Shown here: piece by piece, positions 1 to 64,000 of the stretch | Position numbering within the stretch: position 1 is the first letter of the stretch | How the letters are laid out: each line of letters begins with the position of its first letter | Assembly (NCBI RefSeq): GCF_000002425.4 | Contig: NC_037254.1 | Location: forward strand, 24,593,727-24,657,726 | From: Physcomitrium patens | Taxonomy: Eukaryota > Streptophyta > Bryopsida > Funariales > Funariaceae | DNA length: 64,000 nt | Direction: 5' to 3' | Position numbers and translations under genes: made by a program | The notes under the pieces: model-generated | Databases searched by the model: none | What the model saw: only the letters and a program-made list of their open reading frames with translations | What the model was told of the DNA's origin: nothing

Positions 1-1877
1 ACTATCGACATTTTATTGAATCCTTTGTCATTATCTATCAACCGTTAACCCACTTGTTAAAAAAACCCCCGTCAGATGGATCTAGCCCAATATGGACTGA
101 AGACTATACTTTTGCATTCGACGAATTGAAACAAAAATTGGTATCTGCTCCAATTCTTGTAACACCTTGTTGGACAAAACCGTTTCATGTCTATGTGGAC
201 GTGTCCAATGTTGCTATTGGATCCGTTCTCAGTCAAAAGGATGAAAAAAGATTAGATCATCCCATATATTATGCGAGCTGATAATTTGTTGCGGCAGAAC
301 AAAATTATAATACTACCAAGCAAGAGGCCCTCGAAATAATCTACTCTGTACAAAAATTTTGCCATTATCTACTTGGATACTCATTTGTGTTCCACGTTGA
401 TCATGATGCACTTAAGTACATGATAAATAAACCTCAATTGAGTGGACGAATTGCTTGATGAGTTTTACTTCTCCAGTAATTCAACTTTACAATTAACGTT
501 TGATCCGACAAGAAATATGCCAATGCGGATCACTTATCCCGTTTATCTAATATACTAGATAATGAGCCAATAAACGATGCTCTTTTGGATGCACAACTAT
601 TCGCTTTGGGTGTCATTACACATGGATATGGTGAATTGATCCAATATCTGACGTTTCAGACTATTTCCATTTCTTATAATGAAAAATTAAAGAAGCGTCT
701 GATTTTAAAAAGTGCGTCGTATACCATGATTGGAGATGCCTTATACAAATAAGGGCGGGATGGAATTTTATTTCGTTGCATCTTTTAAAGTGAAGTTTGA
801 ATAATTTTGGAAGAATATCATTTAGATAGTTGTAGTGGACATTTTACAGGAGATAGTACTGCTCGCAAGGCTTTAATGGCTAGTTATTGGTGGCCCATAA
901 TGTTTTCTGATGCGCACCAATTTGTTCATCGTTGTGATTCCTATCAACAAATTGATCGACCCACGGATACTTCAGCGATGCCGTTAGTACCAATCTTGGC
1001 ACATGCACCATTTGAAAAATGAAGAATTGATTTTGTTGGACCTATTGCACTAGTATCGAGACATGGACAAAAGCGGTATATTCTAGTAGCCACGGACTAC
1101 ATAACCAAATGGATGGAGGCCATGGCAACAAAAACTGATAATGCCAATATCGTAGCAATATTTTTATATGAAAATATTATCACTCATTTTGGCTGTCCAA
1201 AAGAATTGGTTAGTGATCGCGACACACATTTTCTTAATGTCACAATTGAAGCATTAATAGTGAAGTATGAGATCAAGCACTGCAAAACTACACTTTATCA
1301 TCCACGAGCCAATGGATAAACTGAAAAGACAAATGGTATCCTATGCAAGATCTTAACAAAGACTATTTCAAGAACGGGAACCGATTGGGACACTAAATTT
1401 TTTGCAACTTTATGGGCGTATCGTACTGCATATAAAGTAACTACCAATTCTATCCCATTTCAATTGGTATTCGGTCAGGAGGAAATTCTACCAATTGAAT
1501 TGGAAGTCCAAAGTTTACGAATTGTGTTGGATGAATGTCTGGGAGACAGAGACTCTCTTCAATATAGGTTAGTTCAATTGGAGAAATTGGATGAAGCTAG
1601 GGCTACGACTTTCTTGATCATGGAAGCTACACAGTGCCGTAGAAAGAGTTATTACGACAGTAAGTTACGACCGAAATATTTTATGTCCAATGATCTGGTG
1701 CTACTTTATGATAGCCGCTTTAACAACTTTCCCGATAAATTTCAAGTACGATGGCATGGGCCTTATCGGGTGGTGGGAGGTTTCCCTAATGGTTCCATTC
1801 AATTGGAAGATTTTTTGAGAACCCGCTTCACAACACATCTTAATGGGAACCGATTACGTCTGTATTATATGTAAACT
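1..1877 (+). pseudogene. A1 pol remnant: RT thumb/connection, RNase H, integrase
   Basis: This is the C-terminal half of a gypsy polyprotein. Base 1 lies just after the RT palm; RNase H follows (about 150-540), then the integrase zinc-binding region (about 820-960), the DDE core (about 1030-1380, with the SDR-type second Asp near 1210), and a C-terminal domain ending at the TAA at 1872-1874. The same protein is nearly open in A2. Here it is broken by stops, for example near 280, 457 and 752, and by a stop where A2 has the Trp before the first catalytic Asp (about 1021). The zinc motif has lost its last Cys (a Tyr codon near 944). Most stops sit where A2 has CGA, CAA or TGG, which fits methylcytosine decay. 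Confidence 0.85.
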
Positions 1878-2211
1878 CGGGACTGGTTTACTCAGTGGAG
1901 GAAGGGAGTCTTCGTAATAATGATTACTGACAGGATTGGAAAGGTTGTCATAGTTAGGAAACGATTGATGGTTAGTTTTGGATACTAAAACTGACTAGTC
2001 AAGAACTTAGATATTCTTGATTAGATGTAAGATTAAGGTACACTGGATTAGATGTTCTTGATTCAGACCCCGAGTAAGCAGTTAGGAGCGGGGTACTCAT
2101 AGAAGGTTTCATTGTTGCAAATTTCAGACATTGTGCTTTGAACTGTAAGCTTTACGACAGTAATCAACAATAGTATTAACACAAGGAAGTATTGAGAGTT
2201 TGATTTTCACA
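1878..2211 (+). other. A1 spacer between pol and 3' ORF
   Basis: About 330 bases with no coding signal separate the pol stop from the accessory ORF start. The same gap of about 320 bases is present in A2 (35711-36031), so it is part of the element. It may hold the leader or promoter of a subgenomic or spliced RNA for the 3' ORF; no splice sites were assigned. Confidence 0.5.
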
Positions 2212-2997
2212 ATGTCGATGGAAAGAGTGAAGAGAGGACCAGAACGATTGGAAAGTCGCTGCAATGTGAGGTCTAAGTGCGATCTGGGATCGCCGTCTCT
2301 TGTAGTTATCACCAACATGGAACCAATGAAGTTAGATATATATTGGTCATTGAAAAGGCAAAAAGATTTTAGAAATACACAGTTATTTATATTTTTACGA
2401 GGATTGGATAAACTACCACCAATTGATATAGAACGAGTGGTAGAATATATAGAAAATTATGATCCAGAGGATGGTTCGAGTGTGATAAGAGGAGTTTTGA
2501 TTGGGATAGATGAAAATATCTTACATAAGGTTTTTCATTTATCAATCGGAGAGCTTGAGGTGGGAAGAGACATGTCAAATGATTTCAGGCCAAGAATCTA
2601 CTTCAAAGGAGGGATGTCATCTCTCGAGCAAAATCAAGGATGGAAGGTACAGGAGGCACTTATGCCCAAACTTATGGAATAGATGTGGTTCGTTCAGAAG
2701 CAATTAGCATTGAATCGGCATACCACCTACATGGTGAAGCAATTACTATTTTCCACGATAGGAACACTGGAAGGCATGGTATTCAATTGGACAGCTTATG
2801 TGGCCACAAGGATACATGCAGAAATGGGAGCTAAGCGGAAGACGGGGAAGTTTGCTTTACTATTATGTTCCAATTCTGTGATTGAATAAACATTGAAACA
2901 GGAATTTCAACTAGTAGTTCTAAGTTTACAAACGAGAATAGTTAGTCTAGGGGTAATGGTGTATGAAGTGGGAGAATCTAGCAGAGTAGCAGAACGG
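2212..2997 (+). pseudogene. A1 3' accessory ORF, N-terminal part (broken)
   Basis: The reading starts at ATG 2212 and is colinear with the first ~250 residues of the intact 564-residue ORF of A2 (34016-35710). Shared landmarks are a VVITNMEPMKL-type stretch, the tract EYIENYDPEDGSS, the block YFKGGMSS, and FEGMVFNW-like residues followed by AAYVATRIHAE-like residues. In-frame stops occur at about 2680 and 2887. The frame is cut at 2997 by the 5' LTR of element B and continues at 11654 beyond it. No signal peptide or clear membrane segment is seen. Function is not recognised. Confidence 0.8.
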
Positions 2998-4333
2998 TGT
3001 CGTGTTGTAACACGAGTATACAGTGAAAATAAAAAGAAAGGGGAATTTTATTAATATTCAGTTACCTCGAATATTGGAAGCATCGACCAACTCCAGTACA
3101 AATACTGAGTGGTCAGGTTCAGTCACTCCGTTACAGTCAGCCGGGGCATACTGAAATGCTCCATTCGATTCTAATAACGGGAGTCAGCAGGAAGAGAAGG
3201 ACCAATTCACACGACGGGTTCGAGGAGCCAATTGGATCCAATTTCGATAATCCAATCCGGGTCCTCTTATCCAATATGAGACCTGAATTGGCCGGTCAAC
3301 CCAATGCAGTCTAATTACGGGAAATCCAGGTCTTACTACGGGTCTTAGCCAATCTGACGCGAGGACCAATTTGACCCAATTACAGGAACATCCAGGTTAC
3401 TACGGGCATCTTTCCCAATATACGACCTGAATTGGTCGGGCGACTCAATGTGGTCCCGATTACGGGGTTCGATTCTGTTTCAGGCTGTCCTGTTCTCTGT
3501 GCCATTTCAGAGAACATTGTTTTCGGTAAATGGATTTCTTAAAGGTAAAAACGGAGGAGAAAGCTTGACGGCGAGAGCCAATTTCGGATCCGAGCTTGAG
3601 GTGGGAGCCAATTCCGGATCTAAGATGGAAGATTGAAGAAATTCAGAGGATAAGGTTAGGAGGGATATAGTTTTGAGGGGGGAGGTTTTTTTCTTTCGGG
3701 GAATCAGGAGGGGAGCTAGTTTTCAAGCTTTTGCAAGGTTACCAGTTCAGTTTCATTGGAGGTTTTTGAAGATCAAGGGAATTAGAGAGAGGAGCTTCAT
3801 GCTTTGGGTCGGGGAAGGAAAGACAGAGAATTTGGATTTTTCTTCTTCGTAGAGTTTTGGGAAGACTGAGGCAATCGCTGCTGAAGTCAGTGTTGTAATG
3901 GTGAATCGGGATTTTTAAATGAAGTGGGTTTGAATACTCTTGACTGTTTTGTAAAATCGAGTTACGTCTGTGATTGAAGGATTAAAGGGGTGTCTATAGG
4001 ATTGAGTATGCGGAGTGAATGAAATTTATTGGATTAATCTAACAAGACAGTCAGTGGATACAAGATCGTAAGTACAAAGCAGTATTGAAGGTTAACAGTT
4101 TGGGTTGTACGGGGTTCTTTGTAACGTCTAGAGACCTATCCGCTGGGGCAAAAAAAAAAGAATTCGACAAGCAGTCGAAGAGCATCTGTATAGATTTACG
4201 GTACATTGTTGCAGTCGTTTATATTCCAGCAGTCAAAAACTGATAGACTGCTTGACTATCGACGAATCTCCATACTACCTTCTACAACCAGACGCCCGGC
4301 ACATTTTCAAACAGGAAAGCACGTAATACGACA
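2998..4333 (+). repeat. Element B 5' LTR
   Basis: Terminal inverted bases TGTCGT/ACGACA bound the LTR. The U3 part (about 3190-3470) is full of CCAAT and ATTGG pentamers and holds two related ~50-bp units at about 3269-3320 and 3415-3466. A purine-rich stretch with G runs follows at 3650-3720. It matches 10316-11653 along its whole length and the solo LTR 43677-44876 with internal gaps. Confidence 0.92.
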
Positions 4334-4404
4334 TAAGTGGTGAACTCGACGTAAAAGCTTGAGGTGGAAGGTATTGGATTTCGGTTGATTTTATCTTTAT
4401 TTTT

Positions 4405-6777
4405 ATGGAAAACGAAAATAAAAATTTTGAAGGATTTTTGGGAGAAGTTTCTAGTGGGGAGTCTTCTAAAGGACAAGGTATGCACATGGATCCATCTATT
4501 GCTAGTTTGTTTCAAGCCTTCTCATTGTCAATGCAGCAACAACAAAGCAATGATCGAAAGGAAGCTTTGGCAACCAAAGCATTGCAAGCAGTGGTCAATA
4601 AAATTGATCAATTTGATGGGAAGAATATTTCAAGGTATTTAAGATGTTATGTTCGTGAAATGGAATTAAATCGGATTTCTGAGAAGAAAATGGTTGCACT
4701 ATTTGGACTTGCCACGATACCGGAGATAAGGGACCACATTACATCGATTACGGATCGTTGTGGGAATTCATGGGAGGATTTTTTACATGCATTGAAAGAC
4801 GAATATTTCTTGGAAGATGCTGATCACGTTACTAAGAAGTTGTTGCTGGGATGGATTGAATGGCCCAATAAGAATTTGCAAGCAACAGAGCTACTAAGGG
4901 AATTTGAGAGGCAGTACTCTCAATTATCGAAGGTAGAAAAATTGACATTGGAGCCGAACAAAGTTGATCTATTTCTTCAAGCTGCTGATGGAGAATTGCA
5001 AGAGAAATTAGAACCCCTTCTTGAAGACAAAGAAGAAGATGAAGGATTGACAACGAAGTGGAAGAACGTTGAAGATGCGGTGGGGTTGCTTACAAAAAAA
5101 GAAAGGAGGAAGGATAGGAGTAATATTCCGAAACCAGTACAAGCACCCAAAGCTCCAGTACGTACAACACCACCGACAATGCCTACAGTTCAACCTTCGA
5201 CATCCTTGTCAAAGAAAGCAGATATGGGTATGGAAGAAATTATACGAGGAATGCGAGATCTTCAAATCAAATTGGCAAGACTTGAAGAGAATACTTCTAT
5301 AAACAATTCAAAGAATGTTTCAAAACAAGGATATGTACAAAGATGCATTTGGTGTGATGATGCTTCACACACTAGAAAAGATTGCAATGAATTAAATAAT
5401 ATGATAGGGCAGGGAAATATTTGTTGGAAAGATGGGAAGATAGTATTGAAAGATAGGGAGGATCTTCTTCAAACCAATTTTGGCAAGGAAAGAATGAGAG
5501 CATTGATTCAAGATTACTTAAAAGAGCATGAAACAGTAGTACGAGAAAGTGCAAGTTATGGTGCTAGAGTAGATGATGAAATTGGTGGAAGTACGGAAAC
5601 TAGTGAGTTTTGGGCTTCTGCCGTTTCTACAATGCAAGAAGGGAAATTACCTCGAGAAGCGTTATTGAGAACTGCAGCTACAATACGAGGAAGAACAGGT
5701 TGGGAGGATCCTGTTGAGTCTCTTTCAGTTCATGCATATATTGCTAAGAGCCAACATGAAGCTTTGATGGAAGAAAAAAGACGAGGAAATTTTGATGATA
5801 CTAGAGAAGGAAATTCTTTTAAGAGGCAAACTCGAGGAGACAAGGCTCGGGAGGCAGCTTCACAAGAATTGCCTGTAAAGGATACCACAACATCATTGGG
5901 AGAAAAAACAATGGAGACAAAAGATAAGGGCAAATCAATTGCTTATAAGCTACTTTCTGACATTGAAGCGGCAACAAATTTGAAAGGGGTGTTGGAAGAA
6001 CATATATTAAACGCTAAGGTGGAATTCACATTGAAAGAAGTCTTGGAAATTGCAAAGAAGGAGTTTCATGATGTTATCATTGACAACATTAAGCAAAAGA
6101 GGCAATTAATGAGCGAAACTGGAATGAGTCATGCTATTGATGCAAGAATATGTAGAGATGAAGAAGAGGTTGATATTGGTTACAAGCAACCAACAAATGA
6201 AAAGAATGGATATAATCAGCGAGTACGTTTCGAAGATTCTAGTGACAAGAAAATGGAAAATTTGAGCCATTGTACTCGAAAGCATTGGGCAAGGGCAACT
6301 ACTGAGGTATTGGTGAAGGTAGGAGATATAGAAGAACCAATAGTTGCCTTGGTGGACCATGGTTCTGAAATAAATCTCATGTCTAAAGATCTTTATAAGA
6401 AGCAAAAATGGCCAATTGATATGGAACATGGATGGGCAATACGAGTAGCTAATAACACACGAGGCGAATTATATGGAGCTTGTCCAGATGTCAAAATTCG
6501 GATTGGGGATGTTGCGACGGAGCAACATTTCTTCGTTCAAGATACAACGTCTTATCCGTTGATTTTAGGACAACCTTATATTACGACAACACGCATAGAA
6601 ACAAAGATACTTGACGATGGTTCTGCTTATGCAAGGGTACGGAGCGAAGATGGGAGGAAAGCTGTACAATTTCTAACAGTACCTCCTAACCATGAACGGA
6701 ATCGAGATAGGTTGAGGGAGAAACCATTGCCAAAGATTGTTGAAGGATTTAAGGATTTTGGGGAGGTACCACTGTAG
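4405..6777 (+). CDS. Element B Gag-protease polyprotein
   Basis: A 790-residue open frame starts at ATG 4405, 71 bases after the LTR. The N-terminal part has a Gag-like helical region, then a coiled-coil segment (about residues 273-300) and one CCHC zinc knuckle at C314-C317-H322-C327. A Lys/Glu-rich linker follows. Near the C-terminus is a retropepsin-like domain with the active-site triplet at D651-H652-G653, where D-T/S-G is usual, and the ILGQP block about 50-60 residues later. It would package RNA and cleave the polyprotein. The frame ends at TAG 6775, where the pol frame overlaps it in -1. The His in the active site may be a decay mutation or a family trait. Confidence 0.85.
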   Translation: MENENKNFEGFLGEVSSGESSKGQGMHMDPSIASLFQAFSLSMQQQQSNDRKEALATKALQAVVNKIDQFDGKNISRYLRCYVREMELNRISEKKMVALFGLATIPEIRDHITSITDRCGNSWEDFLHALKDEYFLEDADHVTKKLLLGWIEWPNKNLQATELLREFERQYSQLSKVEKLTLEPNKVDLFLQAADGELQEKLEPLLEDKEEDEGLTTKWKNVEDAVGLLTKKERRKDRSNIPKPVQAPKAPVRTTPPTMPTVQPSTSLSKKADMGMEEIIRGMRDLQIKLARLEENTSINNSKNVSKQGYVQRCIWCDDASHTRKDCNELNNMIGQGNICWKDGKIVLKDREDLLQTNFGKERMRALIQDYLKEHETVVRESASYGARVDDEIGGSTETSEFWASAVSTMQEGKLPREALLRTAATIRGRTGWEDPVESLSVHAYIAKSQHEALMEEKRRGNFDDTREGNSFKRQTRGDKAREAASQELPVKDTTTSLGEKTMETKDKGKSIAYKLLSDIEAATNLKGVLEEHILNAKVEFTLKEVLEIAKKEFHDVIIDNIKQKRQLMSETGMSHAIDARICRDEEEVDIGYKQPTNEKNGYNQRVRFEDSSDKKMENLSHCTRKHWARATTEVLVKVGDIEEPIVALVDHGSEINLMSKDLYKKQKWPIDMEHGWAIRVANNTRGELYGACPDVKIRIGDVATEQHFFVQDTTSYPLILGQPYITTTRIETKILDDGSAYARVRSEDGRKAVQFLTVPPNHERNRDRLREKPLPKIVEGFKDFGEVPL

Positions 6778-9700
6778 AGCGAGATTATGGAGGTACAAAA
6801 GAGGAGGTACTCTCGCGAGATGAAGGTGCCTTTGATGCGAGTTTTATTCGTATATTGGAGAATGGAAATATTATGTATAAGAAAGTTGATGATTTTAAAA
6901 GAAAAGAAAGAAAAAGATTATATGATATTGAAGGACAGTTACGCAAGATAGGTACATTGCAAGATGATGAGAGGATTTTGGGTGTTTATGAAGAAAATGG
7001 GCTGGAAGATTCATTGGAATTGATTACATCTATTGGGTTAGGGGATAATGATAAGATTGTTGAGATTCATTCGAGAGAGGTTTATACCATGCTTGAATCT
7101 TTTCAAGCACCAGAAGTCACAGTAGAGACGAGATATAAAACGAAAGATAAGAAGGTAAAGCCTGTTGCCAGACCATTACCAAAGGATTCTAAAGAACAAA
7201 TGGGAGAAGCATCAAAAGAAGCAAGTTTAAGAGATCCAATGAGTATTGGACATCAATTTACTTAAGAGACTTTTGAAGAATTGAAGATTGGTTCTGATGG
7301 TTCTTTATTGCCGGAGGAAATTACTTGCTTCAAAAAGATGTTGGCTAAACAAGGTAGATCGTTTGCCTTCGAATCTCATGAAATTGGGTGTGTGGATCCA
7401 AATATTATAACACCTATGGTTATCTTCACTGTACCGCATGTACCTTAGAATCTAAGACCGATTCCAGTACCGAGGGCACATTTACCTAAATTGGTCGAAC
7501 TATTGAAAGAAAAGATAAAGATGAAAATATTAGAACCTTCATTTGTGCAGTATTCTAGTCGATGGTTTATGGTACCTAAGAAGAATGGGTCACTACCGTT
7601 TATTCAAGATATGCAGCCGGTGAATGCTGTAATTGTCAAGAATGCAGGAATTGGACCTATTGTGGATGAATTTACTGAGGCGTTTGCTGGAAGGGCGATC
7701 TATTCAATGGGTGATTTGTATTCAGGTTATGATCAATTTCAACTTGCCGAAGGAAGTAGAGATATGACAACGATGAGGACACCGCTTGGATTGGTTAGAA
7801 TGTGCACTCTTTCTCAAGGCGCGACCAACTCAGTTGTGCATATGATGAATGGGATGAATAAGGTATTGAGAGATTTTATTCCGGAAAAGACTATGCCTTT
7901 TCTGGATGATGTTCCTATAAAAGGGTGCAGAGAAGGAGACAAGGATGAAACTTTAGATACGAGGGGGTGTCGCAGATATGTTGTTGATCATATACAAGAT
8001 TGTGAAAAGATTTTAACTCGGCTTGGAGAAGTTCATCTTACATTATCGGGTATGAAGTCCGTATTTGGAGTGCGAGAGGTTGTAATTTTTGGACATTTAT
8101 GCGGATCTTACGGAAGAAAACCAGATCCGACTAAAGTTGATGCAATTGGAAGGATGAAAGAGGATTGTGGTTCTTTAACAGAGGTTCGCAGGTTTTTGGG
8201 TGCATGTGTATTTTATCGAATCTGGATCCCTCATTTTGCTCACATAGCAGATCCATTATATGAACTGTTACGCAAGGGTTACCGATTTGAATGGAAAGAA
8301 AGGCATATTCAGGCAATGCAAAGATTGAAGAAATTATTGATGTCACCTCCAATATTGAGGAAGGTTGATTATAAGTGCAATAGACCAGTGATTCTTACTG
8401 TAGACGCAAGTCTAATTGCCGTTAAATGGGTTGTGAGTCAAGATGATTCGAATGGGAGTAGATTTGCAGTTCGATTTGGGGCTAAAGTTTTAAGTATTCG
8501 TCAGCATGCATATTCGCAAGTCAAAAGAGAACTTTGGGGAGTCGTTTCGGCTATGAAAGCTGAAAGGAATTATTTGATTGGGGCAGTAGTAGTAATTGAA
8601 ACAGATTGCTTGCCATTGCTTAGAATGATTATTAACTGTTCAACGCCAGATATTGCAATGTTGAGATGGATTGCTTATATTAAGTCACGAAATCCAGAAT
8701 TTAAGCATATCACTGGAAAGGACAATTTTGTAGCAGACATGCTATCTCGAGCAAGATACGAGAGGGAGGACGAAATGGTTGAAGACATTGATGATGTCAG
8801 ATTGAAATTCTATTCAATATCAAATCTCAACAGAGAAGACAAGCTATTTCTTGAAGAATCTTATGAAGGAGAATTATTGAATATTGGTCATTATTTGAAT
8901 ACCTTGTCTAAGCAGGGGAATTGGTCTACAGAAAAATTCAAACAAATAAGAAAAAAAGCATATGGATTTTTACTTCGAGATGGATTCTTATGGAAGAGAC
9001 CGAAGAAAGGAATTGGGATGCCACAACGAGTGATAGGCAAAAGGGAAGAAAAACTATAATTATTAAAGGAGTTTCATGATAGTTTATGGACAGGGCATAG
9101 AGGAATCTGGGCTACTTTTGCTAAACTCAAGGAACGATATTGGTGGAAAAAGATGTATCGAGATGTGCTCTCATTTGTAGAGTCATGTGAAATCTGTCAA
9201 TCGTATTCTAATATCCGACATTGAGATGGTCTTCATCCTACGTATCCTCTAGCTATTCATTTTAAATGGGTTGTTGATTTGGTTATTATACCGGTTGGGT
9301 TATGGCAGATGAGATATTTGGTTTTAGCTTGTGAAGATTTATCAAATCTAGTAGAAGGAAGAGCATTGAGGACAAAATCTACAGAGGGGATTTGTAGGTT
9401 TTTGCTTGAAGATGTCATTTGCCGTTACGGGTGCGTAGGAAAAATCACTGCAGATCGTGGAGAATTAAATGCACAAGAAGCTCGTAAGTTCTTTGAAAGA
9501 TGTGGAGTTAAACTATCACTGACTACTGCTTATAATCCGGAAGGGAATGCGAAAAGTGAACGCGGTCACCCGCCGATTGTGAAAGCATTGGTTAAAGCTT
9601 GTAATGGGAAGGTTAAAGAGTGGCCACGGCTTTTGTCATTTGCATTATGGGCTGATCGAACAACACATAGTTCGGTGATAGGATATATGCTAGTAGAACT

Positions 9701-10178
9701 TATGACAGGTCAAAAACCAATTATGCCGATTGAAGAAAAGGTACTTACTTGGAGTATGCTACCATGGGAAGATGGATTGACAAGAGAAGAACTTCTGGCT
9801 ATTAGGATTTGACAATTGGAGCAAACAATGGAAGATGTCCAGATAGCATTGGAAAGGTTAAAAAGAGCAAGGTTACAAAATAAGGCGCGATTCGATAAGC
9901 AACATCGATTGAGACCAAAAGCAATCGAGGAAGGTGACTAGGTACTTATTTATGACAATAGTCTGGATAATCAACATAGTACTTTGCGGAAATTTTCAAA
10001 ACGTTGGTTTGGACCATATGTTGTAACAACTGTTCATGATAATGCGACTTACTCATTACGGGAGTTAGATGGTACAAAATTGAAAATACCAATTGCAGGG
10101 AAGCGAGTAAAAATATTTAAACGAAGACACGCAGAGATGAATATGGAAGACCTTAATGAAGGTACAGAGATTCCGTAG
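6771..10178 (+). pseudogene. Element B pol: RT, RNase H, integrase (six internal stops)
   Basis: One continuous frame, -1 relative to gag-protease, runs to TAG 10176-10178 with internal stops at 7263, 7446, 9057, 9222, 9810 and 9939. RT spans about 7480-8200 with the catalytic block FLDDV at 7898-7912. RNase H (about 8390-8760) ends in an ADMLSRA block. The integrase has an HHCC-type finger (about 9075-9205) and a DDE core (about 9270-9570, with TADRGE and KSERGH blocks). A C-terminal domain with a GPY motif lies near 10010. No chromodomain is seen. The RT residues look intact, but the stops abolish expression. Confidence 0.87.
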
Positions 10179-10315
10179 CAAGAAGATGAAAGTGATATGG
10201 ATAATGAAGGTGACGAAGACGAACAGGACAAAGACGTAGGGGATATATTCTGAATCAAACAGCAATTGGGTAAATTGGTGCATACCGGAGGATGCACAGG
10301 TTCAGAGGGGGTGGA

Positions 10316-11653
10316 TGTCGTGTTGTAACACGAGTATACAGTGAAAATAAAAAGAAAGGGGAATTTTATTAATATTCAGTTACCTCGAATATTGGAAGCA
10401 TCGACCAACTCCAGTACAAATACTGAGTGGTCAGGTTCAGTCACTCCGTTACAGTCAGCCGGGGCATACTGAAATGCTCCATTCGATTCCAATAACGGGA
10501 GTCAGCAGAAAGAGAAAGACCAATTCACACGACGGGTTCGAGGAGCCAATTGGATCCAATTTCGATAATCCAATCCGGGTCCTCTTATCCAATATGAGAC
10601 CTGAATTGGTCGGTCAACCCAATGCAGTCTAATTACGGGAAATCCAGGTCTTACTACGGGTCTTAGCCAATCTGACGCGAGGACCAATTTGACCCAATTA
10701 CAGGAACATCCAGGTTACTACGGGCATCTTTCCCAATATACGACCTGAATTGGTCGGGCGACTCAATGTGGTCCCGATTACGGGGTTCGATTCTGTTTCA
10801 GGCTGTCCTGTTCTATGTGCCGTTTCAGAGAACGTTGTTTTCGGTAAATGGATTTCTTAAAGGTAAAAACGGAGGAGAAAGCTTGACGGCAAGAGCCAAT
10901 TTCGGATCCGAGCTTGAGGTGGGAGCCAATTCCGGATCTAAGACGGAAGATTGAAGAAATTCAGAGGATAAGATTAGGGGGGATATAGTTTTGAAGGGGG
11001 GTTTTTTTTTTTTCTCTGGGAATCGGGGGGAGCTAGTTTTCAAGCTTTTGCAAGGTTACCAGTTCGGTTTTCATTGGAGGTTTCTGAAGATCAAAGAGGG
11101 ATTAGAGAGAGGAGCTTCATGCTTCGGGTCGGGGAAGGAAAGACAGAGAATTTGGATTTTTCTTCTTCGTAGAGTTTTGGGGAAGACTGAGGCAATCGCT
11201 GCTGAAGTCAGTGTTGTAATGGTGAATCGGGATTTTTAAATGAAGTGGGTTTGAATACTCTTGACTGTTTTGTAAAATCGAGTTACGTCTGTGATTGAAG
11301 GATTAAAGGGGTGTCTATAGGATTGAGTATGCGGAGTGAATGAAATTTATTGGATTAATCTAACAGGACAGTCAGTGGATACAAGATCGTAAGTACAAAG
11401 GGGTATTGAAGATTAACAGTTTGGGTTGTTCGGGGTTTTCTGTAACGTCTAGAGACCTATCAGCTGGGGCAAAAAAAAAGACTTCGACAAGTAGTCGAAG
11501 AGCATCCATATAGATTTACGGTACATTGTTACAGTCGTTTATATTCCAGCAGTCAAAAACTGATAGAGTGCTTGACTATCGGTGAATCTCCATACTACCT
11601 TCTACAGCCAGACGCCCGGCGCGTTTTCGAGCAGGAAAGCACGTAATACGACA
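10316..11653 (+). repeat. Element B 3' LTR
   Basis: Direct copy of 2998-4333, preceded by a purine tract (about 10303-10315). It shows the same CCAAT-rich U3 and the TACGACA terminus, then the second target duplicate ACGG at 11654-11657. Confidence 0.92.
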
Positions 11654-12478
11654 ACGGGATGCAAGACCAATATCTACACCAAAGCGAGTTCTAATTTGGC
11701 TGACAATAGAGATGACGATACCAATACTAGTTCCAAGGGAAAGCAACCAATTAAGATTTCAACGAGGTGTAACAGAAGGGTGGAATATTAAGGAAGTTAT
11801 ATTGGGTCAAATTTCCTAGCTGCAACTTACGGTGAGTAAGCTCGAAGATGAAGGTAGCTTAAAAAGGCAAGTGGAAGCAAGCAAGAAAACAATATTGGAG
11901 CAAAATTACAAAATCAAGAAACAAGAACAAGTCATCAAGGTAGAATCAGAATCCAAGATAGAAGTAAAACTTGAATTGGATGAGAAAGTGGAAAACTGGT
12001 CAAAAGAGAAACAGAGGATTCAGCATATCTTGAAAAATCAAAGGCAAGAATTACTACAAACTCGCAAATTGTATAGATTAGAACAGGAGAAGATGAACGC
12101 TCAGTTGATGATGGAACGAGAGAAGAAGGAGGCATTGGAGCTTGAAAAGAAACAATTCGGTGACAAATATCGAAACAATACGGATGAGCTACAGGCAGAA
12201 ATTGTTGTTTTGAAGGAAATAGTAACGAAATTGGAGAGTGATTTGGTCAGTATCGGTCTGTTACAGATATTTGCCTCAACGGGAGTAGAATTGGAAATTT
12301 GGAAGAAAAATTGCAAGAGCAACAGTAACAACTAGAAGTTAAAGATGCTAAAATCCTCCAATTGGAAGCTCAGGTTCAAAAATTGCGAGCATATAGTGAA
12401 GATTTAATAGCTCAATTAAGGGTAGAGATTCAAGACGAATCAGAAGAAGAAGATATAGTGTTGAAACAAGACTAAATG
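11654..12478 (+). pseudogene. A1 3' accessory ORF, C-terminal coiled-coil part
   Basis: Continues the frame broken at 2997. From about 11840 the translation is a long Lys/Glu/Gln-rich heptad region, a coiled coil, colinear with residues ~330-540 of the A2 protein, and ends in an acidic tail (SEEED). One frame break lies near 12330. The last codons were separated by the solo LTR at 12479; a short tail resumes at 12905 and stops near 12947. Confidence 0.75.
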
Positions 12479-12899
12479 TGTCACGGACAGAGAAATACAA
12501 ACTTGAGTTCTAACAAGAAGTTGAAGAAGAACTGGCAAGAACTAGATTAACCAGATGAATACAAGAACAACACTACAGAGGTGAACTAGAGCTCCAAGAG
12601 ATGTGTTGTCGAGACTGAAGAACTCTTCAGCCTCGATTCCAATATATACTCCTATTTAGGAAGCTTCTCAAGCAACTTCTACCAACTAGGAAGCTTCTAG
12701 AAGGTTCAAGAGACTTGCTTCTAGAAGGTTCTAGAACTTATCTCTAGAAGGTTCTAAGGACTATGTCCCTAACATCTTCTACCAACTAAGAAGCTTCTAG
12801 AAGGTTCCAGAGACTTTTTTCTAGAAGGTTTTAGAAGCTTGTCTCTAGAAGGTTCTAGAAACTTGTCTTTAGAAGGTTCTAAGGACTATGTCCCAAACA
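12479..12899 (-). mobile_element. Solo LTR of chromovirus subfamily D1 with heat-shock-element array
   Basis: A 421-bp sequence TGTCAC...AACA flanked by the 5-bp duplication AAATG (12474-12478 and 12900-12904). It matches the LTR next to D1 (17267-17.55 kb), whose genes read on the minus strand, so it is transcribed leftward. In that direction U3 (about 12890 down to 12655) holds about seven iterations of the unit TTCTAGAAGGTTC, including one perfect four-unit heat-shock element at 12719-12736. A TATA box (about 12648-12641) follows, then a hairpin (12635-12611) and the predicted start near 12616. No internal region is left, so it formed by LTR-LTR recombination. Confidence 0.85.
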
Positions 12900-13020
12900 A
12901 AATGGAGCCAGGGCTAGAAATCAAAGAGATTGAACAATCCAGTTAAAAAAAAAAAGAGGATTGGTTTTTGTTTATCAATATTGTGTTTGTAGGGACACTG
13001 CACAGTTAGGAGTGGGGCTA

Positions 13021-13762
13021 TGTAGAATAAGTAGTTATTTTCAAAATGTAGATACCTAATGTATAGTATAAATAGAAATAAATAACTGCTGAAAAGATGA
13101 TTCAGCAGGTAGAATGGATGAATAATCAAGAAAAGTAGTTATCATCTATAGTATAGGAGTTGGTATCTCGGGATAGTATAAAGAGGATGGGAGAGGGGAA
13201 AAAAATGCCAAACTGCAATAGTACTGAGCCAGTGATAAGCTTGGTGCTATCTCTTCTTCTTAATTTTCTTGTTTTTTGTGTATTAGTGTTGATTCTAGTG
13301 AAGAGATTCGATTTAATGAATTAATGTTTGATTTACAAAGTTATTTATGGATCACTGTTTATCAATTGTTGTGAAAGATTGAGGACGTATGGAAGTTTTC
13401 AGTCACTATTTATCGCAAGGTTGTAAGTTTAGTGGAGAGGAATTATAATCGAAGAAATTGTCTTGATCAGATTCTATAGATTGGAAGTTGTTCATTCCAG
13501 GGTTTGGGATATGCTTGTGTGTTCGTGAATTACACAGGGTACTGAAATTGTTGTCGTGGATGTTATTGTATTGATGTGAGAGAGTGGACAGTAGGAGGAA
13601 AAGTTAAGTGTTCTTTGGTATGGTAAGCATTCAACAGTAGCGGTTAATTGCATGACCCTAATAATTGGAGCTCATATACATGGTCTTTCCCTGTGTTCGA
13701 ATTTCCTTATACGGGTTTATTTAAGGAGGTTTCTTGTGGAATAAGTAAAACGAGCAACCACA
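13021..13762 (+). repeat. A1 3' LTR
   Basis: 742 bp from TGTAGAATAAG to CA, preceded by the purine tract GGAGTGGGGCTA. It aligns with the reverse complement of the A2 LTRs (33229-33934, 42414-43119) but is clearly diverged. It shares the GGTATCTCG block, the AAGCTTGGTGCTA block and the terminal segment with TTTCCCTGTGTTCGAAT. Confidence 0.85.
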
Positions 13763-14871
13763 GTAACTTCTAAATATTTAGAGTCACCTTTGTTAGACAT
13801 TGGTGGCCTTGAAAACTTATTTTGGTTCTTTTATTTGGTGTTTAGAGCATAACTGATGTAAATCTTACAAGAAAAAAGATTGAAGAAGGATTTTGGCATC
13901 AAAAGGAGTAATTAGGGCATCGATATAGATGAATGGAGATGAATGATGAAAATCTCCATTCCTATTGGTCAAAAATCATGATCAATGGACTTTGAGGAGG
14001 CTGCCCGAGGCCATATTAGGGATTAGGATTAGTTTTTCGAAGCCATTCGAGCTTTGAAGGCTAGGGTCAGTAAGTTTAGGTTTTTGACTATGGTTTTGGT
14101 GCAAGTTTTATATGATTTGGAGTTTCTATGAAGGAGATATAAGCGCTCAAAGTTAAGGTATTGATTTGGGAGCTACTGTCAGTCTTTTTGACATAACGCA
14201 CGCGTATAGATAGCAATTGAGGATTGGCGATCGCTAATAGAGAGAGCACTTTTGCGACTACACTTTTCATATACTGCTTACTGGATTCCAAGTTGAAATA
14301 AAGGAGTTATTGGATTTTGAAGACAGCACATGCAATCTAAGGGTAGTAAGTGACCCGATTTACTAGTGGTTGTTTCATGAGCTATATCTTGAGCAATTTG
14401 ATAAGGTTTTGGCTCAAAATTTCAAGAAATGTGTAATTTCATGTAAGTAAATTTTATACATAATTTTGATGACATTTGAATATTGGATTCTTGAGATATT
14501 AAGAAAATAGAGCTCATATACTTGTAAATTAGGATTTAGAGCATCTGCTAGGGTTATTTAGATGCCAGAAGATCGGAAGTGAACTTGTGGTTGTTTTTTT
14601 TTTTTGATAAAATTTAAGGGTGAATTCTATCTATTTTATAATTTGAGACAAATTAAACGGCTAGATCAAGAGTTATGAATTTCTAAAGTTTGGAAAAAAA
14701 AAATCCTTTGCGGGATAAATATGTTTTGAAGGGATTTTGCTATATTTTGAGTTTTATGCAAAATAAAGGAGATTTGGAAGCTAAGACAAGATTCATATAA
14801 AGATTTAAGCTACACTGTCTATAGCTAGATACCCAGTGTATTTCCAAATAGCAAATCACGCCATATGACAA
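13763..14871 (-). repeat. Repeat R, copy 1 (LTR-like, unassigned family), truncated
   Basis: Reverse-complement match to 61889-63238 and to 24.71-26.32 kb. Shared blocks include the segment near 13925-14030 with CTCCATTCCTATTGGTC, the block near 14340-14400, and the end TGTCATATGGCGTGATTTGC read from 14871 leftward. No ORF or domain is present. It interrupts the minus-strand reverse transcriptase of D1 at 14871/14872. Its other end is cut by the A1 LTR, so A1 probably inserted into R. Confidence 0.65.
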
Positions 14872-15380
14872 TGTATTGAAAGACCGTCGGAGCATTGATA
14901 AGATCGAAAGGCATGACATTATATTCAAAATGGCCATATCTTGTATAGAAAGTTGTCTTCCATTCGTCTCCTTCCTTGATTTGCACGAGGTTATAAGCTC
15001 TCTTTAGATCAAACTTTGTAAAGATCTTTGCACGCCCAAGTTGCTCTAGAAGTCTTGATATCAAAGGTATTGGATAACGATTCTTTTTTGTCACCTTATT
15101 GAGACCTCGATAATCCATGCACATCCATAGTGAGCCATCTTTCTTCTTTACAAATAAGATTGGTGCTCTAGCTTACAACTTCAAATGACGAATGAGATTC
15201 TTGGCTAGATTTTTGTCAATATACTTTTGCAATTCTACTAACTCCATCTGCGACAAATTGTAGATTGGGCCAAAAGGTGGTTGTGCTCCTTCTTACAAGT
15301 CTATGGCACAATCATATGGTCGATGCTCCAGTAGCATATCAGTATTTTTCTTTTGAAACACATCTTCAAAATCCTTATAT
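14872..15380 (-). pseudogene. D1 reverse transcriptase fragment
   Basis: The minus-strand translation shows the RT fingers and palm: an MCMDYRGLN-type block at about 15124-15098, the FDLKRAYN block (catalytic Asp region), a [10 protein letters not shown] block and the start of the PTxFQ block. It is cut off by repeat R just before the YxDD loop, so it cannot be active. Confidence 0.85.
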
Positions 15381-15950
15381 TACTCTAGTATATTTCCTAT
15401 CAAAATCTTCTCTTTGCTAGTTGGAGTTGCATAAATGACAAATGGTGTACCTTCCTTGGACAATGTTACAAACGCTCTTGCTCCAATAAATAAGGGTTTT
15501 TTGATTCGGGATCTTCTAATAGGCTTACTTTTGGAATATTCTATAAGAAATGTCATCCTTCGTAACCTCCAATCTATGGATGGGTTATGTATTTCTAACA
15601 AAAAAAGACTAAGAATAACAAGGTTTGACGGGATTGTAATAATATTTAAAATAATATAACTACTATGGTCTTTAAACGTCACCTCTATAGGTTTTGATTC
15701 ATGGATGATACTACCAGACAATAGAGATCATCCATCTATTACTTCTACGTGAACGGATTTAGATTTTCATATTAGAAGAATCTTGTGACGCTTAGTAAAT
15801 TCTTCATCTAAAAAACAAACAGATGCTTTTGAATCTAATAATACTAAGGTTTTTAGTTTTTAAGGGCCAAAAGATAGAGGAATGGTAAAACAATGGGCAG
15901 GCTGAGCAAAAAGAGAAGAACTTGATTATTGTTGTGGTATTGAATTATCT
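15381..15950 (-). pseudogene. D1 protease region
   Basis: The minus-strand open part 15721-15380 aligns with the D3 protease C-terminal region (blocks WRLRRMTF and FVIYATP). The N-terminal part with the active site lies near 15850-15800 and is damaged. Confidence 0.7.
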
Positions 15951-16989
15951 AGCCGTATGATCCCTATTGTGGCTGGACATCCTCATTTTCAAGAATAAAC
16001 GAGCCTCTGGTCCTAAGAATGTGTCGATTTTGTTACTTTGGAACAATTTTCAGCTCTGTGGCCTTCTTTATTGCAATACAAGCATAGTCCTTCCTCTATA
16101 TGCCACTTTTTTTCTTCTAGAGTTAGGGATTTGACATGTACCACATCAATTTGCATGTCTTTCACCTCTGAATGTGAATTCAGGTTGCTTGCTAATATAA
16201 TTGGAGCGTGGTGAGCCGTATGTTGTCTTCAGCGTTGGTCTTGACGACGTTGGAACAGGCGATTATCGCACTTCAAAGCTTGGCTAATGGCTTTGTTGAG
16301 CATTCACGAATTGAAAAGAGATAATAACAAATCCTTTACGTCATCTTTCAAGCACCAATAAAATTGACTTATCAATAATCCCTCATCCCAGTTGATGTTG
16401 CACGCCAATTATTTGAAATCTGATGTATAAACTAACGTGGAGCGTGTTCCTAGTCGTAGTGATCGGATCTTTATTGTAGCCCATCGTGCCTTGTCATGTT
16501 TGCCAAATACTTCTGTAAACCCCTCCAAAAAAGTTCAAAGTTGTTCAAAATTGACGATCCTTTCTCAAACAAAAGAGTAAACTATGATAGAGCTTGCCTC
16601 ATGAGCAAAGTTCCAACTAGTCCAACACATGACTCCTCTGTCGGATAGCATATGGATTGTAAAGCTATTATCAATCTAATTTATTTGAAAAAACCTTGAA
16701 ACTTAGAATGCATACCATCAAACTTGCTTGAAAGGCTATTTCGGAGCTCCTTTCATTGTAAGACCAACAATCTTTGTTGAACTAGAAGCAAAGCTGCTTC
16801 TCTAAGTACTGAAGCTTGAAGCTCGTGAATCCTTGATTGTGCCATCCCAGATGCTCTATCATTATGAAGTCTTGCAATGATTCCTTCAATCTCTCAAATT
16901 CTCTTTAATAACATAGTAAGAACATTCATAATAGCATTCAACTTGGACCCCGAACTTTCAGTCATATTAATATCTTGACCTTCAGCCAT
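15951..16989 (-). pseudogene. D1 gag
   Basis: Starts at ATG 16989 (minus) with a helical N-terminus, and runs through a decayed capsid-like region to a CCHC zinc knuckle at about 16090-16040 (Cys-x2-Cys-x4-His-x4-Cys). It would encode the RNA-packaging capsid protein. Stops interrupt it, for example near 16880. Confidence 0.7.
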
Positions 16990-17266
16990 TCTAATAGAAT
17001 GAAAGAAATGACTCTATAAGAAGGCACTATTGGTTTAGAGGAAGATACTCCGTAATCTCTAAAATAACTTAAAACCTTCAAAAAGAGGGATAATCCACTC
17101 TCTCCAAGAAAGATAAGATTCCAATATTATAATAGAAGAAATATCAATTTAAAAGAGGGTAATCCGCAACCTCTAAAATGCCAACACCTTCAAGCAAAGG
17201 AATAATCCACACTCTAACAAGAAGAAACTCGCTCTGATATGAAAAATAAGTATAGTCTTGACAAAT

Positions 17267-17555
17267 TGTCACCAATTTAGAATACTGACCAGAAATCTAA
17301 ATAAGAAGCTCAAGAAGAATCGGTAAGAATTAGATTAATCAAATGAGTACAAGAATAATACTAGAGAGGTGAGCTAGAGCTCTAAGAGGTGTATTGTTAA
17401 GACTGAGGATCCCCTCAGTCTCGGCTCCTATAAATACAACAAGCTAGGAAGCTTCTCAAGTAGCTTCCACGAGATTAAAAACTTCTCAAGTAGCTTCTAC
17501 AAATTACAAAGCTTCTCTAGAACCTTCTAGAATCTTCTACAACTTCCTAGTATAT
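17267..17555 (-). repeat. D1 5' LTR (far end uncertain)
   Basis: Read leftward it shows heat-shock-type motifs (about 17535-17505, pattern GAAnnTTCnnGAAnnTTC), a TATA-like box near 17427-17420, a hairpin around GAGGGGATCCTC, and an end at TGACA (17267). The primer-binding region just beyond (17266-17250) carries TTGTCAAGACT. This matches the complement of an LTR segment just past the TATA box at 10 of 11 positions, the arrangement expected for self-priming. Confidence 0.7.
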
Positions 17556-17559
17556 ATCC

Positions 17560-18047
17560 TTGATACTAGTATGAGGCTTATTGAGAGGTATGAAAACAAG
17601 ACATGATTTGATGAAGGCAAGGAATAGAGATCTTCATTCCTATTTGTCGAAGGCCATGCCCAATGAGCTTCAAGGAGGTTGCCCGAGGCCTTATCAGAGA
17701 TTAGGGTTTCTCTTTTAAGGTCATTTGAGCTTTGCAGGCTTAGATCAACAAGTTTAGGATTTTGGATACAAAATGGGTGCAAAGTTTTTGTCATTTGGAG
17801 ATTTTATGAAGGAATTTTTGGCGCTAAAAGTTAAGGTATCAATTTCATACCTACAATCACATTTTTAGGCAAAAAATATATTTGCACACATATAAAAAAA
17901 AATCATTGCACATATTAGGGCCTAGCTATAGTAATATATCACATGTATTATTATAAGAACTACTTTGCAATACTCAATCTTTATTTTTTTGCAAAATTAA
18001 GGCAAAAACCTCTTTTGGTCATAAACATATTAAAGATAGGATATGAG
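17560..18047 (-). repeat. Repeat R, copy 2 (partial)
   Basis: Same orientation as copy 1. The match runs through the block with CTTCATTCCTATTTGTC (about 17628-17645), the GAGGTTGCCCGAGGCC block, and the block with GGCGCTAAAAGTTAAGGT. It then fades into AT-rich sequence. Neither terminus is clear. Confidence 0.55.
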
Positions 18048-18590
18048 TGTCACGAACATAAGCATGTAAGCCAATAATTACATGTATAAAAAGGTAAAAA
18101 TTTTAAAAGTAGATAAAATTATATTTCCTATAAAAACTTCCTTGAAGCTTCATAGATAGTGCTTTGACTTTAAAGGTGTCTTTAATTGAATTTTTGGTTT
18201 AGAAACGACGTCAAAAAGTTGGCCATGTGCCACACATAGTATTAGCTTGAAGACCAAACTAACTATGTGGCCCATACATAAAAAAACTTACCTTGTCAAT
18301 CAAGGCATGTATCCTACAAAGTCAACACATTTAGAAGGTCCTATAAAACATCGCCATATAGCCCCTAGTTAGATAGTATACATAGAGACAGGAGTGAAGC
18401 CCCCTTCACTATTGTCAACTCCTTTCTTACTTCTAGTCTAGTTTCAAAGACCTCTAGTTTTCTTGACTTTTGGCAATAGCTATTACAGTTTCTTTCTTAA
18501 TATACATATTGAGTTATTTCTATTTTGTCACCTTTCTTTGAGAGAAGTCTAACTTATTCATTTGTCTTTATCAAGTTCATGCCCTTAACA
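18048..18590 (+). mobile_element. Solo LTR of chromovirus D family
   Basis: A 543-bp sequence from TGTCACGAAC to TTAACA, closely similar to the D3 LTRs (29781-30341, 46715-47275). It includes the CTTCATAGA block, the long hairpin region, a TATA region (about 18380) and the downstream hairpin. Flanks ATGAG/ATGAC look like a 5-bp duplication with one change. No internal genes adjoin it. Confidence 0.8.
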
Positions 18591-19660
18591 ATGACATGTC
18601 TTAGGGAATTAAATACTATGTGCTAAAACGATCAATGGATACAAAGCAAAATAAATCATGTACACCAATAAACACAAATATAAGAATAACACTAATAGTT
18701 CAACTACAAAATACAAAGGAGCAACTCAAATATGAGCCAAAAAAAATATCATATTTAAGAATTATAGAAATACCACAATACTCGGTCAAAAATATTGCAA
18801 AATAAGTAAAGTGGTACTAGACATTAGAACCCTTGAGAACAGTGGTACTTGCCTAGATGCCATGAGATTCTAATTTTTTTAAAATGAACAAACTCATTTA
18901 TAAGATGAATGTTTATTCTTGGTCACAAATTCTTAGTTTTTTTATCTCGTACTTACTTTTAGTCCTTGAAGCTCAAATAACAAATAATATAAAGTCCTCT
19001 TGTATCATCAAATAGCTTCAATGTGTTGATCACTAATCCATCATATCTTGATGGAATCTTTTATGCTTGTAGAAGCATATCGATTCCAAAGTATACCATG
19101 TATTAGGCCAAACACTCATTAACCTTAATGCTTGGATATTGTTTAAATTCTTTCTTCTTTGATTGTTGATCTTGAACTATTTTGCCTCCTACTTTTTTCT
19201 TTGTTTGTTCATTCTTTTTGTCTTATGAAACTTCTCAACTATTTTTATTTCTCTAGTTCAAACTACATGTCTATCAAATTTGTTATACTAATGAGTATTG
19301 TGGTGGTGTTATAAAACCAATGCAACTTCAACTTTTTGAATTTGAACAAGATTGGATTTGGTTTGGAATTCTCCAGAATAACCAATCACGGAGTATTACT
19401 TTGAAGCAAATACTACACACAGTGCAACCCAAACCAACAAGTTCTCAAAAAGTGAACTAGTTACTTTTGCAAGTTACCAATTTGTTTATTTTTGTTCTTT
19501 GAGGAACCAAATAAAGTGATCTCTGCATCAAATGCTTTTTAACTAAAACCACACTTCGGGTGGGGCAAAATGTCGCCACACATTCAACTTGCAAAATGCT
19601 CATAAATTGTGCCTCATATCAACAAGAATCGCACAGTTCCTACAATTTCTCAAACCATGT
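18591..19660. other. AT-rich intergenic stretch
   Basis: About 1.07 kb with no supportable gene, LTR or RNA. Short open stretches such as 18620-18805 have low-complexity Asn/Lys/Ile composition and no recognisable domain. Confidence 0.6.
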
Positions 19661-20062
19661 GACTAAGCATGGCTGCAGATTACGTAAATAATTCCTGCCC
19701 TCCTTCGAAAGGCAACTCAGAACACTTCAAGTCCTTTCACCCCTCCAACATGATCCCTGCCTTGGACATTTGTGCCCGCTCCAACGTCTCAGCAACTTGC
19801 AACTGTCCATGCGACCTCCTCTGTCGCCGTCGCCGCTGCAGAACCCCTGGTGGACGGAGGCGGTAGCGCGCTGATCCAACTGACCAAATTTCATCGAAAG
19901 TCCATTTGCTGCAGACCTGAATGTAAAACCCTCTGGTGCCACAACCTGGATGCTCTCTGACCCATGAATCATCATAATTCGCTCACTCATACGATCTCCA
20001 CTCCAGCGCGCAAAAGGAAAACCAGGGAGACGATATTGATTTGCCCGTGCCCGTTGCTACAA
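19661..20062 (-). other. 3' flank of left CHS gene (likely 3' UTR and beyond)
   Basis: GC-rich sequence immediately after the left CHS stop. It is not shared with the right copy, whose 3' flank (51223 on) is unrelated. A minus-strand open stretch of 87 codons (19990-19727) has no recognisable domain and is better read as non-coding. Confidence 0.5.
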
Positions 20063-20063
20063 C

Positions 20064-21530
20064 TCAAACGGTGGCCGCGGCCCGGAGGACCAGCACTTCC
20101 AGGGTGAGCCCCGGACCGAATCCAATGAAGAAGCCAAACTCGCTGCCCTCTCCCAGCGTCGACGCCCCCATCTTGACCGACCTCTGGCGAATCTGATCCA
20201 GCACGAACAACACCGACGCCGACGACATGTTGCCGTACTCCGACAGTATGTCCCTGCTCCCCTGCATCTTGTCCTTGGTCAGCTTCAGCTTCGCCTCCAC
20301 CTGGTCCAGAATGGCCGGGCCTCCCGGGTGCACCGCCCAGAACATCTCGTTCCAATCGGGCGAACCGACGCACTTCCTGGCCTCGTTCAAGAACTTCTCG
20401 ATGTTCTTGGAGATCAGCCCTGGCACGTCCTTCATGAGGTGGAAGATGAGCCCCGCCTCCGTCAGATGCCCATCAATGGCTCCATCACTCTCTGGCAAGA
20501 TCGTCTCGCCCGCCCAGTGCACCTCGAACAGTGCTTTCTCCACCTCCGGCTTGGGATCGGATCCCACCACGTACACTCCGGCGCCATCGCCGAACAGGGC
20601 CGAGCCCACCAAGCCGTCCAAGTGGTTCTCGCTGGGTGCGCGGTATGTGACGGCCGTGACCTCGCTGGCCACCGCCAACACCCTGGCGCCCTTGTTGTTC
20701 TCCGCCAGATCCTTGGCCACCCTGAGCACGGAAGCACCGCCAAAGCACCCGGTCTGGTACATCATGACCCGCTTCACCGTGGGCTTCAGGCCCAGCAGCT
20801 TGGCCAGGGCGTGGTCGGCTCCGGGCATGTTCACGCCGCTGGTGGTGGCGAACACGATGTGGGTGATGTCAGACTTGCGGCCGCCCCACTCCTTGATGGC
20901 CCTCTGGGCTGCCTCCGCGGCGAGCTTGGGGACCTGGACGACGACGATGTCGTGGCGGACGTTCAGGGAGGGCTCCATGTACGTGCAGATGCCGGGGTTA
21001 GCCTTGAGCACCTCCTCCGTGAGGAACATGTGGCGCTTGCGGATCCCCGACTTGTCACCTGCATCGACATTCATGGCCAAGCGTCAGCTGCCGTCGTAAG
21101 GGGCCGGAATCGACCCAATTTCAGGAACATCGCGACCGCCGCATTCCCATCTCGACGCCCGCAACAAATCACAAGTCGCAATTCTAATGCGCTCGCGCCG
21201 CGCAGCCCGTGCAATGAGCACGTCGTCGAGCGCGGCTGGGGGTGAGGGCCGGCCCACAGGGAACAGTGAGCACATCACGAGCCGCGAAGAGAGTCACACG
21301 GTGGAGGTGGACTTACAGATGCGCTTGAATTTGGCCTTCAGGGCGTCCTTCTCGCCGCAGTTGGTGATGTTGAAGAAGAAGTCGGGGTACTCGCTCTGCA
21401 GGAACTCCGCGGGAGGCACCGCAGTGCCGACGCCCAACACACATGCTGGTCCCTCAGCGCGAGGCTGGCCTCTGGGAAGCGCGCTCCTTGTGGCAGCACC
21501 CTGAACGTCGACTTCTCCGCTTGGTGCCAT
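20064..21530 (-). CDS. CHS: Chalcone synthase, left copy (two exons)
   Basis: Type III polyketide synthase joining one p-coumaroyl-CoA with three malonyl-CoA to give naringenin chalcone, the entry step of flavonoid synthesis; cytosolic, homodimeric. Exons are 21530-21317 and 21058-20064, giving 402 residues, near the usual 390-400. The 258-bp phase-1 intron (GT...AG) splits the Cys72 codon, the conserved CHS intron site. The catalytic triad Cys176, His315, Asn348 and the gatekeeper Phe227 and Phe277 are present, as is the GFGPG loop near the C-terminus. ATG 21530 is the first ATG after the TATA box. The protein is identical to the right copy; one silent base differs. The 3' flank differs from the right copy, so message stability may differ. 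Confidence 0.95.
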
Positions 21531-21680
21531 GGGCACGTTTGGGTTCGGAATGGATGTTGAGTCCGAGCTGCTCACTCGGGGTTGTCTCGAAGCGGCCGGA
21601 CAATGAGCGTTCAATTTGTTCCGGTGAACTGGCCCTGCAGCCACTGCCTAGGATCTCTTAACCTGCCAAAATCAGGGGGC

Positions 21681-21685
21681 TTATA
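21681..21685 (-). promoter_or_regulatory. TATA box, left CHS
   Basis: TATAA on the minus strand, about 155 bp upstream of the CHS ATG, implying a start near 21655. A palindromic ACGT core, GACGTC, lies at 22077-22082, about 390 bp further upstream; this is a bZIP/HY5-type site often found in light-regulated CHS promoters. Both occur identically in the right arm. Confidence 0.65.
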
Positions 21686-22340
21686 TGCAACGCACAATGT
21701 GCCGGCGAGAAGGTGGCCCGAGTTGAGCAGACGTCTCGCTCTGAATCTGTTAGCTCACAAGTTTGTTGCTCTATCTGCTACACTTCCTGAATGCGTTGAG
21801 TGCACAGAGAAGTTCTCTGTTGTGCAGCTTCATTCAGCATCGCTTTCTAGATGAGGGGAGTGTGCAGAGTGAATGTGGTGGCCCACAAGCCAGGGAAGAG
21901 CGTTGAATGATGTAGGACTTCGACAGGAACAGTGCAGTCTTGGCGACTTTTTTCTTGCGGCTTTTGTTCCTTTTCCAGGCGCCTGTTGGTTTCTTTCAAC
22001 GTTGACAGCCTTTTGAGATGACCTGGAGTTTACTTCGGCTGCTGGCTTGTTCGGACCATCCGCATGAAGCTTCGAAGACGTCACAATCCACTTTCAAAAT
22101 CCTAGGGAACTATGACAATTGGTCCGTATGGTTGTCAACGAACAGCTGCAGACTTTAGATTCTTCACTTCAAATATAAATCGTAAGGGAATCGTCCGGTG
22201 GGTTTGCCATTATTAGCTCATGCTGGAACATGTTTCCGTCTGAGTGGAAATGCAGCATTTTCCTATTTGTGAACCAATACTGTATGGCCATATGATGACG
22301 GGGGTGTCTATAGCCATGACACATGTGCTTTGCCAATTTT

Positions 22341-22454
22341 ACTTTGGCTGCTTGGTTGTTCTGACCATCCGCTTATTCCTTAAGCATGAAGCTTCTAATT
22401 CGTCACAATCCTCTTTCAAAATCCTAGGGACTATGAGAGTTGGTAGAAAAGTGG
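22341..22454. repeat. Diverged second copy of the distal CHS upstream segment
   Basis: Bases 22343-22440 resemble 22037-22123 inside the arm in the same orientation, sharing GACCATCCGC, GCATGAAGCTTC and TTTCAAAATCCTAGGGA. They differ by a small insertion and scattered changes. The segment is absent from the right side. Confidence 0.75.
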
Positions 22455-22459
22455 TGAAG

Positions 22460-23004
22460 TGTCATGGATATTCACATTTATTCCAATAATTATTTATATG
22501 TTTCGATAGAAGTTGGTAAATTTGGATTATTATCTTTTAAAAGTGTATCTTTTAAGAAAACTTCTTAAAAGTTCAATTGAAACCAATTTGTTTATACATG
22601 TATTTGTAGTTGATTTGTAGGTTAGAAATTTCATCAATAATTTAAGTATGTACAACACATGTTGGTAGCTTTTTGAATAATTTAAGTATGCTCCACTTTT
22701 ATATAAATCTTGTTTTGCAAGTTAAGACATGTATCTACCAAATTCAACATATGTTGGAGATCTTATAGAATATTGCCACGTAGCTCCTAGTTAGATAATA
22801 TATATGGAAGCAAATGTAAAACCTACTTCATTCTTGTCAATGCCTTTTTAATCTTTAGACTTGTTTCAAGACTTTTTAGTATTTTTGGCTTTAGGAAGTG
22901 CTAATATAATTCAATATATTTACACTTTTGAGTGATTTCTAAGCCTTTTTAAATGACACATATATGTATTGTAGTTTTTTTCTTCAAGATTCTTATCCTT
23001 GATA
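22460..23004 (+). repeat. D2 5' LTR
   Basis: Starts TGTCATGG and ends CTTGATA, aligning with the D3 LTR. A TATA region lies near 22798, followed by ATTCTTGTCAA at about 22830, the equivalent of the self-priming segment in D3. The primer-binding site after 23004 is degraded. Confidence 0.75.
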
Positions 23005-23149
23005 ATTTGACTACAATATTGATTTATTATTATTGTTTTGTTTTAGAAGTGAATGAATTATCTCACTTCTATTGTTGTAATTTAAAATTTGTGGTCTATC
23101 CACCTTTAAATAAATAATTAAAAAATATTAACAATGATTTTTTTCTAAA

Positions 23150-24350
23150 AGAGAGTGGATTATTTCTTGTTGTAAAATTTTTTATTTAATATTTTAGATT
23201 TCAAATTATTTTCATCTTATTTAGTTTTTAGAATTTATTTGAGTTGGTTATTGAAAAAAGAAAAAAGAAACAAAAAACAAAAATTAAATACTACTTTTAT
23301 TGGAAGTAAAAATAGATATCCAACTATTAGAAATCTTTACAAGCTTGTGAACATTCTAAGAGTAGAAATCTTACATATTTCTAACATGAATCATGGAGAT
23401 ACTATTCCTACATATATGGAAGAAGTTCAAAATCTATGCCGTAAAGTTGTGCAATTGAAAGAAGCAAGTAGATCAAAATCACAACCAGTTTTAAAAAGTC
23501 TTATTTCTACAAGTACAAGAAGTAAGGATTAGTATGCCAGAGGAGTTTGATGGAATAAGATTAAAATTTTAAAGATTTTTACAAAAAATTAAGTTCTATT
23601 TAAGATTGCATCTTTTCCAATACCTCAATAGATTTACTCAAGTTAGATTTATAGGCGCACTTCTATCAAAAAGTATTCTTTCTTGATTTGTACCTTTGAT
23701 GGAAAAAAATTTAGAATTACTTTATGATTTGAATCCTTTTTTGGAAGTATTTATGGCTGTATTTGTAAAAAATTATAAAAAATGGATAGTAGAAATCAAG
23801 CTTGAATCCGTACAATAATGATTTATTTAACTACCACATATGTTCCTGAATTCCAAAATCTTATTTGCAACATGGATTGGAATAATAAAGCTATTATCAA
23901 TCAATTTTGATATAGATTAAAAGATAATATTAAAGATTTATTGATGATAATATTAAAAGTAATTTTTTTGAAGCACCTTATTGTTCAAGCCATCGTGTGC
24001 AATAATCAACTCATTAAAAGATAGAAAGAATAAAGATTTAATTAAAAAAATACAAGTTAAGCAATAGTAATATCTTCTAAGTTTTTAGAAGCTTATTTGT
24101 TTAAGTAAAAGCTTATGCAAATTAATACGATACATTTTAAACCTCTTATTGAGCAAAAAAGAATTTATTATTGTTAAGAAGGTTTGTATTTAATTTCTAA
24201 AGAGTCCAAGCACATTACTCAATATTATCCAAAGAAATAACAAAATCTCAAAATAAAGAGCATGGTTGCCAAAGATGACAATGTGTTTGAAAATGAGTTT
24301 TTCCAACTACAATAAGGACTATGCAGCTAAAATCCTGCATGATCTCTAGT
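23150..24350 (+). pseudogene. D2 gag remnant
   Basis: Longest open part 23239-23532, then a decayed capsid region (an EEFDGIRLKF-like block near 23545, colinear with D3 gag). A broken zinc-knuckle region lies near 24170-24230. No intact product is possible. Confidence 0.65.
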
Positions 24351-24359
24351 AAAGGTCAT

Positions 24360-24714
24360 ATTCTTTCCTCAAATCCCTCATCTGTTTTTACAAAATAAGT
24401 TTTTTTAACATCAAAAAATCACAATGTCTTAGCATTGTTAGATTTAGGAGCCTCAACTTATTTTATAGATGAAGACTTTGTCAAAATATAAGATATATTC
24501 TTAGTTAAGAAAACCAAATCTATGCATATAAAAGTAATAGATGGTCGTTTTTTGTCTTTTGAAGATGTTATACATAAAATTATTCTTTTAGATATAGCAT
24601 CTAATAGTCATTATAGTTTAATAATATTTAATATGATTAAATCTTCTTCTAATCAAATTATTTTAAAATAATTATGGCTAAAAAAACTATAATTCTTAAA
24701 TAAATTAGATTTCT
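24360..24714 (+). pseudogene. D2 protease, N-terminal part
   Basis: Colinear with the D3 protease: a LLDLGASTYFIDEDF-like block near 24437-24481 marks the active site (DSG changed to DLG). A WLKK-like block near 24670 follows, then repeat R interrupts. The end of the protease resumes at about 26400-26515. Confidence 0.7.
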
Positions 24715-26241
24715 ATTATCATAAGGCGTGATTTATAATCTAAAAATATACTAGATACTTGGTTGTAGAGAGTTTAGCTTTAATTTATTGGCCAAGCTTC
24801 AATAAAAGATTTATTTTTAATATAAAAAATAAATAAATGCAACAATATCAAAAGATATTTTATTAGTAAAAATCTTTTATATTTAAGAAGATTTATACAT
24901 AAGACTTTTTATAGCATCTAGAAATTTCATAACATCCTTTGTTATATCAAATCATAACTAATCATTTGCTAGTAAGTTAGATTTTTAATAATCTCAAGGA
25001 AAATCCACAATTTCCTTTCAAAAACTCATCTTTATATTATAATATTATCATAGCTCCATATCTCCATCTTTAACATATATTTAAAGACTTGACTCCCAAA
25101 ACACCCCTTTATTTTGTATAAAATGCTCAAATTGTGGCAAAGTCCTTTCAAAATATTTTTTTTTTTGAAAAGAATTTTTTTACTAAAATTAAGGATTTTA
25201 TATTTCTTGATCCATTTATTGAAATTTTTTCAAAATTCTAAATAATTTAGAATTTATCCTTAAGCTTTACCACAAAAAAAAAATTATAAATTTACTATAG
25301 ATTGTTTGGCATCTTAGAACTCCTAGTAGGTACTCTAAATTCTAATTTATAAGTATTCAAGAACTATTTTCATTATATTTCCAAATCCAAAATCGAAATA
25401 CCAAAAAATTTGGTATATAACTTGAAAAAATAATAATACAAATTTGTAGAAAATTTTAGACAAAGATTTGTTTAAATGCCCAAGATATAGTTAGAACCAA
25501 ACCTCTCATGAAATTGATTCTCCAACAAAACTCAATTTGAAAGTATTGTATTCAAGTAGTCACTGCTTCTTTAAATCCACTTTAAACCTCTTACTTTTTA
25601 TATGTAGAATATAGTTCTTTAATCAAAATTTCCAATAACTTAATTTGATCTTCAAAAGCCCTTCATATGCATGAGCTATGCTCCAAAGAATGACAAGAGG
25701 AATGATATCAGCACCTTCATTTTGAGCGCATATATCATCTTCTCAAAAACTCCAAATTATACAAAACTTTCACCAAAACTATATCTAAAATTCTAAAAAT
25801 AATGATTTTAAGCTTTGATGTTCAAATGTCTTCAAAAGAATAAGCCTAATTCTCAAAATTGTCTCAAGCAACCTCCTTGAAGTCCATTGGACATGACTTT
25901 TAGCCAATAGGAATAGAAATTTTTATCATCCATCTCCATTCATCTATATAGATGGCTTAACTATCATTTTTTATATACAAATTCTTTTGTAATTCATTTT
26001 CTAATAAGTTTTATATAATATGTATTCTAAATATCAAATAAATAAAATAAAATAAGATTTCAAGAATCACCAATGTATAATAAAGCTGATCCTAAATATA
26101 AAAAAATTATTATCAACATAAAATCAACCTTAACAATAGCTCTTTAGATTAACTACTTCAAAGTAGTAATCTAACCATATTTTGTAACTAACTAAAATCT
26201 AATAATGTGACTCTTCCTACATTGTATAATAAATTGTATAT

Positions 26242-26282
<41 letters not shown>

Positions 26283-26318
26283 TATTTTCATACCAAAGCA
26301 AAGCCACAATACAACATC
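24715..26318 (+). repeat. Repeat R, copy 3, inserted in D2 protease
   Basis: Starts at about TCATAAGGCGTGATTT and ends near ATACAACAT, in the same orientation as copy 4 (61889-63238). It shares the blocks near 25680-25960 (GCGCATATATC, CCTCCTTGAAGTCCATTGG, CTCCATTCATCTATATAGATG) and the CTACTTCAAAGTAGTAATCTAACC end block. It is longer than copy 4 and contains a TA microsatellite at 26245-26279. No ORF was recognised. Confidence 0.65.
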
Positions 26319-26559
26319 ATAACCTTGATTTTTTTCATAGTTTAGTCTAAGATTTTTTTAGGCTAGTAAAAATCCATAAGATTGATATTTCCAAACTATA
26401 ATTGATAGGTGTGGGAACTTTCTTGTATGCTGAAAATAAAGGATTTCCTTTTGTTATATATGCTATACCTATTGATGATGGAGAAAAGATTTCAAGTGGC
26501 ATTCCAATATAATATCAAGGTTATCAAGATGTTTTTTAAAAACTAAAATGTAGATATTC

Positions 26560-27183
26560 TTTTAAAGCATTATTTTTATGATTGTTCCATCAATCATAAA
26601 AGAAGAACTCAACTACCATTCACACCAATCTATAGCCTATCACAAAATGAGTTAGTTTCATTTAAAGAGAACATTAATAAGAATTTGGCTAAGAACTTCA
26701 TATTCTATTTTGAATTTTCAACTATGGCTCCTATCTTATTTGTAAAGAAAAAAGACAAATCTCTGCAAATAAATGTAAACTATTCAAGATTCAACCAGAT
26801 TACTATAAAAAATAGATATCATCTACTTTTGATTTTAAGACTTTTTAATCAATTGAATTAAGCAAAGATTTATAAAAATATAGATCTACAAGAAGAATAC
26901 AATCAAGTATGCATTAAAAAAAGAAATAAATGAAAAACTTCACTTCAAATCAAATATAAATATTTCAAATATAATGTCATGTCTTTTGCACTCATGAATG
27001 TACAAGCTACTTTTCAACATATAATGAATGATATCTTCTGTGAGTTTCTTGATAATTTTGTCATCTATTATTTAAACAACATCTTAATGTACTTTAAGTA
27101 TAAAAAAAAATATGAAGTTCAAATTTATTGTGTATTACAAAAACTAAGTGATATTGGATTGTACGCCAAGATAGAAAAGTAAA
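26560..27183 (+). pseudogene. D2 reverse transcriptase
   Basis: Colinear with D3 RT. The catalytic loop reads YLNN at about 27070, so both Asp codons of YxDD have become Asn, a G-to-A change on this strand. Several stops interrupt it. Confidence 0.8.
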
Positions 27184-27189
27184 TAATTT

Positions 27190-27900
27190 TACACTACTTG
27201 AGTTGACTATTTAAGATAAATCATTTTAAAAATTGGTCTTATAATGGATCTTAAGAAGCTCCAAGATATTCTTAATTAGGAAATTCCAAAAATAATCAAA
27301 GATGTATAATATTTTTTGAGATTTACCAATTATTAGAGAATCTCCATTTAGAACTTTTGTCAAGTTGCGACTTTTCTAGTACATCTCACATGCAAAGACA
27401 AGCATGAGTACAGCAATAAAATTGAAGTATTTTTTGAAGCCTTAAAGATAATATTTATTTTTGCACAAATTTTGTATTGCATAAATTTTTCTAAGACATT
27501 CTTTATGGAAACAAATGCATTAGACTTTATAATGGATGTTAATTTGTCACAAATAGAAGAAAATGACAAGCTCTATCTAATAGCTTTTTATTTTAAGTAA
27601 TTTTCAATAGCCAAGATTTACTATGAGATTTAAGACAAAGAACTTCTTGCAATCATTGATTCATTTCAAGAATGGCATCATTATTTGGAAGGCACCTTAA
27701 GTCTAATCTTTATATATATATAAATATGGATCACAAGAACCTCAAGTACTTCATATTGGGATATGATTTGAATTTTTTGAGTATGTTTTTATTAAGATTT
27801 GATCTCAAGGTCACTTATCTATTCAAAAAATAATAAGTTATCACAAACGTCCTATCTAGACATTCTTATTTTTTATTAAATAAAAAAATATATAACCTTT
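27190..27900 (+). pseudogene. D2 RNase H remnant
   Basis: Colinear with the D3 RNase H and the D3 sequence beyond A2 (43125-43420). Blocks such as [21 protein letters not shown] (about 27630-27690) are visible between stops. Confidence 0.7.
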
Positions 27901-28119
27901 GATCAACAAAGAATAAAACTCTTGAAGCAAAACGATTATCACCTTCAAGCAATAAAATCAATATTAATTGTTGATTCAATTTTTTTCAAGCAAATTCAAT
28001 CAAGTATGTCCTCTAATCTTTTTATTTATGACATTAAGAATAATTATTTTAAGTATTATGGTTCTTTTTAATTTGAATTTAAGAATAAATTATTTTATTT
28101 TAAAAAACAATTATACATT

Positions 28120-29264
28120 TTGAAAGACAAAGCAAAATTACATATTCTTTAAACTCATCATGACTTTTTAATAGTTAAGTATTTTGGATACAACAAGGCT
28201 TTAGAAGTAATATCTAGAGATATTTGGTGGTCTCAAATGTAGAAGGCAATAAAAGACTTTGTATAATCATATGATATTTATTCAAGATTCAAAACTCTTT
28301 ATCATCAACGTGATGGACTTCTTCAGTTATTTCCTATGTTGGAACAATCATGGTCTTGTACTTCTATGAATTTTATTATGGATATTTGGATTTTGGATTT
28401 GTATGATATTATATTTTTACTAATAGATTGTTTAACTAAAATGTCATATTTTGTACTATGTACAAAATCTATCATTAGTAAAGAAATGGCTAAGCTTTTG
28501 CTTGATATCATCTATTACTATCATAAATTATGTAAGGATATTATATTGGATAGGAACACTTAATTGTATTAAGATTTTGGAGAATCTTTTTTAAGATTCA
28601 AAAGGTGAAAATAAAGCTCTTTTCGGCTTTTTATCTTCAAATGGATGGGAAAACAAAACAAATAAATCAAATTTTGGAGTAGTATTTGATGTGAACTATC
28701 TACTATCATCAAGATGATTGGACAATTTTTTTGCCATTGGTAAAATTTGCATACAATAATTTGGTATATTCTCCTATTCAACAAATACCTTTCTTTATCT
28801 ATTATGCTTATCATCCATGACTTGATACTTTTGACTTTTCAAAAGTTCATAATCCTATAAAAGAAGATTTAGCAAATTATTTATCAAAGCTACATGCAAT
28901 AATGAAGGCGCAATTAAAAGAAGCTCATGAATGAAAAAAGATCAATACAGATGCCTATTACAAGGAACAACCACAATTCAATGTGGGCAATAAAATATGG
29001 TTACTTTGTTGTAATATAAAGACTACTTGTCTTTGTAACAAGTTGGACTATCATAGGCTTAAACCTTTTCCTATTTATGAACAAATCAATGTTATTGCTT
29101 ATCAATTACATCTACTAGCATTTATGAAGAACCATCATATATTCTACATGTCTCTTCTTCAACCATATAAGATAATGAATATCTTAAAAAAAAGAAAAAT
29201 GCCACCTCTTCCTATAAAAGTAGATAATAATCAAAAACTAGTAGAGAAAGAAGTCTTAAATTGA
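28120..29264 (+). pseudogene. D2 integrase with GPY/F-type end
   Basis: The zinc-binding region (about 28150-28290), a damaged DDE core (28336-28700) and the C-terminal VxLLxxNIKT-like and HxxFxMSLLxPYK-like blocks (28983-29264) match D3. Stops and frame breaks abolish function. Confidence 0.75.
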
Positions 29265-29415
29265 AAGCAATTCCAAAATAGATTAAAACAACTTATTCAT
29301 TGACAAAAATATGATATTAATGGATGTATATGAAAGTAAACAAAGAATCTTGCAAATATAGCTAAGAGAGTTGAAGCTTTTTATCAACAATGTCCATCAG
29401 AATCAAGATGAAAAA
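29262..29415 (+). pseudogene. D2 chromodomain remnant
   Basis: Reads as a decayed version of the D3 chromodomain (46006-46157) and stops at TGA near 29412. Only about 60 bases separate it from the D2 LTR, so D2 lacks the extra ORF found after the D3 chromodomain. Confidence 0.7.
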
Positions 29416-29780
29416 TAGCAAGATCCATGAGAGATGATGATTGCTTTTCATCACTAGAAGAGAAAATATCATCATGGATATATGTATATATTTCAATAAT
29501 TACATATATCATTAAGTCAAAGTAGATAAATATAGATTAATTTTATAATATCTTATAGAAAAGCTTCTTAGAAGCATCATAAATGTGATTTTGACTTTAT
29601 ATGTGTATGTATGTGATTAATAAATTAGAAATTTGGTCAACAACTTAATTATATATGACACATGTTGGAAGCTTGTAAAAGAGGCTAATGATATGGTACA
29701 AATATAAGAAACTTGCCTTGTAAGTTAAGACATATATCTAATAAAGTCAACACCTGTTGGCGGTCGTATAGATGATTGCC

Positions 29781-30341
29781 TGTCATGGATATAATCATGT
29801 AAGCTATTAATAACATATACAAATAGGTAGAAGTAAGTAAAAGTAGGTAAAAATAAGTTAATTCTATAGTATTTAATATGAAAGCTTCCTAGAAGCTTCA
29901 TAGACGCTGCTTTGATTTCATAGGTGTCTTTAATTGACTTTTTGGATTAGAAACGTGGTCAACAAGTTGGCCATGTGCCACATATGTTGTTAGCTTGAAG
30001 ATCAAGCTAACTATGTGGCCCACACATAAAAAAACTTGCCTTGTAAGTCAAGGCATGTGTTCTACAAAGTCAACACATATTAGAGGTCCTATAGAACATT
30101 GCCATATAGCCCCTCGTTAGATAGTATATATAGAGACAAGAGTGAAGGCTTCTTCACTCTTGTCAACTCCTTTCTTGCTTCCAGTTTAGTTTCAAGGGTC
30201 TCTAGTTTCTTTGTCTTTTGGCAATAGCCATTCCAGTTTTTCTTTCAATATACATACTTGTTTATTTATATTTTGTTACCTTTCTTTGAGTGAAGGCTCA
30301 CTTGTCTGAATTGTTTTTTCATCGAGTTCTTGTCCTTGACA
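29781..30341 (+). repeat. D3 5' LTR with hairpins and predicted start
   Basis: U3 holds a strong palindrome (29977-30019). The TATA box is at 30125-30132. A perfect 13-bp hairpin with a 4-nt loop lies at 30135-30164. The segment ACTCTTGTCAA at 30156-30166 begins 31 bases after the TATA start, where transcription should begin. Confidence 0.88.
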
Positions 30342-30343
30342 GA

Positions 30344-30354
30344 TTGACAAGAGT
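30344..30354 (+). promoter_or_regulatory. D3 primer-binding site, complementary to own 5' RNA end
   Basis: TTGACAAGAGT lies two bases after the LTR. It is the exact complement (11/11) of ACTCTTGTCAA at the predicted transcript start (30156-30166). This is the arrangement known for Tf1-type self-priming elements; no tRNA-complementary TGG-type site adjoins the LTR. Confidence 0.75.
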
Positions 30355-30553
30355 ACACCTACAATATCAGAGCTTTGTCTAATCTTGATTAAGAGTGGAT
30401 TACTCCTTTTTCTTGATAAGATATAAGCATATTAGAAGTTGCAGATTACCCTCTTCTAAATTGATATTGTCCTTAGTATTTTCTTTGTTCTCAAGTCCTC
30501 TCTTCTATTTGTCTTGAGCGATATTAGACATCTTCTCTCTTCTAAGTGTTATC

Positions 30554-31566
30554 ATGGCAGAACTTGTTGAAATGAAGAGTGCAATGGCACAAATGCTAGA
30601 GCATTTGAGGGAGTTAATGCTTACAATGCATCAATTTAATTTACTACCATAAGGAGCAACAAGATTGGCAGGAAGTGAAGATATAGAAATGGTTGGAGCT
30701 GCTTCAACATCTGTACCAAACCATGTCCTTTCTCCTACGATGGAATGCCCTTCAAATGTTAGAGAACCATGAATTGCCCTACCCAAGAAGTTTGATGGCA
30801 CCAGATCTAAGTTTCAAGGATTTATCAATTAAGTGCAACTTGTGATTGAACTTCAACTCCAAAGCTATCCAATTCCAGGATCATAAGTTAGATTTATTGG
30901 TATGCTTCTTTCAGGTTCAGCACTATTGTGGTTTTCATCTTTTTTTGAATGACGAGATCCAATATTCGATAATCTAGAGGCTTTTTTGGCAGAGTTTCGA
31001 TCCATGTATAGAGAACATGATGCAATTCATATTTCAACCAATAAGATCCATATTTTACAACAAGGCAATCGATCAGTAACATAATACGCTTCACAATTTT
31101 GATAACTTGCAACTGATATTAAGTGGGATGATGCTACACTTATTAGTCAATTTTTCTACGGATTACAATATGAGGTAAAAAAATTAATGCTCAACTTACC
31201 TGATCTTCAAACATTGAGTCAAGCAATTGACTTTGTTGTGAAGTGCGACAATCACCTTTTTGAATTTCGATCTGAGAACCATACAAGTAAACCTCAACGT
31301 TATTATAATTCAATGGCAACACCAATACCTCTTCAACACATACATTCGGAAGTAGAGGATATGTAAATTGATGTAGTACGTTTCAAACCTCTTATTGAGC
31401 AAGAAAAGACTCATCATCGTCAAGAAGGATTATGTTTATATTGCGGAGAATCAAAGCACACTTTTCAACATTGTCCAAAGAAATGACGCAATCACAAAAT
31501 GAGGAGTATGGCTGTGAAAGAAGATAATATGTTGGAAAACAAGTTTGTCCAGCTATAATAGGGATT
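30554..31566 (+). pseudogene. D3 gag
   Basis: ATG 30554 begins a helical Gag. A capsid-like region follows (about 30780-31260), then a CCHC zinc knuckle at 31433-31474 (Cys-x2-Cys-x4-His-x4-Cys). Stops near 30650, 30830, 30885, 30948 and 31081 interrupt it. Most lie where a CAA, CGA or CAG codon is expected. Confidence 0.78.
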
Positions 31567-33228
31567 GTGCGGCTGGAACCTTGTACAACATCTAGTAAAG
31601 GTCCTATTCTCTCCTCAGAGCCCTCTCCTTATTTTACATTAAATGTTATTTTAGGACCTAAACATTACAAAGTCTCTGCCTTGTTAGATTCAGGAACCTC
31701 AACGTGTTTTTTAGATGAAGAATTTACTAAAAGACATAGCATATCTTTAGTAAAGAAAACTAAACCTGTTCATGTAGAAGTCATAGATGGTCGTCCATTG
31801 TCTTCTGGAGATATTACTCACGAAACCCTTCCTAAAGAAGTAATAAACAATGATCATAATAGTTTTGTAGTATTTAATATCATTAGATCTCCCTCTAATC
31901 CACTCATTTTAGATTTATTGTGGTTAAAAAAATACAACCCTCAAATAGATTGGATTTCCCGAACTCTTACTTTTTCTAAAAATATAACTAACAATGTAGT
32001 TAATCAAGTAGAGAGTCATAAGTCTAGTTCAATTAAACCCATATTTATAGGTGCAAAAGCTTTCTTGTATGCTGCTATGAAAGAATCACCATATATTATT
32101 TATGCCACACCCATTTTTACTGGTGAAAAGACTTCAAGTGGCATTCCAAGCCAATATCAAGAATTTTAAGATGTATTTGAAATAAAGAATGTGGATACAC
32201 TCACGAAACATCATCCCTATGATTGTTCAATTGACCTTCAAGAAGGAGCACAACCGCCATTCGGACTAATCTACAGTTTATCACAAAATGAGTTGGCTAA
32301 ACTCAAGGAGTATATTAAAGAAAATCTAGCCAAGAATTTCATACGCCATTCTAAATCTCCGGCAAGAGCTCCAATTCTATTTGTGAAGAAAAAAGATAGA
32401 TCATTGTGGATGTGTGTTGATTATCGAGGACTCAATAAGATTACCATCAAGAACAGGTATCCATTTTCTTTAATATCTGAACTTCTTGATCAACTGAATC
32501 AAGCTAAGATCTATACAAAAATAGATCTTCGGAGAGCATACAATCTAGTACGCATCAAAGAAAAAGATGAATGGAAGACTACGTTTCAAACTAAATATGG
32601 ACATTTTGAATACAACGTCATGCCTTTTAGACTTACAAATACACCAACAGCTTTTCAACATCTAACGAATGATGTTTTTTGAGAGTTTTTGGATGATTTT
32701 GTGGTCTGTTATCTAAACGACATCTTGATCTATTCTAAGAATCCAGAAGATCATGAACTTCATATTCGTCATGTATTACAAAAGGTAAGAGATGCAGGAC
32801 TCTATGCCAAGATAGAAAAGTGTGTACTCCACACTACTCAAGTCGATTTCTTAGGTTACATCATTTCAAATAATGGACTTATGATGGATCCTAAGAAAGT
32901 TCAAACTATTATAAACTAGAAGATCCCAAAAACTGTAAGAGATGTCTAATGTTTTTTGAGATTTGCCAACTACTATCGGATCTTCATCAAAGACTTTTCT
33001 CGAGTTGTAGCTCTACTTACACGTTTGACTTGTAAAGACAAACTCCAATGGAATCAAAAAGCGGAAGTTGCTTTTGAATCTTTGAAGACAACGTTTATTT
33101 CTGCACCAATCTTGTATCATGTTGATTTTTCCAAAGCATTCTTTATGGAAACAGATGCATCGGACTTTACTTTGGGTGCAATTTAATCACAAATGGGAAC
33201 AGATGACAAACTTCATTCAGTAGCCTTT
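31567..33228 (+). pseudogene. D3 protease, reverse transcriptase and start of RNase H
   Basis: One frame with stops at 32167, 32683, 32920, 32947 and 33184. The protease active site LLDSGTS lies at about 31680-31700. RT runs from about 32290, with the MCVDYRGLN block near 32410. Its catalytic loop reads YLND (about 32707-32720) where YxDD is required, so it is dead. RNase H begins near 33090 and is cut by element A2 at 33229, resuming at 43125. Confidence 0.88.
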
Positions 33229-33934
33229 TGTGATTGTTGTTTTACTTACTCTAACTTATCTAATCAGAGTAAACCTGTATAGGGGAATTCGAACACAGGG
33301 AAAGAATATCGCATGAGCTTACACGTTAGGGTCACACAATTAACTGTATTCCGCACTACTTAAAACATCCAGGAAACACTACAATGCTTTCCTCTTCCTA
33401 ATAATACTCCACCATCACTGATAACAACATGTAATCCCGCACTATCCTAAATGACAGGACATAATCATACTATAATCCAAATTCTGGAGTTCTTCACCAT
33501 TAACTGCCTTCACATTACAGTGTTTCACACAAACACAGACTCATTCTCTCTGCTCAACTACATTCAGATTTCAGCATTCAATCTCTCTTCTTCTCATTCA
33601 ATAACATATAATTCCATTCACACTTTCATTCCATGATTCACTTCACAATATTCAGAAACTCTCAATACTCTTATTTCAAAGAACATAACAACAAAAGAAA
33701 AGAGGTAGCACCAAGCTTACCCCGGCTCACACTATCACAGTAATGGCCCCTACTTCCTCTCTCCCATCCTCCTTATGCTACCACGAGATACCAACTGCTA
33801 CATCTCTAATGAAAACTGCTTTTCCTAACTATTCATCCATTTTACCTACTGAACTACCTTTTCAACAGTCATCTATCCCTGTTTACACTATGAACTAAGT
33901 ATCTACAATTCAACAAATAACTACTTATTCTACA
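33229..33934 (-). repeat. A2 3' LTR
   Basis: On the minus strand it runs from TGTAGAATAAG (33934) to ATCACA (33229), preceded by the purine tract GGGAGTGGGGCTA (33947-33935). Confidence 0.93.
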
Positions 33935-34015
33935 TAGCCCCACTCCCATCTGTGCAGCGTCCTCGCAAACATAGAACCGATACATAACTAAAAAAAAAAA
34001 ACTTCTCCAAAATTT

Positions 34016-35710
34016 CTATTTATTTGATATATCCAATTGATCAATTACTACATTATCCATTATTGGTTCCACCGATTCTGGCTGTAGTGGTACGTCTTCA
34101 TCCTCTTCCAATATTTCAAGCGACTCCTTTCTCAACTGGGCTGAAAGATCTTCATTGTATTCTCCCAATTCACGGATCTGAGCTTCCAGTTTCAGGATCT
34201 GGGCATCGCGAAGTTCCAACTGATGTTGCTGCGGACTCATCCCTTCTGGGACATCTTTAATCGACACTTGAGATTGGCTCCTCACAGTTAACTCTTCCGT
34301 CAGTTTTGACACCTCATTTTGTAAAACTTCAATTTCAGACCTCATTTTCCCCGTTTCACATCTCAATTGGTCACACAATAAAGCTTTCTCTGTCGCCAAT
34401 AACTCTGTCTTGTCCACTTCCGCTTGCAACTGGCATTTGAACTTCTCCCGTTCCAAATCCCATGACTTCCTATTCTGAATCAATTCGTCCCGTTGTCCTT
34501 CCACAATCCGTGAAATCTGTTCTTTTTCTTTTGTCCAAGCCTCATATTGGAGAACCAATTTCCGCTCCAGGACCAACTTGACTTCTTCAATTTCTTGAAT
34601 CCTCAGTTCTTGCTCCTTGATTTTTTTATTTTGATCCGATATCCTTTTTTTACTGTCCTCCCAATCCCGTTTACTTCTGTCTTCGACATCCAATGCTCGT
34701 ACCATACAATGTATTTGCGAAATGTGCTTCAATACGGCATTTTTAAGAGATACTCCTTCAGGGAATCGACCCTCTGGAAACGCCAACTGGTTGATATCTA
34801 TCAATAATGGGACTTGATTCTCCTCTTCCACCGCAAGACCACTTGGAACCCGTCTCGCTTCGATAACCGGAGCTACCCCTTGAACCACTGTACGACTTGA
34901 TTCTCCAATTTCGTGTATTACATCCGCTACATTGTGATTCTGTGCCAACAAATTTCGTTCTCTCTGCAAAGGTGCTGACACTGGTATAGGGTTTTCCTCT
35001 TCTGACGGTGGTTGACGCAATGTGTGCGCGATGACAGCATACACATAATTTGAACAAAGCAAGGATGTGAACTTCCCCAATTTGAACTTGGCTCCTATCT
35101 CCGCATGAATACGAGTAGCTACGTAAGCCGCCCAGTTGAACACCATCCCCTCAAACGCCCCTACTGCTGCATACAATAATCGTTTTGACACATATGTGGG
35201 GTGTCGGTACAATCCTAACTGCCTCAGCACGAACCGCAACCATTCCACATATTCTGGTGTAATCGCCTCCTGAGTCCGCCATCCTTGGCTCCTTTCAAAG
35301 GATGACATTCCTCCCTTGAAATATCTACCTGGGCTGAAATCGCCTGACTCATCAGTCCCAACTGCCATCTCTCCAATGGGAAGAAACAACACCTTTTCCA
35401 GGATTGTTTCATCAATCCCAATAATTCGCCCTTGAACGACACTCGATCCATCCTCGGGGTCGTAATTCTCAATGTATTCCTCCACTAATGACACATTGAT
35501 TGATGGTAAACGCTCTGAATGGTGCAAAAACTGGAACAGCTTCGCAGTCCGAAAATCCCTTATTTTTCTCTGCGTCCAACAGATTTCTAACTTCATCGGC
35601 TCCATATTGGTAACGATTATCACAGCCGGTGGTTTTGCTGTGCGTTTAGCTCTCACATTCTGGCCACTTTCATCTCTGTCTATAGCTCTCTTGGTACTTT
35701 CAATCGCCAT
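34016..35710 (-). CDS. A2 3' accessory ORF: 564-residue coiled-coil protein of unknown function
   Basis: Fully open frame from ATG 35710. Residues 1-30 are basic, with no signal peptide. Residues ~30-230 form a compact domain with blocks EYIENYDPEDGSS, YFKGGMSS and FEGMVFNWAAYVATRIHAE. Residues ~230-330 are a variable linker. Residues ~330-530 are a long heptad-rich coiled coil, followed by an acidic C-terminus. It is colinear with the diverged A1 copy (2212-12478), so the ORF belongs to the family and was probably under coding selection. Athila elements carry an extra ORF in this place, but the features here are not those of an envelope protein. Function is not recognised; a nucleic-acid or Gag partner role would be a guess. 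Confidence 0.85.
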   Translation of the reverse strand: MAIESTKRAIDRDESGQNVRAKRTAKPPAVIIVTNMEPMKLEICWTQRKIRDFRTAKLFQFLHHSERLPSINVSLVEEYIENYDPEDGSSVVQGRIIGIDETILEKVLFLPIGEMAVGTDESGDFSPGRYFKGGMSSFERSQGWRTQEAITPEYVEWLRFVLRQLGLYRHPTYVSKRLLYAAVGAFEGMVFNWAAYVATRIHAEIGAKFKLGKFTSLLCSNYVYAVIAHTLRQPPSEEENPIPVSAPLQRERNLLAQNHNVADVIHEIGESSRTVVQGVAPVIEARRVPSGLAVEEENQVPLLIDINQLAFPEGRFPEGVSLKNAVLKHISQIHCMVRALDVEDRSKRDWEDSKKRISDQNKKIKEQELRIQEIEEVKLVLERKLVLQYEAWTKEKEQISRIVEGQRDELIQNRKSWDLEREKFKCQLQAEVDKTELLATEKALLCDQLRCETGKMRSEIEVLQNEVSKLTEELTVRSQSQVSIKDVPEGMSPQQHQLELRDAQILKLEAQIRELGEYNEDLSAQLRKESLEILEEDEDVPLQPESVEPIMDNVVIDQLDISNK

Positions 35711-36031
35711 GACTCAAACGCTTACAGGTCCTAACCGTCAATGCCACTCTCCAGTCTGCCCGAAACACTAAAATGAGACACAAGTAAGCAACAACATAAT
35801 ATAACACCACAGAATAACCCTTAGTAGGAGCCCCACTCCTATTCTATTACCTAGTGATGAGAGCGACAACATGGTACCCATACTGTCCATTTCTCACTTC
35901 CTTCGCATCTGACACAATAGTGATTACTACATATCCTTGCAGCCACCTCTACGTCTTATACCATAATTAGGTCCCTCCTGAGTCCATTCGAAGTCCCCTC
36001 CCCTCAAATGAAATAAAACCCGTCCCGGGTT

Positions 36032-39000
36032 TTAGGTATTATATAACCGTAAATGATTTCCATTAATGCGGGTACTGAAACGATGGCCCGTGAAATCCTC
36101 CAATTGAACAGACCCATTGGAAAATCCTTCAATTACGCGATATGGCCCATGCTAGCGAACTTGAAATTTTCCCGGAAAATGGTTGAATCGGCTGTCATAC
36201 AGCAATACCAAATCATTGGGCATAAAACACTTCGGCCGCAGTTTACTATCATAGTAACTCTTCCTCCGTTTTTGAGTGGCTTCCATGTGGAATAGAGCGA
36301 CAGCCCGTATTTCATCCAATTCCTCCAATTTCATCAACCGAGAGTGTAATGACTCAGTGTCACTGAGGCGTTCGTCTAAGGCAATTCGTAAACTGGGAAC
36401 CTCCAATTCGATAGGTAAAATTGCCTCTTGACCGTAAACTAATTGGAACGGAGTAGAGTGGGTAGTTACCTTATAGGCGGTACGATAAGCCCACAAAGCT
36501 GCAAAGAGTTTGGTCTCCCAATCAGTACCGGCCCCTGAAATTGTCTTAGTCAAGACTTTGCACAAAATGCCATTGGTCTTTTCCGTTTGCCCATTGGCAC
36601 GAGGATGGTAGGGAGTGGTCTTACGATGCTTGATCTCATATGTGGTCGTCAAGGCGGCGATGGTAGCATTGATGAAATGGGTGCCTCGATCGCTGACCAA
36701 TTCCTTGGGACACCCAAAGCGAGTGATAATATTCTCATACAGAAAAGTTGCCACCGTACTGGCATTATCGGTGCGGGTAGCAATCGCCTCTGCCCATTTG
36801 GTGACATAATTGGTGGCGACTAAGATATACCGCTTTTGACCAGGTTTTGACGCTGGTGCAATGGGACCAACAAAATCAATACCCCATTTTTCAAACGGAA
36901 CCTGGGCCAAGATTGGGACTAACGGCATGGCGGAAGTACCCGTAGGTCGACCAATTCGTTGACAAGGATCACAACGGCGAACGAACTGGTGGGCATCAGA
37001 AAACATTGTGGGCCACCAATATCTGGCCATTAAAGCCTTGCGGGCAGTGCTGTCTCCCGCGAAATGACCACCACAACTATCCAAATGACAACCTGTAAGT
37101 ATCGACTGTACTTCACTGGGAAAGATACAGCGCCGTAAAAGACCATCGCGTCCTTGTTTATACAAAGCATCACGAATCATCGTGTATGGGGCACTCTTCA
37201 GAATAAGGCGCTTCTTAAGCTTGTCCGTGAAAGTCGGCGGAAAAGTATGGAAGGTCAGAAACTGAATAATTTCGCTATACTCGGGGGATATCACATCCAC
37301 CACAAATAATGCGGCGTCGGGAAGATCATCGGGAACAGGCTCGTTGCCGAGAATATTAGACAACCGGGATAAATGATCTGCGTTCGCATGTTGCTTCCCA
37401 GGTCTGACAACCACCGTAAAATTGAACTCCTGGAGGAGTAAGACCCAGCGAGCAATGCGCCCACTCAATTGAGGCTTATTAATCAGATATTTGAGGGCAT
37501 CATGATCCACATAAAATACAAACGGATACCCAAGCAAATAGTGCCGAAATTTTTTAACCGAGTATATCATACCCAACGCCTCTCGTTCAGTAGTAGTATA
37601 GTTGCGTTCGGCAGCCACCAATTGTCGACTGGCATAATATATTGGATGATCGAATCCCTTATCATCCTTCTGGCTTAACACCGAGCCAATAGCAACATTG
37701 GATGCATCAACATACACATGAAATGGCTTTGTCCAACAAGGAGCCACCAATATTGGTGCAGAGACCAATTTTGACTTTAAGACCTCGAAGGCTACGGTAC
37801 ACTCCTTGGTCCAGAGGGGACTAGTACCATCGGACGGAGGTTTCTTCAGTAAGTTCGTTAAAGGTTGACAAATAACCGCAAACGAACTTATAAATCGTCG
37901 ATAATAACTGACATGACCAACGAACCCTCGAACACCGGAGACTGTCTCCGGTCTGGGCAAGTTCATGATATGCTGCACTTTGTCAGGATCTGTAGCAATA
38001 CCACGACTGGAAACAATATGGCCCAATAATTTTCCGGACGGAACACCAAATTGGCACTTCTCCGAATTCAACGATATTCCAAATTTGGCACACTGAGCCA
38101 AACATTTGCCTAAACAATGAAGATGATCTTGTTTGGTACTGAATGTACAAAAGTCATCTAAAAAGATCTCCATAAACAGTCGGAGATAATCTTGAAAAGC
38201 CTGAGTCATCACGCGTTGGAACGTGGCTGGGGCGTTACATAACCCGAAAGGCATCACGCGATAAGCAAATGTGTCCCAATCCGTAGTAAAGGTTGTCTTG
38301 AGCTGGTCTTCTTTTGCAATTTGAACTTGATTATACCCGGAGAAACCATCGAGAAATGAATAGCATTCGTGACCGGCGACGGCGTCCAATATACTATCCG
38401 TGAATGGTAACGGAAAGTAATCTTTCTTAGTGGCTGCATTAAGTTTTCGGAAATCTTGACAAATTCAGATTTTTCCGTTCTTTTTCGGCACCATCACAAT
38501 TGGAGAAACCCACTCACTATTCGGTACCGGGTAAATGAAACCCACCGCAAGAAGCTTTTCCAATTCTTCCTTCACCATAAGGGAATATTTAGGATTAAGG
38601 CGATGTTGCCTCTGGCGTACCGGTTTAGCGTTTTCTTCCAATATGATACGATGTTCACAGACATCAGCGGGGATACCTTGTAGATCATTATAAGTCCAAG
38701 CAAAAGCGGATTTATGATGTAAGAAAAAGTCTGTCCAACAGGTCAACTCTTGTTCCTTAATACCTTCGTAGACCTTAATTAGCCGAGGTTCGGCCGTGGT
38801 CGCTAAGTTAATAGTTTGACATACAGGGTCAGCAACAATACTCTGTTTCAATTCCCGCAGTGATTTAAAGTTACTCGGTATGTCCGACATATGCGAAGTA
38901 ACGAATCCCGTCTCGAGGGCACTAACATGGTGCACATCGTACCCAGGTTTCCAGTCAATACTTACATAAGCAGAGTTTTCCGAATCCTTCGGGTATATCA

Positions 39001-42000
39001 AGTACTCCCCCGGACCTCCACATTGGTACACCACCTCAGGGTGCTGTGCTGCCTCCACATTGGCCTCCGTACTCGGTACTTCTGTGTCATCATCGGAGCT
39101 AAGCCCTTCGTCCGACGTCAATTCAGATACTGACAACTGAGACTCCCCGTGATAGCGTACTGGGTACATTTGTAACACCATTTTATCTACGCCCTTACCA
39201 ATTGTCAAAGTACCTCGACCCCAATCGTTCTTGGCCTTCGCTTGATACAGCCAGGGTCGTCCCAATAAAATAGGGTACGATAAAGTCGAACGTTGTAAGC
39301 GAAAGACAATGTAGTCAATTTCATAGACAATACCTGCAATTATAGTTTGAACACTCCGTACAATACCCATTGGCTTAACTCGGCTATGATCTGCCATCCG
39401 TAATACCAATGTCGTGGGGACTAATTGTTCCAGACCTAAAGCATCCATTGTATCAGCGTTCATTAAATTGACGCTGGAACCTCCATCTACCTGGACGCCA
39501 GAGATCCGAACACCATCAATCGAAACATCAATGGTTGGTGCACCTGGATCAGGGTTCAAACTAACTTCACAAACTTCCATATTACGATGCCGATGTCTTG
39601 TTAGGGATGAATTCAAGGTGGAACGACACTCTGGTGCGACTGCTAGAAGTTGCTTCATAGAGATTGAAGGCCGAATAGCGTCCAAATCCTTTAAAATATC
39701 ATAGGGTTCCATATTTAGGGTAATTCCCAATGCCCTCTTCCGTTTCATGGGTTTGAGCTTAACTCCGTGAGGTAATTTATTCTGCCGCCCTGGACTTGGA
39801 ATTGGAACAGCAGATTGAGCTTCCTTGGGACTTCCTTTCCCAAGGGGATCTTTCAACGGGTATGATGCTTCTTGGAACTGCGGTGGGAACAGACCGGTTC
39901 GAGACGGAACTGAAGACTCCGTAATTGGGACCTCATTGGGCTTCGCAACCAAATCAGGGCTCAAGACTTTCCCAGTTTCCGGGCCTGAATGGGATTTGTC
40001 CGTAATTGGGTGTGATTGGCCCTTCGCTTTAGGATCTTCCAAATGTTTAATTGGGCCTTTCCCTTTTTGCTGGCTCCTAGTAAGAACGGTATGGACACAT
40101 TCCACCCGATTTACTGGAGAGTCTTGAGGTCCTCGATTTATTCCCTCCATTTTTCCTGGACTCTGGATCTGCTGATCCCGATTATTGAAATTGAATGGAG
40201 CATTACATTGCTGATACGTATGCCCTGACTGCTTGCAATTCCCACAAACTGGGGCATAATCGTCACTGACTCTTGGATTGGGACATTCATTGGCATAATA
40301 ACCAATCTGTCTACAACGGAAACAACGCAATGGCCTTTTTGCACCCCCATCAGGCATATTGGGTGTCTCCACCGGTATATACCTACTAGGTTTGTTCCAT
40401 GTAGGTTGAGAAAACGATCCTGGTTGTCCCGGTTGTACTTGGTTCAATGGCATCGATGGAGCATATGGCTGATACCCATGCTGCTCCTTACCATAGTTCC
40501 GAGGATTTGATACAAACCCCTCACTATAAGTGGAATTCTGAAAATGATTGACTGCTCGATTTTGTCGGTTAGATCGATTTCCATGCCATCCTAACGTATT
40601 TCCTGTTTGAACTTGATTGACATCCCATGGAGTTGGTGGAATCATGGTCGGATTACTGAATTGTTGTTGTCTTTGCAAATTCCAACAATTAGCGGTTAAG
40701 TACTTGCCTCCACAAAATGTACATTTACCCAACACTTGTGAAGGTGACGGGCATTCCGTTACTAAATGACCGTGGCCCTGACAATTACTGCACCATACAT
40801 TGGTCCTAGTATTGGTTGGCTTTTGCCTCTTCTCCTTATCTTTGGCCATATTAACGGCCATTTCCTCCATTTTCTTCGTCAAGTTCAATAACAAGGCTTC
40901 ATTGGAATCTTTTGAAGCTGATATTATTTGTTTTTCCGCCAAAGTTGACTCGTGTGTTTGATATGGAAAATATGGGGCATACGCTGTTGTTACTTGCGGT
41001 GGTAAAGCTTGCAATGGGGTAACATTAACTGGCCCCTGAGTATTGGCACTTGACTGGGCAACTGTTTCGATCATCTGTGGATAACTACCCACTGATCCGT
41101 TCAAAGCCGGATATTGATAATTGCTTTGAACTGGTATCATCGTGGCACACGCAGTTAAAAACTGATCATAATGGCATTCCTCCCAAACCTTGGCTCTATC
41201 AAGGGATGCAGATATCGTAACTGGTTGAGCTTCTTTTACAAACATTTTTAGCTCTGGTGGGTGCAAACCATTTATTAATATAGATAATATAAATGCCTCC
41301 GGCATTTGGTGGTTCGGCCACTTACTAAGTATATCAGCCACTCGGCCATAGAACGATTCCACCGCCTCTCCTAGGATCATTTTGCTGTTCATTAACCTTC
41401 CTCGAAGACGGTCTTCAAAACCAATTGGTCGAAAACGGGTCAAAAATGCATTCTTCAATGCTTCCCAGTTCGAAAATTGACCAACTGGTTGACGGTTATA
41501 CCATTCAAACGCCGTATCCTTTAAGGTTGCTGGCAACCATCGTAACCAAATATCCTCGGTTCTCCCATTATTGGCGACACATGCTGTCAAAAACTGCGAC
41601 AAATGTTGATCTGGATCCGCACCCGGAAAACCCCTAAAGGTAGGTAATGGAGCCACGCTAGTTGTGCGATCACTCACAGTACCCATTTGTACTGCTATGG
41701 GAACCGCTGGACCTCCCGTCGTCATTGAATTTGATAATGTGACACTTAATCGTTTGTTAATATAGTCTGCGTCTCTCCTAAATATATTTTCCGAACTTTC
41801 CACCCTGCTCAATTTGCTATTATTATCCTTGAACAAGTTTATTGGTTGAATAGGAGGTGAGAATGACGGATTTTGAAACACACTGAATTGGCCCTTATTG
41901 ACCAATAATTTATGCCACTCTATGGAACCAGTTTTGACGGAATCGGCAGTTTCCGCTATTGGAAACGTACCCAATGGAGTACCCAACTCTTCTGTGATTC

Positions 42001-42301
42001 CCCCACTCTCAGTTAACGGTCTCAGAAGAAACCCTGGCCTATTGATCAAATTTTCAGCAAGTGCTCTTGGTAATTTCTCTAACGGTATATACTTCTGAAA
42101 TATTAGATGTCGATTAGCTTCTGGGTATGCTCGAATATGACGACAGGCATGCAACCATGGCTTAATCCAGCTTTGTCTATGATTCCTTTTTAACTTTCTT
42201 TGTTGCTCGTTTCGCAACAAATTTCTTGCTTGCGATCTCTCTATTCTTTCTCTTGACTGCCGTATTTTCTTTACTGTTAAGTTCTCATTCTTAATAACCA
42301 T
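36032..42301 (-). pseudogene. A2 Gag-Pol polyprotein (one frame, two premature stops)
   Basis: ATG 42301 to TAA 36032-36034, 2090 codons in a single frame. Gag occupies about residues 190-420. Zinc-knuckle motifs lie near residues 504, 525 (irregular), 654 (His replaced by Tyr) and 687. The protease has VDGGSS near residue 939, and RT has FLDD near 1382. RNase H lies about 1500-1620 and ends in an ADHLSRL block. The integrase has an HHCC finger near 1740 and a DDE core about 1790-1900. Two stops break it: TGA at 38465-38467 (expected CGA) and TAG at 36152-36154 (expected TGG, as in A1). Both are single transitions. Fusion of gag and pol in one frame is a feature of the copy. Confidence 0.92.
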
Positions 42302-42392
42302 ACTCTTTCATTATATTCTTCTGCGACTGCTACCTATTTCCCATCTACTTCAACCGGCAGTTAAAACCTAACACTCCATGCTATTATCAATT

Positions 42393-42410
42393 TCCCCGGC
42401 AGCGGCGCCA
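42393..42410 (-). promoter_or_regulatory. A2 primer-binding site (tRNA-Asp type)
   Basis: On the minus strand the site reads TGGCGCCGCTGCCGGGGA, three bases after the 5' LTR. Against the 3' end of plant tRNA-Asp, as I remember it, it matches at 17 of 18 positions. The same primer is known for Athila-type elements, which supports the lineage call. Confidence 0.75.
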
Positions 42411-42413
42411 AAA

Positions 42414-43119
42414 TGTGATTGTCGTTTTACTTACTCTAACTTATCTAATCAGAGTAAACCTGTATAGGGGAATTCGAACACAGGGAAAGAATATCGCATG
42501 AGCTTACACGTTAGGGTCACACAATTAACTGTATTCCGCACTACTTAAAACATCCAGGAAACACTACAATGCTTTCCACTTCCTAATAATACTCCACCAT
42601 CACTGATAACAACATGTAATCCCGCACTATCCTAAATGACAGGACATAATCATACTATAATCCAAATTCTGGAGTTCTTCACCATTAACTGCCTTCACAT
42701 TACAGTGTTTCACACAAACACAGACTCATTCTCTCTGCTCAACTACATTCAGATTTCAGCATTCAATCTCTCTTCTTCTCATTCAATAACATATAATTCC
42801 ATTCACACTTTCATTCCATGATTCACTTCACAATATTCAGAAACTCTCAATACTCTTATTTCAAAGAACATAACAACAAAAGAAAAGAGGTAGCACCAAG
42901 CTTACCCCGGCTCACACTATCACAGTAATGGCCCCTACTTCCTCTCTCCCATCCTCCTTATGCTACCACGAGATACCAACTGCTACATCTCTAATGAAAA
43001 CTGCTTTTCCTAACTATTCATCCATTTTACCTACTGAACTACCTTTTCAACAGTCATCTATCCCTGTTTACACTATGAACTAAGTATCTACAATTCAACA
43101 AATAACTACTTATTCTACA
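42414..43119 (-). repeat. A2 5' LTR
   Basis: 706 bp, nearly identical to 33229-33934. It lies at the upstream end of the minus-strand gag-pol. Confidence 0.93.
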
Positions 43120-43124
43120 CCTTT

Positions 43125-43676
43125 CATTCAAGAAAATTCTCAGCAGCAGAAATCAATTATGAGATCCACGAAAAAGAACTTCTTGCAATTGTGGATTCTT
43201 TTCAAGAATGGCATCATTATCTAGAAAGCGCTTCGAGTCCAGTCACCGTGTATACGGATCATAAGAACCTTGAATATTTTATGTCAGCACATGTATTAAA
43301 TCGACGCCAAGCTCGTTAGAACATGTCTTTATTAAGATTCGAGTTCATCATCACTTATCGGCCAGGAAAACAACAAGGTTTGTCCGATGCCTTGTCTAGA
43401 TGTTCTTATCTTGCACCAAAAGAAAGAGATGCAGCTTTTGAGCAACAAAGAACGGTTCTCTTGAAGCCGGAGCAATTTCATCTTCGAGCAATAAAATCAA
43501 CATTGACTGTTGATTTAACTTTTATTAAGCAAGTCCAGTTAAGTATGTCTTTAGACCCTCTTGTTCATGATATCAAGAATAGTTTTTCTAAATCTCATGA
43601 TCTCTCTAAATTTGAATTCAAGAACAACCTACTCTATTTTGAAGGAATTCTATATATTCCAAAAGAAGAAGCACGT
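43125..43676 (+). pseudogene. D3 RNase H end and linker to integrase
   Basis: Resumes the frame cut at 33228: RKFSxAExNYExHEKELLA-type block, [10 protein letters not shown] and a GKQQGLSDALSR block that closes RNase H. One stop lies at about 43317 (expected TGG). It is interrupted at 43676 by the B-family solo LTR and resumes at 44881. Confidence 0.85.
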
Positions 43677-44876
43677 TGTCGTGTTGTAACACGAGTATAC
43701 CGTGAAAATATAAAGAAAGGGGACTTTTATTAATATTTAGTTACCTCGAATATTGGGGGCAACGACCAATTCCAGTGCAAATACTGGGAGGCCAGGGTCA
43801 GTCACCCCGTTATAGTCAACCGGGGCATACTGAAATGCTCCGTTCGATTCCAATAACAGGAGTCAGTACAAAAAGGAAAAGGACCAATTCAACAATGGAT
43901 GAGCCTGGTTCCAAGAGCCAATTGGATCCAATTTCAAGACATCCAATCCAAATCTTACTACGGGCCTCTCAGCCAATCTGACGCGAAGGACCAATTTGAC
44001 CCAGTTACGGGAACATCCAGGTCTTACTACGGCACTCTTAGCCAATATGAGACCTGAATTGGTCGGGCGACTCAATGTGGTCTCAATTACGGGGTTTTGA
44101 TTCCGTTTCAGGCTCTCCTGTTCTCTGTGCCATTTTAGGGAACGTTATTTTCGGTAAAAAGATCTCTTAAAGGTAAAAATGGAGAAAAAAGCTCTGACGA
44201 CGGGAGCCAATTTTGGATCCAAGCTCTGACGACGGGAACCAATTTTGGATCCAAGACGAAAGATTGAAAAAATTCAGAATTAAGGTTAAGAAATGAGAGG
44301 GGAGAGGGGAGAGTTTTTTTTTGAAAAGGATCAGAGAGCTAGCTGTATGCTTCGGGCAGGGAAAAAAGACAGAGAATCGGATTTTTTTTTTTCTTCATAG
44401 GGTTTTGGGAAGACTGAGGCAATCGTTGCTGAAGTCAGTGTTGTAATGGTGAATTGGGATTTTTAATGAAGTGGGTTTGATTACTCTTGACTGTTTTGTG
44501 AAATCAAGTTACGTCTGTGATTGAAGAATTAAAAGGATATCTATAGGACTGAGTATGCGGAGTGAATGAAATTTATCGGGTTAATCTCACAAGACAGTCA
44601 GTGGATACAAGATGGTGAGTATAAAGCAGTATCGAAGATTAGCAGTTTGAGTTGTTCGGGGTTCTCTGCAACATCTAGAGACCTACCGGCTGGGGCAAAA
44701 AGGACTTCCGCAAGCAGTCGAAGGGCATCCGTATAGATTTACGGTGTATTCTTGCAGTCATTTATATTCCAACAGTTAATAACCGATAGACTGCTTGAAT
44801 ATTGGCAAATCTCTATACTACCTTCTACAGCGCGACACCCGGCACGTTCTTGAGCAAAAAAGCACGTAATACGACA
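43677..44876 (+). mobile_element. Solo LTR of element B family, inserted in D3
   Basis: 1200 bp from TGTCGTG to ACGACA, matching the B LTRs along their length with internal deletions. Target duplication ACGT (43673-43676 and 44877-44880). Removing it restores the D3 frame between RNase H and integrase. Confidence 0.92.
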
Positions 44877-44880
44877 ACGT

Positions 44881-46008
44881 TTACGTATTCTTCAAGCTTG
44901 TCACGACTTCCCAACAATAGGACATTTTGGATATAATAAGACTTTAGAGCTGATATCTAGGGATTTTTGGTGGCTTCAAATGTGGAAGGCAGTCAAAGAG
45001 TTTGTACAATCATGTGATATTTGCACAAGATCAAAAACTCCTCGTCATCGACCTTTTGGACTTCTTCAGCCATTATCCATTCCAGAACAACCATGGTCTT
45101 CTGTTTCTATGGACTTCATCACGGATCTTTCAATCTCAGGTTCTTATGACTCTATATTCATGATAGTAGATCATTTTACTAAGATGGCACATTTTGTACC
45201 ATGTACAAAATCTATCACATGTAAAGAAACAGCTAAACTCTTTCTTGACAATATCTATCACTATCATGGATTATCCAAGGATATTATATCAGATAGGGGA
45301 ACTCAATTTATATCAAGATTTTGGCGGACTCTTTTTCAAGATTCTTAAAGTGGATATAAAACTATCTTCGGCATTCCATCCTCAAACTGGTGGACAAACG
45401 GAGCATGTTAATCAAGTTTTAGAGCAATATTTAAGATGTATCATTAATTACCAACAAGATCATTGGATAACTCTTTTGCCATTGGCAGAGTTTGCTTACA
45501 ATAACATGATACATTCTTCTACAAAACAAATACCTTTCTTTGCTAATTATGATTATCATCCATCGCTTAATACTTTTGACTTTTCAAAAGTTGATAATCC
45601 TGCTGCGAAAGATTTGGCAATTCATTTATCAGAGCTACATGCAACGATGAAGGCGCAGTTAAAAGAGGCTCAAGAACAACAAAAGGTCAATGCGGATGTC
45701 TATCGAAAGGAACAACCATCATTCCTCTTGGGTGATAAGGTATGGCTACTTCGTCGTAATATCAAGACCACTCATCTTTGTGACAAGTTGGACTATCAAA
45801 GACTTGGACCATTTTCTATTTCTACACAAATCAATCCAGTTGCATATCGTTTACATCTATCGGAGTCAATAAAAATCCATCCAGTATTCCACATGTCTCT
45901 TCTTGAACCATACAAGATAGTGGACATACCAAGAAGACGACAAGCTCCACTTCCTCCTATAGAAGTGGACAATAATGAAGAGTTTGAAGTAGAAGAAGTC
46001 TTATATTG
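44881..46008 (+). pseudogene. D3 integrase with GPF motif
   Basis: HHCC finger (about 44890-45030, with CDICTRSK), a DDE core with first Asp in the SMDFITDL block (about 45105), second Asp in SDRGTQF (about 45290) and Glu in GGQTEHVNQ (about 45395). A one-base frameshift lies near 45335. The C-terminal GPF block (about 45805) and HPVFHMSLLEPY (about 45880) follow. It would insert cDNA into chromatin if repaired. TGA at 46006 interrupts before the chromodomain. Confidence 0.88.
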
Positions 46009-46157
46009 AAGGCGGTGCCGAAATAAATTAGAATATCTTATCCATTGGCGCGGATATGCTATTAGTGAATGCACATGGGAGCCAATAACGAATCTTGCAA
46101 ATGCAGCAAAGTCGGTGGAGGCTTTTCATCGACGACATCCATCAAAATCAAGATGAA
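46006..46157 (+). pseudogene. D3 chromodomain
   Basis: Directly after the stop at 46006 the frame reads a chromodomain: a short beta start, the LEYLIHWRGY block, then CTWEPITNL and a C-terminal helix ending at TGA 46155-46157. The aromatic residues Tyr and two Trp are visible. Chromodomains direct integration to methylated-histone chromatin. The intervening stop probably replaces TGG. Confidence 0.85.
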
Positions 46158-46250
46158 AAACTTCTTTACAAAAAAAACAACATCTAGGCAAGATAATATT
46201 CTACTTTCAATTCTTGTTCGTAGCTTCTTTGTAGAAGTGACGCTCAGGAG

Positions 46251-46673
46251 ATGGAGAACCAACAACCAGCGGATTCGACTCAAGAGCCTTCATTTGCTAA
46301 CTTGCCAGATGAGACATTACGATTTTCACAACCTTTAAGATGACGCAATCAAGATGAAGATCTTCAAGAACGACATGTTCTTCCTCGAATAGATGGCGAG
46401 ATACAACACGTTTGGTATCACGATTTGGGAAGGGACTCCCGATGTATGGTGATTGTGTTAGAGGTAGGAACAACTCCTGATGGTGTTTCAAATATTCTAT
46501 TCAAAGGAAGTTACGAAGGCCTCAACAATGATTAAATAACTGGGTGGTTGTCCCGCCCTGATATGGGACACTACCGATGGTTGAGAGGCCCTATCAATCA
46601 TCTTCAAAGAGATCAAAGATCAGAGTTTGTGGTGAATACAATTCATCGCATCATAGATTTCCTCAACATATGA
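46251..46673 (+). pseudogene. D3 extra 3' ORF, 140 codons, unknown function
   Basis: ATG 46251 to TGA 46671-46673, with two in-frame stops at 46341 (TGA, CGA by one transition) and 46533 (TAA, CAA by one transition). Otherwise the frame reads as an ordinary mixed-composition protein with a MENQQPADSTQEPS start, a VWYHDLG block, and a C-terminal half rich in Trp, Arg and His. It lies between the chromodomain and the purine tract. D2 has no room for it, only about 60 bases. No known domain was recognised. It could be a captured host fragment or a lineage-specific accessory protein. Confidence 0.5.
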
Positions 46674-46714
46674 TGACCGCTCCTCGTGGAACTCGTCCCT
46701 AGAAGGGGGGGTAA

Positions 46715-47275
46715 TGTCACGGACATAATCATGAAAGATAATAATTACATATACAAATAGGTAGAAGTAAGTAAAAGTAGCTAAAAATAAGTTAATTCTA
46801 TAGTATTTAATATGAAAGCTTCCTAGAAGCTTCATAGACGCTGCTTTGATTTCATAGGTGTCTTTAATTGACTTTTTGGATTAGAAACGTGGTCAACAAG
46901 TTGGCCATGTGCCACACATGTTGTTAGCTTGAAGATCAAGCTAACTATGTGGCCCACACATAAAAAAACTTGCCTTGTAAGTCAAGGCATGTGTTCTACA
47001 AAGTCAACACATATTAGAGGTCCTATAGAACGTCGCCACATAGCCCCTAGTTAGATAGTATATATAGAGACAAGAGTGAAGGCTTCTTCACTCTTGTCAA
47101 TTCCTTTCTTGCTTCTAGTCTAGTTTCAAGGGTCTCTAGTTTCTTTGTCTTTTGGCAATAGCCATTCCAGTTTTTCTTTCAATATACATACTTGTTTATT
47201 TATATTTTGTTACCTTTCTTTGAGTGAAGGCTCACTTGTCTGAATTGTTTTTTCATCGAGTTCTTGTCCTTGACA
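46715..47275 (+). repeat. D3 3' LTR
   Basis: 561 bp, direct copy of 29781-30341, preceded by a purine tract with a run of seven G (46701-46711). Followed by TTGCC and the rest of the D2 LTR. Confidence 0.92.
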
Positions 47276-47280
47276 TTGCC

Positions 47281-47508
47281 ATGCAACTCATAGTTTGATA
47301 GTATATATAGACGCAAATGTAGAGCTTTCTTGATTCTTGTCAATGCTTTTCTAATTCTTAGTCTTATTTCAAGACTTTCTAGTCTTCTTATCTTTGGTAA
47401 TAGTCAATTTAGTTTAATATATTATCATCTTTGAATGATTTTTAAGTCTTTTTGAGTGATACAAGAATATATTGGGATTTTTTTCTTTCATGATTCATAT
47501 CTTTGATA
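47281..47508 (+). repeat. D2 3' LTR, distal part
   Basis: Continues the LTR cut at 29780: TATA region near 47302, then ATTCTTGTCAA, ending CTTTGATA at 47508 and followed by the D2 target duplicate TGAAG. Confidence 0.8.
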
Positions 47509-47513
47509 TGAAG

Positions 47514-48944
47514 TAGAATACAAACAAGATCTTACAATATAAAACTAAGTATTTACAATAAATGAATTTTTTTTGTAGAATGAAAAAAAATAGAAAATTA
47601 TTTAAATGAGATTTTTTCTTACTATAAATTTTATATAAAAATAAAAAAAATTTTAAAATATATAAAGATAAAAATACTAAAAAATAGTTTAGTGCTAATA
47701 TTAATAACTAGATTGTTGATAAACTCAAAGTTAAAAATTATTTTAAGAAGTAGAATAAATATAAGTGAGATTTTTAATTTTAATTGAATTTTGTTGTTAC
47801 TATTGCTTTAAAAATAAATCATTGCTTAAAACATAAATAAGATTTTTTAATAGTTGATTTTAAGAAATTAATTAAAATTTTAATTTTCTTTTTTAATTCT
47901 AATAATATCGTTTGATTATGATGATAATTCAAATTTTTAAATGTCATTAGTAATTTGTGTTTTTAATTTGTTGTTATTGTAGTTTAAAAATTTGAGTTCA
48001 AATAAATGATTCAATTAAAACATATAAATATTTAATTAGATTAGGATCTTAGAATTAAGATTTCAAGAATAAATGAGGGTTTTTTTGATCTTAAGCAATA
48101 AGCCTATTTAATTGAAATGATTTTATTTAAGCTAATAAAGAAATTATTTTTCTATAATAATGTCAAGTTTAAGGCCATGTAACTAGTTTAATAAAGAGCT
48201 TTTGTTGCTAATAAATTAACTTACAGGTTTCTAAAGTAGGACATTAAATATTCAAAAAAATTAAAATATAATATATATATATATATATATATATTAAAAA
48301 ATAAGTACAATTTTATTTATAGATCATTTGAAAGCTATTAAGCTATTACAATGTTGACAAGAACTCTTGCTTATCTAAATTGTCTATTGTTGTGTCTTTA
48401 AAATTTAGGTGAGTTATCTTGCATTCCAACCAAATGGTTGTGAGCACAAATTAGTCAACATAAACACAATCCTTGCTCAATGAAAAAATCTTGAATTCCG
48501 TCGCATGAAAATGTATTGAATTCATGATTAACATATCTCAAATGAAAATGAAAAATGAAAAAAGGACATTGTTTGAATTCACCTGTCCACGAAATTTATA
48601 GTGGATATTAGAAGTTTTCAATCAATAGGAGCATTACATGCCGTAATCAAATTGTTGAATAATGAATAACAAATGCTGTTAATTCACAATCACAAAACTT
48701 GTCTACACATATGCAAAGCTTGTGTTTGTAAAGCATGGAAATGTTTTACACAGAAATTGCATTTAATATCTGCCTGGGTCATGAGCTGATACGTATAAGT
48801 TAAATTCCATTCTTTGTGAAAGCGTCTATTTGAATGTAAATCAACTATCTCGCTCTCGTGAGGTTCTTTAATATATCCAAATGGTCATGCCACATGTCAA
48901 AGACCGCGGTAAAGTCTAACAATAAGACTCTCCAATCGATGGTC
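47514..48944. other. AT-rich spacer between D2 and the right CHS arm
   Basis: No gene is supportable. Bases ~47690-48245 match ~56875-57435 in direct orientation (repeat S). A TA microsatellite lies near 48271-48294. The last ~150 bases (48790-48944) are less AT-rich and unique here. Confidence 0.6.
47690..48245 (+). repeat. Repeat S, copy 1
   Basis: Diverged match to ~56875-57435; the best block contains ATTGAAATGATTTTATTT and the following GCTAATAAATTGAC-like stretch. No ORF and no clear termini. Confidence 0.55.
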
Positions 48945-49599
48945 AAAATTGGCAATGCACATGTGTCATGGCTCTAGACACCCCCGTCATCATATGGCCA
49001 TACAGTATTGGTTCACAAATAGGAAAATGCTGCATTTCCACTCAGACGGAAACATGTTCCAGTATGAGCTAATAATGGCAAACCCACCGGACGATTCCCT
49101 TACGATTTATATTTGAAGTGAAGAATCTAAAGTCTGCAGCTGTTCGTTGACAACCATACGGACCAATTGTCATAGTTCCCTAGGATTTTGAAAGTGGATT
49201 GTGACGTCTTCGAAGCTTCATGCGGATGGTCCGAACAAGCCAGCAGCCGAAGTAAACTCCAGGTCATCTCAAAAGGCTGTCAACGTTGAAAGAAACCAAC
49301 AGGCGCCTGGAAAAGGAACAAAAGCCGCAAGAAAAAAGTCGCCAAGACTGCACTGTTCCTGTCGAAGTCCTACATCATTCAACGCTCTTCCCTGGCTTGT
49401 GGGCCACCACATTCACTCTGCACACTCCCCTCATCTAGAAAGCGATGCTGAATGAAGCTGCACAACAGAGAACTTCTCTGTGCACTCAACGCATTCAGGA
49501 AGTGTAGCAGATAGAGCAACAAACTTGTGAGCTAACAGATTCAGAGCGAGACGTCTGCTCAACTCGGGCCACCTTCTCGCCGGCACATTGTGCGTTGCA

Positions 49600-49604
49600 T
49601 ATAA
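49600..49604 (+). promoter_or_regulatory. TATA box, right CHS
   Basis: TATAA 151 bp upstream of ATG 49755; start expected near 49630. No ATG occurs between that point and 49755. GACGTC at 49203-49208 is a candidate bZIP site. Confidence 0.65.
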
Positions 49605-49754
49605 GCCCCCTGATTTTGGCAGGTTAAGAGATCCTAGGCAGTGGCTGCAGGGCCAGTTCACCGGAACAAATTGAACGCTCATTGTCCGGCCGCTTCGAGA
49701 CAACCCCGAGTGAGCAGCTCGGACTCAACATCCATTCCGAACCCAAACGTGCCC

Positions 49755-51221
49755 ATGGCACCAAGCGGAGAAGTCGACGTTCAGGGTGCTGCCACAAGGA
49801 GCGCGCTTCCCAGAGGCCAGCCTCGCGCTGAGGGACCAGCATGTGTGTTGGGCGTCGGCACTGCGGTGCCTCCCGCGGAGTTCCTGCAGAGCGAGTACCC
49901 CGACTTCTTCTTCAACATCACCAACTGCGGCGAGAAGGACGCCCTGAAGGCCAAATTCAAGCGCATCTGTAAGTCCACCTCCACCGTGTGACTCTCTTCG
50001 CGGCTCGTGATGTGCTCACTGTTCCCTGTGGGCCGGCCCTCACCCCCAGCCGCGCTCGACGACGTGCTCATTGCACGGGCTGCGCGGCGCGAGCGCATTA
50101 GAATTGCGACTTGTGATTTGTTGCGGGCGTCGAGATGGGAATGCGGCGGTCGCGATGTTCCTGAAATTGGGTCGATTCCGGCCCCTTACGACGGCAGCTG
50201 ACGCTTGGCCATGAATGTCGATGCAGGTGACAAGTCGGGGATCCGCAAGCGCCACATGTTCCTCACGGAGGAGGTGCTCAAGGCCAACCCCGGCATCTGC
50301 ACGTACATGGAGCCCTCCCTGAACGTCCGCCACGACATCGTCGTCGTCCAGGTCCCCAAGCTCGCCGCGGAGGCAGCCCAGAGGGCCATCAAGGAGTGGG
50401 GCGGCCGCAAGTCTGACATCACCCACATCGTGTTCGCCACCACCAGCGGCGTGAACATGCCCGGAGCCGACCACGCCCTGGCCAAGCTGCTGGGCCTGAA
50501 GCCCACGGTGAAGCGGGTCATGATGTACCAGACCGGGTGCTTTGGCGGTGCTTCCGTGCTCAGGGTGGCCAAGGATCTGGCGGAGAACAACAAGGGCGCC
50601 AGGGTGTTGGCGGTGGCCAGCGAGGTCACGGCCGTCACATACCGCGCACCCAGCGAGAACCACTTGGACGGCTTGGTGGGCTCGGCCCTGTTCGGCGATG
50701 GCGCCGGAGTGTACGTGGTGGGATCCGATCCCAAGCCGGAGGTGGAGAAAGCACTGTTCGAGGTGCACTGGGCGGGCGAGACGATCTTGCCAGAGAGTGA
50801 TGGAGCCATTGATGGGCATCTGACGGAGGCGGGGCTCATCTTCCACCTCATGAAGGACGTGCCAGGGCTGATCTCCAAGAACATCGAGAAGTTCTTGAAC
50901 GAGGCCAGGAAGTGCGTCGGTTCGCCCGATTGGAACGAGATGTTCTGGGCGGTGCACCCGGGAGGCCCGGCCATTCTGGACCAGGTGGAGGCGAAGCTGA
51001 AGCTGACCAAGGACAAGATGCAGGGGAGCAGGGACATACTGTCGGAGTACGGCAACATGTCGTCGGCGTCGGTGTTGTTCGTGCTGGATCAGATTCGCCA
51101 GAGGTCGGTCAAGATGGGGGCGTCGACGCTGGGAGAGGGCAGCGAGTTTGGCTTCTTCATTGGATTCGGTCCGGGGCTCACCCTGGAAGTGCTGGTCCTC
51201 CGGGCCGCGGCCACCGTTTGA
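49755..51221 (+). CDS. CHS: Chalcone synthase, right copy (two exons)
   Basis: Same enzyme as the left copy. Exons are 49755-49968 and 50227-51221, with the 258-bp phase-1 GT-AG intron at Cys72. It encodes 402 residues with Cys176-His315-Asn348 and Phe227/Phe277. The start is the first ATG after the TATA box, in the context GCCCATGGC. An in-frame extension upstream would need a non-ATG start and is not accepted. It is convergent with the LHCII gene 1.95 kb downstream. Exon sequence is strongly GC-rich at third positions. Coding DNA differs from the left copy by one silent base, so both should give the same protein while using different 3' flanks. Confidence 0.96.
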
Positions 51222-51222
51222 G

Positions 51223-53169
51223 CGGCGTCCTAATGGCGTTGTTCGACCGTGGTGACTATTTGGAAGGTCATTTGTCATTGTACCCTCCGAATCGAGGTCT
51301 AGAGAGCGCCCCTTGGTACATTATTCTGATTAGAAGCTACCTTGACCGTTTCGTAGTTGATTTTTTGCATCAGGGCTTTCTCTGTCATTTCAGTGAAGTT
51401 AAGCCGCAGATATCCATTCCATCCATTCAAATCACGCTACTCCGAAGAAATTATAGATAGTGTAAACTGTATCATAATTCAATACCCTGTCACGAGTTAA
51501 AGTTACAATTTTTTTTGTCATGTCCCCGAATTCTTGGAGGAGGATTGTTCCAAATGGATTTTACACTGCACTGAAATTTGCAGTTTTGGGGAGTATTGTT
51601 GGAGTTGAGAAGTGAATGCATCATGCCCGCGTCTAGTGAGAAGAAGCACACGTTGATTGCAATGTAATTGACGCTCCGCCGCAGCAATACTTGTTGTGCC
51701 CTACATTTGCAACAACACAAAATGCTTACCAACTGTGCGCATTTGCGTTGCATTGTAGATACACAAAGCTCCCAGTAATAGAGTTAGCTACACTAATTCA
51801 AATTTTGCTTGTGACCATGAGCTCAATAAGTGCTTTAATAATAACTACATGTGAATTGAAAAGTCAAATGACTCAGCACACAGTGGCCTGCTGAGGAATG
51901 AATTTCTAGTACATACTGCAATGAGCGGAATGCAAGATTTGGTTGGGACATTTGGATTCTGTCTGATTTGTTGGAGATGGAATGTAATCCGCAATCATTC
52001 CTCCCCTCTGAAGATATGTGTGCAATAGTATATCATTTGGACAGGAGTAGAATCTCATTTTCCAGGCGCAAAGCGTACCTGATTTACTCTACGTTTTCTT
52101 GCGCCTAATGCAGAAAAGACACACTGCGGTTGCTAGCACTGCGACTCTCATAATCCGAAACTATGTACACCAATCAAGAATCTATACATCTACAGTCAAG
52201 ACCGTCTGACACGTCCATTTTGCAAGGATGAAGAGCATATCAGTTCTGATATTCTTCCTGACTAATCCTTTCGATCCCGAATTCGAACTACACAGGTTCT
52301 TCCTTTCAAAATGCACACTGTTTACGCTGTGCACTGCCCGTTTCGAGCGATTCCTGTGTTCCTTGTTCTACCTTCTTGCATACACCACGACGGTCCATAT
52401 ACAAAAATTATCCCCACATCCCTTCCGCATTCATCTCCCTCCACTCCCATGGTACACAGTCGGTCTCTAGTCCCTTGCCCCGCTCCGACAAGCTTTACGC
52501 AACCCATTCAACGCCCACACATTCGTTTTCTCCACAGCAGCGTCCCGTTCCAGGAACTGCGTATTCCCGTCCTACTTCGACACCAAAGTGAACCGATGAG
52601 AATTGTGTGAGAGCCCGCTGTGTGCCTCACCCTCATATATGCTGATTGAGCTCTGCCATCCACGCAAACTACCTCTCGACGCCAATTCAATCACATGTCA
52701 CGGCTTGCCAGATATGGATAATCCACCAGTCAACTCCAGTCACAAACAATCCCCGCCAACTTTATCCCCCCACCGTGCGCAGCGCATGGGCGCCTCGCTA
52801 TGCTCCTAGAGATCAAACAAATTCCCCCGCACCCACCCTCACATTCACAGTTTCGGCTCTCACCGTCTTTCACTCCACGAAACCACTCCCCATCACATCG
52901 ATCCCGCAAGACATGGCGCTACTTCCCATACCGGCCGAAACCAACACACACCCGTCTGCGTACGGAACCGTTCCATGCCCACATCCACACCCGCCTCCCC
53001 GTCCCTCCGCCCAGTTGCAATTCCCAATTACAATAACACATCCACAATTTACTCATTCACACTCTCCCAATGTACAACTGTGCGAACGCCGCCAACCCGA
53101 CTGGTGGCTCCGTCTAGGTGACAGACTCTCGCAGCTCACAGAAAATTAAATCGGCTCTACCGCGCCATC
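51223..53169. other. Intergenic interval between CHS (right) and LHCII gene
   Basis: About 1.95 kb holding the 3' flanks of two convergent genes. No repeat family seen elsewhere in the window occurs here. Bases ~52400-53150 are C-rich on the plus strand and give open stretches with Pro/His/Ser-rich, low-information translations, not supported as genes. Confidence 0.6.
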
Positions 53170-54389
53170 CTAGTTCCCGGGGGTGAAGTTGGTGGCGTAC
53201 GCCCATGCGTTGTTGGCCACCGGGTCGGCCAAGTGGTCGTTCAAGTTCTCCAATGGCCCCTTTCCGGTCACGATCGCCTGCACGAAGAACCCGAACATCG
53301 AGAACATCGCCAATCGCCCGTTCTTGATCTCCTTCACCTTCAGCTCCGCGAAGGTGTCGGGGTCGTCAGCCAAACCCAAGGGGTCGAACGACCCTCCCGG
53401 GTAGATGGGGTCTGTCACCTCGCCCAGGGGTCCTCCCGCAACACGGTAGCCCTCCACGGCTCCCATCAGCACCACCTGGCATGCCCAGATCGCCAAAATG
53501 CTCTGGGCGTGCACCAGGCTCGGGTTGCCCAGGTAGTCCAACCCGCCCTCGCTGAAAATCTGCGCTCCGGCCTTGAACCACACCGCCTCGCCGAACTTCA
53601 CGCCGCTCTTCGCCAACAGCTCCGGGGTCAGGCACCCCAAAGCCCCCAGCATGGCCCACCGGGCGTGGATCACCTCCAGCTCCCTGTTGCGGGCGAACGT
53701 CTCCGGGTCGGACGACAGTCCGGCGGTGTCCCACCCGTAGTCTCCAGCGAACTCGCCGGTCAGGTACGACGGAGTCTCGCCGGAGAAGGGGCCCAAGAAC
53801 TTGGGTCGGTCAGCTCCGTACCTGAGCAACAGTCCGACGTTCGGCTTAGGCATACGTTCCTCTCTATCCCTCACCAATGTCACCTCAGCAATGCACACCC
53901 TCGCCATAGCAGCTCTGACCCCAACATTTGTCACACTTCCAATGCCCCACCGCCGATGCCAACCTCCATCTCTCACCTCTCACCTCTCAAGCTGCTCCGC
54001 GCGTGGACAACCAAACCGACCACACGCCCCGGCCGGATGCCATTCCGATTTCCAAATTCAAGGCCTCCACTGCTTCATGGCCTCCGCCCCACAATCCCCA
54101 ATCCCCAATCCACAACACACTCCGCTCAACCCCAATCCCCAACACACTCCGCTCAACCCCAATCCCAATCGCGCTCCCAACACAACCATCAAGCACTCAA
54201 AACTGTCATCCCAGAGTTCGTCAAGTGGGGACCATACCAGATGCTGTCGCTGCCAGCGGACTTGCTCACGGTCCGCCGCATCGTGACGCGGGCCTCCACA
54301 TTGCCCACCTTGCGGGACAGCTCGTTCACGGGCTTGAGCACACCCTGCCCAGCCAAGGCTGTCGAGTGCATCGCGGTAGCTCCTGCCAT
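53170..54389 (-). CDS. LHCB: LHCII chlorophyll a/b-binding protein (two exons)
   Basis: Major light-harvesting antenna protein of photosystem II in the thylakoid membrane. Exons are 54389-54238 and 53821-53170, giving 267 residues; the intron is 416 bp (GT...AG, splitting the Trp51 codon). Residues ~1-37 are a chloroplast transit peptide ending VTM, and the mature start RRTV carries the Thr phosphorylated in state transitions. The trimerisation motif WYxxxR is at 51-56. Helix 1 has [16 protein letters not shown] and helix 3 has [16 protein letters not shown], supplying the Glu/Arg ion pairs and chlorophyll ligands. It is of the Lhcb1/2/3 type; the moss subtype is not resolved. GC-rich coding sequence. 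Confidence 0.95.
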
Positions 54390-54496
54390 GTCTGCACACA
54401 CGTTCCCGAACGGAGGATCTCCAACAGAATGGAGTGAAGCGATGAAGTGGCGATACCGGGCCGACTGTGCACGGACGACCCAGCTCGGAGGAGGGC

Positions 54497-54503
54497 CTTA
54501 TAG
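54497..54503 (-). promoter_or_regulatory. TATA box and light-type elements, LHCII gene
   Basis: CTATAAG on the minus strand 108 bp upstream of the ATG. About 55 bases further upstream are GATAAG (54558-54563, plus strand) and CCAAT (54554-54558, minus strand), motifs common in LHC promoters. Confidence 0.6.
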
Positions 54504-55219
54504 CGACTTCGCCCAGCGCAAAATCATGCTCGGGGCACTTCTACGGTCACCGGATTGGATAAGCCGAGATATCTCCACTGAGATAGCGAGATGGAATTCC
54601 CATCGAGCTGACCGCTGCTGGCCGCTGCTGCCAACCACGGAAACGGATTCCGCTGCCTCCAAAACCAGATGAATGTCACATTCCTCTGGCACCACTGTGG
54701 TCGTCATGGCCCATCTCGTGGTCAGCGGGCTGCACTGTTGGAAGCCCACGCAGCACCCAGTTGCAACAGAGTAAAAAGCCATGCTCATGACATCCTGTGG
54801 CTGGGAAGGGCAACTAAACCTATTTTAGAGGGGTAAATGTCACACCTACGTGACATGTTGCATTCTGCGCACAGAACTAGTGTCAAGAGTATGTGTATAA
54901 ATGTATATGTATGCTCACAACCAACATGGCATTTGCACAAACCATTCACACAAACACAAATGTATTATTTGATAATTGTAAGGCTTGAGGTGCATAGGAA
55001 GAGTTTGGAGGGCCTACCTAATAGCTTATATATATATATATATATATATCTATATAGAAACAAGAATAGGGCAACCATTAGTCTCAAGAGAAGCTATGTT
55101 GTATTTTGGTCTTAGTATAAAACTTTGTAATGTCATCATATTTTCCAACTATCCTTTTAGTTCTTTTACATCTTATTATTATTTGTTGTCTCTTAAGCTT
55201 CTTTCTTCTTTAGTGGTAT
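54504..55219. other. LHCII upstream region and AT-rich flank
   Basis: Promoter-proximal sequence to about 54830, then AT-rich DNA with a TA microsatellite at about 55026-55050. No gene is supportable. Confidence 0.5.
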
Positions 55220-55384
55220 ATGAGTATATTGACTATCAAATTCTTATTCACAATTAGTATCTTTGTGGCATTTTTTTTTCTTAAGAAGACTTTCATCTAC
55301 TTATAGGATTGTAAAGAAAGCAAAATTAGATATATTAACAAAAATAATACAATATGTATCTTTGAACGGATGTAAAGAATAGTG
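55220..55384 (+). repeat. 165-bp direct repeat, left copy
   Basis: Matches 56444-56609 with few differences (from ATATGAGTATATTGACTATC to GTAAAGAATAGTG). The two copies flank a 1.06-kb segment with a minus-strand chromovirus integrase fragment. Confidence 0.88.
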
Positions 55385-55429
55385 ATTACTACTTTGAAGT
55401 AGTTTTAATCTATTTTGGCACTGCATAAA

Positions 55430-56443
55430 TCTAAGACTTCTACTACCATGAAATCTTGATTATTTTTCATGTTTATAAGAAGATGTTGTATTTGACTTCT
55501 TCTCAAGATATTCATTGTCTTATATGGCTCAAAAAGAGATACATGGAATATGAAATGGATCTTCATAGACTCCAATAGATTTAATCGATAAGCAAAAAGA
55601 TTGACTTATTCACTGATAGGAAAAGGTCCAATTCTATGATAGTCCAACTTGTCACAAGGATGAGTAGTCTTAATATGATAACAAAGTACCCATACCTTAA
55701 CAACTATGTTGAATTGTGGTTGTTCCTTGAAATAGGCATCCACATTGATTTTTTGTCATTCTTGAGCTTCTTTTAATTGTGCCTTCATTCTTGCATGTAA
55801 TTTTGACAAATGATTTGCAAAACATTTTGCCATAGAATTATCAACTTTTAAAAAGTTAAATGTATCAAGTCATACATAATAACCAAAGTGTACAAAGAAA
55901 GGTGTTTGTTGAGTAGAACAATCTAATAAATTATTATATGCAAACTCTGCCAATGGCAAAAGAGTAGTTCAATCATCTTAATGATAATTGATGGTACACC
56001 TCAAATACTACTCTAAAATTTAATTCACTTATTCTGATTGTCTATCAATTTGAAGATGAAAAGCTCAAAAGAGCTTTTTATCTACTTTTATAATCTTAAA
56101 AAGGATTCTCCAAAAATCTTGATATAGATCAAGTTCCCTATTTAATATAATATCCGTAGATAATCCATGATAGCAATAATTGTTGTTTAGAAAAAGCTTA
56201 GTTGTTTCTTTTCTTTTGATAGATTTTGTACATGGTACAAATATGCCATCTTGGTAAATTGATCTACTATCACAAATATAGAATCATATAAACATAAGAT
56301 TGAATGATTTATAATAAAATCCATAAGAATAAAAGTCCATGGTTGTTTCAAGATAGGTAATGGTTGAAGAAGTGCTTAAGATTGATGATGAAGAATTTTG
56401 GATCTTAAACAAATATCACATCATTGTACAAAGTCTTTGTACA
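55430..56443 (-). pseudogene. Chromovirus integrase fragment (D5)
   Basis: Reverse complement matches D3 about 45000-45935: the zinc-finger end, the DHFTKMAxFVPCTKS block (about 56260-56220), the DDE region and the HxVFHMSLxEPY block near 55545. It is decayed by stops and has no LTR at either end. Confidence 0.78.
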
Positions 56444-56609
56444 ATATGAGTATATTGACTATCAAATTCTTATTTACAATTAGTAGCTTTGTTGCATTTT
56501 CTTTGTTAAGAAAACTTTCATTTACTTGTAGGATTGTAAAGAAAGCAAAATTAGATATATTAGCAAAAATAATACAATATGTATCTTTGAACGAATGTAA
56601 AGAATAGTG
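56444..56609 (+). repeat. 165-bp direct repeat, right copy
   Basis: Second copy of 55220-55384. Its left edge joins the integrase fragment directly at GTACA/ATATGAG. Confidence 0.88.
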
Positions 56610-56874
56610 TTTAGCAAAAATTATTGAAAAGATCTTAGATTGATATTTAGAGAGGTTTGGTGGTGAATTAGGATCAAAATCATACCTTAGGTTACAAAAG
56701 TAGGTGTTTAGAATAAAAAAATGGATTTGTTTTGTTGATTGCAAAAAATATTCAAAGTTTAACTTGATGTAATTTCTTTTAGACTTGATTTTGGATGTGG
56801 GTAGAATGATGATTTCATAAGATTTGAAGATGAGAATATTAAATAATGGTTATGTTCTATTATTTGCAACAAGA

Positions 56875-57435
56875 TTGTAGATGAAGTCCAAAAATAAGAA
56901 TTGTTTTATGGAGTGGTATAAATGTAAGTAAGATTCTTAATTTGGATTGAATTTAGTAGTTCTTATTGCTTTAAAATGATGTCATTACTTGAAATATAGT
57001 AAAATATTTTTGAATAGTTTGTTCAAAAAATTGATTGTTTTTATTTATTTATTTATTCTTATTTCTTATAATATCTTTTAGTTACAAAGGTTTTGAAATT
57101 TGCATATATCATTAGCAAAGTGTATTTTTAATTCCTTTTCATTGTAATTTGAAACTTTAAATTTAATTAATTAATTTTATCAATGGTTATTTAAATTTAG
57201 TTGGATAAGATTCTTTGAATTTAAATTTGAAGAATCTTTGAGGGTTTTTAATTTTTTTAATTTATTATTATTTATTTATTTTGAAAAAACTCCCTATCTA
57301 ATTGAAATGATTTTATTTGAGCCAATAATGAACTTAGTTTGATATATTTTTGCTTAATTTGATGCCATGTAAATAGTTCAATAATGAGCTATTTTTGCTA
57401 ATAAATTGACATTTAGGTTGATAAAAGAGGATGGC
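56875..57435 (+). repeat. Repeat S, copy 2
   Basis: Direct-orientation match to ~47690-48245. AT-rich, without coding capacity. Confidence 0.55.
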
Positions 57436-59680
57436 TAATACTTACATGAATAAGAAGCTTTTTAATTCAAATTGTAAGTTTAATATTCTTTAAAATTTAT
57501 ATACTTAGAATTTATAAGTATTATTTAAAATCTTATATTTAAATAAAATATTTAGAAAATACATCTTTAATTATACATGATTCTAAATACAATTTTTGAA
57601 CAAATCTTAGCTTTATTCCAATATGCAATATAATAAAAATTATAATTTATAATATTAGATTTTTTCTTTTTTCTTTTTTTTTTTCTTTTTAATCAATGTT
57701 GCTTACAAAAAAAATCAAATGGAATAAGATTAGTTGGAACTAGAAGAATAACAAGTAGGAAGATAAGAACAACAATGACAATATCAAAACATATATTTAG
57801 ATATAGCTTGAGTAAGGAATAGGAAGTTAGAATAGTCAAGGATTTGAGAAATACCACAATATATTTTCATGAAATTGCAAGTTCAATACAATGTTTTGAT
57901 AGTAGAATCTCAAGATAGAATACTATAAGGCCAAAGGCCATATAATTCTAAGATTTTGACAATAAACAAGCTCATTCATAAAAAATGTGTATGTGTGAGT
58001 GGTACTTTTATAGAGTTGTATCTCAAATATGTTTGTTATTTCTAAACCTCTAGTAATATTTATTAACTATGTTAAGAAGCATCGCATGACAAAACTTTTA
58101 GGGAAGTCAATGGAAAATGAATACAAGATCTATAAGCAAGCTGAATAGAGGAAGTAGAATAGGAAGGAACACAAAAAGGACTTTCTTCAACCATCCTTAG
58201 TTTAGTGAGCTTAGGAAATATTTGAGAGAGGCCGCCATTGTTATTATCTTTAAACAAACTAAAGATTTATAGATTTAGTTATAATAATATTTTATAATAA
58301 TAGAAAATTGTATGAAAATAAATTTATAAGACATGCTATAATATTACAATAATTTCATACAAATAGTCAATACCTTACAACATAGAGTCCAAATAACCTA
58401 ACAAAGGATACAACAAGACTCCAACCAAAAGTCTACCTATTATGGGGGTTATGAATACTCCAGCAATGTTTGTATTAATTCTAACAATGGTAGCAAACTA
58501 GAGACATCTAAGCCTTAAATATCTCATTTTATAATATACAAGTGACTTAGATAAGCATAGCAAAGCTTATCTAATTATGGTTGAGATTAACAAAGTCTTA
58601 TCTCTCAAAACATTGAAACAAATGTTTTGAATAATATTAAGAGAAGTATGTGTAAAATGATTTCTATCATTTACATGAAGGCATTCCAAAACCACTTAGA
58701 AAGGCTTTATACTAAGTTTTATTAAGAGATTCAAAGATATAGAAACTAACAATAACATCGTACTTAGATTATTAAAAGTTAAACAAATCAACCACAAAAT
58801 AATAAGAGATTATCTATATCAATAATCTAATCTTTTGAAAAAACTTGATAGTAATTTTATAGATTCTATTCAAACTTTATGGTTTAAATAAAAACTATGA
58901 CTTAGAATTTGGCAAAATATGATATATATGTGATCAAAGAATATGGAAAAAATAATAAAAGTTACTCTCAAATTTGGACTTATACCAGTTTTTCTTACAA
59001 AAATAAGAAAAAATGAATTATGGTAATACTTTGGTGACTTGAAAATATTTTCATGAAATACAATTAAAAAAATGCCAATAGGATTTAGCTAATCCTAACA
59101 ATTACTTTATATATATTTGAAGCAAATTAACTATAGCAATTATAACAATAATAGAAGAAATTAAGTATAATATATTTTACCTATAATATAATGGTTGATT
59201 AAATATCTAAATAATAAAAATAGATTTACGTTATAAATATAGAAGCAATCACAAAATTAATGAATGCATTTATGGACAACAATGGTGAATGATGTACCAA
59301 AATCAACAAACCAATGCTATTATGAGGTGACCATCACGAGCACAAAAGTATCCTATTTATCAACAATATCTATGGTACAGGCTCATTATGTTATTATAAG
59401 CATTTAAATAATCCAAGGTTGACATGAAATACTAAAAAAAATGGATCCAAAATCCTATATTTTATATACTTCAAAACATTGGAAGTGGCTTGAGAAGATT
59501 TGTGAGCAAGTATAATAAGAACTATGCACAAATCAAGATACAAATCCAACAAACTTTAGCTCTAAGTAAACCATGATTGAAAATATATTTAAGAACACTA
59601 TAGTTATTATTACATCAACTCAATTGCTCAAATTCAATTCCAAGCTATTATCTTATCTAAAATACAAGGCCTATCCAAAA
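57436..59680. other. AT-rich stretch without recognisable genes
   Basis: About 2.2 kb of very AT-rich DNA with scattered short open stretches of low-complexity composition. Part of 59250-59680 may be the decayed Gag of the pol relic that follows, but no motif supports it firmly. Confidence 0.5.
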
Positions 59681-59684
59681 CCAT

Positions 59685-60590
59685 CGAAGAAAGTGATTGC
59701 TGATTTGAATATTGTAACAATGATCTAGATGCCACAGTTATTAAAATTGGCATTGAAAACCACAAGTTAAATAATATACTTATAAATAGAGGAACTAAAT
59801 TTTATGTGATTGCAAATCATATCTGCAAATTCTTTGGACTACTTCAAATTGAAGCATCTTTGTTCATACTTTAAAAAACTAATGATACTTGAATTAAATC
59901 TTTGGATATATTGCAAAATAAAACCATTGTAATAGAAGAGATTCAAACCTCTATTATGTTTTTTATAATTGAAATATCAACTAAGAGTCATTTTTTGCTT
60001 ATGTTAAAAAAACCATAGTTACTAGATATGAATGTGTTTCATGATTGATTTAACAATGAAATCACCATTCATTACTAATATCAAAAATATTTTCATCAAT
60101 ATAGATAATTACATAACTTAAAAAAAAAGACTTACCAATTTATCAACTTATATACAACTATTCGTCTCAAGGCTAAATATTGACCAAAAAGTGCTAGTGT
60201 TTGCAGTAGAACCAAACTTGGTCCCTATAACAATAGTTAATCTTGCAAAAGTAATGAACAACAAACAAGTAGATGTACTTATTAATTTTACTATTAAGCT
60301 TCAAGACAATCCTATAATTGACAAACAACTAGCAGATACCAAATTTGAAGGAAAAGTTATCACATAATGGATTCAAAACTCAAAGAAAAAAATAAAAATA
60401 ATCTAATTACAAGACATTTAAAAAAACCAAACATATCAACATAAATGTCAATACAACAAATAAAATAAAGACTACCATGATCTCACTCTTACATGAATAC
60501 TAAGTTATTTTTGCATGGTTGCATAAGGATCTAAAGGATCTATTTGCTAAGTTTAATAAGCATTAAATTGATCTTATTTCAAATATCTAT
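59685..60590 (+). pseudogene. Relic of another Ty3/gypsy element: protease and start of RT
   Basis: The plus-strand translation with stops shows a retropepsin layout: an ILINRGTKFYVIANHICKFFGL-like block (active site decayed, about 59775-59840), then LLMLKKPxLLDMNVFHDxFNNEITIHY-like (about 60000-60080), which resembles the usual LGRPWL...HDW block. An FAWLHKDL-like block near 60510 is the typical lead-in to RT. The reading is cut by the TA tract and D4 LTR at 60594. Confidence 0.5.
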
Positions 60591-60592
60591 CA

Positions 60593-60593
<1 letters not shown>

Positions 60594-60630
<37 letters not shown>
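60594..60630. repeat. TA microsatellite at the D4 LTR edge
   Basis: About 16-18 TA/AT units. It obscures the 5' terminus of the adjoining LTR. Similar TA tracts occur at 26245-26279, 48271-48294 and 55026-55050. Confidence 0.85.
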
Positions 60631-60631
<1 letters not shown>

Positions 60632-61138
60632 TGATAATAAGAATAGGTAGAAATAAGTCAAGTAGATAAATATGATAATATCTTATGGAAAGCTTCCTAG
60701 AAGCTTCATAGACATTGCTTTGTTTTTGTACATGTCTATAGGTGATTGATAGGTTGAAAACTTTGCCAACAAGGAGGCTACATGTTGACATGTTGACCAC
60801 TTATTGCATAAGTTGGTCATATGGTGCACATCTAGGAAACTTGCCTTACAAATTATACTTTTGTTTTACAAGTTGGATGCATATTAGAGGTCCTATAGCA
60901 TGTTGCCACATAATTCTTAGTTAAGTAGTATATATAGAAGCAAGAATGAGGCCTTTTTCATTCCTATCAATTCCTTTCTTACTTTTATTCTAGTTTCAAG
61001 GGTCTTATGTTTTCTAGTCTTTAGCGATAGCCATTCCAATTCTTCCTTGAATATACATACTTTCTTCTATTTTGTCACTTTTCTTTTGACACATATTCCA
61101 CAAGTTTATGTATCTTCTTCTAGTTTGTGTCCTTAACT
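60631..61138 (+). repeat. D4 5' LTR
   Basis: Matches the D3 LTR from the AGCTTCCTAGAAGCTTCATAGAC block onward. TATA region near 60930; the self-priming segment is mutated (ATTCCTATCAA). Confidence 0.78.
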
Positions 61139-61140
61139 AA

Positions 61141-61151
61141 TTGACAAGAGT
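61141..61151 (+). promoter_or_regulatory. D4 primer-binding site
   Basis: TTGACAAGAGT, identical to the D3 site and at the same distance from the LTR, although the LTR itself has diverged. Confidence 0.75.
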
Positions 61152-61354
61152 ATACATACAATATCAGAGCTTTGTCTTTTCTAGATTCAGAGTGGATTTT
61201 TCTTTTCTTTTAATAAGACATAAGTATATTAGAAGTTATCGATTATCCTCCTCTAAACTGATATTATTTTTAGAATTTTTTTTTTCATTCTTGAGTATTT
61301 TATTTTGTAAGAATAGACACTTTTTTTTTTTTTTTTTTTTTTTATGGGGTTAGC

Positions 61355-61888
61355 ATGGCAGATCTTACTCAAATGAAGAGTGCAATAGCTCAAATGCATG
61401 AACAAATGAGAGAATTATTGCTTGTAATGCATCAACTCAGTCTACTACCACAAGTAGTAACAAGATTATCAGGCAATGAAGATATATAGATGATTGGAGT
61501 TGCTTCAATATCTACATCAAGCCATATTACTGCTTCTACAATGGAACATCATTCAAGTTTCAAGGATCCAAAAATTGGATTACCTGAGAAGTTTAATGGT
61601 ACAAGATCTAAGTTTTGAGGATTCATCAATCAAGTGCAACTAGTGATTGAACTACAACCTCAAAGTTATCCAATTCAAGGATCACAAGTCAGGTTTATAA
61701 AAATACTACTTTCAAGTTCTACTTTATCATGATTTTCATCATTTTTTGAATGACATGATCTAATATTGGATAATTTTGAAGCACTCTTAGTAGAATTTTG
61801 ATCTATGTATGGAGAACATGATGCAATCCGTATTGCAACCAACAAGATTTGTATCTTGCGATAAGACAATCGATCAATGACATTATTA
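61355..61888 (+). pseudogene. D4 gag, first part
   Basis: ATG 61355 (ADLTQMKSAIAQM-like start) matches D3 gag at 30554. Stops occur near 61487 and 61617. Repeat R cuts it after about 61888. Confidence 0.75.
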
Positions 61889-63238
61889 TTGTCGTATTCT
61901 GTGATTTGCTATTTGAGAATATATTGGATATCTAACTGTACAAAGTTTAGCTTAAACTTTTATATGTATCTTGTCTTAGCTTCCAAAATTCCTTTATTTT
62001 GCATAAAATTCAAAATATAGTAAAATCCCTTCAAAATATATTTTTTCCGCGAAGAGTTTTTTCTTCTTGAACTTTAGAAATTCATAACTCTTGATTATCC
62101 CTCTAGTTTGTTTCAAATTTATAGGGTAGGTAGAATTCACCCTTAAGTTTTATCACAAACAAAACCAAATGTAAATTCACTTTTAATCTTCAAGCATCTA
62201 AGAATCCCTAGCAGATGATTTGAATCCTAATTTACAAGCACCTGAGTACTATTTTCTTAATATCTCAAGGACCTAATACTCAAATGCCATCAAACTTATG
62301 TAAAAAGTTTACTTACATGAATATATACATTCCTTGATATTTTGAGCCAATATCTTATCAAACTACTCAAGATATAGCTCAAGACACAACCACTAGTAAA
62401 TCGGGTCACTTACCACCCTTAGATTGCATGCATTGATTTTAAAATCCAATATCTCCATCATTCCAACTTAGAATCCAGCAAGCAATATGCGAAAAGTAAA
62501 GTTGCATAAGTGCTCTCTCTAGTCATGGTCGCTGATCCTCAATTGTTTTCTGTACATGTACGTTATGTCAAAAAGAGTGACAATAGCTCCCAAATCAACA
62601 CCTTAACTTTGAGCGCATATATCTCCTTCATATAAACTCCAAATCATACAAAACTTGCACCAAAACCATGGCCAAAAACTTGAGCTCTCTAACCTTAGTT
62701 TTCAAAGTATGAATGGTTCCAAAAAACTAATCCTAATCTTTAATATGGCCTCAGGCAGCCTCTTCAAAGCCCATTGGTCATGATTTTTGACCAATAGGAA
62801 TGGAGATTTTCATCATCCATCTCCATTCATCTATATAGATGCCCTACATTCTCTTTTTATTATCAAAATCTCTTTCCAACTCTTTTCTTTACAAGATTTA
62901 CTCAATATATGCTTTAAATATCAAATTATAGAACCAAAATAAGACTTCAAGGGTCACCAATGTCAAATAAAGGTGACTCTTAATATTTAAAGTTACTACC
63001 AAAAAAATCAATCTCAAAAGCCACTACCAAAAAAATCAATCTCAAAAGCCACTACCAAAAAAAATAAAGTTATGTAAATTCTAATAATAATACTTTTAAA
63101 TAACTTCTTTTTAAAGTAGTAATTTAACCACATTCTACAACCAACTAAAATCTAATAACATGGCTCTCACCATGTTGTTAAGTAAATTATACATTAAATA
63201 TATAATCACATTATTTTTAAATAGTAGCTGAACTACAA
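61889..63238 (+). repeat. Repeat R, copy 4, inserted in D4 gag
   Basis: About 1.35 kb from TTGTCGTATTCTGTG to ACTACAA, the most complete copy. It contains a 28-base unit (GCCACTACCAAAAAAATC...) in tandem at about 62990-63060. Its ends resemble LTR ends (TGTC...ACA), but the target duplication is unclear (ACAT is possible). No ORF. Confidence 0.7.
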
Positions 63239-64000
63239 CATGACAATGCTTCATAATTTTGACAATTAGCAACAAACATCAAGTAGGATGATGCAGCACT
63301 TATCAGCCAATTTCTCTATAGATTCCAATATGAAGTAAAGAAATTAATGCTCAATTTACTTGATCTCAAGACATTGAGTCAAGTAATTGACTTTGTTGTA
63401 AAATGTGATGTAATTGGTTTTTTGAGTTTTGATTTGAAAATTGTACAAGAAAACCTCAACCTTATTACAATTCAATGATGATATGAATGACTTTTCAATC
63501 TAAATATTTGGAAGTAGAAGACATGTAAATTGATGTAGTATGTTTTAAACCTCTTACCGAATAAGAAAAGACTCGTGGTTGTCAAGAAGGACTATATTTG
63601 TATTATAGAGAAACTAAGCACAATTTTCAATATTATCCAAAGAAACAATGCAACTATAAAATGAAGAGTACTCCTATCAAAGATGAAAACATGTCGGAAA
63701 ACAAATTTGTCCAACAATAATAGGGACCATGTGGCTAAAATCTTGTACAATTTCTAATAAAGGTCCTATTCTCTCCTTAGAACCTTCTCTTTCTTTTACA
63801 ATAGATGTGCATTTAGCATCTAATAATCACAAAGCCTCTATCTTAATAGATTCAAGAGCCTCAGCTTGTTTTTTAGATGAAGAATTTATTAAAAGTCATA
63901 ATATATAATTAGTACAAAAAACTAAATCCATATATGTAGAAGTCATACAAGGTCGTCCATTATCTTCTAGAGATGTTACTCATGAACACTTCCTATAGAT
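63239..64000 (+). pseudogene. D4 gag end and protease start
   Basis: Resumes the D3-like gag with a capsid block near 63300-63400 and a decayed zinc knuckle near 63595-63640. A protease start follows, with a damaged active site (DSRAS in place of DSGTS, about 63850). Runs off the window. Confidence 0.75.

What the first reader, a model, noticed from the sequence alone, without database searches (positions are those of the whole stretch)
20063..51222. Near-identical 2.28-kb CHS palindrome around far older retrotransposon DNA
The arms (20063-22340 and 48945-51222) show about four differences, including in promoter and intron. The spacer holds D2, whose two LTRs are heavily diverged. If the duplication predates D2, the arms must have been kept alike by gene conversion, as in Y-chromosome palindromes. 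If it postdates D2, a recent inverted copy was placed across existing repeats. Either is unusual for a flavonoid gene. Inverted CHS copies in soybean trigger siRNA silencing, so small-RNA effects are worth checking.
Basis: partly seen in the sequence, partly recalled or inferred. Interest (0 to 1): 0.78.

Follow-up and report, generated by a model that had tools for sequence, protein, structure and literature searches.

The report
Moss pigment-gene copies kept identical
The two mirror-image copies of a flavonoid (chalcone synthase) gene are present in this moss assembly, but they belong to a cluster of at least seven full or partial copies whose gene cores are nearly identical even where their surroundings differ by several percent, which is best explained by the copies overwriting one another (gene conversion).

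Summary
The 2,278-bp inverted repeat is real in the assembly: 4 substitutions, no gaps. The window is taken as Physcomitrium patens chromosome 2 (coordinate match). The arms are not an isolated palindrome but two of seven near-identical CHS copies or fragments over 308 kb, in both orientations. The spacer holds three nested LTR elements, LTR K80 0.36 (D3), 0.027 (D2), 0.003 (R1); the arms are 0.0018. So D2's LTRs are not heavily diverged; D3's are.

In five pairs of copies the gene, intron and promoter are almost identical while shared flanks are 3-11% diverged. Copy D matches C at 19 of 19 informative sites beside the gene, then G at 46 of 48 beyond (P = 9e-15), although D and G lack D2 at their shared D3. 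Evidence for B-C exchange itself is more indirect. Mosaic flanks suggest crossovers, perhaps a spacer flip.

Near-identical clustered genes and conversion are already proposed for this moss. siRNA silencing is untested. A gapped assembly is the main caveat.

The parts
20063..22340 (-). Left arm = copy B: complete CHS gene plus about 810 bp upstream
   Evidence: Inverted match to 48945-51222, 4/2278 differences; own-genome place C2:24613789-24616066
20064..21058 (-). CHS exon 2 of copy B (stop codon at 20064-20066)
   Evidence: Splicing gives a 402-aa reading frame identical in A, B, C, D
21059..21316 (-). CHS intron of copy B, 258 bp, GT...AG
21317..21530 (-). CHS exon 1 of copy B (ATG at 21528-21530)
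48945..51222 (+). Right arm = copy C: complete CHS gene plus about 810 bp upstream; exon 1 49755-49968, exon 2 50227-51221
17565..20062 (.). 3' flank type alpha of copy B; shared with D (0-1 difference per 200 bp from 18565 on, about 10% at the far end) and, from 18592 on, with G
18048..18591 (.). Solo LTR of the D2 family in flank alpha, present in B and D, absent at the matching site of G
22341..22459 (.). 5' flank type I of copy B: second, 77%-alike copy of a promoter stretch (22032-22123), ending at the D3 target-site duplication; among the copies read, shared only with E
22460..47508 (+). D3: old LTR element, related to D2, holding D2 and R1; 5' LTR 22460-23004, 3' LTR 29470-29780 + 47281-47508; duplication TGAAG
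   Evidence: LTRs 151/538 different, K80 0.36; alignment; internal likeness to D2 75%
29781..47275 (+). D2: LTR element inserted in the 3' LTR of D3; LTRs 29781-30341 and 46715-47275, duplication TTGCC; site empty in copies D and G
   Evidence: LTRs 15/561 different; empty sites; Pfam RVP_2, RVT_1 and Tf2-1-like SH3
33229..43119 (-). R1: young LTR element (Ty3/gypsy by domain order, a recalled rule) inserted in D2; LTRs 33229-33934 and 42414-43119, duplication CCTTT; site empty in the second copy of the block (E-F)
   Evidence: LTRs 2/706 different; Pfam gag, RT, RNase H, integrase; empty site
47509..48944 (.). 5' flank type II of copy C; shared with D, F and G; starts with the second TGAAG of D3
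48400..48944 (.). Part of flank II where D is identical to C (0/545) while C and G differ at 19/544; D switches to G-like sequence at 48400
51223..64000 (.). 3' flank type beta of copy C, shared with copy A to the end of the window (the next bases are a 10,000-N gap); no substitution in the bins 50005-55504, four gap columns

Best explanation
The two arms are copies B and C of a dispersed CHS cluster on chromosome 2 of Physcomitrium patens. Shown in the assembly: seven copies or fragments lie within 308 kb in both orientations; in five pairs (B-D, B-G, C-D, C-G, D-G) the gene core (CDS, intron, upstream region) is almost identical while the flanks these pairs share differ by 3-11%; flank types are combined in mosaic fashion; copy D switches from C-like to G-like sequence at one point. 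Inferred: the C, D and G lineages are older than the D2 insertion, and B and C probably already stood head-to-head about 1.5 kb apart before D3 inserted between them. Breaks in one copy are repaired from another (ectopic gene conversion), which overwrites tracts of about 2-4 kb. Occasional crossovers inside the CHS core join flanks in new combinations, and one may have inverted the spacer. Retrotransposons that arrived later (D2, then R1) pushed the arms 26.6 kb apart without stopping the exchange. The likely consequence is several interchangeable intact CHS genes, that is gene dosage for flavonoid synthesis; this consequence is not tested.
For: Islands of identity: C-G core non-coding 0/937 against 19/544 in the adjoining flank (P = 4e-9); D-G 1/937 against 59/1564 in flanks (P = 3e-11); B-G 3/937 against 39/999; C-D 1/1068 in core non-coding and 0/545 in near flank, then 47/1114 and 228/2073 further out; B-D 4/1068 in core non-coding and 1/1671 in near flank, then 55/826. 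Switch: where C and G differ, D = C at 19 of 19 sites inside and D = G at 46 of 48 outside (P = 9e-15). TE clock: D and G carry the same D3 junction without D2. Order by divergence: D3 LTRs 0.36 > C/D outer flank 0.04-0.11 (uncorrected) > D2 LTRs 0.027 > block copy 148/16090 > R1 LTRs 0.0028 > arms 0.0018. Most of the B-C unit with D3 and D2 but without R1 is repeated as E-F, so both arms predate that copy, yet they differ less than the block copies do (4/2278 against 148/16090, P = 3e-5; non-coding only 3/1068, P = 0.026). Three of 4 arm differences lie in the last 119 bp next to the spacer (simulated chance 0.001 for either end). Selection is an unlikely cause: matches outside this cluster are confined to the exons. 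Mosaic flanks: B alpha/I, C beta/II, D and G alpha/II.
Against: B and C share no flank, so the island test cannot be made on that pair itself; exchange between them rests on the block copy (weak for non-coding sequence, P = 0.026) and on each being near-identical to D and G. Other pairs have flanks as alike as, or nearly as alike as, their cores: A-C (no substitution over 5.5 kb), B-E and C-F (block copy, about 0.9%); these look like plain recent duplication. All data come from one assembly with two exact 10,000-N gaps here and a 100-N gap in G; read mixing could add false identity, though copies 3-11% different should be separable. Retrotransposon and flank DNA may mutate faster than genes, but flank II is the same DNA in C, D and G and still switches. 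That B and C both predate D3 rests on reading the 119-bp flank I as an old piece of CHS promoter. A spacer inversion is only one way to get the flank combinations.
Confidence: 0.82

Rival explanations
1. One recent inverted duplication: one arm was copied from the other after D3 and D2 were in place, and had no time to diverge.
For: Arm divergence (K80 0.0018) is as low as that of the youngest element R1 (0.0028; Fisher P = 0.63). A and C share 14.5 kb at 99.3% with no substitution over 5.5 kb, so recent copying happens here.
Against: The E-F block repeats parts of both arms with D3 and D2 but without R1, so the pair is older than that block copy, 148/16090. D and G show the same core joined to the same D3 junction without D2. 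Cores are almost identical between copies whose flanks differ by 3-11%.
Confidence: 0.1
2. Assembly artefact: reads of fewer true CHS genes were placed or mixed so as to give false copies or false identity.
For: Two exact 10,000-N gaps, one cutting copy F and one at the window end; a 100-N gap in copy G. The soybean CHS inverted-repeat locus was misassembled or gapped in two public genome versions (PMC6710647, passages read).
Against: Copies differ in flanks, in presence of D2, R1 and a solo LTR (D2 and R1 with clean empty sites), and in private substitutions. Mixing reads could hide small differences but hardly 3-11%.
Confidence: 0.07
3. Purifying selection keeps the cores alike while flanks drift.
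For: The encoded protein is identical in A, B, C, D and CHS is well conserved.
Against: Identity covers the intron and about 810 bp upstream, which found no match in the CHS copies outside this cluster (checked again on six loci). Flank II itself is 0/545 between C and D but 19/544 between C and G.
Confidence: 0.01

Closest known systems
Near-identical tandemly arrayed genes of P. patens (PMC3729371 and PMC3045890; passages read; the works they cite were not looked up)
   Same: Same species; near-identical clustered copies; PMC3045890 reports the suggestion of concerted evolution by gene conversion.
   Different: Here copies are dispersed over 308 kb among retrotransposons in both orientations, and a tract boundary, mosaic flanks and a TE clock are visible.
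P. patens PKS III clusters chr2 24507741-24814900 and chr19 (PMC5004622; passages read)
   Same: The same chr2 cluster by coordinates, reported as 95-100% similar copies; clustered copies are put down to tandem duplication.
   Different: The passages read do not describe inverted pairs, conversion tracts, TE nesting or flank mosaics.
Palindromes of mammalian Y and willow W chromosomes (PMC7023750; passages read)
   Same: Inverted near-identical arms judged older than they look from retrotransposon dating; gene conversion inferred; in willow four arms share sequence.
   Different: Here a 2.3-kb shared core and a 26.6-kb spacer instead of arms of about 20 kb; no sex linkage shown.
Soybean I locus CHS inverted repeat (PMC6710647, passages read; PMC3804491, listing with start of abstract)
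   Same: Inverted, clustered CHS copies; non-allelic recombination inside CHS genes makes hybrid genes; assembly trouble.
   Different: Soybean has two 10.91-kb arms separated by 5.71 kb that yield siRNA; here single divergent genes lie 26.6 kb apart and siRNA is untested.

Membership tests
Chalcone synthase (type III polyketide synthase) | Full-length match to solved CHS structures | tested here: met
   Best PDB chalcone synthases match over residues 10-400 or 11-400 with E about 1e-256
Chalcone synthase (type III polyketide synthase) | Catalytic Cys-His-Asn motifs and intact reading frame | tested here: met
   Three motifs present in the 402-aa protein; the triad is named in the abstract of PMC3431822 (listing); which motif holds which residue is recalled. 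A, B, C, D are intact
Chalcone synthase (type III polyketide synthase) | Makes naringenin chalcone | not testable with these tools
   No assay possible
Concerted evolution by ectopic gene conversion | Island of identity between diverged paralogous flanks, including non-coding sequence | tested here: met
   Met in five pairs (B-D, B-G, C-D, C-G, D-G); not testable for B-C, which share no flank; not seen in A-C, where the flank is as alike as the core
Concerted evolution by ectopic gene conversion | Switch of relationship at a tract boundary | tested here: met
   D = C at 19/19 sites inside, D = G at 46/48 outside
Concerted evolution by ectopic gene conversion | Duplication older than the identity suggests, by an independent clock | tested here: met
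   D2-empty relatives; block copy with D3 and D2
Concerted evolution by ectopic gene conversion | Paralogues within a species more alike than orthologues between species | not tested
   No related moss genome was available to the session (the genome has no relatives here)
Sex-chromosome-type palindrome | Long arms (tens of kb) around a comparatively small spacer | tested here: not met
   2.3-kb arms around a 26.6-kb spacer
Sex-chromosome-type palindrome | Location in a non-recombining sex-determining region | not tested
   No sex-linkage data
siRNA-generating CHS inverted repeat (soybean I locus type) | Small RNAs from the repeat that lower CHS mRNA | not testable with these tools
   No small-RNA data
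siRNA-generating CHS inverted repeat (soybean I locus type) | A transcript that crosses both arms | tested here: inconclusive
   Genes are divergent, so their own promoters do not do this; read-through from elsewhere is not excluded

The most novel reading that the evidence does not exclude
In this moss, dispersed inverted gene copies are kept almost identical across tens of kilobases of retrotransposon by frequent exchange, perhaps in haploid tissue, and crossovers between inverted CHS arms flip the block between them back and forth, so that strains differ in the orientation of the 26.6-kb spacer and in CHS flank combinations. The same would hold for the near-identical head-to-head CHS pairs seen on contigs 19 and 24.
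Probability: 0.35. Interest if true: 0.62.

Novelty: new member of a known kind. Interest (0 to 1): 0.45.

Why it matters
Near-identical clustered genes in Physcomitrium could come from recent duplication or from gene conversion. This locus helps to separate the two, because nested retrotransposons give an order of events and one copy shows a sharp conversion boundary. It offers a natural record of ectopic recombination in a plant known (recalled) for efficient homologous recombination, and warns that CHS copy number and per-copy expression in this moss are hard to read from short reads.

Tried and rejected
Transposon capture of the gene (Helitron, Pack-MULE): by eye, no target-site duplication or terminal structure at the arm ends; instead the ends are where flank types differ between copies.

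Residual homology between the outer flanks of B and C (17000-20062 against 51223-54300): none at E up to 1. Inner flanks: two LTR-family matches and short weak ones at E 7e-4 and above.

Left copy as 'original', right as 'derived' (my first reading from the promoter repeat): dropped, since crossovers can swap flanks.

Flanks of D and G as proof of a spacer flip: lowered to an inference, because their D3 is cut short (at window equivalents 27697 in D and 23400 in G) and flank I is missing in both.

Mismatch clustering alone (3 of 4 in 119 bp): suggestive only; for any 108-bp window the simulated chance is 0.024.

Species from proteins: in the 120 of 649 hits listed, named mosses were Ceratodon purpureus 90%, Sphagnum compactum 84% and a P. 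patens entry 82%, with unnamed hits of 77-93%. The 82% P. patens entry does not by itself support the species; the collection is clustered at 90%, so a closer P. patens protein may be hidden. R1's gag frame gave 4 unnamed hits of 34-52%. The species rests on the coordinate match.

Papers: 8 searches of the held library listed no paper that I recognised, from title or start of abstract, as describing this inverted pair. The older works cited in what I read (Koduri et al. 2009; Lang et al. 2008; references 3 and 10 of PMC3729371) were not looked up, so I make no claim that they lack it.

Clock in years: not attempted; no moss mutation rate was looked up.
Full report
WHAT WAS CHECKED. The arms 20063-22340 and 48945-51222 are inverted copies of 2,278 bp with four substitutions and no gap. 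Each holds a complete two-exon CHS gene (402 aa, 258-bp intron) and about 810 bp upstream. The proteins of copies A, B, C and D are identical, and the only coding difference between the arms is a synonymous GCT/GCC at codon 91. The protein aligns with PDB chalcone synthases over residues 10-400; of the 120 database hits listed, the named ones with the highest identity are mosses. B is read on the minus and C on the plus strand, so the genes are head-to-head and point away from the spacer. The other three differences (22222, 22311, 22329) are in the last 119 bp next to the spacer; none is in the intron.

WHERE IT IS. The window is contig C2:24593727-24657726 of a 470-Mb genome. Its near-identical matches on C2 from 24,507,926 to 24,815,734 coincide with the P. 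patens chr2 PKS cluster 24507741-24814900 of PMC5004622 (passages read), so I take the species as Physcomitrium patens. The near-identical places are A 24507926-24509642 (-), B and C (the arms), D 24696930-24699207 (+, full), E 24703490-24704570 (+, upstream half), F 24720789-24722275 (-, ending at a 10,000-N gap) and G 24813616-24815734 (+, with a 100-N gap). Pairs of these in stretches above 800 bp are 99.35-100% alike for A-F; G is 100% over 1,324 and 99.4% over 680 bases to B. CHS matches outside this cluster are 65-94% and confined to the exons (that tool scores only the best candidates).

THE SPACER. It is a nest of three LTR elements with target-site duplications. R1 lies in D2, and D2 lies in the 3' LTR of D3. 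LTR differences are 2/706, 15/561 and 151/538, against 4/2278 for the arms. The D3 duplication TGAAG ends B's inner flank (type I, 22455-22459) and begins C's inner flank (type II, 47509-47513), so these two flanks were neighbours before D3 inserted. Flank I is a 77%-alike second copy of a CHS promoter stretch. My inference is that two CHS genes stood head-to-head about 1.5 kb apart before D3.

THE CLUSTER IS A MOSAIC. B and D (and G from 18592 on) share the 3' flank alpha; A and C share beta. B and E share the 5' flank I; C, D, F and G share II. The stretch from inside B to inside C is repeated at 24703490-24722275 (E-F) with D3 and D2, less about 0.5 kb of D2, but without R1, whose site there is empty with one CCTTT. 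D and G carry flank II and the same D3 junction without D2, and the D2 site there holds one TTGCC. Relative to alpha, D3 points one way in B and the other way in D and G. A crossover between inverted arms, which flips the spacer, would do this; an unequal exchange could too.

THE CONVERSION EVIDENCE. (1) Islands. G against C: 0/937 in intron plus upstream core, 19/544 in the next 545 bp. D against G: 1/937 in core, 59/1564 in flanks. B against G: 3/937 in core, 39/999 in flank alpha. C against D: 1/1068 in core and 0/545 in near flank, then 47/1114 and 228/2073. B against D: 4/1068 in core and 1/1671 at 18392-20062, then 55/826 at 17565-18391. (2) Switch. Where C and G differ, D equals C at 19 of 19 sites up to D coordinate 24699752 and equals G at 46 of 48 sites beyond (Fisher P = 9e-15). 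D and G also share a 511-bp stretch that C and F lack. So D has taken its near flank, and presumably its gene, from a C-like copy; C itself lies in the opposite orientation. (3) Clock. D2 is absent from D and G, so their split from C at the shared D3 predates D2 in C's line, yet the cores differ by 0-0.1%. (4) B and C are both older than the block copy E-F, but differ less than the block copies do (4/2278 against 148/16090, P = 3e-5, coding included; non-coding only 3/1068, P = 0.026). Selection is an unlikely cause, since intron and promoter found no match in other CHS clusters.

RESULTS AGAINST OR LIMITING. B and C share no flank, so the direct test is not possible on the reported pair; it is made on B-D, B-G, C-D, C-G and D-G. 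In A-C (no substitution over 5.5 kb), B-E and C-F the flanks are nearly as alike as the cores; these look like recent duplications, so both processes act. Two exact 10,000-N gaps adjoin this material, so copy number is a minimum and assembly error is possible. The mismatch clustering by itself is modest. The far side of D3 is missing in D and G, so the flip is not proven.

GENERALITY. On contig 24 two CHS copies (12082018, 12102257) are in opposite orientation about 19 kb apart and differ at 1 of 2,780 bases. On contig 19 four copies are 98.5-99.97% alike over 2.6-3.7 kb, the first two in opposite orientation. Near-identical inverted CHS pairs therefore recur; I did not date these.

SILENCING. 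In soybean two 10.91-kb inverted CHS arms make siRNA (PMC6710647, passages read). Here the genes diverge and 26.6 kb, mostly retrotransposon, separates them, so a hairpin from a CHS promoter is not expected. No small-RNA data were available.

KNOWN OR NEW. Near-identical clustered genes in this moss are described in PMC3729371 (passages read), conversion among them is mentioned in PMC3045890 (passages read), and the cluster itself is listed in PMC5004622. The 8 searches of the held library listed no paper that I recognised as describing this inverted pair or its conversion tract; older key papers were not looked up. I rate it a new member of a known kind.

Noticed in passing
51555-56439: A 4.9-kb stretch with an Lhcb-like (chlorophyll a/b-binding, Pfam PF00504) reading frame at 53170-53976 (-) occurs three times in the region read: here, beside copy A (24509975-24514863), and inverted at 24532718-24537600, where no CHS match was listed (99.6-99.7% to the other two).
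   Followed up: partly
2998-11653: Another LTR element with 1.34-kb LTRs (50/1334 different); much of it (window 3258-10660) recurs inverted at 96.5-97.5% in C2:24584016-24589820.
   Followed up: no
55218-56613: A 171-bp direct repeat (93% alike) brackets a 1-kb fragment resembling D-family internal sequence (55397-56438); possibly a small non-autonomous element or a rearrangement.
   Followed up: no
18048-18591: Solo LTR shared by copies B and D and missing at the matching site in G; another marker for ordering the copies.
   Followed up: partly
L030, L008 (contig 24) and L031-L034 (contig 19): Further near-identical CHS copies with head-to-head inverted pairs on both contigs; copy chr24a and copies chr19a and chr19b are identical over about 750 bp and 1-3% different around it, up to 12% further out against chr19b.
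   Followed up: partly
L023, C2:24699753-24700263: A 511-bp stretch in copies D and G that is absent from C and F; insertion or deletion not decided.
   Followed up: partly
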